The notes under the pieces were generated by a model, which ran no database searches, had not been told where the DNA came from, and was given only the letters and a program-made list of their open reading frames with translations. Below, one piece after another: positions 1 to 64,000 of a DNA stretch of 64,000 nt (positions are counted from its first letter, which is position 1; each line of letters opens with the position of its first letter). The position numbers were made by a program, and so were the translations under genes. Source of the stretch: Methanoregula boonei 6A8 (GTDB lineage: Archaea; Halobacteriota; Methanomicrobia; Methanomicrobiales; Methanospirillaceae); the NCBI RefSeq assembly GCF_000017625.1, contig NC_009712.1, positions 2,046,001 to 2,110,000 of the forward strand. Reading direction: 5' to 3'.

Positions 1-119
1 CCATTCATATTCACAATATATAGTATAATCGCAGTTTCGAGGTCATTGTAAGAAGTTAACACGGGAAAAATAAGGAGATGACATTTTCCTTCCTAAAATG
101 AGTTTCCGACGCAAACGGG
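1..119. other. Left-edge non-coding segment
   Basis: No ORF with coding character is visible. It lies downstream of the minus-strand cysK-cysE operon, and may include the upstream region of a minus-strand gene beyond the left edge. A half-site TTCACAAT at about 10-17, next to a TATA-like ATATATAG, resembles the sulfur-gene operators seen at 2085, 2805 and 6260, but the second arm is missing. Confidence 0.4.
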
Positions 120-1082
120 TTATCCCGGTCCGGTGTTTTCCCGCTTTTTTGCCCCATCACGCCTCCATGGCTCGTTGAGAACGTTGACCGTCACGTGCTC
201 GATACCATTGACACCAAGAGCCTTAAGTTTCACCTGTTCCGACAGGTGATCCGAAAGGGGGCAGCCGCTACAGGCAAGAACCAGATCGATCTCCACGCTG
301 GTACCTTTTACCCGGACCGCTTTGACCAGACCGAGATCGATGATGTCAAGGCCCACTTCCGGATCGATTACTTCGCGCAATGCATCGCGAATCTGGAGTT
401 CCCAGATCAGTTCTTTCTGGACTGAGGGTGAGGCCGGAGCCGGTTGTGCCTGTTCTATGAGGCGGAGCCGCTCTTCAAACTGGTTCTGCCGCTCCAGCAA
501 CCGGCTGGCCACACGGAGCACCGGGTCGGGAAGTACCTCGCCGGCGATTTCCTCCTCCATACCCCGATCCAATCCGGCAATCCTGCCCGGGACCCCGACT
601 ACGGTTGCCCCAGGGGGAACTGACCTGACCACAACGGATCCGGCCCCTACTTTTGCGCCTTTGCCAATAATGATAGGGCCAAGAACAATGGCACCGGATC
701 CCAGCGTCACTCCAGCCTCGATAGAAGGGTGGCGTTTGACATTTTCAAGCGCTGTCCCGCCAAGCACAACACCCATATAAATCAGGACATCGTCGCCAAC
801 TTCGGCAGTTTCGCCGATAACAATACCCATGCCATGGTCAATAACCACACGGCGGCCGATCGTAGCGCCCGGATGGATCTCAATCCCCGTCAGGAACCGG
901 TTGATATGGGAAACCAAACGCCCCCAGAATTTTAAACCGTGAGACCAGAGCCAATGTGCCCTGCGGTGAATCCAGAGCGCATGGAGTCCGGGATAACAGA
1001 AGAGCACTTCGACGGTAGAACGGGCCGCCGGATCCTTGGAAAAAATGGCCTGTATATCCTCCCGCAGCCGGTCAAAAACCAT
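120..1082 (-). CDS. cysE: Serine O-acetyltransferase fused to a DUF59/MIP18 domain
   Basis: Makes O-acetylserine from serine and acetyl-CoA, the acceptor for sulfide in cysteine synthesis. Residues about 1-180 are a typical short CysE: an N-terminal helical part ([15 protein letters not shown]), then the left-handed beta-helix hexapeptide repeats, with the catalytic [16 protein letters not shown] stretch near 81-96 and [12 protein letters not shown] near 108-119. After a linker, residues about 222-308 form a DUF59/MIP18 (SufT-like) Fe-S assembly domain with [14 protein letters not shown] and a CSGCP motif (C271, C274). Bacterial CysE lacks this second domain. The gene follows cysK by 13 bp and is probably cotranscribed from the promoter near 2100. 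The enzyme call is firm; the role of the fused domain is inferred. Confidence 0.93.
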
Positions 1083-1095
1083 AATTATTCCTCAT

Positions 1096-2025
1096 TTAAG
1101 CTTCGAAGAGTTCCGTACTCAGGTATCTCTCACCGGTATCCGGGAGAATGACAACAAGCGTCTTGCCCGCAAATTCAGGCCGGGCTGCCACCTGGAGCAC
1201 CGCCCATGTGGCAGCTCCACCGGATATACCGATCAGGATCCCTTCCTCTTTTGCCATACGCCGTGCGGTGGCGACAGCATCCTCGTAAGTTACGCGGATT
1301 ACCTCATCTATCAGGTCCATCTTAAGCACCGGCGGAATGAAACCTGGTGCCAGTCCCTGGATCTTGTGAGGCCCGGCCTGTCCTCCGGACAGGACGGGTG
1401 ATGCATCAGGTTCAACCGCAATAGCCTTAAAGGATGGCCTGCGGGGTTTGATTACTTCTGCAACACCCGTGAGGGTCCCGCCAGTTCCTACTCCTGCAAT
1501 GATAGCATCCACATTTCCATCGGTATCCCGCCAGATCTCTTCGGCGGTGGTCTTCCGGTGAACGGCAGGGTTAGCCGGGTTCCGGAACTGCTGGGGGATA
1601 TAGAAGCACTTGGGGTTTTCTTCAAGAAGTGCCTCGGCCTTCGCTATCGCACCTTTCATGCCCTCCTTTCCGGGAGTAAGAATCAGTTCCGCTCCAAAGG
1701 CCCTGAGGAGTTTTCTCCGTTCAATGCTCATTGTTTCAGGCATGACGAGGGTTATCCGGTATCCCCGGGCCGCGGACACCATTGCAAGCCCAATCCCGGT
1801 ATTCCCGCTGGTAGGTTCAAGAATGATCGTATCCGGTTTGATAAGCCCGGCTGCTTCTGCCGCATCGAGCATGGCATATCCGATCCTGTCCTTGACGCTG
1901 CCCATGGGGTTGAATGATTCAACCTTGGCTAGCACCGCAGCTCCCAGACCGCGGGTAACGCGATTGAGGCGCACAAGCGGGGTGTTGCCGATTGTTGCAG
2001 TAATATTGTCGTAAATTTTTGCCAT
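1096..2025 (-). CDS. cysK: Cysteine synthase (O-acetylserine sulfhydrylase)
   Basis: PLP enzyme that replaces the acetyl group of O-acetylserine with sulfide to give cysteine. At 309 residues it has the normal CysK length. The PLP lysine lies in [13 protein letters not shown] (about residue 45), the substrate loop is [10 protein letters not shown] and the phosphate-binding loop is [10 protein letters not shown]. It is the first gene of a minus-strand pair with the acetyltransferase. The operator-like palindrome at 2085-2098 lies between its TATA-like element and the start codon, suggesting repression by a sulfur regulator. Confidence 0.95.
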
Positions 2026-2084
2026 AATCTGCCTCTTGATCCTGTCGGAAATCCCTCTTATGGTAGCGAGAGGAAGCCCCTTAC

Positions 2085-2098
2085 TTCACAATTGTTAA
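2085..2098 (-). promoter_or_regulatory. Operator-like palindrome of the cysK-cysE promoter
   Basis: Read on the minus strand the site is TTAACAATTGTGAA, the identical 14-mer found before the sufS-like gene at 2805-2818 in the same orientation relative to its gene. A TATA-like CTATATC lies about 20-25 bp upstream, so the site would sit near the transcription start, where a repressor would act. Confidence 0.6.
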
Positions 2099-2203
2099 CT
2101 CTTAAGAGATGATATAGTTTGGTTTTCTGCAGGATGGCTCTGCGTTCGGAGGTCTAAAAGATGCCATTTAAGTAATCGGAATTAAAACTCGTGGCAAAAT
2201 CCA

Positions 2204-2430
2204 ACACAAAATCAGGATATATTATCAAAACGGGTCAATATTATCGTGTTCACATCTACGTGAACAGGAAAACGGCCATGAATACACACTACGCGAATAT
2301 CGCGGGTCATACGGCCGGTCTGCTACCTGCAGGAAATGTTGTCTGTGTCACTGCACTACCCTTGCCCCAAAAGCTGGCGGTACGTTCAAGCAGCGTAGGA
2401 GGCTCCGGGCAGTATTGTACGCCAAAAGAG
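2204..2430 (+). other. Conserved upstream element E1 (homologous to 11917-12140)
   Basis: This part of the 828-bp gap between cysK and the desulfurase aligns with 11917-12140. Shared blocks are AAAATCAGG(A/G)TATAT, then an inverted repeat 37 bp later (TGTTCAC-N6-GTGAACA at 2247-2266), then CTCCGGGCAGT about 157 bp further on (160 bp in the second copy). The first block reads as a TATA-type promoter. A weak 82-codon ORF (2191-2439) shares KSGYI and RVH..VN with a reading frame in the second copy, so a small peptide cannot be excluded; a conserved promoter plus leader or small RNA is my preferred reading. The rest of the gap (2431-2800) shows no clear gene. Confidence 0.5.
2247..2266. promoter_or_regulatory. 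Inverted repeat TGTTCAC-N6-GTGAACA
   Basis: A perfect 7-bp inverted repeat with a 6-nt spacer. Its arms contain the TTCAC/GTGAA half-sites of the CAATTG-type operators at 2085, 2805 and 6260, with a spacer of 6 instead of 4. The same arrangement recurs at 11960-11979. Confidence 0.5.
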
Positions 2431-2804
2431 CTGATTTGAACCGGCTTCCTGTGATCACTTACAGCACCCTGCAGGAGATTTCCGGTTACGGGTATACGCC
2501 CGTAAGGGACATATCCTGAATATCCTGATCACCAACGATCCGACTTTCCACTCACGGCATTATCTCGCGGTGTATGGTCAATATATCCGCCGGATCGCCA
2601 ATCGCCTCATGTACCACAACCTCTTCATCTCCTCCTAGGCATTCGGGATAGTCCACACTCCCCGGCTGCGGCTCTTTTTCTGAGGCTACAGGACCATGAT
2701 CCTCATGCAGGCTCACCATCAGGAGTGATGCCTGCCTGATAAAGACCCATAGTTTTCGTAGCATCAGGGAATCTTCCCGTTTTGTCCGACAGGTATAGTA
2801 AGAA

Positions 2805-2818
2805 TTAACAATTGTGAA
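2805..2818 (+). promoter_or_regulatory. Operator-like palindrome before the cysteine desulfurase
   Basis: TTAACAATTGTGAA, identical to the cysK operator read in gene direction. A TATA-like GGTATAGTAA is about 12 bp upstream and the start codon is 36 bp downstream, so the site overlaps the expected transcription start. Confidence 0.6.
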
Positions 2819-2853
2819 CTCCAATATAATATTATCAGCAGGGTAAAGTACTG

Positions 2854-4038
2854 ATGATTCCCGATACAATCCGTAAGGATTTTCCGCTGCTTTCCTCGGT
2901 CTGCTACCTGGACAGCGCCGCAACCAGCCTTTCACCGGAGCCGGTCCTTAACGCAATGCTCGAGTACGAGCATACCTGCCGGGCAAATGCCGGCCGCGGC
3001 GTCCACAGGCTCGCCCAACAAGCCACCCAGAAATACAAGGAGGCCCATGAACGGGTCAAAAAATTTATTCATGCCGAAGAGGGGGAAGTCGTTTTTACCC
3101 GCAACTCCACCGAGGCGATAAACACGGTCGCATCGGGCCTTTCCTGGCATGAGGGGGAGGGTATCATTTCCACCCTCCTTGAACATCATAGTAATCTTCT
3201 TCCCTGGATGCGCCTGCGTGACCACCAGGGGCTCGACCTCCGTTTTTTGACACCGGCACAGGACGGAGCCTTGGATCCGGCTGCCCTGGAGGCGATCATT
3301 ACCAAAAAGACGCGCCTTGTGGCCATCACCGAGACCTCCAACGTTCTTGGGAACGTCGTTCCGGTCAGTGAGTTTGCAAAAATCTGTCATGATTATGGGG
3401 CGCTCCTTCTGGTGGACGGATCCCAGTCTGTTCCCCACATCCCGGTAGATATCGGGAAGAGCGGTTGTGATTTTTTCTGTTTTTCCGGACACAAGATGCT
3501 TGGACCTACCGGCACCGGTGTCCTGTTCATGAAAGAGCCCTGCCTGGAGCCCCTCGTTGTTGGGGGAGGAAGCGTGGAACGGGTTACAGCCGCAGGGTAT
3601 ACACTTACCGGGGGATATGAGCGGTACGAATCCGGTACACCCAATATCGCAGGTGCGATCGGTCTTGGCCGTGCCATCGAATACCTCAACTCTCTGGGCA
3701 TGGAAAATATTCAACGCCATGAGCAGGCAATCACCCGGAGAATTATCGAGGGTCTGACCGGGATCGGGAACCTCCATATCTTTGGTCCCGGCCCATCAGG
3801 AAACCGGATAGGGGTTGTCTCGTTTACCCTGGACGGCTTTAATCCCCATGATGTTGCCATCCTTCTGGACAGTGAAGCAGATATTATGGTACGGTCCGGC
3901 CACCACTGCTGTATGCCACTCATGGATTGCCTGCACCTTTCCGAGGGTACGATCCGTGCAAGCCTGCATTGCTATAACACGATGGAGGATGCAGATCGGC
4001 TCGTAGAAACTGTCGGAAAAATTGCCGGGGAACGGTGA
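2854..4038 (+). CDS. sufS: Cysteine desulfurase, SufS/CsdA type
   Basis: PLP enzyme that takes sulfur from cysteine as an enzyme-bound persulfide for Fe-S clusters, thiolation or cofactors. At 394 residues it is a typical class II (SufS) desulfurase. The PLP lysine is in FSGHKMLGPTGTGVLF (about residue 214) and the catalytic cysteine in VRSGHHCCMPLM (about residue 352), matching the SufS RxGHHCA motif although the residue after the catalytic Cys is another Cys. The stop overlaps the possible GTG start of the following E1-like gene, so persulfide sulfur may be passed to that protein or to the ThiI-like protein nearby. Confidence 0.92.
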   Translation: MIPDTIRKDFPLLSSVCYLDSAATSLSPEPVLNAMLEYEHTCRANAGRGVHRLAQQATQKYKEAHERVKKFIHAEEGEVVFTRNSTEAINTVASGLSWHEGEGIISTLLEHHSNLLPWMRLRDHQGLDLRFLTPAQDGALDPAALEAIITKKTRLVAITETSNVLGNVVPVSEFAKICHDYGALLLVDGSQSVPHIPVDIGKSGCDFFCFSGHKMLGPTGTGVLFMKEPCLEPLVVGGGSVERVTAAGYTLTGGYERYESGTPNIAGAIGLGRAIEYLNSLGMENIQRHEQAITRRIIEGLTGIGNLHIFGPGPSGNRIGVVSFTLDGFNPHDVAILLDSEADIMVRSGHHCCMPLMDCLHLSEGTIRASLHCYNTMEDADRLVETVGKIAGER

Positions 4039-4055
4039 ACGCAGGGATACGGGGG

Positions 4056-5159
4056 ATGGTTTTGCCAGAGAAAATAGATGAAAAGAGAAGACACACCTCA
4101 GAGGTGTCAGCAGCGGGCATATCCCGGGATCCTCTGCTGAAAAAGCCGGACCGGTACTGCCGCCAGCGTCTGCTTCCCCAGATTGGTGCAGACGGGCAGC
4201 ACAGATTAAACGAGAGCCGTGCCGTGATTGTCGGTCTCGGGGCCATGGGAAGCGCCGTGGCAACAAATCTTGTACGGGCAGGAATCGGGGAGGTCAGCCT
4301 GATTGACCGGGACTTTGTGGAGCTGCACAACCTCCAGCGTCAGGTTCTGTTCTGTGAGGAGGACGTGGACCGTCCCAAGGCTGTCGCTGCAGCGGACAGT
4401 CTGCAAAAGATCAATTCCTCCATAAAAATCGATTTTCACACCAAAGATCTCAACGTAACCAATGCCGAAAAACTCCTTGCCGGGGCAGATATTGTCCTTG
4501 ACGGGACCGATAACCTCCAGACCCGATTCCTCATCAACGATGTCTGCGTAAAGCATGTTATCCCGTGGATCTATGCCGGGGCAGTAGGTACAAGCGGTAT
4601 GGTGATGCCCATTATACCCCAAAAGACCCCCTGCTTCCGATGCCTTGTCCCTGAGCTTCCCGGACCGGGCCTGCTCCAGACGTGCGATATTGCCGGGGTT
4701 CTTAATACAGCCCCTACCCTCATTGCCTCCCTTGAATGTACTCTTGCCTTCCAAATCCTCACCGGCCAGCTTGAAACAAAAGACGAAACTGCATATCTGA
4801 TCAGTGCCGATCTCTGGTACCAGACTTTCGATCGGATTGCCGTAGGGAAGCAGAAGGAGTGCCCTTGTTGCGGGAAGGGCAGGATGGATTTTCTTGAAGC
4901 CACCACCCGGGAGATGATTACATCCCTGTGCGGCCGGGACGCAATCCAGATCGCCCCGGTGGCTGCCATGGAAATATCTCTCGAAGAACTAAAAGAGAGG
5001 CTTTCACGGATTGGTGAGGTCCAAGGGACCAAATTTATGCTTACGTTCCGAACGGAAACAGAATCTATCACCGTCTTCCGTGACGGGAGGGCTATCATCC
5101 AGGGCACAAAGGATGAGGCAAAAGCCCGCTCGGTCTATGCCCGGTACATAGGGCTCTGA
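4056..5159 (+). CDS. ThiF/MoeB/HesA-type E1 adenylyltransferase with extra C-terminal domain
   Basis: E1-like enzyme that adenylates the C-terminus of a ubiquitin-fold sulfur carrier (ThiS, MoaD or SAMP). The nucleotide-binding loop is GLGAMGSAVATNLVRAG, followed by DRDFVELHNLQRQ and GTDNLQTRFLIND; CPCCGKG is a probable zinc-site remnant. The last ~65 residues (from about SLEELKERLSRIGEV to the end) form a separate small domain with a DGRAI motif that also occurs alone in the protein at 5198-5521. I chose ATG 4056; an in-frame GTG at 4035 overlapping the previous stop is also possible. No sulfur-carrier gene is seen nearby. Confidence 0.85.
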   Translation: MVLPEKIDEKRRHTSEVSAAGISRDPLLKKPDRYCRQRLLPQIGADGQHRLNESRAVIVGLGAMGSAVATNLVRAGIGEVSLIDRDFVELHNLQRQVLFCEEDVDRPKAVAAADSLQKINSSIKIDFHTKDLNVTNAEKLLAGADIVLDGTDNLQTRFLINDVCVKHVIPWIYAGAVGTSGMVMPIIPQKTPCFRCLVPELPGPGLLQTCDIAGVLNTAPTLIASLECTLAFQILTGQLETKDETAYLISADLWYQTFDRIAVGKQKECPCCGKGRMDFLEATTREMITSLCGRDAIQIAPVAAMEISLEELKERLSRIGEVQGTKFMLTFRTETESITVFRDGRAIIQGTKDEAKARSVYARYIGL

Positions 5160-5197
5160 AGAGAAAACACTGGAGATTACTCTTTTTATTTATTCAC

Positions 5198-5521
5198 TTA
5201 CCTGTACGGAGAATTCCTGTTGCCGGCCCCCCTACGGTCGCGGGGTTTCCGGATTGCTGAGGATCCTTCCAGCCAGCCGGCAATTCGCGCAGCCTGTTCT
5301 GTGGCAAGATTCTCTGAATCCGTTTTGAGGATAAGCCGCCCGTCATTATGGATCGATACCTCGCACTTGTCGTGCACAATAAGGAGAAACCTGGCATTTG
5401 TGATAATTGTACATACCTTTCCAAGGCTCTCTTCGCACCGGTCAAAATCGAGACTGAAATGTTCCTTTGGAATGGCTTCGAAGGCGGCCGTGGTCTTACA
5501 GGGCTTCAGGATCGAGTACAT
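5198..5521 (-). CDS. Stand-alone copy of the ThiF C-terminal domain (unknown function)
   Basis: A 107-residue protein whose ATG lies inside the last codons of the thiI-like gene, overlapping it by 26 bp, so the two are translationally linked. Its central part (FSLDFDRCEES to ARIAGWLEG) aligns with the C-terminal domain of the E1-like protein at 4056-5159: an LxxIG/LGKV start, a KF/RF-hydrophobic strand, a DGR(A/L)I turn and a closing YARYIG/AARIAG helix. I do not know this domain by name. Its position beside desulfurase, E1 and PP-loop genes suggests a role in sulfur transfer (inference). Confidence 0.7.
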   Translation of the reverse strand: MYSILKPCKTTAAFEAIPKEHFSLDFDRCEESLGKVCTIITNARFLLIVHDKCEVSIHNDGRLILKTDSENLATEQAARIAGWLEGSSAIRKPRDRRGAGNRNSPYR

Positions 5522-6137
5522 ACATTCCCTCCAGCGACTTTTCGATAAGCACCCTGAGATCGAGTTTCTGCTCTTCACCCAGGATATCCCCGGCCCGGGC
5601 CGCTGTTGCCGGTTTTTTGGGAACTATCGTGCAGCAAAGGCCGGGAAGCGTGGATATCTCGTACGTACCGATCCTTCGGGCGATATCAATGATCTCTACC
5701 TTGTCCATACCAATAAGCGGTCTGACTACAGGGATCCGGATCACCAGATTCTCTACCATAAGATTCTGGAGTGTCTGGCTCGCCACCTGACCCAGAGATT
5801 CGCCGGTCAGGATCCCGACAGCTCCTTCTTTCTCTGCGATTCTCTCCGCGATCCGGTACATCATCCTCCGGCAAAACAGGCAGTGCAGATGGCGCTCGCA
5901 GTTCCGTGCAAACGCTATATGGTTGGGCCCGTGAGGAACCACGTAGGTCTTGATAGGGCGCTGAGTCAGGTGCTGGAGGTGACGGATCAGGTTCATTGCC
6001 TTGTGCAGGTTTTTCTCATCGGTAAAAGGGCGGTTGTCCATATGAACAGCGATAATCTCCACCCCTTGGTGGAGCATAAGGTATGCCGCAACCGGCGAAT
6101 CAATTCCACCAGAAATAAGAGAAACCAGCTTTGCCAT
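5496..6137 (-). CDS. thiI: ThiI-type PP-loop sulfurtransferase core, without THUMP domain
   Basis: Corresponds to the ATP-pyrophosphatase half of ThiI, which activates tRNA U8 for 4-thiouridine formation (in bacteria also ThiS thiolation). The PP-loop SGGIDSPVA is near residue 9-17; a CERHLHCLFC segment and SLGQVASQTLQNL follow, as in E. coli ThiI. At 213 residues it lacks the N-terminal ferredoxin-like and THUMP domains and the rhodanese domain, so tRNA recognition must come from elsewhere or the substrate is different. A perfect TTCACAATTGTGAA operator is 123 bp upstream. Confidence 0.87.
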   Translation of the reverse strand: MAKLVSLISGGIDSPVAAYLMLHQGVEIIAVHMDNRPFTDEKNLHKAMNLIRHLQHLTQRPIKTYVVPHGPNHIAFARNCERHLHCLFCRRMMYRIAERIAEKEGAVGILTGESLGQVASQTLQNLMVENLVIRIPVVRPLIGMDKVEIIDIARRIGTYEISTLPGLCCTIVPKKPATAARAGDILGEEQKLDLRVLIEKSLEGMYVLDPEAL

Positions 6138-6259
6138 GGATGTACACCTGTATCAGGTTCAACAAGGGGATCTTCTGGGTATCCCCATACCTGAGGAGAA
6201 AGAACCGGGGGTAAAGTCTGCTTTGGCAGATCTTTTGCCCTGACCCTTTACATGTTATG

Positions 6260-6273
6260 TTCACAATTGTGAA
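6260..6273. promoter_or_regulatory. Perfect palindrome TTCACAATTGTGAA upstream of thiI
   Basis: A 14-bp perfect palindrome; the cysK and sufS sites differ from it by one base. It lies 123 bp upstream of the minus-strand thiI start and about 160 bp upstream of the divergent gene at 6435. It is the best candidate for the consensus of a sulfur regulator. Confidence 0.6.
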
Positions 6274-6344
6274 TGCTATTAGGAAATCGTGGGTGCCATT
6301 ACATAAAGGTTCTGCACAAACTGCAAGGCCGTTTAAGTCTCCAT

Positions 6345-6367
6345 ACTTTTGTTATATTACCAAAAGT
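6345..6367. promoter_or_regulatory. Inverted repeat ACTTTTG-N9-CAAAAGT before gene 6435
   Basis: Perfect 7-bp arms with a 9-nt spacer, about 68 bp upstream of the ATG at 6435. A good TATA element (TTTATATG) follows near 6402. It could be an operator for the two small genes downstream; it does not resemble the TTCAC sites. Confidence 0.4.
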
Positions 6368-6434
6368 AATACTTTCGTTCATTTTTGCCTCAAAATTATG
6401 CTTTATATGCATACAAGGTAACCTAATACTAACT

Positions 6435-6791
6435 ATGCAGACAACAATAGATCGCGAGACCCGCCGGGAATACCGGCAGAAGATTCTCGCCAACCTTTCC
6501 ACCATCGTCAACGAGATTGACGAGCTTGACCGGGTAGCTGCCCAGGCACGGAACCACCTGCATCTGCACGACCGGTTCTTTTTCCAGCAGGGAGCTAACC
6601 TTCAGGAGGACGAATCGTACGGCACCCGAGAAGATCTGACAGAATTGTACCTGGACACCTGCCAGATGATATCCAGGCTCAACCGGGCCCGGGCACACAT
6701 GAGTACCGTCTGCAACCTCATGCACTTCTATGATTACTCATCAAATCCTGTCTTCCAGAGGTACACAGCAGAGGAGGCACAGCAGCAATGA
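6435..6791 (+). CDS. Conserved-looking hypothetical protein, 118 aa
   Basis: Not recognised. The ATG at 6435 follows a clear TATA element (about 6402) by ~30 bp, giving a nearly leaderless message. The sequence is helical and charged (TRREYRQKILANLSTIV and EIDELDRVAAQARNHLHLHD), soluble, without signal peptide or membrane segment. It overlaps the next small gene by 4 bp (ATGA), so the two are one transcription unit. Helical-bundle character is inferred from composition only. Confidence 0.65.
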   Translation: MQTTIDRETRREYRQKILANLSTIVNEIDELDRVAAQARNHLHLHDRFFFQQGANLQEDESYGTREDLTELYLDTCQMISRLNRARAHMSTVCNLMHFYDYSSNPVFQRYTAEEAQQQ

Positions 6792-7012
6792 CTTACGGTA
6801 CGTTAGGGTTTGGATTCTTCCGGGACAACGCACGGTTCCGGCAGAAGGTCCTGTACTGGCACATCATGCCGGCATGCTCGGAGCTGGGATTCCGGTGCGA
6901 AGGAAAGTCCACCGCTGAATCCCTGGAGTCCTTTTCAGAGGGGATCCGTATCCAGAGCCAGATGGCCTTTGCATCGGCTGCTGCGCAGCTCGCAAGGGAC
7001 AGACTCATGTAA
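6788..7012 (+). CDS. Hypothetical protein, 74 aa, coupled to the preceding gene
   Basis: Starts at the ATG of an ATGA overlap with gene 6435. Soluble, with two cysteines (ACSELGFRC). No family recognised. Tight coupling to the upstream gene supports it as real and suggests the two products act together. Confidence 0.55.
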   Translation: MTYGTLGFGFFRDNARFRQKVLYWHIMPACSELGFRCEGKSTAESLESFSEGIRIQSQMAFASAAAQLARDRLM

Positions 7013-7154
7013 TTTTTGCACGGTATATCCCATCAGGTCCTGACAATTTCTTTGTTTTCCTTTGAGTATTGGCCCAATTGCCGGCTCGAATGGCAAAATG
7101 ATTTTTACCGCTATCTATATCCTTTTAAGCATAAACAAAGAACTATTGGGATAC

Positions 7155-7168
7155 ATCACAATTGAGAA
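7155..7168 (+). promoter_or_regulatory. Imperfect TTCAC-type operator in the 434-bp leader of the CBS-like gene
   Basis: ATCACAATTGAGAA keeps the CAATTG core of the sites at 2085, 2805 and 6260 with one mismatch in each arm. It lies in the 7013-7446 gap, about 20-30 bp after an A/T-rich TTTTAAGC element near 7128. That would leave a leader of nearly 280 nt before 7447, in which I see no credible gene. Confidence 0.4.
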
Positions 7169-7446
7169 CTTTACCCTACCCACACAAAATTCAGGAGAAA
7201 TCAAAGGATGGATGCTCTTTCCCGGAACCCGGATATGCGGCAGAACAGGATGTACCTTCAGGTTCCCCACCCGTCCCTTCTCTCTTTTGAGATCATCTGT
7301 TTTCCGTGTCGTTGCTGATGCGATACCCGGCGTGCCGGTAACAGGAATCAATCGCCAATCAGGGCTTTTCCGATTTCCCCGCAACCGCCTGCCTCCCGCA
7401 CCGTATTTGATCAACCACTCTCATGCACTACGAAAGGTGATTTCCC

Positions 7447-8427
7447 GTGAAATTCTATGAAAATATTATTGACACCATTGGCAGTACGCCACTCATCCGC
7501 CTCCATCGCGTGCTTCCCCCGGAGACGCAGCCGCTCGTTTTGGCAAAAACAGAGAGCTTCAACCCAGGGGGGAGTGCCAAGGACCGGATTGCAAAGGCAA
7601 TGCTCCTTGCTGCCGAGCATGACGGGAAGATCCAGAAAGGGGGAACCGTTGTCGAACCGACCTCGGGAAATACCGGGGTCGGCCTCGCTCTCTTTGCCGC
7701 ATCACGGGGGTATCGGATGGTCTTTACCATGCCCGAGAAGATGAGCAAGGATAAGGAGCTCCTCCTCCGGGCCTTCGGGGCAGAGGTGATCCGGACACCC
7801 ACAAATGTGCCGCCCGAGGATGAGAGGAGTTATTACAAGGTGGCAGAAAAGGTGGCAAAAGAGACGCCGGGATCCTTTGTCCCCAACCAGTTTGCAAACC
7901 AGAACAACCCGCAGGCCCATTTTGCCACGACGGGCCCGGAAATCTGGAAGGACACTGACGGAGAGATCACCCATTTTGTCGCAGGAATCGGGACCGGTGG
8001 CACGATCTCCGGGACTGCGCGGTACCTCAAGGCTAAGAACCCGGACGTCAAGATCATCGGTGTAGATCCCGAAGGTTCAATTTATCACCATGTATTCTAT
8101 GGGACGCCTCCCGAATCCCACCCCTACAAGGTCGAGGGAACCGGAGAGGATTTTATCCCGGCAACCGTGGATCTCGATATCGTAGACGATATTATCGTAG
8201 TCAGCGATGCCGATGCATTCCGGACGACACGGCGACTGGCGCGGGAGGAGGGGATCCTGGCCGGGGGAACCGCAGGTGCCTCAGTCTTTGCGGCCGCACA
8301 GGTAGCGCAGAACCTCAAGAAAGACGACCTGGTTGTTGTGCTGCTGCCGGATACCGGCCGCAACTATATCACCACGATCTTTAATGACGAATGGATGAAA
8401 AATAACGGCTTTGGGGACGTGATATGA
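7447..8427 (+). CDS. Cystathionine beta-synthase-like / cysteine synthase PLP enzyme
   Basis: Fold-type II PLP enzyme of 326 residues. The PLP lysine is in SFNPGGSAKDRIA, followed by TSGNTGVGLA and GIGTGGTISG. The segment DPEGSIYHHVFYGT then YKVEGTGEDFIP is typical of cystathionine beta-synthase rather than CysK, but the regulatory CBS pair is absent. It is followed one base later by a cystathionine gamma-lyase-type gene. Together they would run homocysteine plus serine to cystathionine to cysteine (reverse transsulfuration), or the first enzyme could be a second cysteine synthase. It differs clearly from cysK at 1096-2025. Confidence 0.88.
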   Translation: MKFYENIIDTIGSTPLIRLHRVLPPETQPLVLAKTESFNPGGSAKDRIAKAMLLAAEHDGKIQKGGTVVEPTSGNTGVGLALFAASRGYRMVFTMPEKMSKDKELLLRAFGAEVIRTPTNVPPEDERSYYKVAEKVAKETPGSFVPNQFANQNNPQAHFATTGPEIWKDTDGEITHFVAGIGTGGTISGTARYLKAKNPDVKIIGVDPEGSIYHHVFYGTPPESHPYKVEGTGEDFIPATVDLDIVDDIIVVSDADAFRTTRRLAREEGILAGGTAGASVFAAAQVAQNLKKDDLVVVLLPDTGRNYITTIFNDEWMKNNGFGDVI

Positions 8428-8428
8428 T

Positions 8429-9589
8429 ATGAAGTTTGAGACCGCCGCAGTGCATGCCGGAGAAGAACCGGCCTTTTCCGAGGGGGCATCAGGAGACGTT
8501 GTAATTCCCATTCACCTCTCGTCCACATTTGCACGCGTAGACGTGGCAAAACCGACCGGAGGATATGAATATTCCCGGAGCAGTAACCCGACGCGTCTGG
8601 CACTCGAACAGAAACTGGCGGCAATCGAGGGTGCACGCTTTGGTTTGGCGTTCTCCTCAGGACTTGCCGCGGAAACCACCGTAGCCCTCTCCCTGCTCAA
8701 AAAGGACGAACACGTAGTTGCATTCGATGATCTCTATGGAGGCACACGAAGACTCTTTACCCGGGTGTTCCAGGAAAACTACGGGATTGACTTCTCTTAC
8801 GTGGATGCACGGGATGCGGAGAATGTGAAATCCGCACTCCGGAAAGACACCCGTTTTGTCTGGCTGGAGAGCCCCACCAACCCCCTCATCCGGCTCTGTG
8901 ACATCCGGGAGATTGCCGGGATCGCCCACGATGCTGGAGCGCTTGTGATCGTGGACAATACCTTTGCAAGCCCGTACTTCCAGCACCCGCTTGCGCTCGG
9001 TGCGGATATCGTGGTCCACAGCACAACCAAGTACATCAACGGCCATTCGGACTCAGTGGGTGGGGCCGTGATGCTCTCTGAAGAAGACCTGTACCAGCGG
9101 ATCCGGTACAACCAGAACGCTGCAGGTGGCATCCTCTCACCTTTCGACAGTTTCCTTGTTGCACGGGGCATAAAGACGCTCGCCCTGCGGATGGAACGGC
9201 ACCAGAAAAATGCCCTTACTCTTGCAAAGTACTTTGAAGGGCACGAAAAAATCAGCGCCGTCTACTATCCGGGCCTCCGCACCCATCCGCAATATGCGCT
9301 TGCCAAAAAGCAGATGGACGGATTCTCCGGTATGATTTCCTTTGAGGTTAAGGGAGAAGGGAAGGCTGCGCTCAGATTCCTGCGCTCCCTCTCTCTCTTC
9401 GCGCTTGCCGAGAGCCTCGGAGGGGTTGAATCGCTGATTGAACACCCGGCAAGCATGACCCATGCCTCTATCCCGAAACACGAGCGGGAGAAGGTAGGGG
9501 TGACCGACTCGCTCATCCGCGTATCGGTTGGCATTGAGAATGTAAAGGATCTTGTCGATGACCTGGAACAGGCATTTGAAGAGATCTGA
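8429..9589 (+). CDS. Cystathionine gamma-lyase / gamma-synthase family enzyme
   Basis: Fold-type I PLP enzyme of the Cys/Met metabolism family, 386 residues. The PLP lysine is in VVHSTTKYINGHSDSVGG; SRSSNPTRLALEQ, ESPTNPLIRL and VDNTFASPYFQ are the usual family motifs. Coupling to the CBS-like gene (1-bp gap) favours cystathionine gamma-lyase acting in reverse transsulfuration. It is one of three gamma-family enzymes here (also 12685-14088 and 14288-15499), each in a different subfamily. Confidence 0.9.
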   Translation: MKFETAAVHAGEEPAFSEGASGDVVIPIHLSSTFARVDVAKPTGGYEYSRSSNPTRLALEQKLAAIEGARFGLAFSSGLAAETTVALSLLKKDEHVVAFDDLYGGTRRLFTRVFQENYGIDFSYVDARDAENVKSALRKDTRFVWLESPTNPLIRLCDIREIAGIAHDAGALVIVDNTFASPYFQHPLALGADIVVHSTTKYINGHSDSVGGAVMLSEEDLYQRIRYNQNAAGGILSPFDSFLVARGIKTLALRMERHQKNALTLAKYFEGHEKISAVYYPGLRTHPQYALAKKQMDGFSGMISFEVKGEGKAALRFLRSLSLFALAESLGGVESLIEHPASMTHASIPKHEREKVGVTDSLIRVSVGIENVKDLVDDLEQAFEEI

Positions 9590-9702
9590 TCAAAAGGGGT
9601 GAGGGAGAAAAGATGATGATGTAACCCATGAAAAGTTTCTTCCAGGTTTCCCACAGCCTGACCGGGGAACCGGGCAGCGATCCAGAAAAAAATAATTCTA
9701 GT

Positions 9703-9775
9703 GCCGGTGTGGCAGAGCGGTTAATGCCTTCGCCTGCAGAGCGAATGTCTGGGGGTCCGACTCCCTCCGCCGGCG
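9703..9775 (+). tRNA. tRNA-Cys (GCA)
   Basis: Folds as a full cloverleaf: acceptor GCCGGTG/CGCCGGC, U8, D arm closed by GCA/TGC with GG in the loop, anticodon stem TTCGC/GCGAA around CTGCAGA (anticodon GCA), and a T stem GGGGG/CCCTC. No intron and no encoded CCA. The base after the acceptor stem reads as G, whereas tRNA-Cys normally has U73. It stands 24 bp before cysS. Confidence 0.93.
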
Positions 9776-9799
9776 TCCAAAACAACGAGGATCACTGCC

Positions 9800-11059
9800 A
9801 TGAAACTGTACAGCACGTTATCACGAACCGTTGAACCGCTGGTGACGCTTCACCCTGACCGGGTCGCGCTCTTTGTCTGCGGCCCGACAGTTTATGATTA
9901 TTCGCACCTGGGGCACGCCCGGACCTATGTTGTCTTTGACGTCCTCGCAAAGTATCTCCGGTGGAACGGAAAAGAAGTGTTCTACCTCCAGAACATCACC
10001 GACGTGGACGACAAGATCATAAACCGCGCAAAGGAAGAGGGAGTCTCCCAGAGCGAGCTTGCCCGTAAGTTCGAGACCGAGTACCTCCGGGATATGAAAT
10101 CACTTGGGATCGATGCGGTCAGTTACTATGCCCGGGCAACGACCCATATTCCCGAGATTATTGATCAGGTGCGGCGCCTTGTTGACAAAGGCGTAGCCTA
10201 CGTTACCGATACCGGGGTGTATTTCAACCTCGATACTTTTGACCGGAACGGTGAGCTCTCGGGCCAGGAACGGGCAAAACGGAAGAGCCGGGTCTCCGAC
10301 TCATCAAAGCACAATGCGCTCGACTTTGCGCTCTGGAAACTGGGCGAGTTCGGGGAGTACACCTGGGACTCACCCTGGGGCAGGGGACGACCCGGGTGGC
10401 ATATCGAGGACACGGCAATCTCCGAAAAGTACTTCGGCCAGCAATACGACATGCACGGCGGGGGACTCGATCTCATCTTTCCCCACCACGAGGCGGAGAT
10501 CGCCCAGATGGAGTCGCTTGAAGGAAAACATCCCATGGTCAGGTACTGGCTGCACACAGGGTTTCTGACAGTAAAGGGCGAGAAGATGTCCAAGTCCTTA
10601 GGGAACTTTATCACGATACGTGATGCGCTTAAGACCTGGAACAAAGATGTCCTCCGGTACTCCATTCTCCTCTCCCACTACCGGTCGCCGCTCCAGGCAA
10701 CCGACGAAGGGTTTGCAAACGCCGCAAAAGGGCTCGAACATATCCGGGCAATAGCTACAAAAGACAAAGGAGCCGACGCCGAGGGACGCAAAGCGTTTAC
10801 CGATGCCATGGAGACTGATCTCAACACGCCCATGGCCATTGCAGCGATCCAGAGACTTGCGGGCAATGGGGATCTTGAGGCGCTGCGGGAGTACGGGGAG
10901 ATCCTCGGTATCAATTTCCTTCGGGAATCAAGCGCTCCCTTAAGCGTCCTTGAGGATATCCGGGCCGAACTCCGGGCTAAAAAACAGTTTGAAGTGAGTG
11001 ACCTGATCCGTGATCGGATGGCAGCGGCGGGGATCCATATCACGGATAAGCGGCTCTGA
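9800..11059 (+). CDS. cysS: Cysteinyl-tRNA synthetase
   Basis: Class I aminoacyl-tRNA synthetase charging tRNA-Cys. The HIGH-type motif is HLGHARTYV (about residue 36), the zinc-binding cysteine is in FVCGPTVYDY and the KMSKS loop is GEKMSKSLGNF (about residue 267). At 419 residues it is some 40 shorter than E. coli CysS, ending after the anticodon-binding helical part. Its presence means the organism need not rely only on the SepRS/SepCysS route used by many methanogens. The gene directly follows tRNA-Cys and may be cotranscribed. Confidence 0.96.
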   Translation: MKLYSTLSRTVEPLVTLHPDRVALFVCGPTVYDYSHLGHARTYVVFDVLAKYLRWNGKEVFYLQNITDVDDKIINRAKEEGVSQSELARKFETEYLRDMKSLGIDAVSYYARATTHIPEIIDQVRRLVDKGVAYVTDTGVYFNLDTFDRNGELSGQERAKRKSRVSDSSKHNALDFALWKLGEFGEYTWDSPWGRGRPGWHIEDTAISEKYFGQQYDMHGGGLDLIFPHHEAEIAQMESLEGKHPMVRYWLHTGFLTVKGEKMSKSLGNFITIRDALKTWNKDVLRYSILLSHYRSPLQATDEGFANAAKGLEHIRAIATKDKGADAEGRKAFTDAMETDLNTPMAIAAIQRLAGNGDLEALREYGEILGINFLRESSAPLSVLEDIRAELRAKKQFEVSDLIRDRMAAAGIHITDKRL

Positions 11060-11171
11060 CCATTTTTCCTTTTTTATCACCGGGGTTTCTTACAGAATCC
11101 GAAACGGATCCGTTCCTGTGCGGGGACAATGGCCAAAAAATGGTTGCGATAGCGATAATGCGCGGCCATTT

Positions 11172-11238
11172 CTGCCGCATTATATCCTGTTTTAATCAAA
11201 TCTGGGCGACATTTGCGGATTTCTCCACTGGTATATAC
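11172..11238 (+). promoter_or_regulatory. Two-box promoter of the RAM-domain gene
   Basis: Box 1 CTGCCGCATTAT starts at 11172, box 2 TTGCGGATTTCTC at 11213 (41 bp apart), and the TATA element GTATATAC at 11231, 19 bp after box 2. Box 1 is the right arm of an inverted repeat ATAATGCG/CGCATTAT (11155-11162 and 11176-11183). The same architecture is found at 12445, 19908, 22656, 28531, 31396 and 35433. Confidence 0.7.
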
Positions 11239-11415
11239 CGGGCAGTCGGACTAGATTACCTGAGGATTTTGCACACGCCCTACGATCCAGATAAGGATAC
11301 TAACCCCATCCACCCCTTCGACGCAAAAACCAGGATCAGCGGGACGTGTGTCAAAACCTTCTGCCGCACGAAAAAATGCGGTACAGCTGAAGTACAACCA
11401 CAGGAGATGAACCAT

Positions 11416-11652
11416 TTGGCAAAAGTATACCTGAAATTGGATCTCGAAACCGGAAAAGAGAATGATGTAAAAACCGCACTTAAAAAAGTCGCCGGAGTAA
11501 AGAGCGCTGACTTTGTCACCGGAGCTCACGACCTTATCGCCACGATCGAAGCCAAGAGTTTCGAGGATGTCGTAACAAAGACCCTGCCGGAGGTACGCAA
11601 GATCAAGGGGATCAAGAAGACCATCACGGACTTCGCATTCGAATGGGCCTGA
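11416..11652 (+). CDS. Stand-alone Lrp/AsnC ligand-binding (RAM) domain protein
   Basis: About 78 residues (81 if the ATG at 11407 is used). The sequence AKVYLKLDLETGKENDV, then VAGVKSADFVTGAHDLIATIEA and KTLPEVRKIKGIKKTITDF, is the RAM/Lrp effector-binding fold without any helix-turn-helix. Such proteins bind amino acids and can associate with DNA-binding Lrp proteins. I prefer the TTG at 11416, because GGAG at 11403-11406 directly abuts the ATG at 11407 but is 9 nt from the TTG. The leader from the TATA box is about 150 nt and contains a small hairpin (CCGCA/TGCGG near 11360-11380). It shares the two-box promoter with the nitrogenase-like genes, so it may sense a product such as methionine or cysteine. 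Confidence 0.85.
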   Translation: MAKVYLKLDLETGKENDVKTALKKVAGVKSADFVTGAHDLIATIEAKSFEDVVTKTLPEVRKIKGIKKTITDFAFEWA

Positions 11653-11916
11653 TCGCCCCGTACCGGCATTATATATCACACCTCATCATCGCTGTACAAC
11701 CGGGCGATCTTCGGGGGATCCCTTCCCATTAAAAAAGGATCCTCCCTCTGCCCGGCACTTTTGTAACCCCACTTACCTTGTTCAAGGATATCTCCCTTTT
11801 ACCCACCCCGCACATGGCGGACTTTGTGGTATTCCGTAGGTGCCACCGGCCCGGCATACCTGCCACACGCATTTGCCGTACTGGTATTCAAAACCAGAAA
11901 TTACCGGCAAAAATGA

Positions 11917-12140
11917 GCGTAAAATCAGGGTATATACCACGGGCAGATCCATATGCACGTGTTCACTCTTTCGTGAATAAGGTGAAAAGAAGTATGACTA
12001 CCCTTCCCTGGTATGCCCCGCAACCTGTTACACTTTGGCGAACCGGTGGCGCGTATGGTACTTCCTGTTCCGGCGCAGAACCCGCAGGAGTTGTAGAACG
12101 GCTGGGCGGCATCCGGAGCTCCGGGCAGTGTTGTCGTCAG
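11917..12140 (+). other. Conserved upstream element E2 (homologous to 2204-2430)
   Basis: Lies in the 1.03-kb gap before the O-acetylhomoserine sulfhydrylase gene. It begins with AAAATCAGGGTATATACC (a TATA-type promoter), carries TGTTCAC-N6-GTGAATA at 11960-11979 with the same 35-bp offset as in E1, and ends with CTCCGGGCAGTGTTGT at 12119. No convincing gene is seen in 11653-12684; the ORFs there lack coding character, apart from short in-frame similarity (KSGYI..., RVH..VN) with E1. Confidence 0.5.
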
Positions 12141-12444
12141 AAACATGGCTTATCAGAGTCCGCCAGATGAGAATCTTCTACCGGTGCAGCACCAAAAGGG
12201 CAGGATGCGCCGGTTTTTGATTCCCGTCCTACCAGGAGAGTCCCTCCTCGGCCGGTGAGCACCACGCACCGGCCACATTCCCGTCGTCTCATGAAATATT
12301 GCCTCAAAAGATCGATTGCACACCCACCCGGGAGTTTCGGCCCCCCCGGGTACCTTTTCCTTCGCATTTTCTCTCATTCCAGATCACATGCCGACTACCG
12401 TGACCGACGAAAGAGGTACCGGCGGTATCCGATACAGACAAAAT

Positions 12445-12509
12445 TTGCCGATACCGTTCGGAAAACATGCAGTTTGATCGTTTTTTTACTCATTTCTCAT
12501 GATATATAC
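12445..12509 (+). promoter_or_regulatory. Two-box promoter of O-acetylhomoserine sulfhydrylase
   Basis: Box 1 TTGCCGATAC at 12445, box 2 TTACTCATTTCTC at 12486 (41 bp apart) and TATA element GATATATAC from 12501, with TATATA starting 17 bp after box 2. The box 2 to TATA stretch is nearly the same as in the NifH-like promoter at 31437-31458. The leader to the ATG at 12685 is about 150 nt. Confidence 0.65.
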
Positions 12510-12519
12510 GGGATTTTGA

Positions 12520-14088
<1,569 letters not shown>

Positions 14089-14094
14089 TATTCC

Positions 14095-14102
14095 TTTTTT
14101 TT
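14095..14102 (+). terminator. T8 tract after O-acetylhomoserine sulfhydrylase
   Basis: A run of eight T follows the stop codon at once, the form archaeal RNA polymerase uses for termination. The next gene starts 186 bp later; the intervening segment shows no other feature I can support. Confidence 0.45.
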
Positions 14103-14287
14103 GGCAGTTTCCCCGGGCAAACGGCCCTGGTGCAGCATCAGCATCCCCCAAAGGAGCGCTTGTCCTGGTGGGGGGGAATGCGGCAGGAATTGCCGCCAGC
14201 GGTGGTAATAACCCCGGCCGGTTCGTAGGGGATCAGGCAGAACCTACCCGGGACCAGGTAAACGCCCCGGGAATTCTCGATGCTATC

Positions 14288-15499
14288 ATGACTCCCGAAC
14301 CATCGCCCGTACGGGGGATCCGTACAACTGCAATCCATGCCGGGGAGTCCCCTGACCCGGTGACCGGGGCCTCGGCCCCATCGATTGTGATGTCAACTGC
14401 GTTTGTCGCCGATGCCGGCGTTTCGTTCTCGGCCGAGGACTTTGGTGACAACACCCCGTACCTGTATACCCGGTGGAAGAACCCCACGGTCGACCAGCTC
14501 GAAAAGAAGCTTGCCGCACTTGAAGGAGCCGGGGGATCCGTTGCATTTGCAAGCGGAATGGCGGCCGTGACGGCACTTCTCCTCTACACCCTCAGGGCCG
14601 GGGACCACCTGGTCATCAGCGATATCTCGTATGCCGCAACAGCGGAGATGACCAATGAGCTGCTCCCCCGGCTTGGTATCGGCGTAACCAAGGTGGACAT
14701 GTCCGACCCGGCCAATGTGAAAGCCGCTTTGAGGCCCAATACGAAACTTGTCTATGCCGAATCGCCCGCAAACCCGATTCTCAGGCTTACCGATCTCGAA
14801 GCGGTTGGCCGGATCGCCCACGAAAAAGGGGCCCGCTTTGCGGTGGATGCCACCTTTGCCTCGCCGATCGGGATCCAACCCACGCAGCTGGGGGCAGACT
14901 TTGTGCTCCACTCCCTGACCAAGTACATCAATGGCCACGGCGACGCAATCGGTGGGGCGGTAATCGGCAGCGCACAGGACATGGCCGCAATAAAAAAGGA
15001 GATCGCAATCCGTACCGGCGGGATCTTAAGCCCGTTTAATGCCTGGCTGATCCAGCGGGGCGCAGCCACGCTCCCCCTGCGGATGAGGGCTCACGAGGAA
15101 GGTGCCCATGCGGTTGCGCAGTTCCTTGAGGAGCATCCGAAGGTGACCCGGGTAATCTATCCCGGCCTTCCCTCGCACCCCCAGTATGCGCTTGCACAAA
15201 AACAGCTCAAAAATACCTCCGGCATGATCACGTTCCAGGTAAAAGACGGCCTTGCCGCTGCACCGGTGATCGCAAAACGGCTCTCGGTGATCCACTATGC
15301 GGTCTCGCTTGGCCACCAGAGGAGCCTGGTCTTCTACCTGCCCACGCGCGATATGCTCCGGACCTCGTTTAAGCTCACCCCGGCGCAGGAACAGTCCTTC
15401 CGGGCCTTTGCCGGGGACGGGATCTTCCGGCTCTCGGTGGGCCTTGAGGACCCGGCCGATCTTATCGCCGACCTCGCCCATGCCCTGGACGGGATCTGA
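14288..15499 (+). CDS. Cystathionine gamma-lyase / methionine gamma-lyase-like PLP enzyme
   Basis: Gamma-family PLP enzyme of 403 residues counted from ATG 14288 (MTPEPSPVRGIRTT). The longer open frame upstream has no domain similarity and was not used. Motifs: TAIHAGESPDPVTGA, TRWKNPTVDQLE, AESPANPILRL and VLHSLTKYINGHGDAIGG with the PLP lysine. It resembles methionine gamma-lyase and cystathionine gamma-lyase-type archaeal proteins more than OAH sulfhydrylase; I cannot fix the substrate. A methionine gamma-lyase would release methanethiol from methionine, the reverse of what the upstream gene can do. Confidence 0.82.
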   Translation: MTPEPSPVRGIRTTAIHAGESPDPVTGASAPSIVMSTAFVADAGVSFSAEDFGDNTPYLYTRWKNPTVDQLEKKLAALEGAGGSVAFASGMAAVTALLLYTLRAGDHLVISDISYAATAEMTNELLPRLGIGVTKVDMSDPANVKAALRPNTKLVYAESPANPILRLTDLEAVGRIAHEKGARFAVDATFASPIGIQPTQLGADFVLHSLTKYINGHGDAIGGAVIGSAQDMAAIKKEIAIRTGGILSPFNAWLIQRGAATLPLRMRAHEEGAHAVAQFLEEHPKVTRVIYPGLPSHPQYALAQKQLKNTSGMITFQVKDGLAAAPVIAKRLSVIHYAVSLGHQRSLVFYLPTRDMLRTSFKLTPAQEQSFRAFAGDGIFRLSVGLEDPADLIADLAHALDGI

Positions 15500-15504
15500 T
15501 CTTT

Positions 15505-16644
15505 TTATCCGAGGTTTTCGAGGCGCCGGCACGCTTCACGGAGAGTCTCTTCCTTTTTGGAGAAGGTAAACCGGATCTTCGTCTCTCCACCCTCATGGCA
15601 GAATGAACTGCCCGGCACGGCAGCAACACCGACGGATTCGATCAGGTGGCGGGCGAACGCGACGTCGGTCATCCCAAATCCCGCAATATCCGTGAAGATA
15701 TAGTACGCACCATCAGGGAGCTGGCAGGAGAATCCCGCTTTCCTGAGACCATCGTAAAGGATCTTCCGCCGGCGGTCATAGTCACGGGCAAGCTCATTGT
15801 AATAGGTGGAGGGAAGGTCGAGTGCGGCAACCGCGGCATGCTGGAGGGGTGCCGGTGCCCCGACCGTGAGGAAATCATGGATCTTACGGATGCGTGCGGT
15901 CAGCCGGGCATCGGCAATCGTGTACCCCACCCGCCAGCCGGTCACGCTGTAGGTCTTGGAGAGGCTGTTGATGGTGACCGTGCGGTCTTCCATGCCGGCA
16001 AGCGACCCGATCGAGACATGGCGGTGGCCGTCATAGAGGATGTGCTCGTAAATCTCGTCGGTGATCGCGATCACGTCGTGCTCGGCACAGAGGTCGGCGA
16101 CAAACTGCAGTTCGTTTCTTGAAAAGACCTTTCCGGTCGGGTTGTTGGGGGTATTGATAATGACCGCCCGGGTCTTTTTCGAGAACGCTGCTTTCCAGAT
16201 CTCCTCGTCAAGCGGCCCGTTACCGAGCGGGACATAGCGGGGTACGGCCCCGGAGATAACCGCGTCGGGCCCGTAGTTCTCGTAGAAGGGTTCGGGCACG
16301 ATCACCTCGTCACCCGGGTTTACGAGTGCGATCATGGATGCCATCATCGCTTCGGTGGAGCCGCAGGTGACCGTGATCTCCGTCTCCGGGTCTGCATCGA
16401 TCCCGTTGTAGCCCTTCACCTTCCGTGCAATCGCCTGCCGGAGATCCTGCGCTCCCCAGGTAATCGCGTACTGGTTGTAGTCACCATTGATCGCTTCACA
16501 GGCGGCCTTTTTGAGCTCGTCCGGGCAGGGGAAATCGGGGAACCCCTGGGCAAGGTTTATCGCCTTGTGGGCGATGGCAAGACGGGTCATCTCCCGGATC
16601 ACGGATTCGGTAAAGGAGTCCGCACGGGAAGAGGAAAGCATCAT
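15505..16644 (-). CDS. Class I aminotransferase, methionine/kynurenine aminotransferase-like
   Basis: PLP aminotransferase, 380 residues from the ATG at 16644 (MMLSSSRADSF). INLAQGFPDFPCPDELKKA matches the YbdL/KAT group, which accepts methionine and aromatic amino acids. NTPNNPTGKV, TDEIYEHILYDG and the PLP lysine in SLSKTYSVTGWRVGY are all present. It converges on the preceding gene (5-bp gap) and lies downstream of the first nitrogenase-like K/D pair on the same strand, so it may belong to that operon. Methionine or 4-methylthio-2-oxobutanoate as substrate is an inference from subfamily and setting. Confidence 0.85.
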   Translation of the reverse strand: MMLSSSRADSFTESVIREMTRLAIAHKAINLAQGFPDFPCPDELKKAACEAINGDYNQYAITWGAQDLRQAIARKVKGYNGIDADPETEITVTCGSTEAMMASMIALVNPGDEVIVPEPFYENYGPDAVISGAVPRYVPLGNGPLDEEIWKAAFSKKTRAVIINTPNNPTGKVFSRNELQFVADLCAEHDVIAITDEIYEHILYDGHRHVSIGSLAGMEDRTVTINSLSKTYSVTGWRVGYTIADARLTARIRKIHDFLTVGAPAPLQHAAVAALDLPSTYYNELARDYDRRRKILYDGLRKAGFSCQLPDGAYYIFTDIAGFGMTDVAFARHLIESVGVAAVPGSSFCHEGGETKIRFTFSKKEETLREACRRLENLG

Positions 16645-16811
16645 GGTACCATCTGGGGCAGCAAAGAGGATAATCTCATCTTTTTCTTTCGGGATCCGAT
16701 GAACACGGGGACCGGAAAAAACGGCCCGGAACACCGCCAGGGGATCAAAAAGGGGAGGCGGGAAGTGTGTCTGCACTTACGTAAACAGAGGTGTGACATC
16801 CATTGCCTTTC

Positions 16812-18170
16812 TCAGAGCGGCCCGGTGAATTTTGTAATAATGTCTTCCATGAGCACGATGCCGCCACGGTACCCGGCATACGAGTGGTCGATAATCATCC
16901 GGTCGTTTATCGGGAACGAGACACTCAGGTGCAGCGCATCGTTAAACTCATCGGTAATGTACTTTTCAAGCGAGCTTGCGAGCAGGACTAAAAAACTCCT
17001 GCCCTTTAACAGCTGCCGGATCTTGTGCGTGTCCGACTCAAAGAAGATCTCGGGTTTCACCACGCAGTCGATGTGCTCATAAAGCTCGCGCAGGATCTCC
17101 GGGCGCTTTTCTTCCGGAGGATTATCCGTGATAATGGTAATATCCGGCAGGTACCCAACCTCGTTTGCGATATATTTCGTGATGCCGATTGCCGTAGCGC
17201 TGTCGCCGACGACTGCGGTGTACGAGTGTGGCATCCCGATAATCAGGGCATCTCCGAAATACTCCACGTTACGGTATGCCCTGCGCTCTTCAGCTGCGAC
17301 AACCTCCTTTACTTTTTTCTCCGGGATGCCAAGTTTTTCTGCCACGATGCCAAGCAGGGCCGTTGTCTGCTGGGGACCAACAGGTACGCTCGGGAAGGTG
17401 ACGTACGGCGTCCCAAACTTCTCCTCAAGCCTTTCTGCTATGCTGTGGCCAAGCCAGGGGTTAAGAACGAGGTTTAACTCGGCAGCCGGGATCCGTTTTA
17501 ATTTTTCCGGGCCGTCAAACTCGGTAAAGATCGTGTTTACCTCAACACCGATCTTGGCAAAGGTGTTTTTGAGTATCTCCAGATCCCCTTTCCAGAACAC
17601 GTGCTGGAATGGTACGACCCCGAGAATGTTGATGGTGCGCTTCTTCTTTTTTATGGGCACCAGGTACTGGTCGATCACGGCATTTAAGAATAATTCGTAC
17701 CCCTTGTACGTATTCCCGGAAAATCCCGGCGCGTTCACGTAAATGATGGGTATCCGGTTCTTCGTCTCCTCTTTGAATTCCCTGACCACGGATTCTACAT
17801 CGTCCCCGATAAGTGACGGTACGCAGCCGGTTATTACCACGAACAGGCTGCCATCCATCAGTTCAGTTGTAGATCTGATGAGTTTTCGCAGCCGGTCCTC
17901 TCCACCGAAGATAACATGCTGCTCCACCAGGGAAGTACAGGGTGTGCCGGTGCCGCCCTGCACACCCGGTGCGCTCTCGCCCGAGGTGTAGAACTGGCCG
18001 AAGAGCTGGGCGACCCCGCAGCCCCCTCCGGAATGCAGGACAGGTACCGCTCCATACACACCCAGCGTCGATGCATAGGCACCGGCAAGCGAACACGAAT
18101 ACCGGGGTGCCTCCTGGATATCATGGATATCGTCGCCTGATGATTCATTTTCAATGCCCGTTTCCGCCAT
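16812..18170 (-). CDS. Nitrogenase-like beta (K) subunit, copy 1
   Basis: NifK-type partner of the D subunit encoded just upstream (15-bp gap). 452 residues. It keeps P-cluster-type cysteines in PRYSCSLAGAY, GGGCGVAQLFGQF and ITGCVPSLIGDD, the NifK arrangement, plus a GTPCTSLVEQHVIFGG segment also found in the other two copies. LGVVPFQHVFWKGDLE is another shared block. Shorter than NifK (about 520) because the N-terminal extension is missing. Similarity to copies 2 and 3 is high throughout. Likely forms a D2K2 heterotetramer holding the interface Fe-S cluster; substrate unknown, methylthio-alkane reductase-type chemistry proposed. Confidence 0.85.
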   Translation of the reverse strand: MAETGIENESSGDDIHDIQEAPRYSCSLAGAYASTLGVYGAVPVLHSGGGCGVAQLFGQFYTSGESAPGVQGGTGTPCTSLVEQHVIFGGEDRLRKLIRSTTELMDGSLFVVITGCVPSLIGDDVESVVREFKEETKNRIPIIYVNAPGFSGNTYKGYELFLNAVIDQYLVPIKKKKRTINILGVVPFQHVFWKGDLEILKNTFAKIGVEVNTIFTEFDGPEKLKRIPAAELNLVLNPWLGHSIAERLEEKFGTPYVTFPSVPVGPQQTTALLGIVAEKLGIPEKKVKEVVAAEERRAYRNVEYFGDALIIGMPHSYTAVVGDSATAIGITKYIANEVGYLPDITIITDNPPEEKRPEILRELYEHIDCVVKPEIFFESDTHKIRQLLKGRSFLVLLASSLEKYITDEFNDALHLSVSFPINDRMIIDHSYAGYRGGIVLMEDIITKFTGPL

Positions 18171-18185
18171 TTTGCTCCTCCCTCT

Positions 18186-19724
18186 TTAGACAGCGTCCTT
18201 TTCGAGGTAGTAAAGCGGGTTGGGCTGCCTGAAGTACCAGTCCTTGTACCCGTACTGGGTCTTTTCGAGCATAGTTTTTTGCCAAGAGATACTTTTCATC
18301 CCCTGGAGCAGGAAGCTGCCATAGGCCACGGCTCCCGCATATGCGGTCTGCTGGCTCCACTTGAGATTATCGCACCGCACTGCATGGGTACGGGTAGCGC
18401 CTTTGTTCCGCTTGTAGGCACTTCCCTGGAACGGGCAGGTCAGCGTAATATCCGGGTTGAGCATTCTTGTGATATGAGCCTGTTCTGCAGCCTGGAAGGT
18501 ATTGACCAGGATGTTGAAATCCCCGACCTGGTCAACGACTTTTTCAAGGTCTTCCAGGATCAGGTTGTCATAATCCTGGGACAGGGCTGCTGATGACTTA
18601 ATGCCCAGTTCATCGAAGTACGGCAGTTGGGATAAGAGCCGGCCCTGGCCAAGGGCACCAAGCATCTCAATCTTCTTGCCGTTGCCCTTGAAGTTTTGGA
18701 GTTCTTTTCGGATAGCATCCATGCGGGGACCCCATTTCCTGTGTTCCTCTTCGATGACCGTCTCGGCCTCCCGTTCTTTTCCGGTGTACTCCGCGATCTT
18801 ACGGAGCCATTCGTCCGTATTCTGAAAACCTACCGGAGACGGGTACATGAAATAGGGTACGCCGTATTCCTGCTCCAGGCCCCGGGAGATATAGTCCGTA
18901 TAGGATGCACAGAGGGGAGCTGTTACCGCCGCCTCGGAGAGATCTTCGAGTTGCTGCACGCTTGCAAACTCCGGGACAAAATTCGGCCGCAGTCCCATTC
19001 TTTTTAAAATGCCGGTCATCTCCCTGCGATCCTGCCAGGTGTAGGAGAGCATGCTTGCGATATTGATTAAGTCATCCTGTTTCTTTTCAGGCTTTTTGAC
19101 CAGGTACTTTAATACGCCGTGCCAGAATGCATCGTAACCGGTTTGTACGAGTCTCGACCGGATGCCTTCGCAGTGGACCGGTACAATCTTTGCCTTGATG
19201 TGAGGTTGCATAGCGCTGACAGCGCCTTCAATGTCTTCTCCAATAATACCGGATGCACAGGAAGTGAGCACAAAGATTGCCCGGGGCTTATACCGCTCTT
19301 CGGCCACTCGTATGGCTTTTTTGAGTTTGTCACCGGCACCGTAGACAATGTCCTTCTCGGTAATTCCCGTTGTCAGCCAGTGGAGGTCAAAGGGAGGCCT
19401 GCCATCTGCTGCGGGTATATTGCGGAAGAGTTCCCTGTACCCAAGAGCTGACGCCGAGCAACCTACCGGCGCATGGAAAATGAGTACGGCATCCCGTATT
19501 GTGCTGATACGGATGGCAAGGTAAAAATTGAGGGCACACCCTGCTGATTGCTGGAATTTTCGCTCGCTCAATTTGAGATTGCCGGCTTTTGCATCTTTAA
19601 TTAACTGGGTAACCGGGCCATAGTACACGTTGATACCGTTGGCCCGATCCTCCCGGTTGGGGCAGGTCTTCTCTTCAAGATTTAGTTTTTTATCGCAGAT
19701 GTGGACGTCATTTTTTGATTGCAT
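18186..19724 (-). CDS. Nitrogenase-like alpha (D) subunit, copy 1
   Basis: NifD-type catalytic subunit, 512 residues. P-cluster-type cysteines are in SAGCALNFYL (C63), HAPVGCSASALGYRE (C89) and LTSCASGIIGEDIEG (C156). A cysteine in TAPLCASYTDYISRGLEQEY aligns with the cofactor-binding Cys275 of NifD, and a histidine in TRTHAVR with His442, so a metal cofactor site appears intact. CfbD of F430 synthesis and BchN would not pair with such a K subunit. First gene of the minus-strand operon D1-K1(-aminotransferase), driven by the two-box promoter at 19843-19908. Function as methylthio-alkane reductase-like enzyme is inferred. Confidence 0.85.
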   Translation of the reverse strand: MQSKNDVHICDKKLNLEEKTCPNREDRANGINVYYGPVTQLIKDAKAGNLKLSERKFQQSAGCALNFYLAIRISTIRDAVLIFHAPVGCSASALGYRELFRNIPAADGRPPFDLHWLTTGITEKDIVYGAGDKLKKAIRVAEERYKPRAIFVLTSCASGIIGEDIEGAVSAMQPHIKAKIVPVHCEGIRSRLVQTGYDAFWHGVLKYLVKKPEKKQDDLINIASMLSYTWQDRREMTGILKRMGLRPNFVPEFASVQQLEDLSEAAVTAPLCASYTDYISRGLEQEYGVPYFMYPSPVGFQNTDEWLRKIAEYTGKEREAETVIEEEHRKWGPRMDAIRKELQNFKGNGKKIEMLGALGQGRLLSQLPYFDELGIKSSAALSQDYDNLILEDLEKVVDQVGDFNILVNTFQAAEQAHITRMLNPDITLTCPFQGSAYKRNKGATRTHAVRCDNLKWSQQTAYAGAVAYGSFLLQGMKSISWQKTMLEKTQYGYKDWYFRQPNPLYYLEKDAV

Positions 19725-19842
19725 AAGATCTCCTCTTTTTTTACGTCAGCAGACTGTACAATTCGGGCGCCTTTGGCCGGGTTGCGGTACATTTTTTAGC
19801 CTGCTCTTGATGCGTTACTGTCGTCTTTTATGGGGGTGAAGT

Positions 19843-19908
19843 CATAAATACACAATGAAAAAAGCAATAATGGGGGGCATTATTCGGTTACCGGGAATAT
19901 CGCGGCAA
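19843..19908 (-). promoter_or_regulatory. Two-box promoter of the D1-K1 operon
   Basis: Minus strand: box 1 TTGCCGCGATATT begins at 19908, box 2 TTGCTT at 19867 (41 bp apart) and TATTTATG at 19850 (17 bp further). The predicted leader to the ATG at 19724 is about 100 nt. Confidence 0.65.
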
Positions 19909-20435
19909 TATCAGGTATTTTGATCCGGAAAAATGCCTTGCGCGATCTCATAATGACCTCTGCGACCGGAATATTTTCAGGAAACAGGGTACCAAAGGGA
20001 AGGCAACTGAGTATATTCTGGTCAAACGAATCCCGACATTGCTCCGATAAAGTACCCGGGTCTGCCTGACGTTAGGGTACATCCCCAAACCTCCCTATAT
20101 ATTAGTGCATTTCCCTCCATCCGGCCCCGGGTTTTGCCTTCCAAAAGCGTACAATAGCGTTTTTTTACATCCTCACAAAATCCCCGGTTTGCCAAAAAAT
20201 GCACGTAGGGGGTGATCCCGGAAATAGTGTGTAAAAGTGCACCGGTTTTTGCACCGGACTCCGGGAAAATGGTGTCCGGAGGGGTAATCCGGGGCCATAA
20301 CGGGCCCGAATTTTGGGGGTACTACTAGGGGGATCAGGCACGATCCGGTCATGGTGACCCTGATTAATGGCAGTGCACCCGGTGGCGGGTAGTTTTTTTG
20401 ATGAACGGGTACTGGCTGAAATGGTCATCGGTTCT

Positions 20436-20850
20436 CCGGAATCTTCAGCTCGTGACACACTCTTTAAAAAAAATCTTCAGCAGCTGAGTGACCGATTTTC
20501 CGGAATCTTCAGCTCGTGACACACTCTTTAAAAAAAATCCTCAGCTGCTGAGTGACCGATTTTCCGGAATCTTCAGCTCGTGACCCACTCTTTAAAAAAA
20601 ATCCTCAGCAGCTGATTGACCAATTTTCCGGAATCTTCAGTTCGTGATCCACTCTTTAAAAAAAATCATCAGCAGCTGAGTGACCGATTTTCCGGAATCT
20701 TCAGCTCGTGACACACTCTTTAAAAAAAATCCTCAGCTGCTGAGTGACCGATTTTCCGGAATCTTCAGCTCATGACACACTCTTTAAAAAAAATCATCAG
20801 CCGCTAAGTGACCGATTTTCCGGAATCTTCAGCTCATGACACACTCTTTT
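20436..20850 (-). repeat. Seven-unit 64-bp tandem repeat with a hairpin-T8 in each unit
   Basis: Units begin with CCGGAATCTTCAGCT at 20436, 20500, 20564, 20628, 20692, 20756 and 20820, always exactly 64 bp apart; the last is partial. Each unit is itself two diverged 32-bp halves (for example GGAATCTTCAGCTCGTGAC against AAAATCCTCAGCTGCTGAG). On the minus strand six units read as a short hairpin (CTCAG-CAG-CTGAG or variants) followed by GATTTTTTTT. The array starts about 120 bp after the stop of the minus-strand permease and lies before the D1-K1 promoter, so serial termination is a plausible role. There are no unique spacers, so it is not CRISPR. The remainder of 19909-20435 shows no gene. Confidence 0.85.
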
Positions 20851-20972
20851 TTTTAGTTGGATAACGGGCCGGGCCAAAAAAGAGGAGGTGTGGGACGGGC
20901 GCGAACAAACGCCCGTGGCCCCACCCTCACATTACCCCGTTTGAGAGTGTCCGGTATTTTTATGAAAATCTA

Positions 20973-22445
20973 TTACTTTGGCCCGTTTCCCCCATTAGCC
21001 CGGATAACCCGGAACTCGGTGTGTACTTTTTCGATCTCGCTTGTGATACGGGAAGAGAGCTGAGGGTGGCGTCTTTTGGAGATCAGGAACCACGCCCCTC
21101 CCGCAATGAGCCAGCCGACAAAGATATAGATAAACCAGCTGTACGGGGCCCCGGAGGCATTGTTCGAATAGATGCTTCCCGCGATGGCTGCCGCAAGCAG
21201 CAGAATCGTGACCGCCGCAAGGGCGATGTCCGGGCGTTTGAGCTCTTTTTCCCTGAGCAGGTACAGCGGTGCGGCGATAGCGACCAGTGCATAGGCAAAG
21301 ACAAATCCATAGGTCCCCACGGTGCCTACCCACCCGTATATGTCAAAGAGTCCGCCGCCGTACGCGATAAGGATGAACGGGATTACAGATGCTGCGATGA
21401 CCGAGGCAGTGATGGCAATATGCGGGGTCCTGTTGGATTCATGTGCATTGCCCACCCGGTTATCCACCACGCCGTGCTGTCCCATCAGGTACAGTACCCG
21501 CGACCCGGCGTTGATGCATGCCAGAAAGCAGGCCCAGAAACTGATGAGTGCGCCAATCGAGATCAGCGGGCCAAATGCGGCAATCCCGTTTGCGTTGGCA
21601 ATGTCGGTCAGGGGTGCAGCAGCATTGTTCAGCGCCGTGGAACTTCCCTGGAACGAAAAGACCTCGACGTAGGAGAGAAGGATAAAGAAGACACCGACAA
21701 CGGCCGTGCTCGTGATCACAGCCCGTGGGATCGTCTTTAAGGGATCCTTGGCTTCATGCCCAAGAGAGGTTGCACTCTCAAAGCCACAGAAGGAGAAGAA
21801 GGCAAGAACCAGGCCGATTCCCCAGCTTGAGAGCGATACTCCCTGCAGGGAGGTCTGGGCCGGGTCGATGGAAAAGCCGTGATTGACAATGACGATAATG
21901 GCAAGGAGTGTTATCAGCGTCATCGAGATTATTTCGCACGTAAGCATCACCCGGGTTGAGAGCCGGATGTCCTTTACCGCGATATACCAGGCAATCGCGG
22001 CACCGATAATTCCCAGGATAATCGCCTGAAGGATCGGTGGGAAGGCAGCGCCGGAATAGCCAATCAGGACATTTGCGTAATTGATATACCCGCACAGTAC
22101 TGCGGATGCCGTGAGCAGGTATGCAAGCACCAGGCCCCAGCCGGTAATCACACCGGCATCGGTGCCTAATCCTTTGACGATAAAGGAGTACAGGTTCCCG
22201 GGCGTGGCAGATCGCTTAGTGAACTGGTTGATGCTAAAGGACACTAAGAGGAAGACCACCAGTCCGATAACGTATGCAAGCCAGGTTCCGTTACCGGCAA
22301 ATCCGAATACCAGAGGGATAACGAGGGCCGGCGTCGCGCTGGGCGCGATAGCGGCAATGGACTGGCCCAGTACTTCAAACGAGGACAGGTACGATCGTTT
22401 TAGTCCGTTTGTTTTGTTTGACTCTGCAGTTGTAGTATCACTCAT
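20973..22445 (-). CDS. APC-family amino acid permease
   Basis: Integral membrane transporter of the amino acid-polyamine-organocation superfamily, 490 residues from ATG 22445 (MSDTTTAESNKTNG). Twelve hydrophobic segments are visible. The first, SYLSSFEVLGQSIAAIAPSATPALVIPLVFG, fits the APC core, and FSFCGFESATSLGHEAKDP is the usual loop after TM6. The substrate is not readable from sequence. Its two-box promoter (22592-22656), shared with the nitrogenase-like genes and O-acetylhomoserine sulfhydrylase, points to a sulfur amino acid or related compound. The longer open frame upstream includes the promoter and was rejected. Confidence 0.88.
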   Translation of the reverse strand: MSDTTTAESNKTNGLKRSYLSSFEVLGQSIAAIAPSATPALVIPLVFGFAGNGTWLAYVIGLVVFLLVSFSINQFTKRSATPGNLYSFIVKGLGTDAGVITGWGLVLAYLLTASAVLCGYINYANVLIGYSGAAFPPILQAIILGIIGAAIAWYIAVKDIRLSTRVMLTCEIISMTLITLLAIIVIVNHGFSIDPAQTSLQGVSLSSWGIGLVLAFFSFCGFESATSLGHEAKDPLKTIPRAVITSTAVVGVFFILLSYVEVFSFQGSSTALNNAAAPLTDIANANGIAAFGPLISIGALISFWACFLACINAGSRVLYLMGQHGVVDNRVGNAHESNRTPHIAITASVIAASVIPFILIAYGGGLFDIYGWVGTVGTYGFVFAYALVAIAAPLYLLREKELKRPDIALAAVTILLLAAAIAGSIYSNNASGAPYSWFIYIFVGWLIAGGAWFLISKRRHPQLSSRITSEIEKVHTEFRVIRANGGNGPK

Positions 22446-22591
22446 TATGATTCTCCATTGTTGGATGGGTTTGGATATTCCCCGGATTCGGGAATAATGG
22501 GGGGACACATGCGCAGTTCTCAGGCAATGGCATTCCTTGAAAAAGCGGTGACCGGCAACCCAATTCCCTGCAGGTAATCTGACAGGCGTTT

Positions 22592-22656
22592 TAATAATAA
22601 CTGATAAATTCGCAATATTTGGGGAGATAATCCGAAATATGTTCAATTACAGGCAA
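22592..22656 (-). promoter_or_regulatory. Two-box promoter of the APC permease
   Basis: Minus strand: box 1 TTGCCTGTAA begins at 22656, box 2 TTGCGAATTTATC at 22615 (41 bp apart), then the A/T-rich TATTATTA starting at 22599, 16 bp after box 2. Box 1 is the most divergent of the set (T instead of G after TTGCC). Confidence 0.55.
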
Positions 22657-22691
22657 ATTTCTCCGCAGTGATCCGGATTTCCTGCAAAATC

Positions 22692-23180
22692 TTATTCCGG
22701 GTTCCTGGTATCGGTGAGGGGCGGAGGCAGTGATCGTTTACCCTGTGCGCCCAGCCGTTTTTTGAAGCCCCGGTACGAATCGGGGGCGTACCCGAGCGAG
22801 CGGTAGAACGGGACTGCATCGGTCCGCTCAAGCTCAGATACAAAAATGATGTAATTGCAGTTGCGCGAGACCGCGTATGACTCGATCTCGCGTATCAGTG
22901 CAGAACCTATCCCCTGCTGACGGAATTCGCGGTCAACGATCACGTCCTCAATGACCAAAAACGGGCGGCATTCACCATAAAGCTCTTCGCAGATGATCCC
23001 CATGAGAGACCCGGCTATCTCATCGTCCACCTCAGCGACAAGAAAAACGTAATCCGGATCATTCCTGAGCCGCGCAAAGGTTTCCTGCATCCGCACAAGG
23101 GAAGACTCCTCGTTCCAGAACTGCATGTACAGCCGGGCCAGGGCAGGAAGATCTTCTTTTTGCAGTCGTCTGATGATCAT
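22692..23180 (-). CDS. GNAT-family N-acetyltransferase
   Basis: 162-residue GNAT enzyme from ATG 23180 (MIIRRLQKEDLPAL). The acetyl-CoA motif A is VDREFRQQGIGSALI (Q/R-x-x-G-x-G/A) and the closing motif B is PFYRSLGYAPDSYRGF. It lies 64 bp downstream of the radical SAM gene on the same strand and may be cotranscribed with it. The acyl acceptor cannot be told. Confidence 0.8.
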   Translation of the reverse strand: MIIRRLQKEDLPALARLYMQFWNEESSLVRMQETFARLRNDPDYVFLVAEVDDEIAGSLMGIICEELYGECRPFLVIEDVIVDREFRQQGIGSALIREIESYAVSRNCNYIIFVSELERTDAVPFYRSLGYAPDSYRGFKKRLGAQGKRSLPPPLTDTRNPE

Positions 23181-23244
23181 GGGTTTGTATAAAGGACGTG
23201 ACAGGGTGCTCTGAAACGGGCGGAGAAGAACCACCGGTGTGCGG

Positions 23245-24378
23245 TCACACAACTCCTTTTTCCCGGAGTGCATCGTGCAACAGGGAGTTCCCATCGCAGA
23301 GGTAGCAGTGGTTCCGGGTGCCTGCAGGGACCTTATGCTCACGGACAATCTCCGCCGCCTCGCGGTTAGTCTGTGCGTACCATTCTGCAAATGGGGCGCG
23401 ATGGCCGTACAATTTCGAGCCGGGGTTCGGGGACCAGACAAACGGGATTACGTTTGCTCCCAGTTCCGAGATAGCATTCACGCCGGCAAGGAAGTTCTCT
23501 TTTGGTTCCAGGCCCAGAACAAAGATCGTATACACATTGCCTTCACCGAAGACCTCCACTGCTTTTTTTATGTTTTCCACAAACTCATCATGCGATGTGC
23601 CCGCAGCCTTCCCCGGGCAGATTGCCTCGTAGTATTTTTTGTCCCAGACTTCCATGGCAAAGCAGAGTGACCCAATCCCGGTCTCGTAGAACTTCTGGAT
23701 CGCTTCTCCTTTGGCCGGCGAGGGAAGAAGGGTTCCTGGCACCGAATCAAAGCCCGTGTGCTCCCGGATCGAGGATAGGATCTCCGAAACGATCTCAATC
23801 TCCCGCTTCAGGGAGATGCACCCACCGGTGAGGTTGACGTGGTTGGTGTCGCCTTCCGCCCATGCAGCTTTCACAACTTCTCCCACTTCAACCGGGTCCT
23901 TTCTTCTCATGACCGAGTTGTACACATCTGAGGTGGAGACCAGGTTGCAGAAGGCGCACTGTTGTTTTTTGGCAAAATGGGAGCAGTAGTTCTGGTAGCA
24001 GAAAAAGAGGCAGTCCTGCCCGCCGAGCTGCCCGATCTTTATCATGTCGTTTCCCTTTGTGGTCTTTTCTGTGTAATACCGGGGCCGCCGCAGCCATTTC
24101 ACCTCGCAGATCCGCTGCTCGTTATGGTGCAGGTGCAGCCTGCCATCCTCGGGCACCACGTGGTACGGTGAACGCGAATTCTTGCGGTACTGCACCACGG
24201 TCCCGTCGGGGAGGGTGAAGTCATCGGGGAGTTTCTGCTCGGTGTGGTTTTCAAAATCCCAGCCAAAGAGACCGTGGTTCTGCTCTTTGTACCGGGTCCC
24301 GACCTCTGCAACGCTTGCAGGATCTGACCGTATCCCCTCGGTGACAAGGGCCGCCTTTAGTAACAGGTAATCTTCCAT
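23245..24378 (-). CDS. Radical SAM protein with spaced cluster motif
   Basis: 377 residues from ATG 24378 (MEDYLLLKAALV), chosen because GGAG precedes it by 8 nt. The SAM-cluster cysteines are probably in YCSHFAKKQQCAFCN, a C-x8-C-x2-C arrangement rather than the classical C-x3-C-x2-C, with two more cysteines just before (CLFFCYQNYC). HVNLTGGCISLKREIE is the SAM-binding GGE-like segment, and HCYLCDGNSLLHDAL near the end may bind a further cluster. It lies between two nitrogenase-like D/K pairs and downstream of the AnfO-like gene on the same strand, so cofactor assembly or substrate handling is plausible. It does not look like canonical NifB, which has the C-x3-C-x2-C motif. Confidence 0.75.
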   Translation of the reverse strand: MEDYLLLKAALVTEGIRSDPASVAEVGTRYKEQNHGLFGWDFENHTEQKLPDDFTLPDGTVVQYRKNSRSPYHVVPEDGRLHLHHNEQRICEVKWLRRPRYYTEKTTKGNDMIKIGQLGGQDCLFFCYQNYCSHFAKKQQCAFCNLVSTSDVYNSVMRRKDPVEVGEVVKAAWAEGDTNHVNLTGGCISLKREIEIVSEILSSIREHTGFDSVPGTLLPSPAKGEAIQKFYETGIGSLCFAMEVWDKKYYEAICPGKAAGTSHDEFVENIKKAVEVFGEGNVYTIFVLGLEPKENFLAGVNAISELGANVIPFVWSPNPGSKLYGHRAPFAEWYAQTNREAAEIVREHKVPAGTRNHCYLCDGNSLLHDALREKGVV

Positions 24379-24396
24379 GGGATGCTCTCCGGATCG

Positions 24397-24437
24397 TATC
24401 AGAATATCTGGGAAATGACGGGCATAATATTCTGATA
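24397..24437. promoter_or_regulatory. 10-bp inverted repeat just upstream of the radical SAM gene
   Basis: TATCAGAATA (24397-24406) and TATTCTGATA (24428-24437) are perfect inverted arms with a 21-nt spacer, 19 bp before the start codon at 24378. It could form a leader hairpin over the ribosome site or be an operator. The 320-bp gap up to 24698 otherwise shows no feature I can support. Confidence 0.4.
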
Positions 24438-24698
24438 TCTGGGCAATCCTTGCCCGTAGTCTCCGTCTTTTGCACACATACTTCCGCTCAAACCCAACAT
24501 TTTGCCGGGTCTTTGTAGTCAGTACATTGCAGAGGGATGCAGGCAGGAATGCCCGGGTTCGATACAGAAAAAAAGATCGGGGTTCCCCCGGAGTTCACGA
24601 TCAGAATGGTGCAACAATGACGCTTGGGAATATCCTCAAGCAGGATGCAACCCGGTCCTGGTAATTACGTAACAACTCCACAAATGGAATGAACCACC

Positions 24699-25340
24699 TT
24701 ATTTTGACTTTTTCAGCACCACCCTGACCTCGTGGGGAGCATGGTGTCTGGTCTCAATCATAAGCCCAAGGAAATCTGCCTCGACTCCAATCCAGGGTGG
24801 CAGATGTTCGCAGAATAGTTCAAGCTCGGTAAAACGGGAACTGCGGATAAACTGCTGGAGCACCTGCTTGCTGCTCACACCGGAACGTTTTCTCTGGATC
24901 TCTGTAATCGACACCGTGAATTTACCGGGTGCCGTTTCAAGCGGGACGGGTATACCGGCGTTACCGGAATCCGGCCGGGGCTGGGGACACGCTTCCTGTT
25001 TGTCGTTATCTTTTGCTTCCAGGCAGACGGAGTCGAGGAATTCTTCCGGTTGACCTGCAACTTCCCACACATGGCAGCGGGCTCGTGCAAGTTCGGAGTA
25101 AACAGCTCCGTTTGCCGACTGTGCAACAAAGGTACGGCAATCCCCAAGAAAGGTAACAAGCTCCGCTACTTTCCGGTGCAGTCCCTGCAATCCTTTTCCG
25201 GGTTCAAGAGCGAAAGGAAACGTCCTTTGGCTCTGCCACACCCCATGGCTGCGCTGAAAAATAACGATTGTCCCCGGACCGGTGAGGGGAACAGTCCGGC
25301 CATTCTCCCCGATAATTACCGCAATCTCTGAAATGCCCAT
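24699..25340 (-). CDS. AnfO-like nitrogenase accessory protein
   Basis: 213 residues. The N-terminal half (IAVIIGENGRTVPLTGPGTI, then QRTFPFALEPGKGLQGLHRKV, LGDCRTFVA and VWEVAGQPEEFLDSV) and the C-terminal half (PGKFTVSITEIQ, GVSSKQVLQQFI, FTELELFCEHLPPWI) match the two blocks of AnfO, the protein encoded with Fe-only nitrogenase. In this copy the two halves are joined by a low-complexity linker (about 115-135). It lies 91 bp downstream of K2 on the same strand. AnfO is thought to assist Fe-only nitrogenase function, so its presence supports a real metallocluster enzyme here. Assignment rests on recalled family pattern, not a search. Confidence 0.75.
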   Translation of the reverse strand: MGISEIAVIIGENGRTVPLTGPGTIVIFQRSHGVWQSQRTFPFALEPGKGLQGLHRKVAELVTFLGDCRTFVAQSANGAVYSELARARCHVWEVAGQPEEFLDSVCLEAKDNDKQEACPQPRPDSGNAGIPVPLETAPGKFTVSITEIQRKRSGVSSKQVLQQFIRSSRFTELELFCEHLPPWIGVEADFLGLMIETRHHAPHEVRVVLKKSK

Positions 25341-25431
25341 GATACCCTCAGAAGATCATAAGATTCCACGTTGTATCCGTACCGTCATGCATAAAAAAGA
25401 TCGTTATGGGGAGGGGAACTGCTTTCCCTCC

Positions 25432-26784
25432 TCACAGGGGCCCGGCAAATTTGCTCATGAAGTCCTCTGCAAGGAAGAGCCCTCCTTTATACCCGGCATA
25501 GGAGTGCTCCAGGATGAGCCGGTCAAATGAGGGGAATGCCACGGTCAGGGGGATTGCCCCAAATTCGGCAAGGGAGATCGGAGATTCCAGGGAACTCGCA
25601 AACAGGAAGAGTGAATTCCGGTTTTTCAGATTCTGCCTGATACGGTAGGAATCCACCTCAAAGACGATCTCCGGTTTCACCGGTGTTTCGAGGGTCTCGA
25701 GCAGTTCCCTGCGGATGAGATCGCGCTTATCCTCATGGGGATCGTCTGCGATCTGCACGATCTCCGGGAGATACCCGAGTTCGTTTGCCAGGAATTTCGT
25801 GATACTGATTGCGGTACTGCTGTCTGCAACGACCGAGAAATACGCATGGGGCCGGACAAGAGTGAGGATATCCCCCAGGTACTCGGTGAACCGGTATGCC
25901 CGCTTCTCCCGCTCTTCAATAACCTTCTCGACGGTCTTTGCCGGTACCCTTAGTTTCTTACCAACAACACGGAGGAATTCCGAGCTCTGCTTGGGACCGA
26001 TGGGGACCCCGGGGAATGCAATGAACGGGGTTTTGAACTTCTCCTTGAGTTTCTCTGCGGTTTCGTGCCCTACCCAGGGCGAGAGCACAATATTGTATTC
26101 CGCCGCGGGAATGCTTTTGAGGGCTTCAACGGAATCGAACCGGGTAAAGATGATATTGGGTTTCAGGCCGATTGATTCAAGGAGTTCCCTGATAACGTCC
26201 AGATCTCCTTTCCAGAACAGGTGCTGGTACGGCACTATGCCAAAGATATTGACCTGCCCTTTCACTTTTGTCTGGGGTGTGAGGAACTGGTCAATGAGCG
26301 ATTCAAAAAACAGCTCGTATCCCTGGTAGGAATTTCCTGAGAATCCGGCAGCCTTTATAGAGATGATTGGCACCTTATCACGGAATTCCTTTACCACGGA
26401 TTCAGTGTCATCTCCAATGAGTGAAGGGATACATCCCGAGATTACCGCGTAAAACTGCCCGTTTACGAGTTCAACACTGGATTCTATCAGGTTCCGGAGT
26501 TTCTTCTCCCCACCGAAGATGACATGCTCCTCAATAAGGGAGGAGCAGGGTGTGGAAGTCCCTCCTACCGGGCCTCCGGCATTCTGCCCCCCGCCATAGA
26601 ACTGACCGAAAAGCTGGCCAATTCCGCAACCCGCTCCTGAATGAAGGATCGGAACCGCCCCATACAGACCAACCGCGGTTGAGTACGCTCCCGCAAGGGC
26701 GCAGGAGAACCGCGGAGCTTCCAGGGCATCAGATGCCGGGAGATCCACAGCGGAGGATACTTTTGCTTGTACTGCTTTTGTCAT
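25432..26784 (-). CDS. Nitrogenase-like beta (K) subunit, copy 2
   Basis: 450 residues from ATG 26784 (MTKAVQAKVSS), which overlaps the stop of D2 (ATGA), so translation is coupled. P-cluster-type cysteines are in PRFSCALAGAY, GAGCGIGQLFGQF and ISGCIPSLIGDD; STPCSSLIEEHVIFGG is conserved with copies 1 and 3. NIFGIVPYQHLFWKGDLD matches the block shared by all copies. Copy 2 is the only pair with an AnfO-like gene directly downstream. Likely a D2K2 partner; substrate unknown. Confidence 0.85.
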   Translation of the reverse strand: MTKAVQAKVSSAVDLPASDALEAPRFSCALAGAYSTAVGLYGAVPILHSGAGCGIGQLFGQFYGGGQNAGGPVGGTSTPCSSLIEEHVIFGGEKKLRNLIESSVELVNGQFYAVISGCIPSLIGDDTESVVKEFRDKVPIISIKAAGFSGNSYQGYELFFESLIDQFLTPQTKVKGQVNIFGIVPYQHLFWKGDLDVIRELLESIGLKPNIIFTRFDSVEALKSIPAAEYNIVLSPWVGHETAEKLKEKFKTPFIAFPGVPIGPKQSSEFLRVVGKKLRVPAKTVEKVIEEREKRAYRFTEYLGDILTLVRPHAYFSVVADSSTAISITKFLANELGYLPEIVQIADDPHEDKRDLIRRELLETLETPVKPEIVFEVDSYRIRQNLKNRNSLFLFASSLESPISLAEFGAIPLTVAFPSFDRLILEHSYAGYKGGLFLAEDFMSKFAGPL

Positions 26785-28328
26785 GGCTCTCCATCCTCTT
26801 TTATCAGGTAGTGGAGGGGATCGGGCTGACGGTACCACCAGTCCTTGTAGGTGTTCTCTGTTTTTTCGAGCATGGTCCGCTGGAACGCACTGCTTTTGAG
26901 CGACTGAAGCAGGAAATTCCCAAATGCGATCGCACCTGTGTACCCGCTTTGCCGGCTCCAGGGATCCGGATCGCCCCGGAGTGCGTGAATCCTGGTCATA
27001 CCTTTATCCCGCTTGAACGCTCCTCCCTGGAACGGACAGGTGAGAGCAATATCCGGATCAAGTTTTCTTGTTATGTGTGACTGTTCCGCTGCCTGGAACG
27101 TGTTGACCAGGATATCAAAGTCTCCTACATTTTTGATCAGGTTTTCGAGATCCCCGAGAATCAGGTTATCAAAATCCTGGCACATGGCTGCCGAAGATTT
27201 GAGTCCCAGTTCATCGAAGTACGGGAGCTGGGCAAGAAGCCGCCCCTGGCCGAGTGCGCCAAGCACTTCCACTTTCTTACCGTCGGCTTTAACTTTTGCA
27301 AATTCTTCCTGAATTGCCTTAAGCTTGGGAATCCAGACTTTATGTTCATCCTCGATGAGTTTCTCAATCTCTTTTGATTTCCCGGTATGTTTTCCAATCT
27401 CCCGCAGCCAGGCGTCCGTGTTTGCAATACCCATCGGGGAAGGATAGAGGAAATAGGGGACACCGTATTCCTGTTCAAGTCCCCGGGAGAGGTAATCAGT
27501 GTAGGTCGGGCACAAGGGTGCCGTTACCGCAGCTTCACTGAGCTGTTCCAGCTGCTCGACAGTTGCAAATTCCGGAATAAAATTGACCCGGAGCCCGACT
27601 TTTTCGAGCAATCTCTTGATCTCAAGCCTGTCCTGCCAGGTATACGAAAGCATGCTTGCAACATTGACCAGATCCTTCTGCTTCTTCTGCGGTTTTTTCA
27701 CAAGGTACTTCAGGACCCCATGCCAGAACGCATCGTACCCGGTCTGTACCAGCCGGGATCGCGAACCTTCGCAGTGGACCGGAACTATCCTGGCTTTCAC
27801 TTTTGGCTGAACCTCTGCAACCACTCCTTCAATATCCTCTCCGATGATCCCGGAGGTGCATGAAGTCATAACGAATATGGCCTTGGGATTGTAGCGGCGT
27901 TGTGCCTCAAATATGGCACTCTTGAGTTTTTCGGTTGCGCCATAGACAACATCATTTTCCCGGAGGTTGGTGGTTATCCAGTGGAGATCATATTCTGCCG
28001 GTCGCCCGAGTTCAACCGGAACACCGCGGTACAGTTCCCGGTACCCAAGAGCGGATGAGGAACATCCAACCGGTGCATGGTAAACTACCGCTGCATCGCG
28101 TATCGTTCCCACCCGTACCGTGAGATAGAAGTTGAGCACGCAGCCTGAGGTCTGCTGGAATTTTCGTTCCCGACGCGTAAGGGTTCCTTCACGCGCCTCC
28201 TTTACCAGATCGCTGGCCTTTCCGTACCAGACATTAATCCCATTTGCACGCTGTTCACGGTTCGGGCACGTTGCTTCCTCAAGATTGATCTTGGAATCGA
28301 TAATATGTGGTGATTTATTTTCAGTCAT
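26781..28328 (-). CDS. Nitrogenase-like alpha (D) subunit, copy 2
   Basis: 515 residues from ATG 28328 (MTENKSPHIIDSK), preceded by GAGGTG. The longer frame upstream crosses the promoter and was rejected. Cysteines: TSGCVLNFYL (C63), HAPVGCSSSALGYRE (C89), MTSCTSGIIGEDIEG. Cofactor-type Cys in TAPLCPTYTDYLSRGLEQEY and His in TRIHALRGDP are retained. The protein is closer to copy 3 than to copy 1 in several blocks (RRYNPKAIFV, APLCPTYTDYL). First gene of the minus-strand unit D2-K2-anfO-like, under the two-box promoter at 28469-28531. Confidence 0.85.
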   Translation of the reverse strand: MTENKSPHIIDSKINLEEATCPNREQRANGINVWYGKASDLVKEAREGTLTRRERKFQQTSGCVLNFYLTVRVGTIRDAAVVYHAPVGCSSSALGYRELYRGVPVELGRPAEYDLHWITTNLRENDVVYGATEKLKSAIFEAQRRYNPKAIFVMTSCTSGIIGEDIEGVVAEVQPKVKARIVPVHCEGSRSRLVQTGYDAFWHGVLKYLVKKPQKKQKDLVNVASMLSYTWQDRLEIKRLLEKVGLRVNFIPEFATVEQLEQLSEAAVTAPLCPTYTDYLSRGLEQEYGVPYFLYPSPMGIANTDAWLREIGKHTGKSKEIEKLIEDEHKVWIPKLKAIQEEFAKVKADGKKVEVLGALGQGRLLAQLPYFDELGLKSSAAMCQDFDNLILGDLENLIKNVGDFDILVNTFQAAEQSHITRKLDPDIALTCPFQGGAFKRDKGMTRIHALRGDPDPWSRQSGYTGAIAFGNFLLQSLKSSAFQRTMLEKTENTYKDWWYRQPDPLHYLIKEDGEP

Positions 28329-28468
28329 GTTCGGGCACCTCTTGCTTTTTGAGGATTTCCTGACGGCAGCACGGTCAGCGAACGTGGAGTTCCTGATACC
28401 GTTCTCCCTCCAAGGGCTCTTTGTTTTGTCATGGTGATCTCTCAATTTTTTTATCTGAAGGATAGGTG

Positions 28469-28531
28469 AAATATACAGGGCAATCAGCAAATTTTGATGG
28501 GGATATGTGAAAATTTACAAAGAAGCGGCAA
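28469..28531 (-). promoter_or_regulatory. Two-box promoter of the D2-K2 operon
   Basis: Minus strand: box 1 TTGCCGCTTC begins at 28531, box 2 TTGCTGATTGCCC at 28490 (41 bp apart) and TATATTTC at 28475 (15 bp further). The leader to the ATG at 28328 would be about 120 nt. The segment from 28532 to about 28750 shows no other feature. Confidence 0.65.
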
Positions 28532-28751
28532 TATTTGAACAGAAAATATGGAATTTGCAACCATGATCCGGTTGAGGGCGTTTTGGCTCTCAAAGGAAAA
28601 CTGAAATGCCGGAATTCCTCCGGGATCTGCAAAAAGCGAAACGGTTTTCCCACACGTCCGGTATGATGGGGGCAATGATGGCCCCTCGTAAAAATTGTGT
28701 ATCTGGAGGGAGATGCATGAGGGCAGGACAGTATCCGGTTTGTGCCAGACT

Positions 28752-28817
28752 CTGCATAATTAGTTCGTGATTTTGGCGTTTTACGGTTAATTTTGCCTTT
28801 TTTTAAGGGTTTATATT
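28752..28817 (+). promoter_or_regulatory. Promoter of the DUF4418 operon, with a weak two-box resemblance
   Basis: A strong TATA element (TTTATATT) lies at 28810-28817, about 40 bp before the ATG at 28858. TTGCC at 28793 is 19 bp before TATATT, and CTGCA lies exactly 41 bp upstream of it at 28752. The geometry fits the two-box set, but both boxes carry mismatches, so membership is uncertain. Confidence 0.35.
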
Positions 28818-28857
28818 CCTCGCAGGGTGAATTAGTAGAACTATACTGGTGAACAGA

Positions 28858-29346
28858 ATGGTATCGGTTGGAAAAACACAAAATCTTATCATTACAGGAA
28901 TTTTCATTCTCCTTGGCCTGCTTATTGTGCTGACGCCGTGGTATATCTTCCCGATCTGTGAGATCGCCGAAAAGTCGGGGTCCATGCAGATGGGAACCAG
29001 CGGTGACAACTCCATGAATATGAACATGGACAGTGGTACGCACATGGTCTGCTGGTACACCGCCGAAGCAGAAGCGGGTACCGGAGCGCTGGTGATCCTC
29101 GTCGGGCTGGTCCTGTTCGCGCTGCCAAACCGTGATTCACGCCGGTCTCTTGGGGTTATCGCTATTGGCCTTGGGGTCGTCACCGTACTATTGCCGACCT
29201 ACCTTATCGGGATGTGTACCTCTTCCCCGGACACTCCGTGCAATATAGGGACAAAACCTGCACTGATCCTTTTGGGAGTACTCACTGCAATTACCGGCAT
29301 TTACCTGTTCCTTGCAAAGGGCGATTCCCCAACCCAACCGGTCTGA
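28858..29346 (+). CDS. DUF4418 membrane protein with methionine-rich loop
   Basis: 163 residues, with four hydrophobic segments: LIITGIFILLGLLIVLTPWY, TGALVILVGLVLFALP, LGVIAIGLGVVTVLLPTY and ALILLGVLTAITGIYLFL. A loop after TM1 is methionine-rich (MQMGTSGDNSMNMNMDSG), and cysteines occur in FPICEI, HMVCWY, IGMCTS and TPCNIG. This is the DUF4418 family, often encoded with FtsX/LolD-type ABC transporters as here (3-bp gap to the permease). The Met-rich loop suggests binding of a soft metal such as Cu(I), or a thioether-related role; this is inference. ATG 28858 is preferred to an in-frame GTG at 28849. Confidence 0.8.
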   Translation: MVSVGKTQNLIITGIFILLGLLIVLTPWYIFPICEIAEKSGSMQMGTSGDNSMNMNMDSGTHMVCWYTAEAEAGTGALVILVGLVLFALPNRDSRRSLGVIAIGLGVVTVLLPTYLIGMCTSSPDTPCNIGTKPALILLGVLTAITGIYLFLAKGDSPTQPV

Positions 29347-29349
29347 TCT

Positions 29350-30537
29350 ATGTTTGGACTTATTGCCCGTAGTATTATTCACCGCCCGGTAAGAAACGGG
29401 GCCCTCATTCTGGCGTTTGCCTTCATAGCTGCAAGCCTCTTCTCCAGTCACTACCTGCTCGCCGGTGCTTCAGACAGTGTGAAATCCGAAATTGCGAAAC
29501 TGGGGGCAGATATCATTGTAGTGCCTCAGGAGTATACCGCTGACAGCGAGGCGGTTCTCCTCAGGGGAGAACCCTCCACATTCTTTTTTAATGATTCTGT
29601 GGTCCCCCTCATCAGGAATGTCTCCGGTGTTCAACAGGTTGAACCACAGATCTTTATTGCGACCCTTTCCGCGAGCTGCTGCTCCCTTCCGGTTCAGCTC
29701 ATTGCCATTGATCCCACCCAGGATTTTACGATTACCCCCTGGCTCGAAGCAAACCAGCAGAAACCGCTTGGTCAGGACGAAATCATAGTCGGGAATAAAA
29801 TAGTGCCCCAGGTCGGGTCCAATCTTACGTTTTATGGTCACACTTTCAGGATCGTGGGAAAACTCGATCCCACGGGGACCGGACTGGATACCTCGATATT
29901 TCTCCGTACTGCTGACGCATATACGATGGCAGAGGAGTCAAATAAAACCGCGGTAAAGCCGCTTGTCCTTCCCAAGGGTGTTGCGTCTGCCGTACTTGTA
30001 CAGGTGAATGACGCCGCCGAGACGACCAATGTGTCCTATCGCATCGTAGAGCAGGTTCCCGGAACAAGAGTACTCACTTCATCGGCCCTGGTCAGCACGG
30101 TATCCGATCAACTGGCAGGAATTACGCAGATTCTTGATCTCTCTGCGCTTGTCGCCACGCTCATTTCCCTGCCCCTGATTGCCCTGATATCGCTGATGGT
30201 AGTAAATGAACGCCGGCGGGAGATTGGGGTGTTGCGGGCCCTTGGGGCTACACGGGCAATGATATTCCGTCTTATCCTCGGGGAATCGGTTATTATTGCA
30301 GCGATCGGGGGCATCCTGGGGATTGCATCATCCTGGATCATTCTCATACTGTTCCAGGGTTATATTGCAGAGGTCACCCGTATCCCCCTCTCCATGCCGG
30401 TTATATCATCCCTTGGATACATTTCTGCTCTCACCCTCATTGTGACCGTGGCAGTTGGCGGTCTTGCAGCGCTCTACCCTGCCGTGCGGAGTGCACTCAT
30501 CGAACCCTATGAAGCGATACGGAGCGGTGAACTATGA
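29350..30537 (+). CDS. FtsX/MacB-type ABC permease
   Basis: 395 residues with the FtsX/MacB layout: one N-terminal membrane segment (GALILAFAFIAASLFSSHYL), a large external domain (about 45-255), then three C-terminal membrane segments ending SLGYISALTLIVTVAVGGL. The external domain has a vicinal cysteine pair (SASCCSLPVQLIAIDP), matched by PCCSDFVQIIAIDP in the paralogue at 40344-41579. The gene sits between DUF4418 and its ATPase with a 4-bp overlap to the latter. Such systems move lipoproteins or peptides, or transmit force, rather than import solutes. Confidence 0.88.
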   Translation: MFGLIARSIIHRPVRNGALILAFAFIAASLFSSHYLLAGASDSVKSEIAKLGADIIVVPQEYTADSEAVLLRGEPSTFFFNDSVVPLIRNVSGVQQVEPQIFIATLSASCCSLPVQLIAIDPTQDFTITPWLEANQQKPLGQDEIIVGNKIVPQVGSNLTFYGHTFRIVGKLDPTGTGLDTSIFLRTADAYTMAEESNKTAVKPLVLPKGVASAVLVQVNDAAETTNVSYRIVEQVPGTRVLTSSALVSTVSDQLAGITQILDLSALVATLISLPLIALISLMVVNERRREIGVLRALGATRAMIFRLILGESVIIAAIGGILGIASSWIILILFQGYIAEVTRIPLSMPVISSLGYISALTLIVTVAVGGLAALYPAVRSALIEPYEAIRSGEL

Positions 30538-31214
30538 TCGAAGCCAGAGGTCTTGTAAAGACCTATTATGACGGGGAACGGGAAATCCGGCCGCTTAACG
30601 GGACGGACTTTGTCTGCAGCGCCGGAGAGTTTGTCCTTATTGTGGGCAGATCAGGGTCCGGGAAAACAACGCTCCTGAATGTCATTGGCGGGCTGACCCG
30701 ACCGACTACGGGGAGCGTACAGGTTGTGGGAAAGGATATCCTGGCATTATCCGATGCAGAATGTGCGGCCCTGAGATCCCGCAACATCGGATTTGTTTTC
30801 CAGTTCCCGGGGCTGCTCTCTACACTTTCTGCCCGGGAGAATGTTGCATTGTCAGGAGAGATTGCGGGAACTACCGGAAAGCATGCCAGTAACGAACGGG
30901 CCAGTAATCTCCTTGCACGTGTCGGCCTTGGGGAAAAAGCAGACAGCCCCCCCTCGCATCTCTCCGGAGGGGAACTCAAACGGACCGCCATTGCCCGGGC
31001 GCTCATGAACCATCCCTCACTCCTCCTCGCAGATGAACCGACTGCAGATCTTGATGGGGATACAGAACGGGAAGTAATGGAACTGTTCCGAGAAATTAAC
31101 CGGGAGGGCACGACCATCATCATGGTAACCCATAATATGGACATCGCATCGTATGCCTCCCGCGTTGTGCGCATGGAAAAGGGCAAACTCGTTCCGGTCG
31201 AGCTGGTGAAATAG
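30534..31214 (+). CDS. LolD/MacB-type ABC transporter ATPase
   Basis: 226-residue nucleotide-binding subunit. Walker A GRSGSGKTTLLN (about residue 38), Q-loop in NIGFVFQFPGLLSTLSAREN, signature LSGGELKRTAIARALM, Walker B SLLLADEPTADLD and switch His in MVTHNMD are all intact. It starts inside the permease stop (ATGA overlap). Partner of the FtsX-type permease; the second FtsX-type permease at 40344 has no ATPase of its own in the window and might share this one. Confidence 0.92.
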   Translation: MIEARGLVKTYYDGEREIRPLNGTDFVCSAGEFVLIVGRSGSGKTTLLNVIGGLTRPTTGSVQVVGKDILALSDAECAALRSRNIGFVFQFPGLLSTLSARENVALSGEIAGTTGKHASNERASNLLARVGLGEKADSPPSHLSGGELKRTAIARALMNHPSLLLADEPTADLDGDTEREVMELFREINREGTTIIMVTHNMDIASYASRVVRMEKGKLVPVELVK

Positions 31215-31374
31215 CTGGTAATACCGGTAACTTTTTTTCGCGCCTCCGTGCCCGCGACTCCTTCTTCCTGAAGCTCAGGCACCTGTTTTCTGACTCCCGG
31301 GTGCATGAGAGGGCCAGCAGAGGATCGCATCAGGGAGAAATTTCCCGGCTGCTTCATCCGGCAATGTTCCAAAA

Positions 31375-31393
31375 ATCGCACTATTTGTGCGAT
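31375..31393 (+). promoter_or_regulatory. Inverted repeat ATCGCAC-N5-GTGCGAT before the nifH-like gene
   Basis: Perfect 7-bp arms with a 5-nt spacer, ending 2 bp before box 1 of the two-box promoter. It is absent from the other two-box promoters, so it may bind an extra regulator of the single reductase gene. The stretch from 31215 to 31374 shows nothing I can support. Confidence 0.45.
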
Positions 31394-31395
31394 AA

Positions 31396-31459
31396 TTGCC
31401 GCATTATCTGCAACATCGGATCAACCCTGCCAATTCTTGCTGATTTCTCCATGTATATG
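31396..31459 (+). promoter_or_regulatory. Two-box promoter of the nifH-like/D3/K3 operon
   Basis: Box 1 TTGCCGCATTAT at 31396, box 2 TTGCTGATTTCTCC at 31437 (41 bp apart), TATATG at 31454 (17 bp further), ATG at 31493. The best match to the consensus among the seven sites. Confidence 0.7.
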
Positions 31460-31492
31460 CCTCGGGGAGAGAGAGTAATTTAAGGATTCGTT

Positions 31493-32467
31493 ATGGCAAA
31501 ACAGAGAAACATTGCGATATATGGAAAAGGCGGCATCGGAAAGTCCACCACCTCGTCCAATATCAGTGCCGCACTCTCGGAACTTGGCCTCAAAGTGATG
31601 CAGATCGGATGTGATCCCAAGAGCGATTCAACAAACACGCTCCGGGGAGGCCGGTTCATCCCGACAGTTCTGGATTCCCTGAGAAGCGGAAAGAGGGTTG
31701 AGACAAGTGACATTATCCACGAAGGATTCAATGGTGTCCTCTGCGTTGAAGCCGGGGGCCCTGAGCCCGGCGTCGGCTGTGCCGGCCGCGGCATCATCAC
31801 CGCAATTGAACTCCTCCGCCAGCGGAAGGTCTTTGAAGAGTTCAAACCGGATGTCGTTATTTACGATGTCCTTGGGGATGTGGTCTGCGGGGGATTTGGT
31901 ATACCCATCCGTGAAGGCGTGGCCGAACAGGTCTACACCGTGAGTTCGTCCGACTTCATGGCGATTTATGCGGCAAACAATCTCTTCAAAGGCATCAAGA
32001 AGTATGCGAACAGCGGGGGAGCATTGTTCTCCGGTATCATAGCAAATTCCACAAACCTGCCTGTACAGCGCGAGATTGTCGAGGACTTTGCCGCTTCCAC
32101 AAAGACAACTATTGCAGAATATGTTCCCCGTTCGCTTACCGTAACCAAAAGTGAGCTCCAGGGAAAGACTGTGATAGAGGCGGCTCCGGAGTCGGAGCAG
32201 GCCGAGGTCTACCGTGTCCTTGCAAAGAAGATCCTCAGTAATCAGGACCGGTATGTCCCGGCTCCGCTGGATACCGACCAGCTCAAAGACTGGGCCGAGA
32301 GCTGGTCTGACAAACTGCTCGAGCAGCGCGACTCCCCGACCCATGTGAAGTGTGAACTCGAATGCATTGTCCCCGGCGCAGAGCCAATTATTGCAAAACC
32401 CCGATCCCAGCGATCTCCTGCAGTAAAAGCGGCCACTCCCCGGAGAACTGCCAAAGCAAAAGGATGA
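31493..32467 (+). CDS. NifH-like ATP-dependent reductase (Fe protein)
   Basis: Homodimeric Fe protein that would pass electrons with ATP hydrolysis to the D/K subunits. P-loop [14 protein letters not shown] (about residue 10-23), switch DPKSDST, the [4Fe-4S] cysteines C96 (GVGCAGRG) and C132 (DVVCGGFG), and the arginine of CAGRG that is the ADP-ribosylation site in NifH. At 324 residues it is longer than NifH (about 290) because of a lysine/arginine-rich tail (from about 290). It is the only H gene in the window, so it must serve three D/K pairs or others lie elsewhere. The first gene of H-D3-K3, with 4 bp to D3. Confidence 0.92.
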
Positions 32468-32471
32468 TAGT

Positions 32472-34022
32472 ATGACAAAAAACCAGGCACCTCATCTTGT
32501 CAATGAACAGATCAATCTTGCTGATGCAACCTGCCCGAACCGCGAGGAGCGGGCACACGGGATCAATGTGTACTATGGAAAAGCATCTGAACTCCTGCGT
32601 GATGCCAGGAGTGGAAACCTCAAACAGGTTGACCGCAAATTCCAGCAGACCTCAGGCTGCACACTGAACTTCTACCTGACAGTCCGGGTCAACACCATCC
32701 GGGATGCTGCCATTGTTTACCATGCGCCGGTCGGTTGCTCTTGCCCGTCTCTCGGGTACCGTGAGCTGTTCCAGCACATCCCGACAAGCATGGGCATGCC
32801 CGAGAATTACGATCTTCACTGGCTGACCACCAGCATGAACGAGAAGGATATGGTCTATGGGTCTACGGACAAGCTCAAGGCTGCAATTCTTGAGGCACAG
32901 CGCCGTTACGATCCCAAGGCGATCTTCGTCCTGACTTCCTGTGCATCGGGAATCATCGGTGAGGATATAGAAGGGGCAGTTAACGAGGTCCAGCCAAAGG
33001 TACGTGGACGGATCGTTCCCATCCATTGCGAGGGTATACGATCGCGGCTGGTGCAGACCGGGTACGATGCGTTCTGGCATGCCGTCCTGAAGTACCTTGT
33101 GAAAAAACCGCAGAAGAAACAGAAAGACCTGGTCAATGTTGCAAGCATGCTTTCGTATACCTGGCAGGACAGGCTTGAGATCAAGAGACTCCTTGGGAAG
33201 ATGGGGCTGCGGGTAAACTATGTGCCGGAGTTCGCGTCCGTGGAACAGTTCGAGCAGCTCTCGGAAGCCGCGGTGACGGCACCATTGTGCCCTACCTACA
33301 CCGATTACCTCTCCCGGGGACTCGAACAGGAATACGGTGTGCCGTTCTTCATGTACCCGTCACCGATGGGATTTTCCGGTACCGACGGCTGGCTTCGGGA
33401 GATAGGAAAATACACGGGTAAGGAGAAAGAGGCCGAAGTGGTCATTGCAGAAGAGCACAGGAAATGGGACCCGAAACTCGCGGCGATCCAGGAAGAGTTC
33501 CTTCATATCAAGCCAAACGGGGAGAAAGTGGAAGTGCTCGGCGCACTCGGCCAGGGGCGGCTGCTTGCACAGGTGCCGTACTTCGATGAACTCGGGGTCA
33601 AATCATCAGCCGCGATGTGCCAGGACTATGATAACCTCATCATTGACGAGTTGGAAAAAGTGATCGCGCAGGTCGGAGACTTCGATATCCTGGTCAACAC
33701 GTTCCAGGCTGCCGAGCAGACCCATATCAACCGGATTCTCGACCCGGACATGACGCTTACGTGCCCGTTCCAAGGAAGCGCCTACAAGCGCCTGAAAGGC
33801 GTTACCCGTGTACACGCACTCCGGGGTGACCCGAACCTCTGGGCCCAGCAGAGCGCCTATGCCGGTGCTGTTGCGTACGGGAATTTCCTGCTCCAGGCAT
33901 TCAAGAGCAGATCCCTCCAACAGACCATGAAAGAGAAGACTGCGGACAACTACAAGGCCTGGTACTTTGAACAGGACAATCCGCTCTACTTCAGGGACAA
34001 CGACGAACCGGTGGTCTCGTGA
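32472..34022 (+). CDS. Nitrogenase-like alpha (D) subunit, copy 3
   Basis: 516 residues. Cysteines at 63, 89 and 157 (TSGCTLNFYL, HAPVGCSCPSLGYRE, LTSCASGIIGEDIEG) correspond in spacing to Cys62, 88 and 154 of Azotobacter NifD. C273 (APLCPTYTDYLSRG) and H448 (TRVHALRGDP) correspond to cofactor ligands Cys275 and His442. This makes an active-site metallocluster likely. The product overlaps K3 by 4 bp. The combination H-D-K, no NifEN and a sulfur setting suits the methylthio-alkane reductase family (MarHDK of Rhodospirillum rubrum), which cleaves C-S bonds of thioethers to methanethiol; the exact substrate is inference. Confidence 0.87.
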   Translation: MTKNQAPHLVNEQINLADATCPNREERAHGINVYYGKASELLRDARSGNLKQVDRKFQQTSGCTLNFYLTVRVNTIRDAAIVYHAPVGCSCPSLGYRELFQHIPTSMGMPENYDLHWLTTSMNEKDMVYGSTDKLKAAILEAQRRYDPKAIFVLTSCASGIIGEDIEGAVNEVQPKVRGRIVPIHCEGIRSRLVQTGYDAFWHAVLKYLVKKPQKKQKDLVNVASMLSYTWQDRLEIKRLLGKMGLRVNYVPEFASVEQFEQLSEAAVTAPLCPTYTDYLSRGLEQEYGVPFFMYPSPMGFSGTDGWLREIGKYTGKEKEAEVVIAEEHRKWDPKLAAIQEEFLHIKPNGEKVEVLGALGQGRLLAQVPYFDELGVKSSAAMCQDYDNLIIDELEKVIAQVGDFDILVNTFQAAEQTHINRILDPDMTLTCPFQGSAYKRLKGVTRVHALRGDPNLWAQQSAYAGAVAYGNFLLQAFKSRSLQQTMKEKTADNYKAWYFEQDNPLYFRDNDEPVVS

Positions 34023-35365
34023 CAGAAGCAGAAACCGTACCTCAGGATATTGATACCCGGTACCCCGAGGTTGTGGAGGCACCGCGGTGGACCTGCTCAC
34101 TTGGGGGAGCATACATTACGAGTACCGGGGTCTACGGAGTAGTCCCCATCCTCCATGCCGGGGCAGGCTGTGGCATTGCTCAACTGCTTGGCGTGTACTA
34201 TGCAGCGGGTGAGAATGCTGCCGGCGGGCAGGGCGGGACGAGCACTCCCTGTTCATGCCTTATCGAGAAGCACGTGATCTTCGGCGGGGAGGACAAACTC
34301 CGGAAGCTGATCGATTCAACGATCCAGCTGATGGAGGGCGATCTCTACGTGGTAATCTCCGGGTGTGTCCCGGCGCTGATCGGAGACGACGTTGACTCCG
34401 TAGTCAGGGAGTTCAAAGGGAAAGCAGATGTCATCTTTGTTAATACCGCCGGGTTCAAGGGCAACACGTTCGATGGCTACGAGGAGTTCCTAGGTGCGGT
34501 CATTGACCAGTTCCTGGAACCAAGGAAAAAGAAGAAGAAGGTTGTCAACATCCTCGGGGTCGTTCCCTTCCAGCACGTCTTCTGGAAAGGCGACCTCAAT
34601 GTCGTCAAGAACCTGTTGGCAAAGATCGGCGTGGAGGCAAATATCCTCTTCACCCAGTTCGATGGCGTCAAAAAACTCAAAGAGATTCCGGAAGCGGAAC
34701 TCAACATCGTCCTTTCCACCTGGAACGGGCACAAGGCTGCCGGAAAACTCAAAGAGAGATTCGGCCAGGAATACCTGACGTTCCCAAGCCCGCCAATCGG
34801 GCCGAAGCAGACGTCAGAATTCCTCCGCTCCGTGGCAAAGAAACTCAGGATCCCCAAAAAGGATGTGGAACGGGTCATCGCAGAGGAAGAGCGGCACGTA
34901 TACCGGTTCACCGAGTACCTGACCGATGCAATCATCATAGGCCTTCCCCATCCGTACGCAGCCTTTGTCGGGGATTCCAACACCGTAATTGGCATTGCAA
35001 AATACCTTGCAAACGAGGTCGGGTACCTTCCCGAGGTGGTGCAGATTACCGATGAACCCCCCGAGGAAGCCCGGGAGTGGATCCGGCGGGAGCTGACCGA
35101 GAACATCGAGTCCACGATCAAACCGGATATCCTCTTCGAGAAAGACACGTTCCGGATCCGTGAGAACCTGCGGGACAGGAGTTTCCAAGTCATGCTCGCC
35201 ACCTCGCTTGAAAAGTGGCCTGCGGCAAAGGAATTCGGCGTTGCCCACCTGAGTGTTGGTTTCCCGATGTACGATCGCGTTATCGTTGACCGGAACTATG
35301 CCGGGTACAGAGGCGGGCTTGCTCTTCTGGAAGACCTCATCGCCAAATATGTCGGCCCTCTTTAA
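34019..35365 (+). CDS. Nitrogenase-like beta (K) subunit, copy 3
   Basis: 448 residues, start GTG 34019 overlapping the D3 stop (GTGA). Cysteines C26 (PRWTCSLGGAY), C51 (GAGCGIAQLL) and C116 (ISGCVPALIGDD) fit the NifK P-cluster pattern; the C26-C51 spacing of 25 equals that of NifK Cys70-Cys95. TPCSCLIEKHVIFGG has an extra cysteine compared with copies 1 and 2. The NILGVVPFQHVFWKGDL block is shared. A T8 tract follows the stop. Confidence 0.87.
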   Translation: MTEAETVPQDIDTRYPEVVEAPRWTCSLGGAYITSTGVYGVVPILHAGAGCGIAQLLGVYYAAGENAAGGQGGTSTPCSCLIEKHVIFGGEDKLRKLIDSTIQLMEGDLYVVISGCVPALIGDDVDSVVREFKGKADVIFVNTAGFKGNTFDGYEEFLGAVIDQFLEPRKKKKKVVNILGVVPFQHVFWKGDLNVVKNLLAKIGVEANILFTQFDGVKKLKEIPEAELNIVLSTWNGHKAAGKLKERFGQEYLTFPSPPIGPKQTSEFLRSVAKKLRIPKKDVERVIAEEERHVYRFTEYLTDAIIIGLPHPYAAFVGDSNTVIGIAKYLANEVGYLPEVVQITDEPPEEAREWIRRELTENIESTIKPDILFEKDTFRIRENLRDRSFQVMLATSLEKWPAAKEFGVAHLSVGFPMYDRVIVDRNYAGYRGGLALLEDLIAKYVGPL

Positions 35366-35378
35366 AAAAATCCATCTG

Positions 35379-35386
35379 TTTTTTTT
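35379..35386 (+). terminator. T8 tract after K3
   Basis: Eight T shortly after the K3 stop, before the separate two-box promoter of the ABC importer; consistent with archaeal termination. Confidence 0.45.
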
Positions 35387-35432
35387 GCAACAGCGGCCGG
35401 ATCCCGGATTCTGATAGTGAAGTTTTGAAAAA

Positions 35433-35498
35433 TTGCCGATATCATGAGGGTTTTTAGGAAATTCTGCCAGATTTTGCTGGTTTATTAACCACCATATT
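35433..35498 (+). promoter_or_regulatory. Two-box promoter of the ABC importer operon
   Basis: Box 1 TTGCCGATAT at 35433, box 2 TTGCTGGTTTATTAA at 35474 (41 bp apart). The TATA function may be TTTATTAA at 35481 or CATATTG at 35493 (19 bp after box 2). The leader to ATG 35612 is about 95 nt. Confidence 0.6.
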
Positions 35499-35611
35499 GT
35501 GTCCTGCCCTATGAAGTTAGGGGAGATCTATGCAACCAGGGATCACTCTGACAAAAGAAGGGAATTAATCCAGAGAGAATTTGAGAAAAAAACCACGAGT
35601 TTGAGGGAATT

Positions 35612-36499
35612 ATGTCGAAGATCGAAGCAGTGGACGTAACAAAATCGTTCACCTCCCGGGGGACCGGAAAAACCGGATCCAACGGGAACCATACGGAAAC
35701 ACAGGCACTGGGGGGGGTAAACCTTACTATCAGTACAGGTGAATTTCACGTGATTCTGGGGCCCAGCGGGTGCGGCAAATCGACGTTTCTTGATATCGTC
35801 GCCGGGCTGTCAACACCTACTTCCGGTGAGATCCGAATCGATGGCAAGCCGGTCATCGGTCCGGGTACGGATCGTGCCGTTGTCTTTCAGCAGTATGCCC
35901 TGCTCCCGTGGAGGACTGCTCTTGGCAACGTGGAGTTCGGCCTTGAGAATATCGAATCCGACAAGAAAGAGCGTGTGCGGATAGCCACGAACTTCCTCTC
36001 CCTTGTCGGCCTGAGCGGTTTCCAGGACCACTATCCCCACGAACTGAGCGGGGGCATGAAACAGCGGGTCGCCATTGCGCGGGCACTTGCCCTTCATCCC
36101 GATATCCTGCTCATGGACGAGCCGTTTGCCGCGGTGGATGCCCAGACCCGGGAGATCCTCCAGCGCGACCTCCTGAGAATCGCTATTGAAACCCAAAAAA
36201 CCGTCCTGTTCATCACCCATAGTATCGATGAGGCGGTCTTCCTCGCAGACAGGGTGTCCGTGATGACAGCACGCCCGGGGAGAATCAAACAGACCGTTGA
36301 AGTTCCCCTGACCCGTGCCGAGCGGCTTGACGAGGATGTAAAAGTTTCAGATGCCTATGTAAAGACCAGACACTATCTCTGGACGCTTCTCAAGGAAGAG
36401 GTAATCCGGTCTCAGGACGTATGCGGCAAATGCTCTGTGGAGACCTGCACGTTCGGCCACCGGGTCACCGCGGGAGGTGCCGATGACCACGGAAACTGA
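35612..36499 (+). CDS. Nitrate/sulfonate/taurine-type ABC transporter ATPase with Cys-rich tail
   Basis: 295-residue ATPase of the SsuB/TauB/NrtD family. Walker A GPSGCGKSTFLD, Q-loop VVFQQYALLPWRTALGN, signature ELSGGMKQRVAIARALA, Walker B DILLMDEPFAAVD and switch His FITHSIDEAV are present. An unusual C-terminal extension ends with VCGKCSVETCTFGH (C-x2-C-x4-C-x3-H), a possible metal or cluster site. Operon: ATPase, permease (overlap), binding protein. The two-box promoter shared with the nitrogenase-like genes suggests the cargo is a substrate of those enzymes, such as a sulfonate or thioether. Confidence 0.9.
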   Translation: MSKIEAVDVTKSFTSRGTGKTGSNGNHTETQALGGVNLTISTGEFHVILGPSGCGKSTFLDIVAGLSTPTSGEIRIDGKPVIGPGTDRAVVFQQYALLPWRTALGNVEFGLENIESDKKERVRIATNFLSLVGLSGFQDHYPHELSGGMKQRVAIARALALHPDILLMDEPFAAVDAQTREILQRDLLRIAIETQKTVLFITHSIDEAVFLADRVSVMTARPGRIKQTVEVPLTRAERLDEDVKVSDAYVKTRHYLWTLLKEEVIRSQDVCGKCSVETCTFGHRVTAGGADDHGN

Positions 36500-37319
36500 T
36501 GCAGGTGCACCTGTCCGGCAGAACTGGATCGGAAACGGGTGTTCCTCACTGGGAAACTGCTCCCGTAAATTCATCCACGTAACGGGTGCCATCTTCGTTT
36601 TCCTGCTTATCTGGCAACTGGCGCCCTATTTCGGGTTGATCAATCCTATCATTATCCCCGTGCCGACAACGATCCTCCAGAAGATGATCCAGCTGACGCT
36701 CTCGGGAGAACTCCTCACGAATATCGCAGTCAGCCTGGGCCGGGTACTGGTCGGGTTTTTTATCGCCCTTGCGGTGGCACTCCCGCTTGGATTCCTGCTG
36801 GGGGGCTGGTTCAAGTCCTTTGAAACTGCCGTAAACCCCCTACTCCAGGTACTGGGCCAGGCAAACCCGTTCACGCTCTTCCCGGTCTTCATCACCCTTC
36901 TCGGAATCGGTGAGCTCTCCAAGATCAGTATCATCTTCTGGGTCTGCCAGTGGCCGGTGCTCTTCAACACGGTCTCCGGTATCAAGAATGTGGACCCGGC
37001 GATCGTGAAGATGGCCCGGTCCATGGGGATCGGAAAGTGGCAGATGTTCAGGAAGGTGCTCCTTCCGGCAGCAATGCCCTCGGTCTTCACCGGGATCCGC
37101 ATGAGCGCAGTTTTCGCATTCTTCATGCTGATCGGCGCAGAGATGATTGGCGCAAGCTCCGGGCTCGGGTACATGATCCTCCAGGCACAGGCTACCTTTC
37201 AGATGCCCAAGATGTGGGTCGGGATCGTAACAGTTGCCTTCCTGGGTATCCTGTTCAACTGGATACTCCTCCAGATCGAGAAGAAATTCTCCGGCTGGAA
37301 AGAAGAACTTGTAATGTAA
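36483..37319 (+). CDS. ABC transporter permease, nitrate/sulfonate/taurine type
   Basis: 278 residues from ATG 36483, which has GGGAGG five bases before it; an in-frame GTG at 36477 is the alternative. Six hydrophobic segments, starting FIHVTGAIFVFLLIWQLAPYF; the coupling loop is NVDPAIVKMARSMGIGKWQMFRKVLLPAAMPSVFTGIR, split here as MARSMGIGKWQMF and LLPAAMPSVFTG, the EAA motif of this family. It overlaps the ATPase by 17 bp. Confidence 0.9.
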   Translation: MTTETDAGAPVRQNWIGNGCSSLGNCSRKFIHVTGAIFVFLLIWQLAPYFGLINPIIIPVPTTILQKMIQLTLSGELLTNIAVSLGRVLVGFFIALAVALPLGFLLGGWFKSFETAVNPLLQVLGQANPFTLFPVFITLLGIGELSKISIIFWVCQWPVLFNTVSGIKNVDPAIVKMARSMGIGKWQMFRKVLLPAAMPSVFTGIRMSAVFAFFMLIGAEMIGASSGLGYMILQAQATFQMPKMWVGIVTVAFLGILFNWILLQIEKKFSGWKEELVM

Positions 37320-37337
37320 CTTTAAGGTGATTATCAC

Positions 37338-38477
37338 ATGACTCCAAAATTTCACAACAGGAAAAAAGAGCTTGCCGTAATAGCGGCAGTATCCCTCTTC
37401 ATCCTGCTTTTCCTCATTATTGCAGGATGCACACAGAATAGCAGCAGCACGAACTCCGCAGGATCCTCCGGTGCAGTAGCCTCGGTTTCATCCGGGGTAA
37501 ATTCTTCCTTCTACACGATCCGGGCAAACGTGAATAAGGACTGCTCGGGAACTCCCTGGTATGTCGGCGTGATGAAAGGCTATTTTGTTAGCGGCGGCAT
37601 TAATTTCGTTGACGCCGGTGCCCTTGACTGGTCTCTCCAGCCGGCAGCTCTCGTCTCCGGACAGACCGACGTGGTGGATGAACACCCCAACACGCTCATC
37701 GATCTTAAGCTTGCAGGAGCCAATGTCACTGGTGTCGCACTCAGCGGGCAGGAACCCCCTGAGGGCGATATAAGTGAATACCACATGCAATGGCTGGTTC
37801 TCAACAGCAGTCCCTACTATACGATTCAGGATCTCGTTGCAAACGGTCACAAGCCAAAGATTGCCGTCGGTGCACTGGGTATCTGTGCGGACCTGGAGAA
37901 TAACGCATGGTTCCGTGCGAATAACCTATCAAACACGAGTTTCCAGTACGTCATAATGCCCGATCCGCAGCAGGAAGCAGCTCTCCGTTCCGGACAGATC
38001 GATGTTGCAGTCCTCCACCCGCCATTCTATACAGCGGCTGAAAAACATGGCGGTGTCCGGGTCATTACGACTAGTTATGATGCATTCGGACCGCAGGCGG
38101 GTACAACCCTGCTTGTCTTCAGAGATGCTGACATCCAGGAACACCCGGATGATGTAAGAGCGTTCATTAAAGCGTACAAGAATGCGGAGAGATGGTCTGA
38201 CAACCACCTGACAGAATCCGGTATACTGACTGCCGGTGTCATAGGGCTTTCCAATGCAACTCCTCACTACTACAGTCAATCGGGTGCAATTACGGATGAC
38301 GAGATCCAGCCGTGGATAGACGCAATGGTTGCAGACGGTGACATTGCGCCGGGACAGTTCAAACCCTCGGATCTGTATACGACTGAGTTTAGCGATACGT
38401 GGGTAAATGAAACCGCGGTCAATGGACCGGATCCGGTTGATCCCTTCCCGAGCCTGGAAAAGAGCACATACGACTGA
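37338..38477 (+). CDS. ABC transporter substrate-binding lipoprotein
   Basis: 379 residues. N-terminal signal VIAAVSLFILLFLIIAGCTQ ends in a lipobox with C31, so it is anchored outside the membrane. The mature part is an NMT1/THI5/SsuA-like periplasmic-binding fold: GTPWYVGVMKGYF, VSGQTDVVDEHPNTLIDL, ALRSGQIDVAVLHPPF. The motif order fits the nitrate/sulfonate/taurine family. The ligand is not readable; co-regulation argues for an organosulfur compound (inference). Confidence 0.88.
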   Translation: MTPKFHNRKKELAVIAAVSLFILLFLIIAGCTQNSSSTNSAGSSGAVASVSSGVNSSFYTIRANVNKDCSGTPWYVGVMKGYFVSGGINFVDAGALDWSLQPAALVSGQTDVVDEHPNTLIDLKLAGANVTGVALSGQEPPEGDISEYHMQWLVLNSSPYYTIQDLVANGHKPKIAVGALGICADLENNAWFRANNLSNTSFQYVIMPDPQQEAALRSGQIDVAVLHPPFYTAAEKHGGVRVITTSYDAFGPQAGTTLLVFRDADIQEHPDDVRAFIKAYKNAERWSDNHLTESGILTAGVIGLSNATPHYYSQSGAITDDEIQPWIDAMVADGDIAPGQFKPSDLYTTEFSDTWVNETAVNGPDPVDPFPSLEKSTYD

Positions 38478-38677
38478 ACGTACGAGAATTGCGGGTTCAT
38501 CCGGATAACCCTCCGGACCTGAACCGATTTTTTCTCATAATCCGCCTGATGAACGGGGAGCATATCCCTCCCACATTTTCCCGGAAATGACAGGCCGTCA
38601 CTTTGGTCGTCACCCTGCAAAGGATGTCGACTGGTCCGCAAACAGCCGGGTCCCGACAAGGGCGGGGTGAAGGAGAA

Positions 38678-38917
38678 ATGAAACACATAATCAAACGAAC
38701 CGGCCCAATCGGGGCAAAGGTTTCTGCACTCCTCATTTTTGCGGCAGTGTGCCTGGCGTTACTGGCGATTATACTGCTTAGTGTAGGAGTATATGAATCG
38801 GTCTCGAACCCGCAGATGACACGGGATGCGAGCCAGGTATGCTCTTTTGTGCCTGAAAATGGTGGCCAGACACAGGAGGGGATCTCCGGTCCTGTGGCCA
38901 ATGTGACCGGCAGGTAA
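38678..38917 (+). CDS. Small single-span membrane protein
   Basis: 79 residues from ATG 38678, with AGGAGA just upstream. One membrane segment (SALLIFAAVCLALLAIILLSVGVY) and a short external tail with one cysteine. Follows the ABC importer by 200 bp on the same strand; a role in that system is possible but unproven. No family recognised. Confidence 0.5.
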   Translation: MKHIIKRTGPIGAKVSALLIFAAVCLALLAIILLSVGVYESVSNPQMTRDASQVCSFVPENGGQTQEGISGPVANVTGR

Positions 38918-39568
38918 TCGTGACCACGGTACTGCGGCAAATTCCTTATTCTCCATGATTCCGGAACGATAGCAGGTTATCAGCCGTCTGCAGATTTTTG
39001 CCGGTTTTTCACTTTTGAATACTGTGAATATCAGCAGCAGACATCAATCAGTACTTCTCTACTTACTCCTTCCCCTTATGGGATAAAACCGCTCTGCCCT
39101 CAGAGATGCATTCCCACCCCTCAATCCGGGGCCGGAACGGGCTTATTTTCTCCCCATCGCCCGGTGGTGAACACAAAAATGGATCCATTTTATCCACCAC
39201 GGAAATTCTCCACACTATTTGAGGCGAAAATAAGAAACCCGGTCAAATTGCAGGGAGTTCTATTTTCCCTTTAGTGGTGTTCTGGACGGGGTGTTTTTTT
39301 GGTCGGACTTTGTATTGTCTGGTACCTGATCGGGCCCCCCGAAGGCCATTGTGGATCAGAATCCGGATTGGGGGGTGCGCCGGAAAATGTGGGGTTATTG
39401 GTCCAATCTGAAATGAGTGAAGTACTGGATATAGCAGAACCACCCCGGTCCGTGCGGTCCCGTCTTTTTGTCGGGTGATGATATAGTACTGCCGTGGAAA
39501 CAGCTATCCCCGGTTACACACCACAAGGCCTGAAATGATAAAATAAAAAAGGGAATCTTTTCCGGGTT
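38918..39568. other. 650-bp intergenic region, no gene seen
   Basis: Lies between convergent units (importer operon ending at 38477-38917 and the minus-strand lipoprotein ending at 39569). ORFs here have no coding character. TTCAC and GTGAA half-sites occur near 39006-39024 but 11 bp apart, unlike the sulfur operators. Confidence 0.4.
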
Positions 39569-40222
39569 TTATGATGATGACATCGTACCCGAAGGGGTAC
39601 CGCTGTTCATGGTCATGTTTCCTCCCGAACCACTGTTCATGTTCATGCCTGAACTTCCGGTCATGGAGGCCGCCGGCGTGCTTACCGGGGTGGCTGTTTG
39701 GTTGGCCGGCACTGCTGCTGCGCCCGGCACGGTAATGACCGTGATGGTCTGGTATACCGGCGGTGAAAGGGGGGTCATATCCTTGTTCACGAGTTGTACA
39801 GAGAAGGTATGGGTGCCCGGCTGGACATTGTGCCAGGTATAACTGGTGCCATCCTGCATCTGCCAGGTACCGTTGGCGGTTACTGCCATCTCCCCGGGAA
39901 CGGTCGGCACCGGAACGTCCATGTACCAATGGATATGCCCTGTACCAGCCTGGTTCTGCTCGTTATTCATACTGTTCATATCCGTGGACCCAAAGGAGAC
40001 CGCGAAATTACTGACCTGGATATTCAGGGTAACATCGCTCCCGGTGATCGTTGCATTGTCCTGGGGCGAGGTGATCACCACTTCAGGGGGAGCCGAAGTG
40101 GTGCAGCCGGCAAAGGCGATAACTGCGGCCAGAACGGCGAACACGACAATGACTGAGGGAATTTTAACCGCCCGGATCACTTTTCCAGGATATACGCTGC
40201 ACGGCAGAATTGTTGTTTTCAT
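39569..40222 (-). CDS. Methionine-rich surface lipoprotein
   Basis: 217 residues from ATG 40222 (MKTTILPCSVYPGK). Signal and lipobox: IVVFAVLAAVIAFAGCTTS. Mature part: a beta-rich domain (VVITSPQDNATITGSDVTL ... HIHWYMDVPVPTVPG ... GTHTFSVQLVNKDMTPL), like archaeal proteins annotated DUF4399. The end is low-complexity and rich in Met, Ser and Gly (SSGMNMNSGSGGNMTMNSG), reminiscent of copper-binding Met motifs and of the Met-rich loop in the DUF4418 protein at 28858. Lies downstream of the second FtsX permease on the same strand, with its own promoter (near 40270). Confidence 0.75.
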   Translation of the reverse strand: MKTTILPCSVYPGKVIRAVKIPSVIVVFAVLAAVIAFAGCTTSAPPEVVITSPQDNATITGSDVTLNIQVSNFAVSFGSTDMNSMNNEQNQAGTGHIHWYMDVPVPTVPGEMAVTANGTWQMQDGTSYTWHNVQPGTHTFSVQLVNKDMTPLSPPVYQTITVITVPGAAAVPANQTATPVSTPAASMTGSSGMNMNSGSGGNMTMNSGTPSGTMSSS

Positions 40223-40228
40223 TTTTGT

Positions 40229-40296
40229 TCTCTCATCACGAAAGCGGTAAAATTGATTTAAAAACATTTGTTTATTGCTTTGCACTTTTGCGGGGG
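40229..40296 (-). repeat. Promoter/leader element, copy A (duplicate at 44013-44080)
   Basis: About 65 bp nearly identical to 44013-44080, in the same orientation relative to a following minus-strand ATG. Minus strand: an A-rich stretch, then CAAATGTTTTTAAATCAA, in which TTTTTAAATC is a TATA-like element, then TTTTACCGC and TGAGAGAACA up to the start codon. It drives the methionine-rich lipoprotein. Confidence 0.6.
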
Positions 40297-40343
40297 GGTC
40301 CGGAGGAGAATACATATCCGGCGTATCAGTCATTTCTTCCCGG

Positions 40344-41579
40344 TTATCGCTTTTTTTCTGCATCCCGGATATTCTCATACGCTCCGGAACGCACGATACG
40401 GATTGTGGGATATAGTGAAGTTATCCCGCTAATCACAAGGGTGAGGATAAGGGTACTCCCCACAGCGAACATAAGCGTCAGGGGAGGTGGAATGGAGAGT
40501 GGGATCTGCAGCGAAACTGCGATGAAATCCTGGAACGAGACAAGTATAACTGCAGCTGCACAAATGCCGACGACACTCCCGATTACCGATGCTGAAAATG
40601 ACTCGGCAAGGATGAGACGGAGAATGAACGATTTTGTTGCGCCCAGCGCCCCAAGCAGAGTGACCTCCCGTTTCATCTGTCGTTCAAGCATGATCGATAT
40701 AACACCAAGGACCACAAGCGACAGCACTGCTACGGCAACTGCTATTTCCTCAAGGATGAGGGTAATGCCGGAAAGATGCCGGCTTACAATGGTGGAAAGA
40801 ATATTCGGCGTAAGGATCCGGGTCCCTGGGATCTGCTCCTGGATGAGGGATCCCACAGACTGGGGATCGGCCCCGGGATCCAGCTGCACAAGGACCATTG
40901 AGACCTTCCCCCGGGGGATCTCCAGAGGTTGTGCGGCTTTTTGGCCGGATCCATCTGCCATGGTATAGGCATCCTCGATCCGGATGAATGCCGCATAATC
41001 GATCCCCCGCATGCCGGTAGGTCTAAGTTTCCCGGTTATGTGAAACGTATGTCCGTAAAACCAGAGATCCGAACCAACGGAACCGTTAATCAGGCTCCCG
41101 ATGATAATGTCGTCTTTTCCAAGGGTAGTACTGCCATTATTGCCGGGGCGGGGGATCATGCTGAAATCATTGGCCGGGTCGATGGCGATTATCTGGACAA
41201 AATCCGAACAGCAGGGCTGTCCGGATAACGTTGCTACCAGTATTTCGGGGCTTGCGTTTGCCACTCCTAGAATCCGGGAGATATTCCGGCTGTCCGTATC
41301 ATTAAAGAAGAACATGGCGGGCGCACCGGTGAGGAGACTGTTCTCACCTTCGGAAAGGGAACGATCGGGCACTACCATGAGATCGGCATGTAACCATGCC
41401 GTGCCGTGATCGAGACCCTCCGCTGCCCCGCTGTCCAGGTACTGGGCGGAAAACAGTGTTGCGGCAATGAGTGTGAAGGCGATTATCACTGCAACAGCCC
41501 GGCACTGGTGGCTTTTGAGGTTGCGCACCATCAGCCTTAAAAAATTAAACCGGGGTGAATCGCGTGTTACATTCATCAT
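40344..41579 (-). CDS. FtsX/MacB-type ABC permease, second copy
   Basis: 411 residues, paralogue of the permease at 29350-30537. N-terminal segment VAVIIAFTLIAATLFSAQYL, large external domain with GQPCCSDFVQIIAIDPANDF (the vicinal Cys pair of copy 1), and three C-terminal membrane segments (IAVAVAVLSLVVLGVIS, VIGSVVGICAAAVILVSF and TLMFAVGSTLILTLVISG). No ATPase lies next to it. Downstream is the Met-rich lipoprotein; divergent from it is a PAS/HTH regulator. Confidence 0.85.
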   Translation of the reverse strand: MMNVTRDSPRFNFLRLMVRNLKSHQCRAVAVIIAFTLIAATLFSAQYLDSGAAEGLDHGTAWLHADLMVVPDRSLSEGENSLLTGAPAMFFFNDTDSRNISRILGVANASPEILVATLSGQPCCSDFVQIIAIDPANDFSMIPRPGNNGSTTLGKDDIIIGSLINGSVGSDLWFYGHTFHITGKLRPTGMRGIDYAAFIRIEDAYTMADGSGQKAAQPLEIPRGKVSMVLVQLDPGADPQSVGSLIQEQIPGTRILTPNILSTIVSRHLSGITLILEEIAVAVAVLSLVVLGVISIMLERQMKREVTLLGALGATKSFILRLILAESFSASVIGSVVGICAAAVILVSFQDFIAVSLQIPLSIPPPLTLMFAVGSTLILTLVISGITSLYPTIRIVRSGAYENIRDAEKKR

Positions 41580-41715
41580 CTCCCGGTCCTAGAATCAGAC
41601 GGTATTTTCTGTTTTTGAAATGGTTGCCGGATCCGGATTCTGATCATGTGAACTGGTTTCATAAAGCATTTCGTAATACGACCATGGTTGACCATAACCG
41701 GAGGAAAATCGGAAG

Positions 41716-41765
41716 ATTGCGGCAAAAACAGTAAAATTGGCGGGAAACGGGAAATTGAGGCAAAA
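41716..41765. promoter_or_regulatory. Three direct repeats between FtsX copy 2 and the PAS/HTH gene
   Basis: ATTGCGGCAAAA (41716), ATTGGCGGGAAA (41736) and ATTGAGGCAAAA (41754), spaced 20 and 18 bp. On the minus strand they read TTTTGCC-type, like box 1 of the two-box promoters, but without the 41-bp geometry. Candidate binding sites for the adjacent regulator. Confidence 0.4.
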
Positions 41766-41773
41766 CATGACAC

Positions 41774-41835
41774 AAAATCGGGGTATTTTATCCCCTGGCA
41801 CGTATGTTACCATCACGATAGTAAAAAGGAAAAGC
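41774..41835 (+). promoter_or_regulatory. Promoter element E3 of the PAS/HTH gene (related to E1 and E2)
   Basis: AAAATCGGGGTATTTTATCC resembles the AAAATCAGG(A/G)TATAT block of E1 (2204) and E2 (11921). It is followed by the imperfect palindrome GTTACCATCACGATAGTAA at 41806. The TATA-like part would start transcription near 41812, about 58 nt before the ATG at 41870. Confidence 0.45.
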
Positions 41836-41869
41836 GCCGGTCTCCTGTGAAACCGGAACGGAACTTCCC

Positions 41870-43639
41870 ATGAAGACCCACGATGCCGAACTCCGCGTGA
41901 TTAAAGATCTCCTGCGCAACAACCCGAAGGGTATGAAAATTACCCGAATTGCCCGCGATCTTGCGATGAACCGGAACACGGCCGCAAAATTCCTCGAGAT
42001 CCTTCTCATGACCGGGCAGGTCGAAGTGGTCGAGCACGGGAAGTCAAAAATTTTCATCATTTCGCGACGGACAAGTATCCCGACGATGCTGGATCGTTCC
42101 GCGGATTTTATTCTCGTCCTGGACCAGGACATGAAGATATCAGAGGTAAACGATAACTATCTGAAATTTGTGGGACGGGCACGGGGGGATCTTCTCGGGA
42201 AACGACCGGGCACCACCGGGCTTCCGGTCATTGGCAGGCAACCGGTCGTTGAAAAAATCCGGGAAGCTCATTACGGGGCCGATATCCGGACCGAACTACA
42301 CGAGGTCCTTCCCACGGGGGAATTTTACTTTGATCTCCGTATAACTCCTACCACGTTTAACACCGGGAAAAGGGGAATAACGATCATTATCGGGGACATT
42401 ACAAGGGAGAAGAAGAGCGCGATCTCTGTCAGGGAAAGCGAGGCGAATTTCCGGACCTTGTTTGGCGAGTCCCCTGTTGGCACTGCAGTCTTTGATTCCG
42501 CTGGAGAACTCGTGAATGCAAACCCGGCATTTCTCAGACTGGCCGGTGTGAAAACCCGGGATGAAATCGGTTCCCCCAACCTGTTCTCCCTTGAAGGGAT
42601 CCCCCCCGGGTCGCGGGATCTCCTGAACACCGGGAAAAAAGTGAGATTTGAATCAGATACCGGTTTTGATGGTGTGAAGGATACTGGTGCCGCCCCCGGC
42701 ATCGGGCCGGAAGGTATGGTCTTTGACGTTCGGATAACGCCGGTAAAACTTACCCTGGGGGAGCAGCAGGCCGGCTATCTTCTCCAGATCCATGAAAGCC
42801 AGGCCGGGTTCCGGCGGATTATTGACCATGCCCCGGATCTTATTGCACGGTTCAGCCGCGATCTGAAGTACCTGTATGCCAACCGGGAGATTGAGGTGGT
42901 GACCGGGATAACCGCGGGCGAAGTTATCGGCAGGACGAACCGGGATCTTGGGATCCCGCCCGAAACCGCCCTGCTCTGGGATGAGACCATACAGAAGGTT
43001 GTTACTACCGGAAAACCGGTGTCGTTCGAATTCCCGCTTCCCCACTGCGATGAACTTCGCTGGTACCGTACGAGTTGTGCTCCTGAACGAAGCGGGAGCG
43101 GCGATGTTGTTTCCGTTATTACGGTAACTCGTGATATCACCGGGCAGAAAGAGCGCGAGTCTGATGCCGCGCAGAACAGGAAGCTTGTGGAAGAGGTTCT
43201 CTCCTGCATTGATGATGCCGTCATTCTCGTAGACTCGCGCACTTCAACAATTTCATTCGTAAATCCGGCGGTCACAAAAATGTTCGGGCACTCGCGGGAG
43301 GAGTTGATGGGAAAAGACCCGGTGCTCCTGTTCGGCGCCGGGGGATCGATCCCGGGGTATCCCGCGAACCTGACGGAGATTTCCGGGAACAGTGAGTTCT
43401 GCGAGATAGAATCCCGGATGAAACGAAAAGATGGCGAGAAATTCCCCGTATCCCTGCTCCTCCGCTCTATCTGCGATGATGCAGGACAGACAAAAAACAT
43501 TGTTCTGGTTGTCCGGGACACAACCGGACGGAAGTGGGCAGGGGAGGGGAACCTGCAATGCACTCCGTGGAACCCGAATGCCTCCCAGTATTCCCGTATC
43601 TTTCCCGCAGATCCCTTCAGGCACGGGCAGGCAACGTAA
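41870..43639 (+). CDS. HTH-PAS multi-sensor regulator
   Basis: 589 residues. Residues about 1-66 are a winged helix-turn-helix (IKDLLRNNPKGMKITRIA, then MNRNTAAKFLEILLMTGQVEVVE). Four PAS-type domains follow (about 72-185, 195-305, 308-420 and 432-555), with typical endings such as ITIIIGDITREKK, VSVITVTRDITGQKE and IVLVVRDTTGRK. No histidine kinase or other output domain follows. The last ~25 residues (CTPWNPNASQYSRIF onward) are unlike PAS sequence and may reflect a frameshift or truncation. It would be a one-component, DNA-binding sensor (redox, gas or ligand) and is divergent from the FtsX copy 2 gene. Confidence 0.8.
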   Translation: MKTHDAELRVIKDLLRNNPKGMKITRIARDLAMNRNTAAKFLEILLMTGQVEVVEHGKSKIFIISRRTSIPTMLDRSADFILVLDQDMKISEVNDNYLKFVGRARGDLLGKRPGTTGLPVIGRQPVVEKIREAHYGADIRTELHEVLPTGEFYFDLRITPTTFNTGKRGITIIIGDITREKKSAISVRESEANFRTLFGESPVGTAVFDSAGELVNANPAFLRLAGVKTRDEIGSPNLFSLEGIPPGSRDLLNTGKKVRFESDTGFDGVKDTGAAPGIGPEGMVFDVRITPVKLTLGEQQAGYLLQIHESQAGFRRIIDHAPDLIARFSRDLKYLYANREIEVVTGITAGEVIGRTNRDLGIPPETALLWDETIQKVVTTGKPVSFEFPLPHCDELRWYRTSCAPERSGSGDVVSVITVTRDITGQKERESDAAQNRKLVEEVLSCIDDAVILVDSRTSTISFVNPAVTKMFGHSREELMGKDPVLLFGAGGSIPGYPANLTEISGNSEFCEIESRMKRKDGEKFPVSLLLRSICDDAGQTKNIVLVVRDTTGRKWAGEGNLQCTPWNPNASQYSRIFPADPFRHGQAT

Positions 43640-43859
43640 ATCCGGTAGTGAGTCCCCGCCGGGGGGAAATGTGCACCGCGGGACCAGCGGAAACCTGATC
43701 TGCCCATCCCTTATTACCAGAGCACCGGATATAACCGGGGAAACCCGGTGCCTCAGGCCTCTTTGGAATGCCGTCGGTCCTTCCGGGACACGTGAACTTT
43801 TGCAGTAATCGTCTTTGGCGCGGTGAGCCTTGCAACAACCTTTTTGATGTAAAATTTAT

Positions 43860-44009
43860 CTATTGCTGACATAATCCTGTAGTTTCCCGGCCAATGCCCT
43901 TTTTCAGGAGTCCCTCTACTGAGCAATTCCCCGACCAGGCGCTTTGATCCAAGGGTATGCATACACATATCCGTCCGGCGATTCCTGCGGGGATTTGCGT
44001 TATTTTCAT
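43860..44009 (-). other. Short ORF behind a duplicated promoter; gene status unclear
   Basis: A 49-codon ORF begins at the ATG that corresponds in position to the lipoprotein start at 40222, downstream of promoter copy B (44013-44080). Its product (MKITQIPAGIAGRICV...) has no signal peptide and no clear similarity to the lipoprotein beyond MKxT at the start. It may be the decayed remains of a second lipoprotein gene. The remainder of 43640-44187 shows nothing else I can support. Confidence 0.3.
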
Positions 44010-44012
44010 GCC

Positions 44013-44080
44013 TGTTCTCTCAGCAAGAAGGCGGTAAAATTGATTTAAAAACATTTGTTTTATGCTTTACACTTTCCCGC
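44013..44080 (-). repeat. Promoter/leader element, copy B (duplicate of 40229-40296)
   Basis: Shares ACAAATGTTTTTAAATCAA and TTTTACCGCC...TGAGAGAACA with copy A at near identity over ~65 bp, including the TATA-like core. No full-length gene follows. Confidence 0.55.
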
Positions 44081-44187
44081 GTGCAGATCCTTCCGGGGGG
44101 CAAAATCTGCCGATATCCTTCCAAAGACCCTTGTTCGGCGTGCACCCCCGGCAGGGTAGTATGCCGGGAAAAACGGGATTGTGCCCG

Positions 44188-44898
44188 TCAGGGCTGGTGT
44201 TTCAGGCTGCAGGCAAGGCGCAGCGAGGAGTTGACCATGTCCACGAGGTCTTCCTGCGTGTACGGGTTCTTTTCTATCTGCTCCCAGTCTTTGGTCGTGT
44301 CCTCGTTATTCTCCCCCACCCACGAGGCAATCGAAACCTCGGGGCTGTGAAAGCCCAGCCACGCAAAGAAGTTGAGGAGATTTCCTGCCACGTGCTGCAT
44401 GCCGTCCACGTGCCCGATGATGATCAGGCTCACCACCTTGTTTTTAATCATCCGGTTCCCGAACCACGAATACTGGTTCTCGATGCAGTTCATCCGTTCG
44501 ATGAACTTCTGGACAAGGGCCGAGTGGTTGTTCCAGCGGATGGGAGTCGCCAGAAAGAGAACATCGCAGTCCAGCACCGCCGCGTACACCTTGTCCATCT
44601 CGTCGTCCTCGTACTTCATCGTGGACTGGCAGGGATAGGTGCAGTCTGCGGGGTTTTCCGAATAGTTACCTTCGCAGTCGTAGATTTTAAGATCCTTTAA
44701 CCGGAGGAACTGCGTTTCGCACCCGAGATCCTTGCACCGGTCGAGTGCCCGGAGAAGCAGGCGTTCCGACTTGGACATGCCCGGCTCCTGCCGGCTTGAA
44801 CCGGAGATCCCGACCACGCGGGTGCCCTTCACGTTCGCCGGGTCCGGCGCCGTAATCGTTCCTACACCGATCTTCCGTCCGACTAGGGGGGATGGCAT
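44188..44898 (-). CDS. NADPH-dependent FMN reductase-family flavoprotein
   Basis: 236 residues; flavodoxin-like fold. The FMN phosphate loop is VVGISGSSRQEPGMSKSERLL, and ATPIRWNNHSALVQKFIERM is the second flavin-contact region. A cysteine-containing insert (DCEGNYSENPADCTYPCQ) sits where iron-sulfur flavoproteins carry cluster ligands, but the spacing (C-x9-C-x3-C) differs from the compact Isf motif, so cluster binding is uncertain. Probable redox role with F420H2, ferredoxin or NAD(P)H as donor unknown. Start not certain; the first ~25 residues before TRVVGISG may be non-essential. Confidence 0.78.
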   Translation of the reverse strand: MPSPLVGRKIGVGTITAPDPANVKGTRVVGISGSSRQEPGMSKSERLLLRALDRCKDLGCETQFLRLKDLKIYDCEGNYSENPADCTYPCQSTMKYEDDEMDKVYAAVLDCDVLFLATPIRWNNHSALVQKFIERMNCIENQYSWFGNRMIKNKVVSLIIIGHVDGMQHVAGNLLNFFAWLGFHSPEVSIASWVGENNEDTTKDWEQIEKNPYTQEDLVDMVNSSLRLACSLKHQP

Positions 44899-44952
44899 GC
44901 GGTACTGTGAGGAATACGAAAGGATATTGTTTGTCCCAAAAATGCCGGGCAG

Positions 44953-46365
44953 TTACCGTTTGTAGGTGACCATGGCCGCCACCACACAGCAGAGACCGCC
45001 GGCATACATGGCATTTGCAAAGATCGGCGGGAGCATCCCCGCCCCGGCATCGAGAACAGCGCCGGTGTAGCCAAGCGCATTGAGCTGGAGGACCAGAAGG
45101 ATGCTTCCCGCGGAGATCCCAAGCAGGATCCCGAGGTCCTGGAGGATCACGAGCAGGCTTGATGCGATCCCCGCCTTTTCTGCCGGGAGCGACCCCATGA
45201 TCTCGATGGTGTTTGGGCCCTGGAAGATCGAGCGGAAGAGGCCGGCAAGGATGAGCGCTATCACGATGACAAGGACGCTCTGCGTGGCAAACCCGTACCC
45301 GCACAGGAAAAACCCCCCGCCCATCCCAAGCACACCTATGGCGGGATAATTCTTTGAGGGCCGCTTATCATACGTCCTGCCAAAAACGGGGGCACTCACG
45401 ATCATGGCCACCGGCATCACAAAGGCCACAAGGCCCACCTGCAGGGGTTTCCAGCCCATGACTCCTTCGAAGTAGAACGGCAGGATGATGATGAGAATGA
45501 AAGTGGCAACAAAGTACAGGACAAGACTTGCCGAGGGGAGCACGAAGCGCCGGTCGGAAAAGAGGGAGAGGTCCATGAGCGGATTTCGGGCAGACCGTTC
45601 GCGGAGCACAAATGCGGCAAGCGCAGCGAGGGTAAAGACGGCGTACGCGGAGAGAGAGGTCATATTCACCGGCGGGTTTGCCAGTTCGTTGACAAAGAGG
45701 GCAACGCCTGCCATCAGCGCGATAAAGAGTGCAATCCCGGGGCTGTCGAGCTTTCCGATTTTCGAACCGGTCTCCTCCAGTTTCAGGTAGCGCACAGCGG
45801 GAATGAGCATGACGATCCCGATAGGGACGTTGACAAAAAAGACATACGGCCAGCCAAGGGCTTCCACGAGCACGCCGCCAAGGGCCGGGCCGATAATCAG
45901 GCCAAGGCCGACCGTGGCTGTCACGTACCCGAGCGCCTTACCCCTCTCGTGCAGGGGGAAGACCTGCATGATGATGGCCATGGAGATGGACATGAGCATC
46001 GCGGCCCCGATCCCCTGTACGATCCGCGAAAGGACGAGCAGGGGGAGTGTGTGTGCAAGCCCGCAGGCAGCAGAGCTTGCCACAAAGAGGGCCATGCCGC
46101 AGATGTAGAGCCGGGCCTTGCCAAGCACCGGGGAGAGGGTGCCAAAGATGAGCACGGTAGCAATGATCGTGATGATATAGGCTGTTGCAATCCACTGGGA
46201 CTGGCCCAGCGGCACGTTAAAGTCGCTGGTAATCGTCGGAAGCGCGATGGCAACAATATTGTTGTCCAGCACGGCCATGAAGACGCCCACGAGGATGACA
46301 AGGAGGATGGGGATGCGGTACCGGTGGGCAAATTCCGCAGGAGTAAGAGGGGGAGTCTCGGTCAT
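44953..46365 (-). CDS. MFS transporter, DHA2 (EmrB/QacA) family
   Basis: 470 residues with about 14 hydrophobic segments, the size of the 14-TM drug:H+ antiporter group. Signature blocks: LDNNIVAIALPTITSDF (motif D1), SQWIATAYIITIIATVLIFG, GKARLYICGMALFVASSAAC and RIVQGIGAAMLMSISMAII. An exporter of toxic or self-made small molecules is likely; the substrate cannot be named. Transcribed alone on the minus strand. Confidence 0.9.
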   Translation of the reverse strand: MTETPPLTPAEFAHRYRIPILLVILVGVFMAVLDNNIVAIALPTITSDFNVPLGQSQWIATAYIITIIATVLIFGTLSPVLGKARLYICGMALFVASSAACGLAHTLPLLVLSRIVQGIGAAMLMSISMAIIMQVFPLHERGKALGYVTATVGLGLIIGPALGGVLVEALGWPYVFFVNVPIGIVMLIPAVRYLKLEETGSKIGKLDSPGIALFIALMAGVALFVNELANPPVNMTSLSAYAVFTLAALAAFVLRERSARNPLMDLSLFSDRRFVLPSASLVLYFVATFILIIILPFYFEGVMGWKPLQVGLVAFVMPVAMIVSAPVFGRTYDKRPSKNYPAIGVLGMGGGFFLCGYGFATQSVLVIVIALILAGLFRSIFQGPNTIEIMGSLPAEKAGIASSLLVILQDLGILLGISAGSILLVLQLNALGYTGAVLDAGAGMLPPIFANAMYAGGLCCVVAAMVTYKR

Positions 46366-46439
46366 GGCTGATCACGGACAGGTTGTATACGATATCGGGG
46401 TTAGGAGGAAAAGACCCTGCCGATCCCGGGAAAAAGAGG

Positions 46440-47582
46440 TTATTTCCCGAAAAATTCTGCAACCTCTTTGAGGTGCTTTCTGATCGGGAGGCCCTGGGGG
46501 CACTTTTCCTCGCAGGCCCCGCATTCGGTGCAGCAGGAGGCATATGCCGGGATGCCCCCGAAGATCCCGCTTAAGGCCCATCCGTAGATCCCGCCGGCGT
46601 GTTCCTTTGCGTCGTAGATGTGCGCCTGGTTGTAGAACTCAAAGCACTCGGGAATCCCGACCCCGTTCTCGCAGGGGGTGCAGTACCGGCAGCCGGTGCA
46701 GGGGATCTTCACCCGTTCTGCGAGCGCCTTTTTCACATTAGCGATAACGGCAAGATCGTCTTTTGAGAGCGAGCCGGCCTTTCCCTGTTCTGCGCAGGCA
46801 ATATTTTCAACCACCTGCTCCATCGCAGACATGCCCGAGAGCGCAACAGTGACTTCAGGATGGTTCCAGACCCAGCGCAGGCCCCACTCCACAGGGGTGC
46901 GCTGCACGGGGGCATGTGCAAGGATATCCTTTGTTGCCGGGATCTCTTTTGCGAGAAGCCCTCCCCGGAGGGGTTCCATCACCACGATCCCGATGCCTTT
47001 CTTTGCCGCATACTGCAAGCCTTCGGTTCCCGCCTGGTACTGTTCGTCCATGAAGTTGTACTGGATCTGGGCAAAGGTCCAGTCATAGGCATCTACGATC
47101 TCCTTAAAGAGCGGGAGGGCGGCGTGGAACGAGAAACAGGGGTACCGGATCCGCCCGTCGTCTATTGCATCGTCGAGGAAGTCGAGCACACCCGCTTCGC
47201 TTGTGGCCTTCCAGGTGGCCGCGTTAAGCCCGTGGACGAGATAGAAGTCGATATGGTCGGTGGCAAGGCGGGCAAGCTGCTCGTTGAGGTACTTGTCCAT
47301 GTCCCCGGGTTTTGTGATCAGCCAGCTCGGGAGCTTGGTGGCGAGCATGACTTTCTCGCGGTAGCCGTCGGCAAGCGCCCGGCCCACGAATGGTTCGCTC
47401 TCCCCGTTGTGGTAGGGGTACGCGGTGTCCACGTAGTTGACACCGTGGTCGATGGCGTACCGCGCCATCTCTGTTGCAAGCGGTTCGTTTATCTGCTGGT
47501 TTTCGAGCACCGGCAGGCGCATACACCCGAACCCGAGGATCGATATATCCTGGTGGACCTTAGGGAATCTCCTGTACAGCAT
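46440..47582 (-). CDS. Aldo/keto reductase with C-terminal ferredoxin domain
   Basis: 380 residues from ATG 47582 (MLYRRFPKVHQDIS); a longer upstream frame was rejected. The TIM-barrel AKR part has GFGCMRLPV, VNYVDTAYPYHNGESE (catalytic Asp and Tyr) and a lysine in MLATKLPSW. The C-terminal ~75 residues carry CTGCRYCTPCENGVGIPECF and CCTECGACEEKCPQGLPI, ligands for up to two [4Fe-4S] clusters. This AKR-ferredoxin form is common in anaerobic archaea and bacteria; the substrate is unknown. Confidence 0.9.
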   Translation of the reverse strand: MLYRRFPKVHQDISILGFGCMRLPVLENQQINEPLATEMARYAIDHGVNYVDTAYPYHNGESEPFVGRALADGYREKVMLATKLPSWLITKPGDMDKYLNEQLARLATDHIDFYLVHGLNAATWKATSEAGVLDFLDDAIDDGRIRYPCFSFHAALPLFKEIVDAYDWTFAQIQYNFMDEQYQAGTEGLQYAAKKGIGIVVMEPLRGGLLAKEIPATKDILAHAPVQRTPVEWGLRWVWNHPEVTVALSGMSAMEQVVENIACAEQGKAGSLSKDDLAVIANVKKALAERVKIPCTGCRYCTPCENGVGIPECFEFYNQAHIYDAKEHAGGIYGWALSGIFGGIPAYASCCTECGACEEKCPQGLPIRKHLKEVAEFFGK

Positions 47583-47697
47583 GGCTTCTCCTTCCCGTTC
47601 GTACGAAAAATGACCTGTGGTGATAAAAAGGGGGCAGGGTGCGAAAGGCCAGTTAGTGCCCCGGAGGATACCAGGGTGCGGTGGCGGGAGGAGAGAT

Positions 47698-48675
47698 CTA
47701 CGGTACCCTGCGCCGGGTCGTTGTAGGATCGTTTGCGAGATACCGGGGCTTTTCCCCGGCCGCATACCGTTTCACATTCTCTGCAAAGGCCCGGGAAATA
47801 CCCTCGTACGAGACGTCCGTGACCCCTCCGGTATGGGGAGTGGCGATCACGTTCTCTTTAAAGATCGGATGGTTCGGGTCCACCGGCTCCTCCCAGAAAA
47901 CATCAAGACCGGCGCCGGCCACCTGCCCGCTTTTTAGTGCTGTAAGCAGGGCATGCTCATCAAGGAGGCCGCCACGGGCCACATTGATGAGATAGACCCC
48001 GCGTTTCATGGCAGCAATTTCGGCTTTGCCGATAAGGTGGTACCGGTCCGGCGTGTAGTTGAGCGAGAGCACCACGTAGTCGGCCCCTGCCACAGCTGCG
48101 GGAAGTTCGGCAAGGGTATACCGGCGGGCGATCTCTATGCCCGGCACCGTGCGATCGGCATGGTCGTCTGCAGTCACGATCCGGACCTGAAAGCCGGCGA
48201 GCCGGCGGGCCAGCTCCCTTCCGATCCCGCCCAGGCCCACGATGCAGACTGTTTTTCCCCGGAGCGCCACACCTTCGGGGGAACCCCACGGGAGGGGTTT
48301 GTTCTCTTCCCGTGCCCGGGCAAGCCGGTTCCAGTTCCGCGAGAGCATAAGCATGAAGAGGATGGCGTGTTCGGCAACCGATGCGGCATTGCCGGACTCT
48401 TCACTGGGGATACGGGCCACCCGGATGCCGTTTCTTGTGGCCGCTTCGATGTCCACTCCCTCAAGGCCCACCCCGAACTGCTGGATGAACGCAAAATGCC
48501 CCTTTTTCATGAGGGCCTCGTCTACCCGGTTGACGGTCGGCACGACAATATCTGCATCCGCGATATGGGAACCGATCTGGTCTGGCGGGAAGGCAAGGAT
48601 CTCGTCGTCCGGGAGGAGTGCGGCCAGCTGCTTCCTTGCCTCGGGGAAGCCCTCGCCGCAGAAGAGGATCTTCAT
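47698..48675 (-). CDS. D-isomer-specific 2-hydroxyacid dehydrogenase
   Basis: 325 residues. The NAD(P) Rossmann motif is VCIVGLGGIGRELARRL, with NVARGGLLDEHALLTAL and VIATPHTGGVTDVSYEG (catalytic His). The Arg/Glu pair of the family is in LINVARGG and in the stretch near WEEPVDPNHPIF. It could be a hydroxypyruvate, glyoxylate or phosphoglycerate-type enzyme; it lacks the ACT domain of SerA. Single gene. Confidence 0.88.
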   Translation of the reverse strand: MKILFCGEGFPEARKQLAALLPDDEILAFPPDQIGSHIADADIVVPTVNRVDEALMKKGHFAFIQQFGVGLEGVDIEAATRNGIRVARIPSEESGNAASVAEHAILFMLMLSRNWNRLARAREENKPLPWGSPEGVALRGKTVCIVGLGGIGRELARRLAGFQVRIVTADDHADRTVPGIEIARRYTLAELPAAVAGADYVVLSLNYTPDRYHLIGKAEIAAMKRGVYLINVARGGLLDEHALLTALKSGQVAGAGLDVFWEEPVDPNHPIFKENVIATPHTGGVTDVSYEGISRAFAENVKRYAAGEKPRYLANDPTTTRRRVP

Positions 48676-48790
48676 AGGTATTTTTTATTCGCGTTCCCGG
48701 GTGATCAGGGCATCGGTTCCGGCGGGAACCGGGGGGTCTTCCCGTAGCCCGGAAGGAGTTCTGGCAGGTGCAGAAAAACCTGTGAGTCCC

Positions 48791-49459
48791 TTATGAGGAG
48801 GTCCGGAGTGATGCAATAAGATTCTGCTCGTCGCCACCAGCCTCGTACTGGTCAGCCGCGAGCGTCCGGGCCGAGACTACCGCGGAAAGCCGGGGGTCGA
48901 GCTTTTCTGCCTGTGCATACTCGTCCATGGCTGTCCGGTAGGTGTCCAGGGAGTCAAGGACAACGGCATGCTGTTCCTGGTACTGGGTGGCGGCAAGCAC
49001 AAGGTTTGCATCCCCGTCCCGCAACAGGATCTGTGCGTTCTTTGGCTGGACGGTAAGTGCAGAATCGTAATACGCGATCGCCCCGGGGTAATCCCCGTTC
49101 CAGGAGGAGAAATCCCCCATCCGGACAAGGACATCCGGGTCATTGGGGTACGAGGCGAGCAGCTGGCGGTAGATCTGTTCGGCTTCCCCGGTCTGCCCGG
49201 ACCGTATCAGGGCCTCGGCTTTCTTTTTTAACAGGACCGGATCGGCAGGGTTTGCGGCCAGGGCATCGTTATACAGGGTAAGGGCCATGTCGGACTGGTT
49301 GGCAAGCATGAGGGCATCTCCCGCCGTGGCCTGGCCATCCTGCACGATACCTGCCGGTGTCAGCCCCGGGGCAAGAAGCGGGACGATGATGACAACCCCG
49401 GCGATGAGCGCAACAACCAGGAGGAGGATCCATTTCATCTGCATGGTTCGCGGGTGCAT
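48791..49459 (-). CDS. Membrane-anchored TPR protein
   Basis: 222 residues. One N-terminal membrane segment (KWILLLVVALIAGVVIIVPLLAPG), then about four TPR-type repeats (for example AGDALMLANQSDMALTLYNDALAANPADP and GEAEQIYRQLLASYPNDPDV, given here only in part). The ATG may be 49459 or one of two in-frame ATGs within the next 21 bases. Likely a protein-binding scaffold facing outside. Confidence 0.75.
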   Translation of the reverse strand: MHPRTMQMKWILLLVVALIAGVVIIVPLLAPGLTPAGIVQDGQATAGDALMLANQSDMALTLYNDALAANPADPVLLKKKAEALIRSGQTGEAEQIYRQLLASYPNDPDVLVRMGDFSSWNGDYPGAIAYYDSALTVQPKNAQILLRDGDANLVLAATQYQEQHAVVLDSLDTYRTAMDEYAQAEKLDPRLSAVVSARTLAADQYEAGGDEQNLIASLRTSS

Positions 49460-49695
49460 TCCCCGGCAAGGGGATGCACGTACCTACCATCATCTCCCGG
49501 TTCATGGGTAATTAACCCGGCGCTTTTTTGCCGGGGACCATCCCGGATTTCTGTACCGTAGTAAAAACCGAAGGATTCCGTTGTGAAAAACCGGGCCTTT
49601 GTCCCGGACCGGGGCATATGGCACCGTGCAGGAGATCTCTTTAGGATATGCCCCCGTAAAAGGAAAATAAAAGAGTCAGAATGGGAAAAGATGGC

Positions 49696-49833
49696 TTACT
49701 TGAGCTTTTTCTCAAGTTTCTTGAGCTTCTTTTTCGCGCTGTCGCTGCCGGCTGCTGCCTGCTTTGCGAGTTCTTCTGCCTTGACCTTCTTTGCCTGGTT
49801 GAGCTTGGTTAACTGTTTCTTGCTGGTTGGCAT
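49696..49833 (-). CDS. Lysine-rich 45-residue protein
   Basis: A small ORF with a good GAGGT ribosome site 8 nt before its ATG at 49833. The product starts MPTSKKQLTKLNQAKK and ends KKKLKKLEKKLK; about a third is lysine, and it should be helical and very basic. It could bind nucleic acid or be a ribosome-associated microprotein. No family recognised. Confidence 0.6.
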   Translation of the reverse strand: MPTSKKQLTKLNQAKKVKAEELAKQAAAGSDSAKKKLKKLEKKLK

Positions 49834-50060
49834 TCGTTTACCTCGTAACGCCTTATACAGGTTCTATTTGCCTTTTCTCCTTCATAAAACATCCCTGCGT
49901 ATCGCGGTGAATGCAAGTGAGAGAGAGAACAGGGGATCACGGCCCCCGGGATCCGGCCCGGGAGGGTATTTTCTGCAGGCGGGCTCTTTGTTCGCCCTGA
50001 TGCAACTGCCTGCAGCATCCCAAACCCTTATTATTCCCGGGAATAGACTCCCCGGTTACC

Positions 50061-51377
50061 ATGACCCGGGTCATTTCCATCTCGCCAACGATACGCCATG
50101 AAGGTAAGTCGGGACTCGTCCTGGATGTTGACGAAAAGGGGATTGTTACCCGGGGGGACTGGGTCGGGTTGTCACCGGTCCGGGGGATCGAGCGGTTCTG
50201 TACCGGAAAGAAGATGCACCAGGTACCAAAGATTGCCTCCCGGACCTGCGGTATCTGCCCGGTGCCCCATGTGCTCGCGGGCGTCGGGGCCATGGAAGCC
50301 TCGATCGGCTGCGAGGTCCCAAAAGACGCTCTCCTCCTGCGCAGGATCATCCATAGTGCGTCGCGCCTCTCGGTCCATGCCCTCCACGCCTTTATGGTGC
50401 TCCCGGACCTGTATTACCCCGGCACCGATACCCGGATCAACCCATACTCCCCCGAGCCCCGGGCCCGCGCCATCGCAGACCGGATCCAGCGGATCCGGGA
50501 GATCGGGCAGGACTGCGTGCAGATAGCGGGCGGCGAGGCGATCCACCCGGGCAACCCCCGGGTGGGCGGGATGTACCGCAATATCTCCCCGCAGGCAAAA
50601 ACAAAACTCTTCGATCTGGCAAAAGAGGGAAATGTCCTTGCCCACGAACACCTGGACTGCATGCTTGCCCTGATCCGGGATTTTTCCCGGCGGGAGTGGG
50701 TGGAGATCGGTGGCGCCCGGGTGCCGGTCCCAAAGAACCTCGGATACCACAACCAGGGCTATCTTGCCACGGACCCGCTGTACGGCACCTCAAGCCTTGA
50801 GGAGCACCCGTCCTTTGACCTTGCACGGTATGCGGAAGTATCGCCTGAACACTGGTACCGGGGGCCGGGGGAGGTTACGTACGGGGATCCCACCTATCCC
50901 GGGGGCGGGACGTTACCTGAGGGGACCGCGTTTGATCCCGCACGGGAGATGTGCCCGGCCGTGCCCATCTATGACGGGCAGCCGGTCGAGGTCGGGGCTG
51001 CGGCACGGCTCCGGCGTTTTTCGAATTTTGACGAGAAAGGCACGATCGGGCAGCTCGTGGCCCGGCAGATGGAGTGCATCCCGGCCGTAACCGAACTGGA
51101 GGACTGCATTGACCGGCTCAATCCCGCAGGGGCAGTCCGTGCGGGCACACTTCCCCCCGGCGACGGGAAGCCGGGCTGGGCAGCAAACGAGGCCCCCCGC
51201 GGGACACTGGTCCACATCACCCGGGTCAAGGATCGGAAGGTCCGGTTCTTCAAGATGATCGTTCCCACGTCATGGAACATGCCGACCGCCGGCCTTGCGC
51301 TTGCCGGTTCGCCCTGGCAGCTTGCCGAGTTTGTTATCCGGGGCTACGACCCGTGCATATCCTGTGCGTCGCACTAA
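50061..51377 (+). CDS. Orphan FrhA-like [NiFe] hydrogenase large subunit without C-terminal extension
   Basis: 438 residues, similar to the alpha subunit of F420-reducing hydrogenase. NiFe ligands are in RTCGICPVPH (C63, C66) and GYDPCISCASH (C432, C435), with RGIERFCTGK as the conserved RGxE region. The reading frame stops directly after the final His, where FrhA precursors normally carry a short extension removed by a protease after nickel insertion. No small subunit (FrhG), FrhB or FrhD gene is adjacent. It may pair with subunits encoded elsewhere, or be a sensor or replacement subunit matured without proteolysis. Confidence 0.87.
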   Translation: MTRVISISPTIRHEGKSGLVLDVDEKGIVTRGDWVGLSPVRGIERFCTGKKMHQVPKIASRTCGICPVPHVLAGVGAMEASIGCEVPKDALLLRRIIHSASRLSVHALHAFMVLPDLYYPGTDTRINPYSPEPRARAIADRIQRIREIGQDCVQIAGGEAIHPGNPRVGGMYRNISPQAKTKLFDLAKEGNVLAHEHLDCMLALIRDFSRREWVEIGGARVPVPKNLGYHNQGYLATDPLYGTSSLEEHPSFDLARYAEVSPEHWYRGPGEVTYGDPTYPGGGTLPEGTAFDPAREMCPAVPIYDGQPVEVGAAARLRRFSNFDEKGTIGQLVARQMECIPAVTELEDCIDRLNPAGAVRAGTLPPGDGKPGWAANEAPRGTLVHITRVKDRKVRFFKMIVPTSWNMPTAGLALAGSPWQLAEFVIRGYDPCISCASH

Positions 51378-51451
51378 CAGCGTGGCAAAGCCGTGATGTA
51401 TCCGGTTAAAAATAAGATGGGCAGGGGAATTGTCCCCTGTCCTTTGTTCGT

Positions 51452-51589
51452 TTACGCTTTTCTCTCTCCTTCGGACTCTTCCATGTGGTCGAGGACCCGG
51501 TCCCACATGACCAGGAGACCGGGGATTATCACGTAGGCGAGGAGGCCGGTGCCGAGGAAGGCCCCGGTGATGATGAGCGAGGTGTCCAT
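51452..51589 (-). CDS. Small membrane protein, 45 aa
   Basis: Starts at ATG 51589 after an AAGGTGAG ribosome site, 11 bp behind the stop of the next gene upstream. One membrane segment (IITGAFLGTGLLAYVIIPGLLVMWD) and a charged tail. Close coupling to gene 51601-52104 supports it as real. No family recognised. Confidence 0.55.
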   Translation of the reverse strand: MDTSLIITGAFLGTGLLAYVIIPGLLVMWDRVLDHMEESEGERKA

Positions 51590-51600
51590 CGCGCTCACCT

Positions 51601-52104
51601 TCAGGCAAGGGCGGGAACCCCGTCCGCCCAGGTCTCGACCACGGTCTGGATGGAGTCGTCCTCGTAGGACGAGAGCGAAACCTGCTGGCGGGAGAACGTC
51701 AGGATGAAGATCTCCCCGTTTGCCACATGGCACTTGAGGGTTGCCGAGAACCGGTCGCTCTCGATGTTGTGTGCGGGGACTCCGCCGTGGGCGGTGATGT
51801 TTGCGGTGTTTGCAAGCACCGCGGCAACACCTGCCTTGTAGCCGGCAACCGTGGCATAGCTCTCCGAGCCGTTGCCGATCACCTTTCCCTCGTTGTCCTG
51901 GTACACGAATTTTGCCGTGTAGGTTTCCCTTGACTTTTCTACGGGCGGGTGGCTTGCGCCCGCGCTCATATACGATACACACCCGAACGGGTTGTTCAGG
52001 ATGACGGACTGGATCAGTGCGTTGAATGCGTCCACGTCCTCGAACGGTGACGCAAGTGTGCGGACCGAGCTCTTGACTGCACTCTTTGGTGTGAAGTCTG
52101 CCAT
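51601..52104 (-). CDS. Hypothetical protein, 167 aa
   Basis: From ATG 52104 (MADFTPKSAVKSSVR). Soluble, mixed alpha/beta, with VILNNPFGCVSYMSAG and TAKFVYQDNEGKVIGNG as notable stretches. I do not recognise the family. It forms a two-gene unit with the small membrane protein at 51452-51589. Confidence 0.65.
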   Translation of the reverse strand: MADFTPKSAVKSSVRTLASPFEDVDAFNALIQSVILNNPFGCVSYMSAGASHPPVEKSRETYTAKFVYQDNEGKVIGNGSESYATVAGYKAGVAAVLANTANITAHGGVPAHNIESDRFSATLKCHVANGEIFILTFSRQQVSLSSYEDDSIQTVVETWADGVPALA

Positions 52105-52331
52105 TTTTCTCACTTCCTTTGTTTTTTCTGTCGCGGGGCGCCCTTTGACATACAATCATAGGATTTGAAGGGATAAAGGCCTGAAAAAGCGGAGGAATCC
52201 GGGGAAAAATTACGGCTGATTTGAGGATCCGGACATCCCGGCGTGGAGCGGAGTTGAACGGAGCGTTAAGGAGAGGTATTTTGCCGACCAAACTCTCCCA
52301 AAAACCCCGCGATAGAGAAAACGCTGGCCGG

Positions 52332-52949
52332 TCAGCTCTTCAGCAAATCCACCAGGGTAAAGAGCGTGGTGTTTTCCACCTGATCCCGTCTTCCTGTCAC
52401 GATAAGGAGGTACTGGCTGCCGGGCTGGAAACCATGCTGTGAGGTATCGACCGTCCACGACCACATGTTTGCGCCACATCTTCCGGGGCTGACTGCGACC
52501 GTAGCGGCGACCCCCCCGCTGCAAGGGTTCACCGAATCATATGAGGGTGGAGTTTCTGTTTTTGCACAGGGTTGAAAATTGGAAGACATTACGGTAAGGG
52601 AGAGATTTTCCCCTGCTGCCATGTTCGTGGTTCCCGTAAAGGTGATCCAGTCCCCGGCCGCGTGATTGGCCACGGGATCGATGGTAATTATTGGGACATT
52701 CGAGACATTTCCTGAACCGGACATCAGAGGGCAGGGGGTTGAATCCGGGAGTTCCAGCGATGCAGGGAGAGACAGGGGGACGGCAAGGGTGCTCGCATTT
52801 CCCGGGAGGGAATTTTGCCCGGATGAGGGGGTGATACAGCCGCACGCAAGCACCACGCACAGGAGAATGAGTATAACCGCACAAAGGGGGCCAAATCCTC
52901 CCTGCAGCAGGCAGAGAGTATTGTTTGATACAGGGCGGGCGGGCATCAC
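52332..52949 (-). CDS. Putative secreted lipoprotein with DUF3821-like domain
   Basis: 205 residues. Signal segment CAVILILLCVVLACGCITP ends in a lipobox-like LACGC. The mature part has IITIDPVANHAAGDWITFTG followed by TTNMAAGENLSLTV, similar to the Ig-like repeats of Methanomicrobiales surface proteins (DUF3821-like). Four further cysteines may form disulfides. No nearby partner is evident. Confidence 0.65.
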   Translation of the reverse strand: MMPARPVSNNTLCLLQGGFGPLCAVILILLCVVLACGCITPSSGQNSLPGNASTLAVPLSLPASLELPDSTPCPLMSGSGNVSNVPIITIDPVANHAAGDWITFTGTTNMAAGENLSLTVMSSNFQPCAKTETPPSYDSVNPCSGGVAATVAVSPGRCGANMWSWTVDTSQHGFQPGSQYLLIVTGRRDQVENTTLFTLVDLLKS

Positions 52950-53007
52950 TTCTGTTTTCCTATTTTTAATTTATTTTTCATTCCATATACTTTTCCTGTA
53001 AAAAAAG

Positions 53008-53517
53008 TTAGTCCTCCAGCGAGGAGGGGAACCGGTGGTCGTATGCAAGACCGCCGGGGTAAACCCGGTAATATCTCCAGCCGCAGGCCGGGGAATATAC
53101 CCAGATCATGATCCGGCAGTGCAGCCGGGCGGCCATCGGGCAGAGATATTCCACGGCACCGGGGTAATCGGTGCGGAGCCGGGCCGCGCTCGGGACCGGC
53201 TTTCTCGCGCTGATGACAAGCACGAGCAGCGGGTCATCCTTACTGAACGCGATGATGCTGACCGGCAGGGGCGATTCGGCGAGCCGGACCGGGACATACC
53301 CGTGTGCGGCAAGGATCTTGAGTGCTTCATGGACGTGGGCAGTGTTCCTGCTGTACCGCTGAGCGGTACCTGCCTCATTCCCTCCCGGGGCAGTGTGCAG
53401 GATAACGGTTATTTCACCTGCGACTGCTTCGCAGGGGTTAATCCGGTTGCTGTACGAGGCACCGGATGCAAGAGCACCCGGGGCAATCACATCCTGTTCG
53501 TTGATTTCTGTTGTCAT
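53008..53517 (-). CDS. Hypothetical protein, 169 aa
   Basis: From ATG 53517 (MTTEINEQDVIAPG). Soluble; the middle part (HVHEALKILAAHGYVPVRLA, then VSIIAFSKDDPLLVLVISA and CPMAARLHCRIMIWVYSPAC) is alternately helical and strand-like, perhaps a nuclease-like or VSR-like fold, but I see no catalytic motif that would prove it. The family is unknown to me. Confidence 0.55.
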   Translation of the reverse strand: MTTEINEQDVIAPGALASGASYSNRINPCEAVAGEITVILHTAPGGNEAGTAQRYSRNTAHVHEALKILAAHGYVPVRLAESPLPVSIIAFSKDDPLLVLVISARKPVPSAARLRTDYPGAVEYLCPMAARLHCRIMIWVYSPACGWRYYRVYPGGLAYDHRFPSSLED

Positions 53518-53706
53518 GGGGAATCCTCCGTTTCTATTCTGGCCCGTGACCCGGGGCCAGGGTACCCTCAAGGGAATGGCAGGAAGGCAGGCGTACTCTA
53601 ACCTGCCCGTACGCAAAACAAACGCCGACCCGGTAAACGAAACGTGTACTATCGCCAGGGCATACGCTGCCAAGCGATCACAAACCCATAACAACCGGAC
53701 CGGCGG

Positions 53707-53943
53707 TCAACGACGTATAAGAAGAGAGGCGGGTGAAAGGATCCCGGCCCGGGCACCCGACGGTACTGCCCCGGCACCGGCAATCAGGTACAATGTTGCT
53801 TTTCCGTTCTCAAAGAGCCCGAAGAGGCCGCAGGTCAGGGTCATGAGGACAAAGCAGGTCTTCGCGAAGCGGCGGGCGGCCTTCTTCGGGTACCCGATCT
53901 TCGCGAGCTTCCTCGTAACCTTGGTGCAGAAATCCAGGCTCAT
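53707..53943 (-). CDS. Small membrane-associated hypothetical protein, 78 aa
   Basis: A TATA element (CTATATAATA) lies about 30 bp upstream of ATG 53943. Basic N-terminus (KVTRKLAKIGYPKKAARRFAK), then one weak hydrophobic segment (TCFVLMTLTCGLFGLF). Not recognised. Confidence 0.45.
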   Translation of the reverse strand: MSLDFCTKVTRKLAKIGYPKKAARRFAKTCFVLMTLTCGLFGLFENGKATLYLIAGAGAVPSGARAGILSPASLLIRR

Positions 53944-54177
53944 AGTGATTATTCTTAAAATGATAAGGGATATTATATAGTCTGCGATAGATTCGAATAT
54001 TTTGGTAGTTATTGGGGGGATCAGAGGCTGAAACAGGGCCGGATGGATATAACCGGGAGGTTAGCTGAATGGGGGGGCGCTGGTAAGTTACGGTAAATTT
54101 TGAGATTACAATGTCATTGGATCCATTTTTGTAAAAAAATCGAATTAAGAAGTCCTAAATAGTATAAAATTATTAGA

Positions 54178-57100
54178 ATGACATTAATGATTAATAGAAA
54201 ATCTAAGGGACTATTAAAGGTTTTTATTAGTTCTACATTCCGAGACCTTCAAGCCGAACGACAACAATTATATGAAAAATTGAGTGAATCTATTAGCCCA
54301 GTGGGAATGGAATTTTTCATTCCTGATGGGAAGACATCTCATGAAATCTCATTGCTGGATGAGGATCAAGGATTAAAGAACTCAGATATAGTAATTTTTT
54401 TAATTTCCCCATATTATGGATCGCTGATTGAAAAATGTAATATTCCCACTTGTAAAGCGGATTGTCCCTTAAAAAATGGAACGAAACAAAAAATTTCATA
54501 CACACATTGCGAATTTAAATTTGCCAAAGCGGAAAATAAGCCATTTTTGATATATCGTTTTGATGCAGAGTCTTGGGATTTACTTCAACCCCTATACCAA
54601 ATGGAAAAAATTGATTGGGATAGTAATAATCCAATTTTTAAATTGAAGACGGTTGAAGAGATTAAAAAATTGCACGCTGCGAAAGATTATATTATTGATT
54701 TTAAAAATGAAATTGGCTCAATATTTGGCCCAAATTTGAATAGTGAATCAATATCTTTGATATCTGAACATTTAGCGGAAAATATTGTAAAGTGGTATTA
54801 TGAGGGAAGGATTGCTTTCCAAGAATTTTATGGACGAAAAACGGAATTAAAACAACTTATAGAAAGAATGAATGAAAGTATTGAGGTCTATGGGGTTGGT
54901 GGAATCGGAAAAACCACCCTCATCCATGTGGCACTTCTAATACAAATGTTAAAAGGGAGAAAGATACTTGCCATTGGGAAAAAACAATCTTATCTTTCAG
55001 GATCCGGGTATAATTTGTTTAAGGAAAAATGTCCGAATGTAATGTATGAGATTACAACGGATAGAATCACACTTAATGATATAATTGATGCACTTAAATT
55101 TAGAGAGGTCCATAAGATAGAAGGATTAAATGATAAAATTCAGTTAATCCTATCAAAAATTACTACAGACAAATATTTAATTTTTATTGATGATTTTCAT
55201 CTTGCAGATCAAACTGTCAGACAATTAGTAAAGGAATCCAATAATTTTATTATTTCCGCAAAAAAGAAAAGTGGCATTACACGAAATGAAGTCCCCTTAT
55301 TGGGGATTAATGATCCTGAAAGAAGTGCATTAATTAAATTGATCTCTCAAAGATTTGGTAAAAACTTAAAACCGCAAGATATCCAGAGAATTTCTGATTT
55401 TTCTGAAGGGCATCCAATAACAATGGAAATATTGATAAGGAATATAGAAATTATAAATTTTGAAAAGTTAAATGACTATAAAAAAGACGTCTTGGATTTT
55501 TCGAATTCCGAACAAGTGGAAGAATTTATCAATCGTGTTATAGAGGGTATTCTTTCAAGAGAGGCATTCACCCTTTTAAAAAATATAGCTATGATAAATA
55601 CTGTTATCGAATCAAATATTAGTCTGTATGTAGTTGAAAAGGCATTTAGAGATCCACCATCCGCCAAATATTTTGTCGAATTAATTAATTCAGGAATACT
55701 AACCAAAAAGGGGAATGAGGAGGGGTCATATCTTTTTACCTTTAAACACATCCAGGATGCAGTTCGTGAAGATACCGAGCAATATAATAAAAGCGCATTA
55801 TCGTATTATGAGAGTAAAAGAATCTGGCTAAAAAAATTTACAATTGATGATGAAATTGAGAGATTTTCTCATCAAATAAAATCACGTAGCTCCATTAATT
55901 ATTTAAAAACATTCAATAGATTGGCGAGTAAAGTTAGTCCAATAAATTTTGGATATAAAAAGCTTATTGAAATTGGACTCTCTCTAAAAGAACGAACAAC
56001 AATAGATGATGAGAAAGCAACACTATGTAATAATATAGGAATATTAGTTGGGGATTTAAATCATTATCGAGATGCTAAAGATTTGTATAAAGAGGCCATT
56101 GATATATATCGAAGATTATCAGAACGAAATCGGGAATCATATACTTCCAATCTTACCACTGCTTTAAATTGTCTTGGAAATTTATACTTGAATATAAACA
56201 AACTTGATCAGGCAAAAGAATGTTACGAAAATGCCTTAAAATTGTTGAAGGGTCTAAACAATAAAACAATAAATTCTGAATTGGGCCAAATATCTAGCAT
56301 TCTCACAAACTTAGGGATCGTTTATTCATCAATTAATAGACCTTATGATGCAAAAAATTCCTTTTTAGAAGCATTGAGAATTCAAAGGATTATGGCTAAA
56401 AAAAACCCAATGGGACATTTACCTACAATTTCAAAAATTATAATGAATTTGGGCAATTTATCCTCGTTTTTAAATGATTATGCGGATGCGCTAAAGAAAT
56501 ATAAAGAAGGCGTTAAAACTGCAAAAACACTAGCGAAAAATAACCCTGCCCAATATTTAATTTTATATGGGTTATCTCTAAATTCAATAGGATCATTATA
56601 CGATCGGTTACATAACGATAAAAAAGTTGAAGAATATTTTACGTTATCCGTAAACATTCTAAAGGATTTATCCGAAAAAAATCCTGATGCTTATCTACCA
56701 GATTATGTTCAAATTTTGACTAATTTTGCGAATTATTACTTAAAATCAAATGATATTGTAAAAGCCACAAATTATGCAGAGACTGCCTTAAATCAGGCAA
56801 AAATTTTGGCAAAACGATGTCCAGTTGCATACAACCCATTACTTGCTCAAATACTCATAGTCTATGGGGACCTGTTTTCCCAACTTAATCGTCCCGATCA
56901 TGCCTCCCAATTTTACAATGAAAGTTTGGTATTATTATTGGAATTAAATCAGCAAAGTCCCGGAGCATATGTTAATAATATATCAAGTGTCCTACTTCAA
57001 CTAGGAACGACGTATGAACAATTGAATAAATATTCAGATTCGCAAACAACATTAGACGAATGTTTAAACCTACGTACGAAACTTGTAACGTTATGTCATG

Positions 57101-58035
57101 ATGCTTATCTAGATGATTATAATGATGTTTTATTGGCACAAATTTGTTATAAAGAAAAACAAAAAGATTTCAGTTATGTCGAATCTTTAAAAATATGTGA
57201 GGACTATGCGCGAGAATTACATAGTAAGTGCCCTCAAGCTTTCAAATTAAAGTTAGTGAACATACTCCAAATCAAGGGTAGATTGTATGCAGTACAGCAT
57301 AACCCCCATTATAATATTATATTTAACGAATGTCTTCAGCATGCAGATGATCTAATAAAAATATCCCCAAATTCATTTACGCCGTATTATGGTGCACTTA
57401 ATTCGTGCATCGGGTATTGCCATATGATTAATAATAATTTTGTTGAAGCTGAAAAATATTTGACTCGATCATTATCAATTTTAAAGGTTGGGTACATGAA
57501 TTATCCAGATGTTTTTAGTATTGACTACTCAGATGCCCTAAATAATTTTGGATTATATTATTTAATTCGGAATCTCCCGGACGAGGCTGAAAAGTATTTG
57601 CAGGAGGCCCTACAAATTCGAGAGGATTGGACAAAAAAATGTGCTATATCATATAGTGCGGACTACTCAAATTCATTGAACAATATGGGTTACTGTAAAC
57701 TTCTTCAGCAATTATCTAATGATGCAGAAATCTACTTAACTCGATCACTCAATATCCAAAAAGAACTAATTTTAACGAATCGAAATATTTTTAGCGAGGA
57801 GTATGCCCGACTGAAACGAAATCTTGGCAAATTGTACCTTGTAAAGAATAATTACCCCGAATCCAAAATTCATTTTGAAGAATCAATAAAGATTCAAAAA
57901 GAATATACAGAAAAATATCCGGATATATTCAAAATTGACTATCGAGAAACTTTAATTGCATATTCCGAATTACTTTCAAAGATGGGAATATCCGATGAAT
58001 TAAGTAAGGTGACGAAATTGATAGAAGAATGTTGA
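54178..58035 (+). CDS. DUF4062-STAND NTPase-TPR protein, putative immune sensor
   Basis: 1285 residues. N-terminal DUF4062 (about 13-175) with LKVFISSTFRDLQAERQQLY, the hallmark of that family, and SDIVIFLISPYYGS. A STAND/AP-ATPase-like NTPase follows with Walker A GVGGIGKTT (239-247) and Walker B YLIFIDDF (about 333-340). From about residue 600 to the end there is a long array of TPR repeats (for example GNLYLNINKLDQAKECYENA). Known STAND proteins with such repeats sense phage or stress signals; DUF4062 would be the N-terminal effector or adaptor. The gene is markedly AT-rich with ATA/AAT-heavy codons, unlike every neighbour, and starts close after a TATA-like AGTATAAAATTATT, so recent transfer is likely. 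Defence function is inferred. Confidence 0.82.
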   Translation: MTLMINRKSKGLLKVFISSTFRDLQAERQQLYEKLSESISPVGMEFFIPDGKTSHEISLLDEDQGLKNSDIVIFLISPYYGSLIEKCNIPTCKADCPLKNGTKQKISYTHCEFKFAKAENKPFLIYRFDAESWDLLQPLYQMEKIDWDSNNPIFKLKTVEEIKKLHAAKDYIIDFKNEIGSIFGPNLNSESISLISEHLAENIVKWYYEGRIAFQEFYGRKTELKQLIERMNESIEVYGVGGIGKTTLIHVALLIQMLKGRKILAIGKKQSYLSGSGYNLFKEKCPNVMYEITTDRITLNDIIDALKFREVHKIEGLNDKIQLILSKITTDKYLIFIDDFHLADQTVRQLVKESNNFIISAKKKSGITRNEVPLLGINDPERSALIKLISQRFGKNLKPQDIQRISDFSEGHPITMEILIRNIEIINFEKLNDYKKDVLDFSNSEQVEEFINRVIEGILSREAFTLLKNIAMINTVIESNISLYVVEKAFRDPPSAKYFVELINSGILTKKGNEEGSYLFTFKHIQDAVREDTEQYNKSALSYYESKRIWLKKFTIDDEIERFSHQIKSRSSINYLKTFNRLASKVSPINFGYKKLIEIGLSLKERTTIDDEKATLCNNIGILVGDLNHYRDAKDLYKEAIDIYRRLSERNRESYTSNLTTALNCLGNLYLNINKLDQAKECYENALKLLKGLNNKTINSELGQISSILTNLGIVYSSINRPYDAKNSFLEALRIQRIMAKKNPMGHLPTISKIIMNLGNLSSFLNDYADALKKYKEGVKTAKTLAKNNPAQYLILYGLSLNSIGSLYDRLHNDKKVEEYFTLSVNILKDLSEKNPDAYLPDYVQILTNFANYYLKSNDIVKATNYAETALNQAKILAKRCPVAYNPLLAQILIVYGDLFSQLNRPDHASQFYNESLVLLLELNQQSPGAYVNNISSVLLQLGTTYEQLNKYSDSQTTLDECLNLRTKLVTLCHDAYLDDYNDVLLAQICYKEKQKDFSYVESLKICEDYARELHSKCPQAFKLKLVNILQIKGRLYAVQHNPHYNIIFNECLQHADDLIKISPNSFTPYYGALNSCIGYCHMINNNFVEAEKYLTRSLSILKVGYMNYPDVFSIDYSDALNNFGLYYLIRNLPDEAEKYLQEALQIREDWTKKCAISYSADYSNSLNNMGYCKLLQQLSNDAEIYLTRSLNIQKELILTNRNIFSEEYARLKRNLGKLYLVKNNYPESKIHFEESIKIQKEYTEKYPDIFKIDYRETLIAYSELLSKMGISDELSKVTKLIEEC

Positions 58036-58129
58036 AAGGAACATTATCGATTTGTAACCTTCCCCACTAGGTACATCAAGGTTAGCGTTGATTGAATGCC
58101 ACCCCCCGTTCATCACGCTCAGGGATCCC

Positions 58130-58440
58130 CCTTCAAAAAAATCGATCACCACCCTCCCCCCCATTTAGGGGTCTGCAAAAAAATTGGCCGGACCCCCTTG
58201 ACCCGATCATAAGGGGGACCCCCTTTGCATCTTCCAGTTTCAAAACCTTTGTTTCCACTGAAGTATCAGACGAGAGGGGATCGGGGGTCCCCCTTTACTC
58301 AAGGATCAAGGGGACCCTCTTAATGTGATCATAAGGGGGAATCCCTTGCAAAATTCGCGTATCGAACATACCCCCTCCGGCCCGTTTGGGGGTCTGCACA
58401 AAAATAAGCCGGACCCCCTTGAGCCAATGTGAAGGGAGGG
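58130..58440. repeat. Degenerate GC-rich repeats with GGGGG-N-CCCCC palindromes
   Basis: Fills most of the 58036-58554 gap. GGGGTCTGCAAAAAAATTGG at 58164 is repeated as GGGGGTCTGCACAAAAATAA at 58387, each followed by GCCGGACCCCCTTGA. AAGGGGGACCCCCTT at 58211 is a perfect palindrome, echoed at 58283, 58309 and 58334 with GATCATAAGGGGG or GGATCAAGGGG arms. It may be a terminator region or a degenerate mobile-element end flanking the AT-rich gene. Confidence 0.55.
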
Positions 58441-58554
58441 CTTGATCCGGAAAACGGCAGGAATCTGAAAACAGGGGTCTTTATATTAATTCAAAAATAA
58501 AGATTCTGCGACGGAAAGAAAAACCCTTCTTAACGATTCGGATCAGTGACACCC

Positions 58555-59385
58555 ATGGCGAGAATCATGCTCCAGAAAAACCCCCGGTTTGCCAAAATTC
58601 TGTTTGTCATTTTTATGGGCCTTGCCCTGTTCTGCGGAGCAGAACTGTACCTGTCCATGTCCGGCTCCCTCACCCCGGAAGCACTGATCCAGTCGATTAC
58701 GATCTCCCCGGCAAACTTCCTCTTCCTTGCCGGGGGCCTTATCTGCCTTGTGATTGCAATTGGCAGCCTGCTCCTGTTTTCGGAATCTGATATCTCAATT
58801 TCGTCCCGGCAGGATGTGCTGGTACAGCGGGCGAATATGCGGTACGAATGGTGGAAGGAACGGTACAATGCCGAGATGCATCAACCCCCGGACTACACCT
58901 TCGACCGCAGGGATCTCGTGGACCGGGGAAATTTTTACCTCAGGATCTGGACGCTGTACATGGCATGCATGGGGATCATCTTCCTTGTCATCTGGTCGGA
59001 TACCATGACCGAGAGCCCGGCTGCCCAGTATACGCTTGTCGGCATGATCATCGCCCTGCTTCCGGCCAGCTGGCTCCAGATCCGTTATACCCGGACTGCC
59101 GGGATGGTCGTGGGATATGGGGGCATAACAGAGGGTAACGCGTTTAAGTTCCTTGCCACTATCCGGGGCGGTCGTGGCTCCGGGCCCATTGGCATGGCCA
59201 CAATGATTTTTGCCATCTTTGCCATGGGAATCATCTTCAGCGGCACGTTGTATTATCATCTCACCCTTTACGACCTGTTTACCACGTACATGTTCGTGCT
59301 CATCTTTGGGTTTCTCATAACCCTGGGAATTACGTACGCCAGATTCAGGCTCAGGGATGAGGTCGTGGAGAGGCCGGGGGACTAA
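58555..59385 (+). CDS. Multi-span membrane protein of unknown function
   Basis: 276 residues from ATG 58555 (an in-frame GTG at 58546 is the alternative). About six hydrophobic segments: ILFVIFMGLALFCGAELYL, NFLFLAGGLICLVIAIGSLL, LYMACMGIIFLVIWSD, YTLVGMIIALLPASWL, MATMIFAIFAMGIIFSGTLY and MFVLIFGFLITLGITY. A charged cytoplasmic loop (MRYEWWKERYNAEMHQPPD) lies between TM2 and TM3. No family recognised. Confidence 0.7.
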   Translation: MARIMLQKNPRFAKILFVIFMGLALFCGAELYLSMSGSLTPEALIQSITISPANFLFLAGGLICLVIAIGSLLLFSESDISISSRQDVLVQRANMRYEWWKERYNAEMHQPPDYTFDRRDLVDRGNFYLRIWTLYMACMGIIFLVIWSDTMTESPAAQYTLVGMIIALLPASWLQIRYTRTAGMVVGYGGITEGNAFKFLATIRGGRGSGPIGMATMIFAIFAMGIIFSGTLYYHLTLYDLFTTYMFVLIFGFLITLGITYARFRLRDEVVERPGD

Positions 59386-59505
59386 AAACACATCCGGATC
59401 TCCCGGGTCAGCACCTGCGTTACGGAGAGAAAACGGGAGAGCGGTGGTCGCATGCGGTGGGAGGTTACCTCCGGGTCAATTGGATTTGAGGAGGTCCTCG
59501 CCCCC

Positions 59506-59700
59506 TTACTGCCCGCCCGAATAACAGACCTCGGGCCTGCCCCGCACGGTCACGCTCAGGGAAAGCGCCGGACAGGTCAGGTCCGAATCCCACTTCGCAC
59601 ACTCTTCTTTCCTGCACCGCAGCAGAACCGGACCCCGGCCGTGCCGCAGGGGCCGGCCGGTCTCTGCCGGGTCGCTGCACCAGTACTTCACGTCAGCCAT
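59506..59700 (-). CDS. Small cysteine-containing hypothetical protein, 64 aa
   Basis: Starts MADVKYWCSDPAET; five cysteines (WCSD, LLRCRKEECAKW, LTCPAL, EVCYSG) suggest zinc or cluster binding. Its coding status rests on this pattern only; the opposite strand and other frames are also open here. Confidence 0.4.
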   Translation of the reverse strand: MADVKYWCSDPAETGRPLRHGRGPVLLRCRKEECAKWDSDLTCPALSLSVTVRGRPEVCYSGGQ

Positions 59701-59793
59701 GCATACCAGAACGGCAGGGGATTAGAAACCCTTTGGGTATGGGGAGGGTGAAAGTGTGGGGGAGAAGCGGGGTCGGATCCCGTGTCTCTCTCC

Positions 59794-60522
59794 TTATCTC
59801 CTCTTATGGAACACGGCCAGTGCGCCTGCCACGCCAGCGGCAAGGACCACGACTTCGGTACCAAGGGGTGACGCGGTTGTTCCCGCAGCTGCCGGTGCTG
59901 ACGCGGTCGTGGCTGAAGGAGCAGTCCCGGCCGGGACCGGCACAAGGCTGATATCCGCCGTGCTGACCTGTCCGGGCGTGGCGCTCACCTGCTGTGAGGC
60001 AGGCTGGTACCCGTCAGCATCTACCGTGAGGGTGTGCTGCTGACCGCCCGAAACATCGTCAAACTGTACACTCCAGGTGTCCGCCGCCGGGCCGTTATTG
60101 ACCTGGCACGTCAGCTTATCAAGGCAGACTTCCGTAGATGCGGGTGCGGGGGAGATATAGACATGGAGTGTACCGGTCGATGAACCCTCGGTTTCGGTCT
60201 CGGTTGCGATGGGCGAAAGGTAGATGCTGCGGGTCACATCGTAGCAGTTTGCAGCCACGTACACGGTGTCGGTATAGTCCTCGTAGCCGGCGGTGTTGTA
60301 CACCCGGATCGTGTGGTCCGTACCGCAGGCAGGTGCACCGAAACTCGTACTGCTGTACCCGTTGAGGGTGCCGACATTTACCTGGCAGGAGCTGTCAAGG
60401 CAGACCGTCCCGCTGCCCGGGTGAACAAAGATCCAGACATAATTGGTGGCCGACACGGTCCCGGCAAATGCGGCAAGCAGAACGATGAGCAGAACGATAC
60501 AGCGAGGGTCCGTGGACTTCAT
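59794..60522 (-). CDS. PEGA-domain surface protein with C-terminal anchor
   Basis: 242 residues. Signal peptide CIVLLIVLLAAFAGTVSA; two PEGA-like repeats (VHPGSGTVCLDSSCQVNV with HTIRVYNTAGYEDY, and ISPAPASTEVCLDKLTCQVN with HTLTVDADGYQPA). Each repeat has a cysteine pair that may form a disulfide. A Thr/Ala/Ser-rich spacer and a C-terminal membrane segment ending in HKRR follow. A cell-envelope protein, common in methanogens. Confidence 0.82.
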   Translation of the reverse strand: MKSTDPRCIVLLIVLLAAFAGTVSATNYVWIFVHPGSGTVCLDSSCQVNVGTLNGYSSTSFGAPACGTDHTIRVYNTAGYEDYTDTVYVAANCYDVTRSIYLSPIATETETEGSSTGTLHVYISPAPASTEVCLDKLTCQVNNGPAADTWSVQFDDVSGGQQHTLTVDADGYQPASQQVSATPGQVSTADISLVPVPAGTAPSATTASAPAAAGTTASPLGTEVVVLAAGVAGALAVFHKRR

Positions 60523-60658
60523 AAGGGATAGTATACAGGACTGTTTAATAAGAGTACTGAAATGGTGCGGATGGAAAGAGCGGCAGATGCCCCGTGCAGG
60601 ACCAGGATCTCACGATTTCCAAACGCATTTAAACCCGGCTCCCCATAGGGAAAAATCA

Positions 60659-61555
60659 ATGAAAGCCGTTCACACCTGCTGTCTCTTCGTCCTGCTCCTC
60701 TTGTCTGCCCTCATCTGCTGCTGTGTCACTTCGCAGCCCGCGGTCACAGCAAATGTCACGCCGGCCGCTGGCGCCAGCGTGAATACGTCCGGGGTATCGC
60801 CCACCGCGACGCTCTTTTCTGATGCCCGCCAGATGAAGACCATCGGTATCATCGGCGGGGTTGGCTGGTCGTCTTCGGCAGAATATTACCGGATTATGAA
60901 CGAGAAGGTACAAAGTGAGCTTGGCGGGGACAACTCTGCCCAGATCCTGATGTATTCGATCCAGTTCGGGGAGTTCTCCGGGCAGGAACGGCTTGCAGAA
61001 GCCGGGAACTGGACCCCCTTAAACGCAACGCTCGTAGACGCCGGCATGCGACTCAAACGGGGAGGCGCCGACTTTATTGTCATCGCCTCGAACACGCTCA
61101 ATTCGCGGGCCGATCTTATCGAGCAGTCAACCGGGCTTCCGGTGCTCCGGATCTATGATGTGACCGGCGCAGCGGTAAACAAAAGCGGTCTTAAAAAAGT
61201 GGCGCTGCTGGGCACAAAATATACCATGGAGGCACCGTTCTATCGCGATACCCTCAAGAACAAGTACGGTATCGACGTTGTCGTTCCCAATGCGACCGAG
61301 CAGGACTACATCAATAACGTGATCTTCGACCAGCTGGTCCGCAATGATATCCGGAACGACTCGCGGGAGGGGTATATCCGGATCATCAACCGGCTCGTGG
61401 ACGAGGAGGGCGCACAGGGGGTTATCCTGGGCTGCACCGAGATCCCGCTCCTGATCAACCAGAGCGACGTGAATGTGCCGGTCTTTGACACCACCCGGCT
61501 CCACGCCGAAGCTGCGGTCGATTATGCCCTAAGTAACGCAACCACCATAAACTGA
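60659..61555 (+). CDS. Exported aspartate/glutamate racemase-like protein with one catalytic Cys replaced
   Basis: 298 residues from ATG 60659. Signal CLFVLLLLSALICCCVTSQP may carry a lipobox, so the protein is outside the cell. The rest is the Asp/Glu racemase fold: TIGIIGGVGWSSSAEYYRIM, then FIVIASNTLNSRADL and GAQGVILGCTEIPLLI. The two-base racemases use Cys in both (CNT and GCTE); here the first is Ser (SNT) while the second Cys is kept. It may be a one-base isomerase, lyase or binding protein rather than a racemase. Export of this family is unusual. Confidence 0.8.
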   Translation: MKAVHTCCLFVLLLLSALICCCVTSQPAVTANVTPAAGASVNTSGVSPTATLFSDARQMKTIGIIGGVGWSSSAEYYRIMNEKVQSELGGDNSAQILMYSIQFGEFSGQERLAEAGNWTPLNATLVDAGMRLKRGGADFIVIASNTLNSRADLIEQSTGLPVLRIYDVTGAAVNKSGLKKVALLGTKYTMEAPFYRDTLKNKYGIDVVVPNATEQDYINNVIFDQLVRNDIRNDSREGYIRIINRLVDEEGAQGVILGCTEIPLLINQSDVNVPVFDTTRLHAEAAVDYALSNATTIN

Positions 61556-61799
61556 ACATCGTCCGGGGTGACCTACCGGCATGTTCCTGCCGGGCCTGTA
61601 TCCATTTTTTTTATGAAATTACCGGGAAACACACATCCCTTGAGACCGGCTTTCCGGCCACCGGCGTAAAAACGATATTTGGATCTCTGGTACTCTCTAT
61701 AAACTATTGATTAAAATTCTGGATTTATTTATATACGATCCGAAATTAATCTAGTGAAGCACAGCACCCCACAGGTACACCGGCACCGGGCGATACGAA

Positions 61800-62963
61800 A
61801 TGACAGTCCAGGTCTTTATTGTCGACGACGACGACATTGTCGCCCATTTAATCGAAGAAGTGCTCACCAGGAACGGCTACCTTATTGCCGGGCGGGCGGT
61901 CAACGGGGAAGAGGCCCTCCGGATGATCCCAAAAACCTCCTGCGATGTAATTCTCATGGACATCACGCTTGACGGCAGGATCGACGGTATTGACATCGCA
62001 AGGATGCTTGCCACTACGCTGAAGATCCCGGTCATCTTTGTCACTGCAAACTTTGACAAGGAGATCCTGGAACGGGTAAAGATGCCCACCACGTTTGGCT
62101 TCCTCACAAAACCGTTTACCATAAAAGACCTGGTCGCAACCATCGAGATCGCCCTTTTTAATTTCAAAATGCGGGGAGGAACTCCCCACCTTGCCGAGCC
62201 AAAAACACACACCCCGGCACTCCCAAAAGAGCCCGTTGCGGTATCTGCGGCCCGTGCGGCAGATACCGTAAAGCACAAAAAAGAGACCAGGAAAACGCTC
62301 AAAGACCTCTACACCTATGGTCTGGACCACCAGGCAAAGGGCAATTACGACGCGGCCCTGCAGTACTTCACCGAGATCCTCAAAAACAACCCCTCCGATG
62401 TTGCCATCTGGGCGGAGAAAGGAGATGTGCTCTACAAGCTCGGGAAGAGCGAAGATGCGCTTTGCGCTGTGGACACCGCCCTTGGGATAGAACCGGCAAA
62501 CGAGTACGCCATCTGCAAGAAATGCCGTATTTTAAGCGACATGGGAAAGAACATGGAGGCGCTTGTCCTCATCGAGAACGCCCTTAAGGTGATCCCCGAC
62601 AAGTACGCCACCATGGTGGAAAAAGGCAACATACTCCATGGAATGGGAAGGGAAGAGGATGCCTTCCAGACCCTGGACGCAGCGATCGCGATGGACAAGA
62701 AGTCCGGGTACGCCCTTGGCGCAAAAGGGAGGATCCAGGGCGAGCTCGGGATGGACAAGGAAGCGCTTGCCACCTTCGGGCGGGCGCTCAACCGGGAGCC
62801 AAAGAACGTCTCCCTCTGGCTTGACCTTATCCGGATCTTCGAGCAGAAGAAGAACAGCCACCTGGCGTTAAACATCCTGCAGCGGGCGCTCGAACAGAAC
62901 CCCGAAAACGAGATCCTGGCCGCAAAACGGGAGAAGATCCTCCACAGCAGCATCCCCGGCTAA
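61800..62963 (+). CDS. Response-regulator receiver domain fused to TPR repeats
   Basis: 387 residues. Receiver domain 1-120 with the acidic cluster VDDDDIV, phospho-acceptor Asp in VILMDITLDG (about residue 57) and conserved Lys in GFLTKPFTI. A linker (about 130-160) is followed by six TPR repeats, for example YTYGLDHQAKGNYDAALQYF. No DNA-binding or enzymatic output, so it probably controls a partner by binding. TATA element near 61730 (TTATATAC). No histidine kinase is adjacent. Confidence 0.88.
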   Translation: MTVQVFIVDDDDIVAHLIEEVLTRNGYLIAGRAVNGEEALRMIPKTSCDVILMDITLDGRIDGIDIARMLATTLKIPVIFVTANFDKEILERVKMPTTFGFLTKPFTIKDLVATIEIALFNFKMRGGTPHLAEPKTHTPALPKEPVAVSAARAADTVKHKKETRKTLKDLYTYGLDHQAKGNYDAALQYFTEILKNNPSDVAIWAEKGDVLYKLGKSEDALCAVDTALGIEPANEYAICKKCRILSDMGKNMEALVLIENALKVIPDKYATMVEKGNILHGMGREEDAFQTLDAAIAMDKKSGYALGAKGRIQGELGMDKEALATFGRALNREPKNVSLWLDLIRIFEQKKNSHLALNILQRALEQNPENEILAAKREKILHSSIPG

Positions 62964-63054
62964 AAAGGGGATCCCCTCCCTTGCACGGTTCTCAAGCAAA
63001 TTTTACCTGTTCCATTACCCCTTTATCCCTGCACATCCCCCGGGGTGATGGATC

Positions 63055-63465
63055 ATGAAGCTCCTGATGTTCGACACCAACGAGTTCTGGTATAAACCGT
63101 TCCAAAAGACCCTGGAGACCGCACAGACCGCAGTAGACGAGGCTGCGTTTGCCGACTCGCTCGTGATATTTGTCAACGTGGAAGAAGAAGACGAACTCCA
63201 GAAGGACAAGAGCATCAGGAAGGCAGCAGAAAATATCCTGTGGCTTGCAAAAAAGACCGGACGGACAAAGGTAGTGCTCCACTCGTTTGCCCATCTCTCC
63301 GAGAGCAAGTCCGGCATTGGATTTGCCGAGGCAGCGCTCCAGGGGATCCGGGACCGGCTGGCGGCAAAGGGGCTTACGGTCGCCATCACCCCGTTTGGCT
63401 ATTTCCTCGAATTTAAGATCCACGTGAAAGGCGAGTCTCTGGCAAAGGTCTGGAAATCGGTTTAG
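63055..63465 (+). CDS. Free-standing archaeal threonyl-tRNA editing domain
   Basis: 136 residues, matching only the N-terminal editing domain of archaeal ThrRS (a D-aminoacyl-tRNA deacylase-like fold that removes Ser from tRNA-Thr). MKLLMFDTNEFWYKPF at the start, VVLHSFAHLSESKSG in the middle and VAITPFGYFLEFKIHVKGES at the end follow the pattern of that domain. The aminoacylation part is absent and no stop or frameshift is seen, so it appears to be a complete stand-alone protein acting in trans. Confidence 0.75.
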   Translation: MKLLMFDTNEFWYKPFQKTLETAQTAVDEAAFADSLVIFVNVEEEDELQKDKSIRKAAENILWLAKKTGRTKVVLHSFAHLSESKSGIGFAEAALQGIRDRLAAKGLTVAITPFGYFLEFKIHVKGESLAKVWKSV

Positions 63466-64000
63466 GGCTGCCGGGGCAAAAAGGGTCCGTCTTTTGTTTT
63501 CAGGATCACGTTTGGTCCGCGCCGGGCAAGGAGCGGGACGCATGCGGTAAACCAGAGACCGGCCACCAAAGCCGGGACAACCAGCACCACCGGGGCCGGG
63601 AGAAGGGGCCCGGCCCGGGCAAGGGCTGACTCGGCAAGCCCGTACAGGGCAAGCGTGGAGATCACCCCGAAAACAGCGATAGTACCCCGGTGCAGGGAAC
63701 TCGCCGGCGGGATCCACCCGCCCTGCCGGCGCAGGAACTCGTACCCGAGCAGGCTCCCAAGGACAAGGCCGGCCGACTGCCACGCGGTGATCACCTGGAC
63801 CGGGTTGATCGGGACTCCCGTCTGGCTCATGGCGGTTGCCGCCCATTCCTGAGGGAGCTGCCAGCCGGCAAGGGAATAGTACGCAGGAAGTGCACAAAGA
63901 AGCGGCAGGGCAGAAAGAACGAGGATCCCAACCATCCTCCCCCGCGGGCTGAGCCCGGCAACAAAAGCATCAATTTTCGGCGAGAAGTACAGGAACAGGA
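63462..64000 (-). CDS. Integral membrane protein, partial at the right edge
   Basis: The frame stays open to the end of the window, so the N-terminus is missing. At least four hydrophobic segments are seen (VGILVLSALPLLCALPAYYSL, split as VGILVLSALPLL and CALPAYYSL; AGLVLGSLLGYEFL; GTIAVFGVISTLALYGLAE; VVLVVPALVAGLWFTACV). The layout would suit the C-terminal part of a PAP2-type phosphatase, but no catalytic motif lies within the window. It overlaps the end of the editing-domain gene tail to tail by 4 bp. Confidence 0.6.
   Translation of the reverse strand, partial: LFLYFSPKIDAFVAGLSPRGRMVGILVLSALPLLCALPAYYSLAGWQLPQEWAATAMSQTGVPINPVQVITAWQSAGLVLGSLLGYEFLRRQGGWIPPASSLHRGTIAVFGVISTLALYGLAESALARAGPLLPAPVVLVVPALVAGLWFTACVPLLARRGPNVILKTKDGPFLPRQP

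Follow-up and report, generated by a model that had tools for sequence, protein, structure and literature searches.

A conserved palindrome as candidate operator of a cysteine and sulfur regulon in methanogens, with a likely XRE-type repressor and a putative frameshifted second regulator

A palindrome of the form TTCAC-N4-GTGAA, found in a 64-kb stretch of the Methanoregula boonei genome (the window), is a real, widely conserved candidate binding site that marks the cysteine and sulfur genes of methanogens. We consider it likely that its perfect form, TTCACAATTGTGAA, serves as operator in a cysteine/sulfur regulon governed by an XRE-type repressor, with a second layer formed by a winged-helix regulator that would be reached by a +1 frameshift. 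The argument is built on features read from sequence, namely the conservation of the operator, its target genes, its co-occurrence with the candidate repressor, the conserved cysteines of that protein and the frame architecture of the winged-helix gene. The sulfur loci and candidate operators of the window are as follows.

120..1082, minus strand: cysE (serine O-acetyltransferase) fused to FeS_assembly_P (DUF59), on the same strand behind cysK
1096..2025, minus strand: cysK, cysteine synthase; the cysE-DUF59 fusion comes after it
2085..2098, minus strand: TTAACAATTGTGAA on this strand, candidate cysK operator, 59 bp ahead of the gene start
2805..2818, plus strand: TTAACAATTGTGAA, 35 bp ahead of the start of the sufS-like gene and its candidate operator
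2854..4038, plus strand: cysteine desulfurase of SufS/CsdA-like type, scoring under the cut-off of the SufS subfamily
4035..5159, plus strand: ThiF/MoeB-type adenylyltransferase, overlapping the desulfurase gene
5496..6137, minus strand: PP-loop sulfur-transfer protein of ThiI C-terminal type, scoring short of the ThiI equivalog cut-off
6260..6273, no strand assigned: TTCACAATTGTGAA, perfect candidate operator, 122 bp ahead of the ThiI-type gene
7155..7168, plus strand: weak candidate operator, ATCACAATTGAGAA, 2 mismatches, ~280 bp ahead of the CBS-like gene
7447..8427, plus strand: CBS/CysK-like PLP enzyme

The perfect palindrome that the first-pass annotation had placed upstream of thiI is exact at 6260-6273, and the ThiI-type gene also has a site in genome G064 of the cross-genome table. 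Equally exact is the 14-mer reported upstream of cysK and sufS in the same orientation relative to the genes. Each copy has one mismatch: the plus strand reads TTCACAATTGTTAA at 2085-2098, with TTAACAATTGTGAA on the minus strand facing cysK, and the copy at 2805-2818, ahead of the sufS-like gene, is directly preceded by the TATA-like GGTATAGTAA. The genes that had been labelled 'thiI' and 'sufS' stay under the cut-offs listed above. A weak copy does precede the CBS-like gene at 7155, as had been claimed; a role for it there gains no support from the other genomes tabulated, where this gene is absent among the site-linked targets, and regulon membership of the gene is uncertain.

Counted in the window alone, the motif is unremarkable, with 5 occurrences at up to 3 mismatches against a mean of 2.85, and 11 of 100 shuffles reach 5. 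Its statistical strength comes instead from the whole genome, where 7 sites with at most 1 mismatch compare with 0 for the control, a reversed pattern, and 14 sites with at most 2 mismatches compare with 4. Four of the 7 lie outside the window (genome positions 2123443, 2124823, 2126127 and 2197449), and each of the 7 stands ahead of a cysteine/sulfur gene, a tRNA-Cys gene or a gene for a regulator. Three of six two-mismatch sites examined elsewhere in the genome fall inside ORFs, so most sites of this kind are probably due to chance. Over 120 genomes of Methanomicrobiales the motif occurs ~189 times and its control 7 times, and the conservation in orthologous promoters on which the first-pass annotation had staked its proposal is found across several families, the motif being present in Methanosarcinaceae-like genomes as well. 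That the excess is accidental, or belongs to a repeat element unrelated to regulation, could be argued from the weak statistics of the window, but with these counts and the same genes conserved in different families the chance of it is close to nil. Variants with a 6-nt spacer, which had been included with the motif and are exact at 2249-2264 and 11962-11977, were rejected as regulon sites because TTCAC-N6-GTGAA occurs at chance frequency genome-wide (5 occurrences, 3 for the control); the two stretches show a short, weak colinear similarity to one another.

In a table of 25 genomes, 108 of 128 sites are no more than 200 bp from the start of a cysteine, sulfur or Fe-S gene, a tRNA-Cys gene or a gene for either candidate regulator, a tally in which loci were chosen for holding sites and the reference set came mainly from the sulfur loci of M. 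boonei itself. At these selected loci the palindrome is not scattered among non-sulfur genes. Neither of the two outcomes named beforehand as refuting came about, and the separate sulfur regulon proposed from the window is supported. The commonest targets are tRNA-Cys genes (16 genomes), followed by NifS (14), the XRE gene (13) and cysK (8). The operator often ends 6-15 bp ahead of tRNA-Cys, and 19 sites end within 15 bp of it; in M. boonei two tRNA-Cys genes adjoining SepCysS and a radical SAM gene are preceded by sites at 6 and 8 bp. NadA, which recurs among the neighbouring genes, is an Fe-S enzyme and not a sulfur gene. The tRNA-Cys targets, like the likely XRE regulator and the frameshifted second regulator described below, go beyond what was noticed at first.

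The candidate repressor is encoded as follows.

2197054-2197401 of G000: XRE-type (Cro/C1 HTH) regulator of 115 aa, divergent from a cysteine desulfurase gene

Its family assignment comes from a borderline match to HTH_3 (Pfam), 23 bits at a cut-off of 23, and there is no NCBIfam match. HTH_3 is the sole Pfam domain found at E<=0.001, which places the protein outside the Rrf2/IscR family, and with no ThiN-like domain it is not a ThiR. A PDB search gave no sequence relative at E<=0.1, and a literature search covering mostly papers outside subscription gave no paper on the XRE regulator, the operator or the M-R-D-R-F-C peptide discussed below. Over 62 distinct orthologues, C5, C87 and C101 are present in all 62 and C90 in 61, and this pattern (C5, C87-x2-C90, C101) has the conserved candidate ligands expected of an Fe-S or metal sensor; the four cysteines may coordinate a metal or an Fe-S cluster.

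The XRE protein is most likely the binder of the operator, judging by co-occurrence and by the position of a site ahead of its own gene. An operator with at most 2 mismatches lies within 200 bp upstream of 56 of the 62 orthologues, most often at 45-48 bp, and the regulator is probably autoregulated. Among Methanomicrobiales genomes at least 90% complete, protein and motif co-occur with p = 4e-9 (Fisher), and with p = ~1e-11 when genus g23 is left out, in which the XRE protein is present and the motif absent, as it also is in some f22 genomes; G051 (96% complete) has 5 sites and no close XRE protein. Both protein and motif reach Methanosarcinaceae-like genomes. We think it unlikely that the operator is bound by the winged-helix protein, or by a complex of both, rather than by XRE alone. 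The winged-helix gene has the operator upstream too, and distant paralogues of the XRE and winged-helix families stand side by side as a pair in Methanomicrobiales, which suggests joint action. However, G002 and G008 have XRE and motif and no winged-helix homologue at E<=0.001, so the XRE protein by itself can explain the site; 11 genomes with at least 3 sites have no close winged-helix orthologue; and at the Methanosarcina-type loci L245-L248 the winged-helix gene and its frameshift are present with no such operator just upstream. On these grounds the winged-helix protein was set aside as sole binder.

The operator follows closely on the TATA box, near where transcription should begin, and an XRE protein bound there would most likely repress, as the first-pass annotation had suggested from site positions. 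In archaeal promoters a site downstream of the TATA box or near the start is a repressor position, and the sites between TATA-like sequences and gene starts, those 6-15 bp from tRNA 5' ends and the likely autoregulation at ~45 bp all fit it. They leave an activator or dual regulator improbable, a reading that some sites far from the gene start, such as that of the ThiI-type gene, would favour. As a repressor, the XRE protein would hold the regulon fully repressed when sulfur, Fe-S clusters or cysteine are sufficient, and shortage would derepress cysK, the cysteine desulfurases, SepCysS, the sulfur-carrier genes and the tRNA-Cys genes.

The second layer would be a small winged-helix regulator whose gene has the same operator upstream in M. 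boonei and other Methanomicrobiales. Its frame lies +1 behind a conserved start, ATG-AGG-GAT-CGU-UUU-UGU (M-R-D-R-F-Cys), the zero frame stops 0-6 codons past the Cys codon, and the +1 frame usually lacks its own start codon. This architecture is present in 59 of 86 distinct winged-helix homologues, and in 45 of the 59 the ATG scored as zero-frame start follows a Shine-Dalgarno match of GGTGA or GGAG type. The P-site codon is TTT in 55 and CTT in 4, slip-prone as in RF2-type genes, and the A-site codon is TGT in 57 and TGC in 2, slip codon and Cys codon both being part of the rule by which the 59 were detected; a relaxed scan that put no constraint on the A-site codon found only TGT and TGC. 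Linker length differs between genes, at 10 to 28 codons, and the phase is kept throughout. PDB relatives of the protein are limited to weak MarR/Lrp-type matches, and the accessible part of the GeneTack paper names no frameshift cluster of the MRDRFC type. The regulator appears to be read only via a ribosome slip at the Cys codon.

If M-R-D-R-F-C were instead a cysteine leader peptide acting as attenuator, the regulator would start at GTG, CTG or an unusual codon. A GTG in the +1 frame overlaps the shift window in 11 of the 59 genes and 14 have an in-frame start between the shift and the HTH, so these could start conventionally, and many genes have CTG in H-L-P-P. Yet 36 of the 59, that of M. 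boonei included, have no ATG, GTG or TTG in the +1 frame, CTG is missing in others (for example L091, L093 and L096), the phase is held over linkers of such different length and the slip codon always adjoins the Cys codon, and we find the leader-peptide explanation doubtful. Changes in the shift window are synonymous in the zero frame at positions 8 and 14 and in the +1 frame at positions 3 and 9, so selection at the codon level gives no clear preference to either frame. Transcriptional slippage in place of a ribosomal shift is highly improbable: most members have a run of five T, but the run has only three in M. boonei (CGTCTTTGT) and four in the CGCTTTTGT variants, and such runs are too short for known transcriptional slippage sites.

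With a ribosomal shift, the ribosome at (U/C)UU-UG(U/C) would wait for Cys-tRNA and slip +1 into the winged-helix frame. Scarce Cys-tRNA would give the full winged-helix protein and plentiful Cys-tRNA the short peptide ended by the nearby stop; lying in the +1 frame behind a 'hungry' Cys codon, the regulator would be made at Cys-tRNA shortage. Operator binding, repression, the ligand, frameshifting and the role of the winged-helix protein are what we infer from the sequence features.

Regulons of the bacterial IscR and CymR type likewise have a DNA-binding regulator that controls desulfurases or cysteine synthesis, but those regulators have the Rrf2 fold, whereas the present system has an XRE fold, archaeal promoters and tRNA-Cys genes as direct targets. 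NrpR and MsvR of methanogens act at palindromic operators in archaeal promoters that differ from TTCAC-N4-GTGAA in sequence and target genes. Cysteine attenuators of mycobacteria use Cys codons of short ORFs to sense Cys-tRNA; the winged-helix protein, unlike these, continues in the shifted frame, usually without its own start. There is also a likeness to bacterial RF2 (prfB), whose programmed +1 frameshift is sensor and effector (PMC5009743), as that of the winged-helix gene would be. Common to the two are a short zero-frame start ORF, a CUU or UUU slip codon followed by U, an A-site codon that is slow in prfB and would be slow here, and a functional protein in the +1 frame (PMC5009743). With a Cys sense codon in the A site in place of the UGA of prfB, the winged-helix gene is RF2-like in mechanism and not RF2; its product is predicted to be an archaeal DNA-binding protein of winged-helix type, and no internal Shine-Dalgarno stimulator with the spacing of RF2 is established for it. 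Hungry-codon frameshifting, described by Gallant and co-workers, arises when aminoacyl-tRNA shortage slows the A-site codon and favours slippage (PMC5009743). Those cases are a laboratory or starvation effect, whereas the winged-helix gene would be a natural use. A 2016 review knew of no trans-frame protein made for starvation conditions (PMC5009743), and by 2021 one -1 frameshift case had been reported in archaea.

Control of sulfur and cysteine supply is poorly known in methanogens, despite their large demand for Fe-S proteins. The analysis names a putative operator, lists its target genes and proposes a regulator for them; relatives are present in Methanosarcina-type genomes, which are genetically tractable. 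An amino-acid regulon that directly controls tRNA-Cys genes would be unusual. It is fairly probable that several methanogen families of a single archaeal phylum use a natural hungry Cys-codon +1 sensor that makes a transcription factor only at Cys-tRNA shortage, and that in Methanomicrobiales its gene is part of a regulon with a repressor acting on the tRNA-Cys genes too. If true, the frameshift would be a cellular +1 case in archaea and, going by the reviews (PMC5009743, PMC8211752), the first natural hungry-codon frameshifting for a starvation-specific protein.

The TTCAC-N4-GTGAA palindrome, which the first-pass annotation had proposed as the operator of a sulfur regulon, lies where it was placed: TTCACAATTGTGAA is exact at 6260-6273, the copies at 2085-2098 and 2805-2818 carry one mismatch each, and the weaker copy at 7155-7168 carries two. 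Within the window alone its frequency is not striking (5 palindromes with up to 3 mismatches versus a mean of 2.85). The suggested genome-wide search (2,542,943 bp, up to 1 mismatch) favoured the motif, with 7 palindromes versus none for the reversed control, and about 189 versus 7 were found in 120 genomes of the order, 169 of that total being added by script and the remainder and controls by hand. The variants with a 6-nt spacer at 2249 and 11962, previously taken as forms of the motif, occur at chance level genome-wide (5 versus 3 in the control). The stretches holding them share weak colinear similarity; these short stretches, at about 2191-2440 and 11778-12170, have similar predicted peptides of the form KSGYI...YxRVHxxVN.

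Further good sites in the M. boonei genome, all outside the window (genome positions)
2123443: 6 bp before a tRNA-Cys gene, then SepCysS and a Met17-type gene
2124823: 8 bp ahead of another tRNA-Cys gene, which has a radical SAM gene behind it
2126127: upstream of a small winged-helix gene
2197449, accompanied by a weaker copy (2197422): in the gap separating an XRE-type HTH gene from that of a NifS-type desulfurase

The third tRNA-Cys gene (window 9702-9779, directly before cysS) has no operator within 3 mismatches, while the other two tRNA-Cys genes, in locus L015, have one. The Met17-type genes at window 12685-14088 and at genome 2120616-2121911 (L015), the latter behind tRNA-Cys and SepCysS, are nearly identical over most of their length. 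At window 120-1082, a DUF59 (FeS_assembly_P) domain is fused to serine O-acetyltransferase.

The sites are preceded by TATA-like sequences, most clearly at tRNA-Cys promoters, where in one example the TATA-like CTATAAATA precedes the site by about 30 bp. In 19 cases the site ends 6-15 bp upstream of the tRNA, and at several tRNA-Cys promoters a further, weaker copy, TTCACAATTGTTAT, adjoins the TATA box. In archaeal promoters, such a position downstream of the TATA box is typical of repressor operators.

Of 128 sites tabulated from 25 genomes, 108 have, no more than 200 bp away, the start of a cysteine, sulfur or Fe-S gene, of a tRNA-Cys gene or of either candidate regulator gene, counting a few neighbours tentatively identified by eye as PdxS, ThiN, MetX and AtwA. 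The commonest targets, by genomes, are tRNA-Cys (16), NifS (14), XRE (13) and the winged-helix gene (11), followed by NadA (10), CysK (8) and SepCysS (6). Because these loci were chosen for holding sites, and a site between divergent genes was scored for both, the figures describe the sites and are not proof of regulation.

The candidate operator binder is the XRE protein (Cro/C1-type HTH, genome 2197054-2197401), which has 115 aa and matches HTH_3 at 23 bits. C5, C87 and C101 are invariant in 62 distinct orthologues from the retrieved loci and C90 is present in 61. For 56 of the 62 genes, the 200 bp upstream contain an operator (up to 2 mismatches), 45-48 bp being the most frequent distance. 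Among Methanomicrobiales genomes at least 90% complete, a close XRE protein (90 bits or more) co-occurs with at least two motif copies (p = 4e-9; 1e-11 without genus g23). Two other genomes (G002, G008) have XRE and motif and lack a winged-helix homologue; both XRE and motif are also present in genomes of family f8, which we take to be the Methanosarcinaceae. Most Methanomicrobiales also have adjacent genes for distant paralogues of XRE and of the winged-helix protein (L105, L113 and comparable loci; M. boonei 479471-479976). The promoter of this pair often carries a GTTAAC-N3-GTTAAC repeat, which also precedes some of the putative frameshift genes (L231-L233, L244).

In M. boonei, none of the codons ATG, GTG and TTG occurs in the winged-helix frame ahead of the HTH. 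The frame opens at a TGA overlapping an ATG of another frame; this ATG follows a good Shine-Dalgarno match (GGTGATC) and encodes M-R-D-R-L-C-C-K-Y-N-R-N-stop. This layout, a +1-frame gene behind a short zero-frame start, was found in 16 of 16 specialised orthologues from a protein search within the order, in 18 stretches picked out when about 85,000 species were scanned for the pattern, in several families of the phylum including f8, and in 59 of 86 distinct winged-helix homologues among the retrieved loci. A normal ATG start is found in the paralogue universal to Methanomicrobiales and in certain other homologues. In the 59, detected by a rule that included the slip and Cys codons, the P-site is TTT (55) or CTT (4) and the A-site TGT (57) or TGC (2), and a scan with the A-site codon left free returned Cys codons only. 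The zero-frame stop follows 0-6 codons after the Cys codon, and the linker spans 10-28 codons with phase preserved. A conventional start is absent from the +1 frame in 36 of the 59, and some members have a possible one. Substitutions in the shift window are silent in the zero frame in some cases and in the +1 frame in others, and codon statistics by themselves therefore do not single out either frame. In one f8 genus (L237-L239), the putative frameshift gene lies near a radical SAM gene of the type linked to sites in Methanomicrobiales.

For archaea, a single -1 frameshift (fucA1) has been reported, together with a likely one in magnesium chelatase (PMC8211752, PMC5009743). With subscription literature mostly outside the search, +1 frameshifting on the archaeal side was reported only for a haloarchaeal virus (PMC8211752, PMC5009743), and as of 2016 no product made naturally by hungry-codon frameshifting specifically in starvation was known (PMC5009743). 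The simplest reading of the sequences is that the winged-helix gene would be read when the ribosome, waiting for Cys-tRNA, slips by +1 on UUU-U or CUU-U, much as in bacterial release factor 2, although there the ribosome waits at UGA and here at a Cys codon (PMC5009743). As for the winged-helix protein itself, our guess is that it may serve, for example, as an antagonist or partner of XRE.

Follow-up and report, generated by a model that had tools for sequence, protein, structure and literature searches.

Three nitrogenase-like D/K gene pairs of Methanoregula boonei belong, by sequence, to a sister clade of methylthio-alkane reductase

Introduction

Methylthio-alkane reductase (Mar), known from MarHDK of Rhodospirillum rubrum (PDB 9fmg and 9d9u), is, according to an excerpt of PMC12552129, the only nitrogenase-like enzyme described with big iron-sulfur clusters, and Arg428 and His429 on its Loop I are a possible hallmark. 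The isethionate reductase Isr (IsrBHDK) of R. capsulatus also belongs to group IV and has an SsuABC-type importer in its locus; in its IsrD, a single P-cluster cysteine out of three is retained and both FeMoco ligands are missing (excerpt of PMC11423573). In Heliophilum fasciatum, several heliobacterial NflDK pairs accompany one Fe protein gene, with NflDK1 grouping with NfaDK, NflDK5 with MarDK, and pairs 2-4 of unknown role (excerpt of PMC9147875). Finally, type I mlp gene clusters contain, or lie near, MarHDK-like 'group IV-A' genes together with a UroD-family methyltransferase and sulfur genes (excerpt of PMC10418091).

Here we describe an island within a 64,000-nucleotide stretch of the M. 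boonei 6A8 genome (hereafter the window). The island has in common with Mar the H-D-K make-up, six P-cluster cysteines, the Fe1 cysteine, the fold and a sulfur-assimilation context. It differs from Mar in that the D proteins lack four Mar active-site residues and carry an inserted loop with His448, Arg451 and Asp453, and in that the window has no NifB/MarB and combines a single H with three pairs, all of the same subtype. Much as in the Isr locus, group IV genes occur with an importer resembling the SsuABC type, but window D has all three P-cluster cysteines plus the Cys275 equivalent, and no radical SAM gene directly precedes H. Several pairs with a single Fe protein gene recall the heliobacterial arrangement, although the three pairs of the window are of one subtype. 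The mlp-linked 'group IV-A' genes, among which the window clade is not split off in the excerpt of PMC10418091, likely overlap with it. With Mo-nitrogenase NifHDK the window system shares the P-cluster, the Cys275 and possibly the His442 ligand position, whereas window D is 22-24% identical to the host's own NifD and does not keep the N2 pocket residues.

Gene content of the island

A profile search with PF00148 retrieved three D and three K component-1 genes (E 1.7e-66 to 3.1e-77). The three D/K pairs, one Fe protein gene, ABC importer and Cys/Met genes of the preliminary description were all confirmed in place (Table 1), and the neighbouring Cys/Met genes bear out the sulfur-assimilation setting that it had proposed. 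The AnfO family has one further copy in the genome, within the nif locus, and homologues of the variant radical SAM protein adjoin nitrogenase-like genes in two other loci (L032 and L087).

Table 1 Features of the island in the window.
Feature	Position	Strand	Evidence
Cysteine synthase CysK	1096-2025	-	TIGR01139 457 bits, cut-off 351
CBS / cysteine synthase-like enzyme (PALP)	7447-8427	+	PF00291; cystathionine beta-synthase model 462 bits, cut-off 510
Cys/Met PLP enzyme, cystathionine lyase/synthase family	8429-9589	+	PF01053 496 bits
CysRS	9800		
O-acetylhomoserine sulfhydrylase	12685-14088	+	TIGR01326 657 bits, cut-off 495
Cys/Met PLP enzyme, methionine gamma-lyase / cystathionine gamma-synthase family	14009-15499	+	listed models below cut-off
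K1	16812-18170	-	PF00148 259.6 bits
D1, NifD/MarD-like	18186-19724	-	PF00148 227 bits
Variant radical SAM protein	23245-24477	-	NF045502 354 bits
AnfO-family accessory protein, directly below K2	24699-25340	-	PF09582 204 bits
K2	25432-26784	-	PF00148; start chosen by alignment, open frame extends to 26838
D2	26781-28328	-	PF00148; start codon 28326-28328 chosen by alignment, open frame extends to 28490
Perfect 7+7 palindrome, possible operator	31375-31393		100 bp before H
H, NifH/MarH-like Fe protein, 324 aa	31493-32467	+	PF00142 334.5 bits
D3, NifD/MarD-like, probable catalytic subunit	32472-34022	+	PDB best match MarD 248 bits, next other protein 103
K3, NifK/MarK-like subunit	34019-35365	+	PDB best match MarK 293 bits, next 77
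Importer ATPase, nitrate/taurine/sulfonate class	35612-36499	+	NCBIfam nearest ntrCD, taurine, SaoA, all below cut-off
Importer permease, SaoP/SsuC/TauC class	36477-37319	+	PF00528; NCBIfam SaoP, SsuC, TauC, NtrB all below cut-off
Importer binding protein, NMT1 family	37338-38477	+	PF13379, PF09084

The importer (35612-38477) adjoins K3 and is assigned to an SsuABC-like class by resemblance, every specific model scoring below its cut-off. Its binding protein has as best PDB match the aliphatic sulphonate-binding protein 2x26 (E 8.1e-5) and matched no NCBIfam model at 1e-20. A second ABC-type pair at 29350-31214 (permease of the FtsX/MacB kind by profile, ATPase by eye) is of a different kind.

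H is the sole Fe protein of the window, as previously described. Genome-wide, PF00142 gave seven matches, three of them strong (335-418 bits: nifH, CfbC and window H) and four weak (23-37 bits). H is 67.9% identical to MarH, 48.7% to the host's NifH and 51.1% to its CfbC, and its best PDB match is MarH (9fmg_D, 428 bits) versus 286 bits for the best NifH. Assignment of H as CfbC was rejected (361 bits, below the cut-off of 402), whereas the host's own CfbC passes the model NF033200 with 418 bits. Likewise, window D and K are not CfbD (36.5 to 58 bits versus a cut-off of 268), and the host's CfbD is located elsewhere. The reported lack of NifE, NifN and NifB holds within the window but not for the genome, where a nifH-D-K-E-N locus spans 1144751-1152184 and NifB occupies 632938-633753.

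Phylogenetic position of the D/K pairs

H, D3 and K3 each found their best PDB match in R. rubrum MarHDK. An AlphaFold model of D3 (mean pLDDT 86.6) matched the fold of MarD (9fmg_A, Z 40.2), followed by 9d9u_A (32.6) and nitrogenase-type chains at about 30. In a D tree of 52 rows, hand-picked to span all types and rooted on NifD and NifE, the window clade and the Mar clade each received 100/100 support and their union 99/94. A tree of 108 D rows, obtained by merging identical or overlapping copies among 124, gave the identical split, and so did the K tree, whose alignment was built without one K of L105 and the K of L002. D frames shorter than 430 aa, K below 390 and H below 240 were excluded, leaving partial copies (e.g., L090 and L100) uncounted. 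The clustering of D with NifE or CfbD, named beforehand as refuting, did not occur in trees that covered both types and no BchNB.

Thus, as judged from these trees, the D/K pairs form a clade of their own, sister to Mar rather than Mar itself. The earlier reading of a Mar-type system stands insofar as no characterised system is closer to H, D3 and K3 than MarHDK; it falls short in that the pairs occupy a separate sister clade without the four Mar active-site residues. The H proteins do not follow the D/K types: Chlorohelix has one H with its clade-type set and another with its Mar set, and a weakly resolved tree places these two as mutual neighbours.

Members of the clade come from methanogens and methanotrophic archaea, from Geobacteraceae and Sporomusa, and from numerous uncultured anaerobes. 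Of 398 genomes from the phylum to which a Desulfotomaculum MAG belongs, 14 matched at 1e-60, of which two represent a clade member (about 880 bits). To our knowledge, no biochemistry has been reported for the clade, and in open-licence papers, mostly at listing level, we found no description of the clade or of the M. boonei window genes. Published trees may well include clade members without a label, e.g., in the Cys275-bearing, His442-lacking group in an excerpt of PMC3464626.

Separate origins of the three pairs

Expansion in the sense of local duplication was rejected with AU p values of 3.9e-101 for D and 1.7e-37 for K. On these trees the three pairs have separate origins and are not local duplicates, each having its own nearest relatives among other methane-cycling archaea; D1, for instance, groups with a Methanoperedenaceae D of L035 (support 100/99). 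Larger islands of mixed pairs were found in other genomes: a Methanoperedenaceae contig carries four D/K pairs and one Fe protein, and Sporomusa has up to nine D and nine K, a count covering D and K and not Fe proteins. The presence of clade-type beside Mar-type genes in Chlorohelix, Sporomusa KB1 and Bryobacterales fen_298 speaks for distinct functions of the two types.

Cluster ligands and active-site residues

The three D-side P-cluster cysteines are present in 76/76 clade D proteins, as is the Fe1 cysteine (equivalent to Cys270 of Mar and Cys275 of NifD). For K proteins tied to a clade D, the P-cluster cysteines are kept in 65/66, 66/66 and 66/66 at the three sites; a further 19 K rows to which no D partner was assigned lie outside this count and have Cys at all three sites. 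The Mar residues Trp195, His375, Arg428 and His429 are found in none of the 76 clade D proteins, versus all of 19 Mar-clade proteins.

His448, on the inserted loop, is invariant (76/76). It was aligned with the FeMoco ligand His442 by hhalign, using a NifD profile of two sequences, and stood two columns apart in MAFFT. In the D3 model, residues 435-439 and 441-450 lie below pLDDT 50, making the His448 loop the least certain region. Mapped on the tree, a Loop I histidine is present in Mar and most other group IV types, so that a NifD-type ligand in the clade would be regained or convergent. Three arginines are conserved: R72 (76/76), R451 (75/76) and R446 (73/76). At the equivalents of Val70, Gln191 and His195, the 65 main-group members have Thr/Ser/Ala-Arg, Val/Ile/Met and Tyr, respectively; the 11 deeper members have other residues at the pocket sites, with no Gln at 191 and no His at 195.

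Gene neighbourhood across the clade

Within 8 kb of the 76 clade D genes, an H gene was found for 58, the binding protein or permease of an NMT1-linked importer for 35, and a sulfhydrylase or cysteine synthase for 19, the full 16 kb being available for 33 of the 76. As a baseline, the M. boonei genome has five NMT1 matches in 2.54 Mb. Importers are commoner beside Mar-clade genes (13/18) and hence do not separate the substrates of the two clades; the importer was consequently discarded as an indicator of substrate.

In Chlorohelix, a radical SAM gene lies directly 5' of the clade H-D-K genes and scores 338.1 bits against the NifB model, just below the cut-off of 343.65; its family occurs within 8 kb of 8/76 clade D genes. 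UroD-family genes are present in three clade loci (L052, L060 and L063). A phmmer search with the host's own sulfite reductases, covering the loci without L136-L151, gave weak matches only near clade genes (E 1e-8 or worse).

Possible function of the D/K pairs

We lean, with modest confidence, towards an uncharacterised group of [Fe8S9C]-type organosulfur reductases whose three catalytic components here share a single Fe protein. The D/K pairs would assemble as (DK)2 tetramers that contain P-clusters and, on D, an [Fe8S9C]-type cluster, which the host NifB would build and Cys273 would coordinate, probably together with His448 (or Cys431). The single MarH-like Fe protein would deliver ATP-driven electrons to all three tetramers, whose predicted reaction is the cleavage of C-S bonds in organosulfur compounds of polar or anionic character, possibly different ones for each pair. 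Part of the substrate may enter via the SsuABC-class importer, and the freed sulfide or thiol would pass into homocysteine, methionine and cysteine via the neighbouring sulfhydrylase and Cys/Met enzymes. The host NifB itself proves little about the cluster, as methanogens retain NifB for MCR activation regardless (excerpt of PMC12176620). Only tentatively do we suggest that a mobile loop bearing His448 holds the distal iron of [Fe8S9C] on a Mar-like scaffold, with the arginines receiving anionic organosulfur substrates and the pairs acting as interchangeable modules.

Could the pairs be true methylthio-alkane reductases, freeing methanethiol from dimethyl sulfide or 2-methylthioethanol? Mar is their closest characterised relative by sequence and fold, H is 68% identical to MarH and a sulfhydrylase lies nearby, but separation from Mar in the trees, the complete absence of the four Mar residues and the three genomes holding both types make this quite improbable. 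A sulfonate reductase working like Isr, with an imported sulfonate from which D/K would free sulfite, is unlikely, though it has a group IV precedent with SsuCAB (excerpt of PMC11423573), an SsuABC-class importer adjoining K3 and conserved arginines that would suit an anion. The enzyme is not Isr itself, as IsrD lacks two of the three P-cluster cysteines and Cys275 (excerpt of PMC11423573), all invariant here. The host genome has three NIR_SIR genes, yet sulfite reductase matches in the loci covered were weak. The neighbouring acceptor enzyme, moreover, presumably uses sulfide or thiols and not sulfite.

Reduction of N2 by the pairs as group IV-A alternative nitrogenases (NfaHDK) appears very improbable. 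The Cys275 equivalent, a histidine that aligns with or close to His442 and AnfO beside K2 would fit, and Endomicrobium proavitum, which has group IV genes alone, is reported to incorporate 15N2 (excerpt of PMC9147875); however, the Val70, Gln191 and His195 equivalents are not conserved, the host has nifHDKEN elsewhere and the neighbourhood is one of sulfur, not nitrogen. Scarcely credible is a role as NifEN-like cluster-assembly scaffolds rather than enzymes: a low-level likeness to the NifE model and the AnfO gene are set against the host's own NifEN, the grouping of D with Mar and not NifE, and the importer and sulfur genes around D/K.

The organosulfur reductase reading would make the sister clade, which is widespread and apparently uncharacterised and whose role is probably sulfur scavenging from organic compounds, a second nitrogenase-like group with big iron-sulfur clusters. 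It bears on how the protein around the cluster shapes chemistry, on evolutionary change of the cluster's second ligand and on hidden pathways of sulfur acquisition from organic matter in anaerobes. The His448 loop, if correctly read, would be a further natural way of holding and using the [Fe8S9C] cluster. As cultured strains (Methanobrevibacter cuticularis, Sporomusa silvacetica and Geotalea toluenoxydans) carry the clade, it is open to testing.

Candidate operator

The regions preceding D1, D2 and H did not yield a shared operator; some pairs of them have a single 14-mer in common, with one mismatch, and no such 14-mer extends to all three. The palindrome before H, a possible operator, occurs once in the genome in its exact form, and six sites match it with two mismatches.

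Gene content of the window and the host genome

The genome of Methanoregula boonei 6A8 is a single contig of 2,542,943 bases, of which the window covers bases 2046001-2110000. All features named in the preliminary description, i.e., three nitrogenase-like catalytic pairs (D1/K1 to D3/K3), one NifH/MarH-like Fe protein (H), an importer and Cys/Met genes, were recovered in the window. The whole genome yielded 13 PF00148 matches, namely nifD, K, E and N, the six window genes, a pair beside CfbC, and CfbD. Strong NifH-type matches were limited to NifH, CfbC and the window H, so that the three pairs stand beside one Fe protein. NMT1 genes are rare, with 5 in 2.54 Mb including the one in the window. 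CfbD lies 0.7 Mb from CfbC, and its flanking genes resemble CfbE and CfbB by eye (locus L003).

Coordinates of features in the window, the host genome and other genomes
Feature	Position	Remarks
Stem-loop with T-rich tail, two copies	window 20540-20552 and 20732-20744	within the gap past the D1 start, spaced 192 bp
Variant radical SAM protein	window 23245-24477	possible helper enzyme; homologues near nitrogenase-like genes in loci L032 and L087
AnfO-family gene	window 24699-25340	below K2; the genome's only other AnfO is in the nif locus
Palindrome	window 31375-31393	perfect, 5-base spacer, 100 bp before H; sole full match in the genome
H	window 31493-32467
NifB	genome 632938-633753	outside the window
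CfbC, then D/K-like pair	genome C1:2155649-2158572 (L002:3632-6576)	CfbC 418 bits, cut-off 402
Sporomusa sp. KB1 island	G425 C1:2888177-2971188 (L136-L140)	~83 kb
Methanoperedenaceae FeB_1 island	contig PQAS01000057 (L035, L087; also L141-L143)	58 kb

The window pairs belong to a sister clade of Mar

Searched against the PDB, H, D3 and K3 each retrieved the respective subunit of the Rhodospirillum rubrum methylthio-alkane reductase (Mar) first and by a large distance: MarH with 428 bits (286 for the best NifH), MarD with 248 (103 for the next other protein) and MarK with 293 (next 77). An AlphaFold model of D3, built from a 41-row alignment (mean pLDDT 86.6), superimposed on MarD (9fmg_A) with a Z score of 40.2 and 2.1 Å over 457 residues. 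A second Mar entry scored 32.6, and the remaining 48 of the 50 listed chains, of nitrogenase, NifE and BchB type, scored 28.2-30.2. Mar entries likewise ranked on top in Foldseek.

Relatives were sought in a collection of 84,980 genomes, in which 343 stretches encode one; the best 80 of the 343 were used (79 loci). A 108-row tree of D proteins places D1-D3 inside a clade of 76 (the D clade), apart from 19 proteins including MarD (the Mar clade). In a second tree, for which 52 rows were chosen and NifD and NifE served as the root, the D clade (18 rows) and the Mar clade (17 rows) are each supported at 100/100 and are sisters at 99/94, with the other group IV types outside both. Further group IV D subtypes, encoded in L167, L157, L156, L168, L176, L101, L018 and other loci, carry a His one residue ahead of the Mar His429 place and fall outside the Mar and D clades in the 52-row tree.

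Residues named in PMC12552129 were read by MarD number, after all twelve listed had been checked against the right letters. Cys66, Cys91, Cys158 and Cys270 are kept in 76/76 D-clade and 19/19 Mar-clade proteins, whereas Trp195, His375, Arg428 and His429 occur in all 19 Mar-clade proteins and in none of the 76. The D clade instead has its own residues: Arg72, His185, Gln195 and His448 (76/76 each), Arg451 and Asp453 (75/76), and Cys431 and Arg446 (73/76).

Despite the first-ranked matches to Mar, a reading of the window pairs as Mar thus fails both the D-tree placement and the four residue tests. The cysteine pattern of isethionate reductase (Isr) described in PMC11423573 is not matched either. 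Among named group IV systems, the literature consulted covers Mar, Isr and the group IV-A alternative nitrogenase (Nfa), and no description of the D clade was found in the open-licence literature searched. Published trees may include members without a label, and some may lie near the mlp clusters of PMC10418091. We presume that the window system works like Mar but is probably not Mar itself.

In a profile alignment whose NifD profile comprises two sequences, D-clade His448 falls on NifD His442, a position occupied by Gly in MarD. The multiple alignment puts His448 two columns away, and its loop is poorly modelled in D3; a NifD-like ligand role for His448 is therefore a lead rather than a result. 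Among 16 island D proteins outside the D clade, 14 have a His that coincides with the Mar Loop I position or precedes it by one residue, so that such a ligand would be a regain on the tree; the other two are both from Methanoperedenaceae.

The three pairs have separate relatives

Identity to D3 is 68-69% for D1 and 72-73% for D2; identity to K3 is 61% for K1 and 56% for K2. In both the D and K trees, D3/K3 partners with the Methanosarcina MAG Chersky.3_35 and D1/K1 with Methanoperedenaceae FeB_1. Tree neighbours of D2 are species of Methanosarcina plus one Planctomycetota-labelled MAG (support 94 in the 108-row tree, 96/95 in the AU-test D tree); K2 shows the same grouping with weaker support (86 in the K tree, no starred set in the AU-test K tree). 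A tree that groups D1-D3 together was rejected, as was one that groups K1-K3 together (AU p 3.9e-101 and 1.7e-37). Within the genus, 35 other genomes, many incomplete, lack the family at E 1e-40; at 1e-60, with the best three candidates scored in each genome, it was found in 10/391 other genomes drawn from across the phylum. Separate partners, AU rejections and patchy presence suggest that each pair was gained separately through gene transfer, the subunits probably travelling together. H proteins do not sort by D/K type in their weakly resolved tree. Two Methanosarcina genomes (G371, L014/L017; G431, L126) have broken D copies interrupted by several in-frame stops, which indicates that the system is also lost.

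Gene neighbourhoods and multi-pair islands

Within 8 kb of the 76 D-clade genes, the window's three included (full 16 kb read for 33), we counted H in 58, an importer binding protein or permease in 35, NifX in 21, a sulfhydrylase or cysteine synthase in 19 and a NifB-family radical SAM gene in 8. A Chlorohelix plasmid carries a D-clade set (importer, NifB-like, H, D, K) and, ~7 kb further, a Mar-clade set (NifB, NifX, H, D, K); the NifB-like gene of the D-clade set reaches 338.1 bits, just under the cut-off of 343.65. With NifB-type genes in both, the two kinds appear linked to the NifB product and are nevertheless retained next to each other. AnfO is an Fe-nitrogenase accessory, and the other loci compared contain no AnfO gene.

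The Sporomusa sp. KB1 island holds 9 D and 9 K genes of several subtypes and many NMT1-type importer genes, with no H inside it; one D is 80% identical to MarD and one belongs to the D clade. In the 58 kb read, the FeB_1 contig encodes four D/K pairs and one H, the pairs representing four subtypes, two inside the D clade. It also carries NifX, several importers and a protein homologous to the variant radical SAM protein of the window. Heliophilum fasciatum has five pairs and one H according to PMC9147875. A single Fe protein beside several pairs is thus found elsewhere too; the unusual point in the window is that its three pairs share one main subtype. The runners-up among the loci examined have two (Methanothrix OWC_0023 and a Methanovirga MAG); Methanobrevibacter filiformis and Myxococcales fen_1139 possibly also have two, with second copies cut off. 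Whole-genome copy counts cover 11 named genomes.

Proposed mechanism and substrate

The Mar machine consists of an Fe protein, a P-cluster and an [Fe8S9C] cluster, and we propose the same make-up for the window pairs. NifB is essential in methanogens, where [Fe8S9C] clusters serve MCR activation (PMC12176620), so the host makes this cluster in any case. Few extra genes would be required for a scaffold that accepts it with no help from NifEN. The second sphere is altered and has conserved arginine and glutamine, which suggests that the substrate is more polar or anionic. Among solved structures, the best sequence match of the importer binding protein is an aliphatic sulphonate-binding protein (E 8.1e-5); since Mar-clade genes have such importers too, the substrate class is one that we infer. 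O-acetylhomoserine sulfhydrylase takes up sulfide or thiol, and the adjoining enzyme would receive whichever is released.

Follow-up and report, generated by a model that had tools for sequence, protein, structure and literature searches.

What is a short tandem repeat doing between an amino-acid permease gene and a nitrogenase-like operon in an archaeon? The locus lies in a stretch of 64,000 nucleotides, referred to as the window, from Methanoregula boonei 6A8, whose closed archaeal genome of 2,542,943 bases is designated G000. The initial annotation had a tentative answer: a possible serial terminator, in which six hairpin-T8 modules would stop transcripts coming from the permease and insulate the nitrogenase-like D-K operon. 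The parts of the locus are as follows; R1 is a sequence-only model of the B+A dimer.

18186-19724, minus strand: nitrogenase-component-1-like D gene, its 5' end 711 bp to the left of the array (open reading frame; Pfam PF00148).
20414-20439, plus strand: degenerate partial B half-unit at the left edge of the array, CTGAAATGGTCATCGGTTCTCCGG (sequence; R1 hit from window position 20425).
20435-20855, plus strand: array of 13 half-units of 32 bp, orientation AATC...TTTT (TRF, PWM scan, R1 model hits at G000:C1:2066425-2066854).
20504-20567, plus strand: 64-bp unit 2, identical to unit 5 at 20696-20759 (pairwise differences 0/64).
20824-20855, plus strand: terminal A half-unit; here the T8 typical of the family lies on the plus strand in place of A8 (sequence, T-run table).
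20860-20930, minus strand: the permease's own terminator-like element, a strong GC hairpin (ACGGGCG...CGCCCGT) followed by T6 (RNA fold; similar sequence downstream of the orthologue in the relative G009).
20973-22445, minus strand: amino-acid permease gene, 3' end towards the array (open reading frame; Pfam PF00324/PF13520).

The periodicity is real. TRF reports a tandem array at 20435-20849 with a period of 64, 94% matches, 0% indels and a score of 725, and it counts 6.5 copies rather than the seven units first described. Each unit is indeed built from two diverged 32-bp halves, as had been proposed. The A half (AATCTTCAGCTCGTGACACACTCTTTAAAAAA) and the B half (AATCCTCAGCWGCTGAGTGACCGATTTTCCGG) are versions of one unit, and on direct reading they alternate, seven A halves at 20440 + 64k and six B halves at 20472 + 64k, with every step exactly 32 bp. 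The six complete 64-mers differ pairwise by a mean of only 4 bases and units 2 and 5 not at all; the array has therefore expanded recently by 64-bp duplication. Between 20440 and 20823, and in no other array, the A half has T3A8 in place of T7A4 with the unit length the same, which looks as if an 11-bp A/T tract had flipped.

The hairpins and T-runs of the initial annotation are also there. Six units on the minus strand read CTCAG or TCAG, a 3-base loop, CTGA(G) and then T8, but the stems are slight: only 4 bp form in units 1, 3, 4 and 6 (one of them, in unit 6, a G-U pair), and the stubs fold at -0.3 to -4.9 kcal/mol. That their pairing is conserved by selection was not supported. Family units yielded no consensus RNA structure, pairing across the palindrome reaches 85.5% of cells, and 84.7% in shuffles, and covariation shows no excess over shuffled columns (233/500 shuffles). 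The stable, selected hairpin before a T-run that marks a bacterial-type intrinsic terminator was not found.

Archaea ask for less. Their termination depends on U-tracts of 4 or more, and a hairpin is not strictly needed (PMC8716108). The aCPSF1-dependent terminators of Methanococcus maripaludis resemble the arrays in having, on the transcribed strand, runs of 4 to 8 T near a gene's 3' end (PMC8716108). The window array carries its T8 six times, at 64-bp spacing, on the strand transcribed from the upstream permease; the 3' end of that gene lies 124 bp away. Because archaeal RNA polymerase stops at U-tracts, a local stop of permease transcripts at these six tracts is plausible, and the array may act on the minus strand in just this way. 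A dedicated insulator is another matter. Between the permease and the array lies the gene's own hairpin and T6, at about 20874-20930 (the fold of 20860-20972 comes to -39.3 kcal/mol), which permease transcripts meet first, and the G009 orthologue keeps a T-tract at this place with no array. Nor does tract strand track the incoming gene across the family. Array strand and gene strand agree in 6/15 tandem cases (p = 0.61), the very randomness of placement that the initial annotation had named as grounds for abandoning its claim, and the mix of convergent, tandem and divergent settings does not differ significantly from the intergenic background. Unlike archaeal U-tract terminators, the family has its T-runs at a 32-bp phase, on whichever strand with respect to genes, and within a conserved unit and core. 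A T of 5 or more falls on the array strand in 66/91 family units and on the opposite strand in 4/91; the window member is the reverse, and T8 on the non-array strand occurs only in this member and in recent duplicates. Six T8 tracts do face read-through from the permease and may stop some of it, but a serial terminator is an unlikely account of the array, and a terminator role would be at best a local side effect, not what the family seems built for.

The neighborhood (12685-28490) deserves a remark of its own. It holds two nitrogenase-component-1-like D-K pairs on the minus strand, at 16812-19724 and 25432-28490, neither of which reaches any nif, vnf or anf curated cut-off. Near them are an O-acetylhomoserine sulfhydrylase gene (12685-14088) and a methionine-gamma-lyase-like gene (14009-15499), a setting that resembles methylthio-alkane reductase loci.

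What, then, is the family? R1 and BLAST searches of the host genome gave 56 matches at E <= 0.01, falling into about 17 clear loci including the window (some 16 further ones) together with weaker remnants. The unit is 32 bp long, with a consensus of about AATCYTCAGCWSCYGANCCGNNCWTTTTTNRR, and comes in alternating A and B forms, each with a small palindrome or half-palindrome, TCAGC-N-GCTGA; an array has some 2 to 14 of them, arranged as direct repeats. Each of the 41 arrays examined lies between genes. A Pfam scan of neighboring genes revealed no common function and, among the neighbors scanned, no cas gene and no partition genes; the arrays simply sit beside unrelated genes. A literature search on Methanoregula repeats found no record of this repeat family. 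The window array belongs to a repeat family restricted to one lineage, whose arrays are scattered between genes and phased with the helix. Directly beside the 32-bp arrays there is often another dispersed repeat, GC-rich in sequence (GATGGGGGCTGTCGCCCCCATACCCCCACGAGCGAGG...GGGGCGCCCCCGCGGCGGATCAGG; L020:5888-5950, L022:6300, L023:6160-6200, L030:6040-6110, L085:414-510). A degenerate array (L024:5754-6254) separates a threonyl-tRNA synthetase gene from a prismane/CO-dehydrogenase family gene.

Six loci of the host genome share something more: a core of 64-96 bp (TCCGTCGGARAATNTGATGATTATTYGTGGGT...), described by a second model, R2, and placed mostly between two arms of units. When the five best cored copies are written in 32-bp lines, arms and core fall into one register. 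Might the cored arrays be non-coding RNA genes, with, for example, a C/D-box-like guide RNA in the core? The core has a conserved TGATGA motif and a sub-threshold match to sR20 (17.8 bits, E 0.41), and it was this weak match that put a C/D guide forward as a candidate. We rejected it: the CTGA boxes are not conserved, and complementarity to rRNA is unconvincing. Of four cores, three match the rRNA operon about as often as shuffled sequence or less often; the fourth does so moderately more often (38 guide matches vs 23), with G-U pairs in every match. The core alignment offers 8 pairs only, one of them covarying, Rfam gave no match above its gathering score in the array, and the window member, unlike the cored ones, has no core at all. 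We regard an RNA gene as very improbable.

The most telling property of the family is its step. Among units within 200 bp of each other, neighboring distances are multiples of 32 in 67/73 cases in the host genome and in 40/54 in relatives, the latter figure resting on units chosen by a matrix. A test independent of the unit model, applied to T-runs in ten cored arrays from three genomes, found their phase modulo 32 coherent over whole arrays, cores included (Rayleigh R 0.80-0.98, p 2e-3 to 4e-6). A single T-run phase extends over 300-500 bp and, where there is a conserved core, continues across it. In a wedge model, 32 bp corresponds to 1089-1094 degrees of twist, or 3.02-3.04 turns, and this step of about three helical turns persists across arms and core even as the sequence diverges. 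A constant step despite strong divergence is the best sign of constraint that we have, read against a weak neutral control: the sole measure of indel rate is a small non-coding segment, G003 against G009, itself indel-poor, with 60 substitutions and 3 gaps. The phasing could be partly inherited from tandem duplication. Strong intrinsic curvature we rejected as a general feature: family arrays are modestly curved (z 0.2 to 3.3), and the window array is not curved (z -1.8). Histone phasing was considered too, and the genome's one histone gene is neutral on that reading.

How far does the family extend? Within the genus, clear R1 matches beyond the host genome occur only in G032, G003, G009 and G027, with G004 borderline. 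The first three are the closest relatives, at 95%, 91% and 90% identity in one marker protein, and several array-free genomes are at least as close as G027 (88%). Arrays are thus patchily distributed and missing from most of the genus. At E <= 1e-4, a search of 199 genomes from the order gave array matches only in G000 and G003, and none of the other genera searched has the arrays. The core recurs in G032 and G009 arrays, and a core pattern search of a genome contig collection matched only Methanoregula sp. STF2_46. Phages, plasmids and viral contigs gave no match, on which ground a viral or plasmid origin was rejected.

Where relatives do have arrays, positions are often shared. In G003, G009 and G032, 8/18 arrays lie beside orthologues of genes flanking an array of the host genome, against 12% expected (chance about 5e-4), and relative orientation is the same at 6/8 of these junctions and opposite at 2/8. 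The initial annotation had suggested checking copy number in related strains: the family is present in four of them, and the junction orthologous to the window's has no array in G009. No single array, therefore, is indispensable, being absent from most of the genus and, in the window's case, from that junction. Array-bearing genomes have about 1-1.3 kb between an FKBP-type gene and tRNA-Val; several array-free relatives have about 30-400 bp there and no units. Beside tRNA-Val, the G003 and G009 junction carries inverted unit pairs; between them, a non-coding segment of ~600-700 bp (L081:6400-7440 and L082:6290-7370) is inverted in one genome relative to the other and about 90% identical after flipping.

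The main rival to the explanation we favor is a repeat that does nothing for its host. The arrays may be neutral or selfish, satellite-like or a non-autonomous element, spreading to intergenic sites and growing through slippage or unequal exchange, their fixed positions reflecting common descent only. Unit sequence decays freely in many copies, the spread within the genus is patchy, the tRNA-Val interval is far shorter and unit-free in several relatives, the window has its recent 64-bp duplications, and the intergenic regions are a mosaic with other dispersed repeats. Against drift of this kind, several species keep both the step length and the phase of T-runs across arms and core; inspection by eye turned up neither terminal inverted repeats nor target duplications nor a protein encoded by the element, and the genome has no Y1 (RAYT-type) transposase. 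We consider a drifting repeat possible, if on balance doubtful.

CRISPR arrays have regular spacing of a roughly 30-bp repeat, and so do these; the difference is that here there are no unique spacers and both halves repeat. The REP/BIME/REPIN sequences of bacteria, with their RAYT transposases, are likewise intergenic, dispersed, clustered and often downstream of genes (PMC3733652, PMC3116915, PMC2817692), and the B unit has a short palindrome like theirs. In contrast to their palindromes in alternating orientation, units in the host genome are direct, at 32 bp and about a hundred per genome at most, with inverted pairs at the one G003/G009 junction. The GTAG/CGTC tag was not seen in the array consensus. 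The Y1 transposase domain, PF01797, was not found in the genome by a search that detected its positive controls, and a RAYT-driven REP/BIME was rejected for this reason.

Our best mechanistic guess, to which we would give a probability of about one half, is that the arrays are helically phased platforms, at the level of DNA, for a putative multimeric DNA-binding protein. The features that last (the step, the T-run phase and the palindrome or half-palindrome) would suit such a protein reading the units from one face of the helix, and because of this fit a DNA-level platform seems to us the likeliest reading. Each array would host a nucleoprotein complex for chromosome organization or a similar cis role. 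There is a precedent in layout. In the parC centromere of plasmid R1, iteron arrays surround a core at a spacing of a whole number of helical turns, and cored members of the family likewise have two direct-repeat arms at whole-turn spacing around a core; the coreless window member lacks this arrangement. The likeness is one of DNA layout, and the family differs in being chromosomal and in many copies, with a much longer unit and no partition genes seen beside the arrays. The window copy would be a freshly re-expanded member, enlarged by 64-bp duplications and with its T7A4 turned into T3A8, and the T8 stops now offered to permease transcripts would be a by-product.

A more ambitious version would make this a previously undescribed archaeal chromosomal cis-element: a genome would have at least 17 or so arrays, in each of which 32-bp units would flank a core as arms and a helical nucleoprotein complex would form to organize or segregate the chromosome in one Methanoregula lineage. 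Taken whole, that is improbable, if worth stating. Should the arrays turn out to be merely drifting repeats, they would still be a family of which we found no record, and a warning against reading one copy as a purpose-built terminator. How most archaea organize and segregate their chromosomes is still poorly known, and the discrete, phased arrays of this lineage, with their conserved positions, can serve as bait in the search for an architectural protein that is sequence-specific.

Follow-up and report, generated by a model that had tools for sequence, protein, structure and literature searches.

AnfO of Azotobacter vinelandii has two domains with a flexible linker between them. The NifX-like N-domain binds the immature FeFe protein, and the C-domain, which carries the motif C-x-H-x-P-P-W, captures FeMo- and FeV-cofactor (PMC9310841; PMC11938142). 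The histidine of this motif, His203, is essential (PMC11938142). Proteins of this family normally control which metal cluster is taken up by nitrogenase. Nitrogenase-like enzymes of sulfur metabolism include methylthio-alkane reductase (MarHDK) in Rhodospirillum rubrum (PMC12552129) and isethionate reductase (IsrBHDK) in Rhodobacter capsulatus (PMC11423573). The MarD cluster ligands are Cys270 and His429 (PMC12552129), and the methanethiol that Mar enzymes set free is used to make methionine (PMC12552129; PMC11423573). The radical SAM partners of such enzymes, IsrB and MarB, are drawn from unrelated lineages (PMC11423573).

The window, that is, the whole stretch of 64,000 nucleotides analyzed here, corresponds to C1:2046001-2110000 of a single-contig archaeal genome of 2,542,943 bases. 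Three nitrogenase-like D-K pairs, all resembling methylthio-alkane reductase (Mar-like), were found in it: K1-D1 (16812..19724, minus strand), D2-K2 (D2, 26781..28328; K2, 25432..26838, with a likely start about 26784; both on the minus strand), and H3-D3-K3 (31493..35365, plus strand). K1-D1 has no H gene of its own, and the H3 gene is the sole Fe-protein gene for all three pairs. The whole genome contains 13 matches to PF00148; beside the Mar-like pairs, these are a nifDKEN set, a further nitrogenase-like pair, and a single match that is weak and partial. An extra nitrogenase-like H-D-K set, unlike either the Nif or the Mar-like pairs, is located at C1:2155649-2158576 (L071), about 47 kb past the window.

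D1 and D3 are sisters (98/96), and D2 stands apart, close to copies from other methanogens. Among solved structures, D2 is closer to the MarD chain than to NifD: the nearest entries are 9fmg and 9d9u (E 1.7e-74), and the next is a NifD-type chain (5.5e-31). The former were taken as MarD because residue 429 of 9fmg is a histidine, as named in the MarD paper (PMC12552129). All three D proteins keep the three P-cluster cysteines of NifD together with its cofactor cysteine, Cys275, and K1, K2, and K3 each keep three P-cluster cysteines. Thus, D2-K2 resembles MarHDK in these residues and in the presence of met genes nearby. In contrast to MarHDK, D2-K2 has no adjoining marB and has an AnfO gene next door. 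Moreover, although the equivalent of MarD Cys270 is kept in D2, the position of MarD His429 falls within TCPFQGG and has no histidine. The same position is not a histidine in D1 or D3 either, and all three proteins have a histidine aligned with NifD His442. The alignments suggest that cluster anchoring in the three Mar-like D proteins may be more nitrogenase-like than in bacterial MarD. IsrD is also different, having neither the cofactor cysteine nor the histidine, both of which are found in D2 (PMC11423573).

The Mar-like pairs are located in an island of sulfur metabolism. Around them, the window encodes CBS/CysK, cystathionine gamma-synthase, CysRS, and MetY (O-acetylhomoserine sulfhydrylase; 12685..14088, plus strand), as well as methionine gamma-lyase-like and methionine-aminotransferase-like proteins. 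Directly after K3 lie genes (35612-38477) for a taurine/sulfonate/nitrate-type ABC importer whose binding protein is SsuA-like; this transporter may bring in substrate of the Mar-like enzymes. Loci orthologous to D2-K2, with D proteins 73-81% identical to D2, were found in 13 further genomes, seven of them in the class and six elsewhere in the phylum (one of these six with a broken D). At L215 (genome G505), the D2-type D is broken by several stops, and its K and a nearby metY relative are intact.

The gene at 24699..25340 (minus strand) encodes a 213-aa protein. The initial annotation had recognized both conserved blocks of AnfO in it, and profile searches confirmed this: PF09582 (AnfO_nitrog) is matched with E 1.6e-60 over profile positions 1-188 of 190, with a score of 204 bits against a cut-off of 30.3. 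The NCBIfam equivalog for AnfO of Fe-only nitrogenase, TIGR02940, gave 109.8 bits, under its cut-off of 129.15. The structure model (pLDDT 90) consists of an N-domain (1-117) and a C-domain (134-213), both confident, connected by a linker (118-133) in which pLDDT is under 50 at residues 118-127. Sequence search for solved relatives of the protein returned none that were meaningful. By structure, the nearest fold to the N-domain is the NafY core (1p90; Z 11.1, rmsd 3.5, 110 aligned); NifX bound to NifEN is also similar (9ian_F; Z 10.2, rmsd 5.3, 122 aligned). The shared N-domain fold makes handling of NifB-co or FeMo-co and of apo-component 1 an expected function of AnfO by analogy with NafY and NifX. 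Unlike these proteins, AnfO has no match to PF02579 and has an extra AnfO-type C-domain bearing the conserved histidine. The site is C177-x-H179-x-P-P-W, with the letters C-E-H-L-P-P-W; C177, H179, P181, and W183 are invariant across 32 relatives, and C177 and H179 are the counterparts of C201 and H203 in the Azotobacter protein. In total, the protein retains all 10 positions that are invariant in the family and 51 of the 60 that are strongly conserved. Divergence specific to the N-domain, such as retargeting to D2-K2 might leave, was sought, and the changes were found to be spread over both domains instead.

Thus, the window protein agrees with Azotobacter AnfO in its two domains, flexible linker, NifX-like N-domain, and C-domain motif; likewise, it accompanies a component-1 protein that would take a NifB-derived cluster (PMC9310841; PMC11938142). 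It differs in adjoining a Mar-like D-K pair and not anfHDGK, in descending from Mo-nitrogenase operons, and in its TIGR02940 score.

This descent is seen in both the gene neighbourhoods and the tree. AnfO was found in 39 of 232 genomes of the archaeal class Methanomicrobia. The surroundings of 39 AnfO genes of the class were read; 36 of these genes close a Mo-nitrogenase operon, preceded by nifN and the gene for a 2Fe-2S ferredoxin, and the three exceptions are the window copy, L063, and L072. In Bacillota, AnfO is located beside nifN, nifB, nifV, or the gene for the same 2Fe-2S ferredoxin in 23 of 27 loci, and a single locus adjoins anfK; NifB and NifV were assigned with a profile check at three of these loci and by reading the sequence at the rest. 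The window genome itself has two AnfO copies, the second one being C1:1152611, which follows nifDKEN and a 2Fe-2S ferredoxin gene in the nif locus (L070, C1:1146591-1153210). The two copies are 47% identical, and the best identity of the window copy to other nif-operon copies is 52%. In the tree, the window protein falls within the clade of nif-operon AnfO proteins of its own genus and family, on a long branch of 0.81, where the median for end branches is 0.12. The nif-operon proteins of Methanomicrobia and Bacillota are its direct kin and share all its invariant residues; unlike them, the window copy is outside the nif operon and on a long branch. No AnfD or AnfK was found among the 13 PF00148 matches of the genome. 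Acquisition from an Fe-only nitrogenase system was ruled out by the grouping of the copy with nif-operon AnfO of the same genus. Thus, the AnfO identity proposed initially holds, and the Fe-only nitrogenase origin gives way to a Mo-nif lineage.

A search of the whole genome with PF02579 (NifX, Nitro_FeMo-Co) gave no match, while the same search finds the copies of other methanogens. Together with the nif-operon position, this indicates that AnfO seems to occupy the usual place of NifX. NifB is encoded once in the genome, at C1:632938. Elsewhere in the class, a second long-branch AnfO copy was found in genome G200 (L072:9078-9692), among genes for ABC transporters and binding proteins and far from nif and Mar-like genes. 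At seven loci of Methanosarcina-like genomes, AnfO is likewise located away from nif, and it repeatedly has near it the gene for a conserved 159-aa protein (MDGRGAERGPLQLDIG...), which no NCBIfam model matched.

Downstream of AnfO lies a gene for a radical SAM protein. Both genes are on the strand of D2-K2 and downstream of that pair, as had been stated. The gene was assigned to 23245..24378 (minus strand) within the longer open reading frame 23245-24477, since all relatives start at Met34 of this frame; its product has 377 aa. It is separated from AnfO by 320 bp, in which a terminator-like hairpin followed by T7 (24578..24590, minus strand) was found about 110 nt past the AnfO stop. The product matches PF04055 (E 1.2e-9) and the variant radical SAM family NF045502 (353.8 bits, cut-off 125); TIGR04043 (MSMEG_0568 family) gave 109 against a cut-off of 304. 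The C-x8-C-x2-C motif noted earlier was confirmed as invariant among 24 relatives, with a further cysteine five residues upstream, giving C127-x4-C132-x8-C141-x2-C144 when numbered from the conserved start. Also invariant in the family are C187, C254, and C358-x2-C361. Sequence search for solved relatives gave none that were meaningful. The model is a radical SAM barrel, for which lipoyl synthase is nearest and biotin synthase, HydE/HydG, MqnE, and NifB follow closely, all at Z 16-18; with the Z values nearly tied, the fold singles out no reaction. A NifB identity was ruled out by the lack of a TIGR01290 match, NifB of this genome being encoded elsewhere. The role of MarB or IsrB was also rejected, on the basis of gene neighbourhood. 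A gene downstream of it (22692..23441, minus strand; conserved part from near 23183) encodes a GNAT acetyltransferase by profile match, and no link of it to nitrogenase was found.

When about 85,000 species genomes were scanned, 30 loci with this radical SAM family were found, in Bacillota, Bathyarchaeota, Omnitrophota, and others; one of them is a short fragment of the gene start on a second contig of a same-genus genome, near cysK, metB, and the CysRS gene (L118:935-1072). No D, K, H, or AnfO gene was found within up to 8 kb on each side at any of the 29 loci of relatives, and nitrogenase-family D/K proteins over cut-off are absent from 12 of the 15 host genomes tested. This is the outcome that the initial annotation had named as refuting an association with nitrogenase-like genes. 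In this respect the family differs from IsrB, encoded directly upstream of isrH; the Isr system resembles the window in being a nitrogenase-like sulfur-assimilation enzyme with a radical SAM gene nearby (PMC11423573).

The neighbours of the family are instead methionine and cysteine genes or an Lrp-type regulator. Ten loci are in or beside metY-metX-metW-CBS/cysK-metB clusters. These clusters belong to very diverse bacteria, and seven cysteines of the family that lie outside the x8 pair region are invariant. Eight more loci, mostly in Clostridia, are located directly behind an Lrp/AsnC-type regulator gene in a two-gene unit. Within the 232 genomes of the class, the gene was found in only one other genome, of the same genus, where its product is 86% identical and the gene lies between metY and a permease gene; that permease is also encoded near the window gene. 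This relative (L069:1480-2589) has an in-frame stop. Thus, the family looks like a candidate step in methionine and cysteine metabolism of bacteria and archaea. As for the reaction, the neighbours and the lipoyl-synthase-like model would fit an auxiliary-cluster radical SAM step in the handling of methionine or cysteine sulfur, which is offered as a guess.

The link of the radical SAM gene to the Mar-like enzymes is probably metabolic only, both feeding sulfur amino acid synthesis within the sulfur-gene island. This is consistent with the sulfur genes of the window, with metY relatives near the Mar-like D-K genes in 6 of the 13 orthologous loci, and with radical SAM relatives inside metY-metX-metW-CBS-metB clusters. 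Two observations fit it less well: the window copy groups with the Lrp-linked copies of Clostridia, so that its closest bacterial relatives are outside met clusters, and no Rfam SAM riboswitch over thresholds was found upstream of the met clusters in nine loci. Beside the 13 orthologous D-K loci, no radical SAM gene of this family was found.

For AnfO, the best explanation is that the window gene is a diverged second copy of the gene that ends the organism's own Mo-nif operon, now located behind a Mar-like pair. In a diazotroph that makes FeMo-cofactor, such a copy is a credible cofactor-handling partner for D2-K2. The cluster of Mar enzymes is a bare [Fe8S9C] that lacks homocitrate, and such a cell therefore runs a real risk of inserting FeMo-cofactor there by mistake. 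The NifX/NafY-like N-domain would dock on cofactor-free D2-K2, while the C-domain would hold a cluster, presumably derived from NifB, through His179. In this way AnfO may bar NifEN-made FeMo-cofactor from D2-K2 as a gatekeeper; alternatively, it could act as a chaperone that passes the bare [Fe8S9C] cluster to D2-K2. The joint reading, in which the second AnfO copy has been co-opted to serve D2-K2 as gatekeeper or chaperone and the radical SAM gene stands apart, is preferred tentatively, its likelihood being a little short of even.

The location of the gene bears on this reading in both directions. AnfO follows K2 after 91 bp on the same strand. In this gap, a T6 tract (25393..25398, minus strand) may act as a partial termination signal of the archaeal kind, which makes it uncertain whether AnfO is transcribed together with D2-K2. 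AnfO was found beside the Mar-like pair in the window genome only and at none of the 13 orthologous loci (0 of 7 in the class, 0 of 6 elsewhere in the phylum), whose D-K pairs do without an adjacent AnfO. With AnfO present at one of 14 D2-K2-type loci, the functional link comes from a single genome, and conservation lends it no support. The adjacency in one genome, the T6 tract, the spread of divergence over both domains, and the long branch, which fits relaxed constraint as well, all speak against co-option.

The main rival reading is that the window copy still serves Mo-nitrogenase in NifB-co/FeMo-co trafficking and came to lie behind K2 by chance duplication or transfer. The nif operon already has an AnfO of its own, and the window copy is close behind K2, on the same strand and in a region of three Mar-like pairs; this reading is judged less likely than co-option, even though the nearest relatives are all last genes of Mo-nif operons, the cofactor-binding residues are unchanged, AnfO is absent from other Mar-like loci, and G200 too keeps a second AnfO far from nif and Mar-like genes. 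It is improbable that the copy, under relaxed constraint, survives only as a relic and does nothing of importance: its branch of 0.81 and singleton position would fit, but the 213-aa frame is intact, the invariant and most conserved positions are kept, and the two-domain model is confident. The initial annotation proposed that AnfO and the radical SAM protein form a maturation or cofactor-modifying module dedicated to the Mar-like enzyme. This was reasonable because isethionate reductase shows the recruitment of an unrelated radical SAM protein (PMC11423573), and it agrees with the IsrB and MarB precedents and the common strand. It is nevertheless very improbable given the neighbourhoods in the family, the 320-bp gap with its terminator-like element, and the same-genus relative, which lies between metY and a permease gene in a genome where no close Mar-like D was found, so that only the AnfO half of the proposal is retained.

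Under the preferred reading of AnfO as a co-opted partner of D2-K2, AnfO-type cofactor sorting would extend to a nitrogenase-like sulfur enzyme, a nif-derived AnfO guarding or loading the Mar-like [Fe8S9C] cluster in a cell that makes FeMo-cofactor and has no NifX; this extension is possible but rather doubtful. The locus pairs a sorting protein with a nitrogenase-like sulfur enzyme and thereby bears on the routing of clusters in cells with one NifB. A keyword search of the open-access literature gave no paper that puts AnfO in a Mo-nif operon or next to a Mar-like enzyme, although such a search does not prove that there is none. The survey made here places AnfO mainly in the Mo-nif operons of anaerobic archaea and of Bacillota. 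If this is true, both the name AnfO and the Fe-only nitrogenase model apply to a special case, and in these organisms AnfO may take the place of NifX/NafY.
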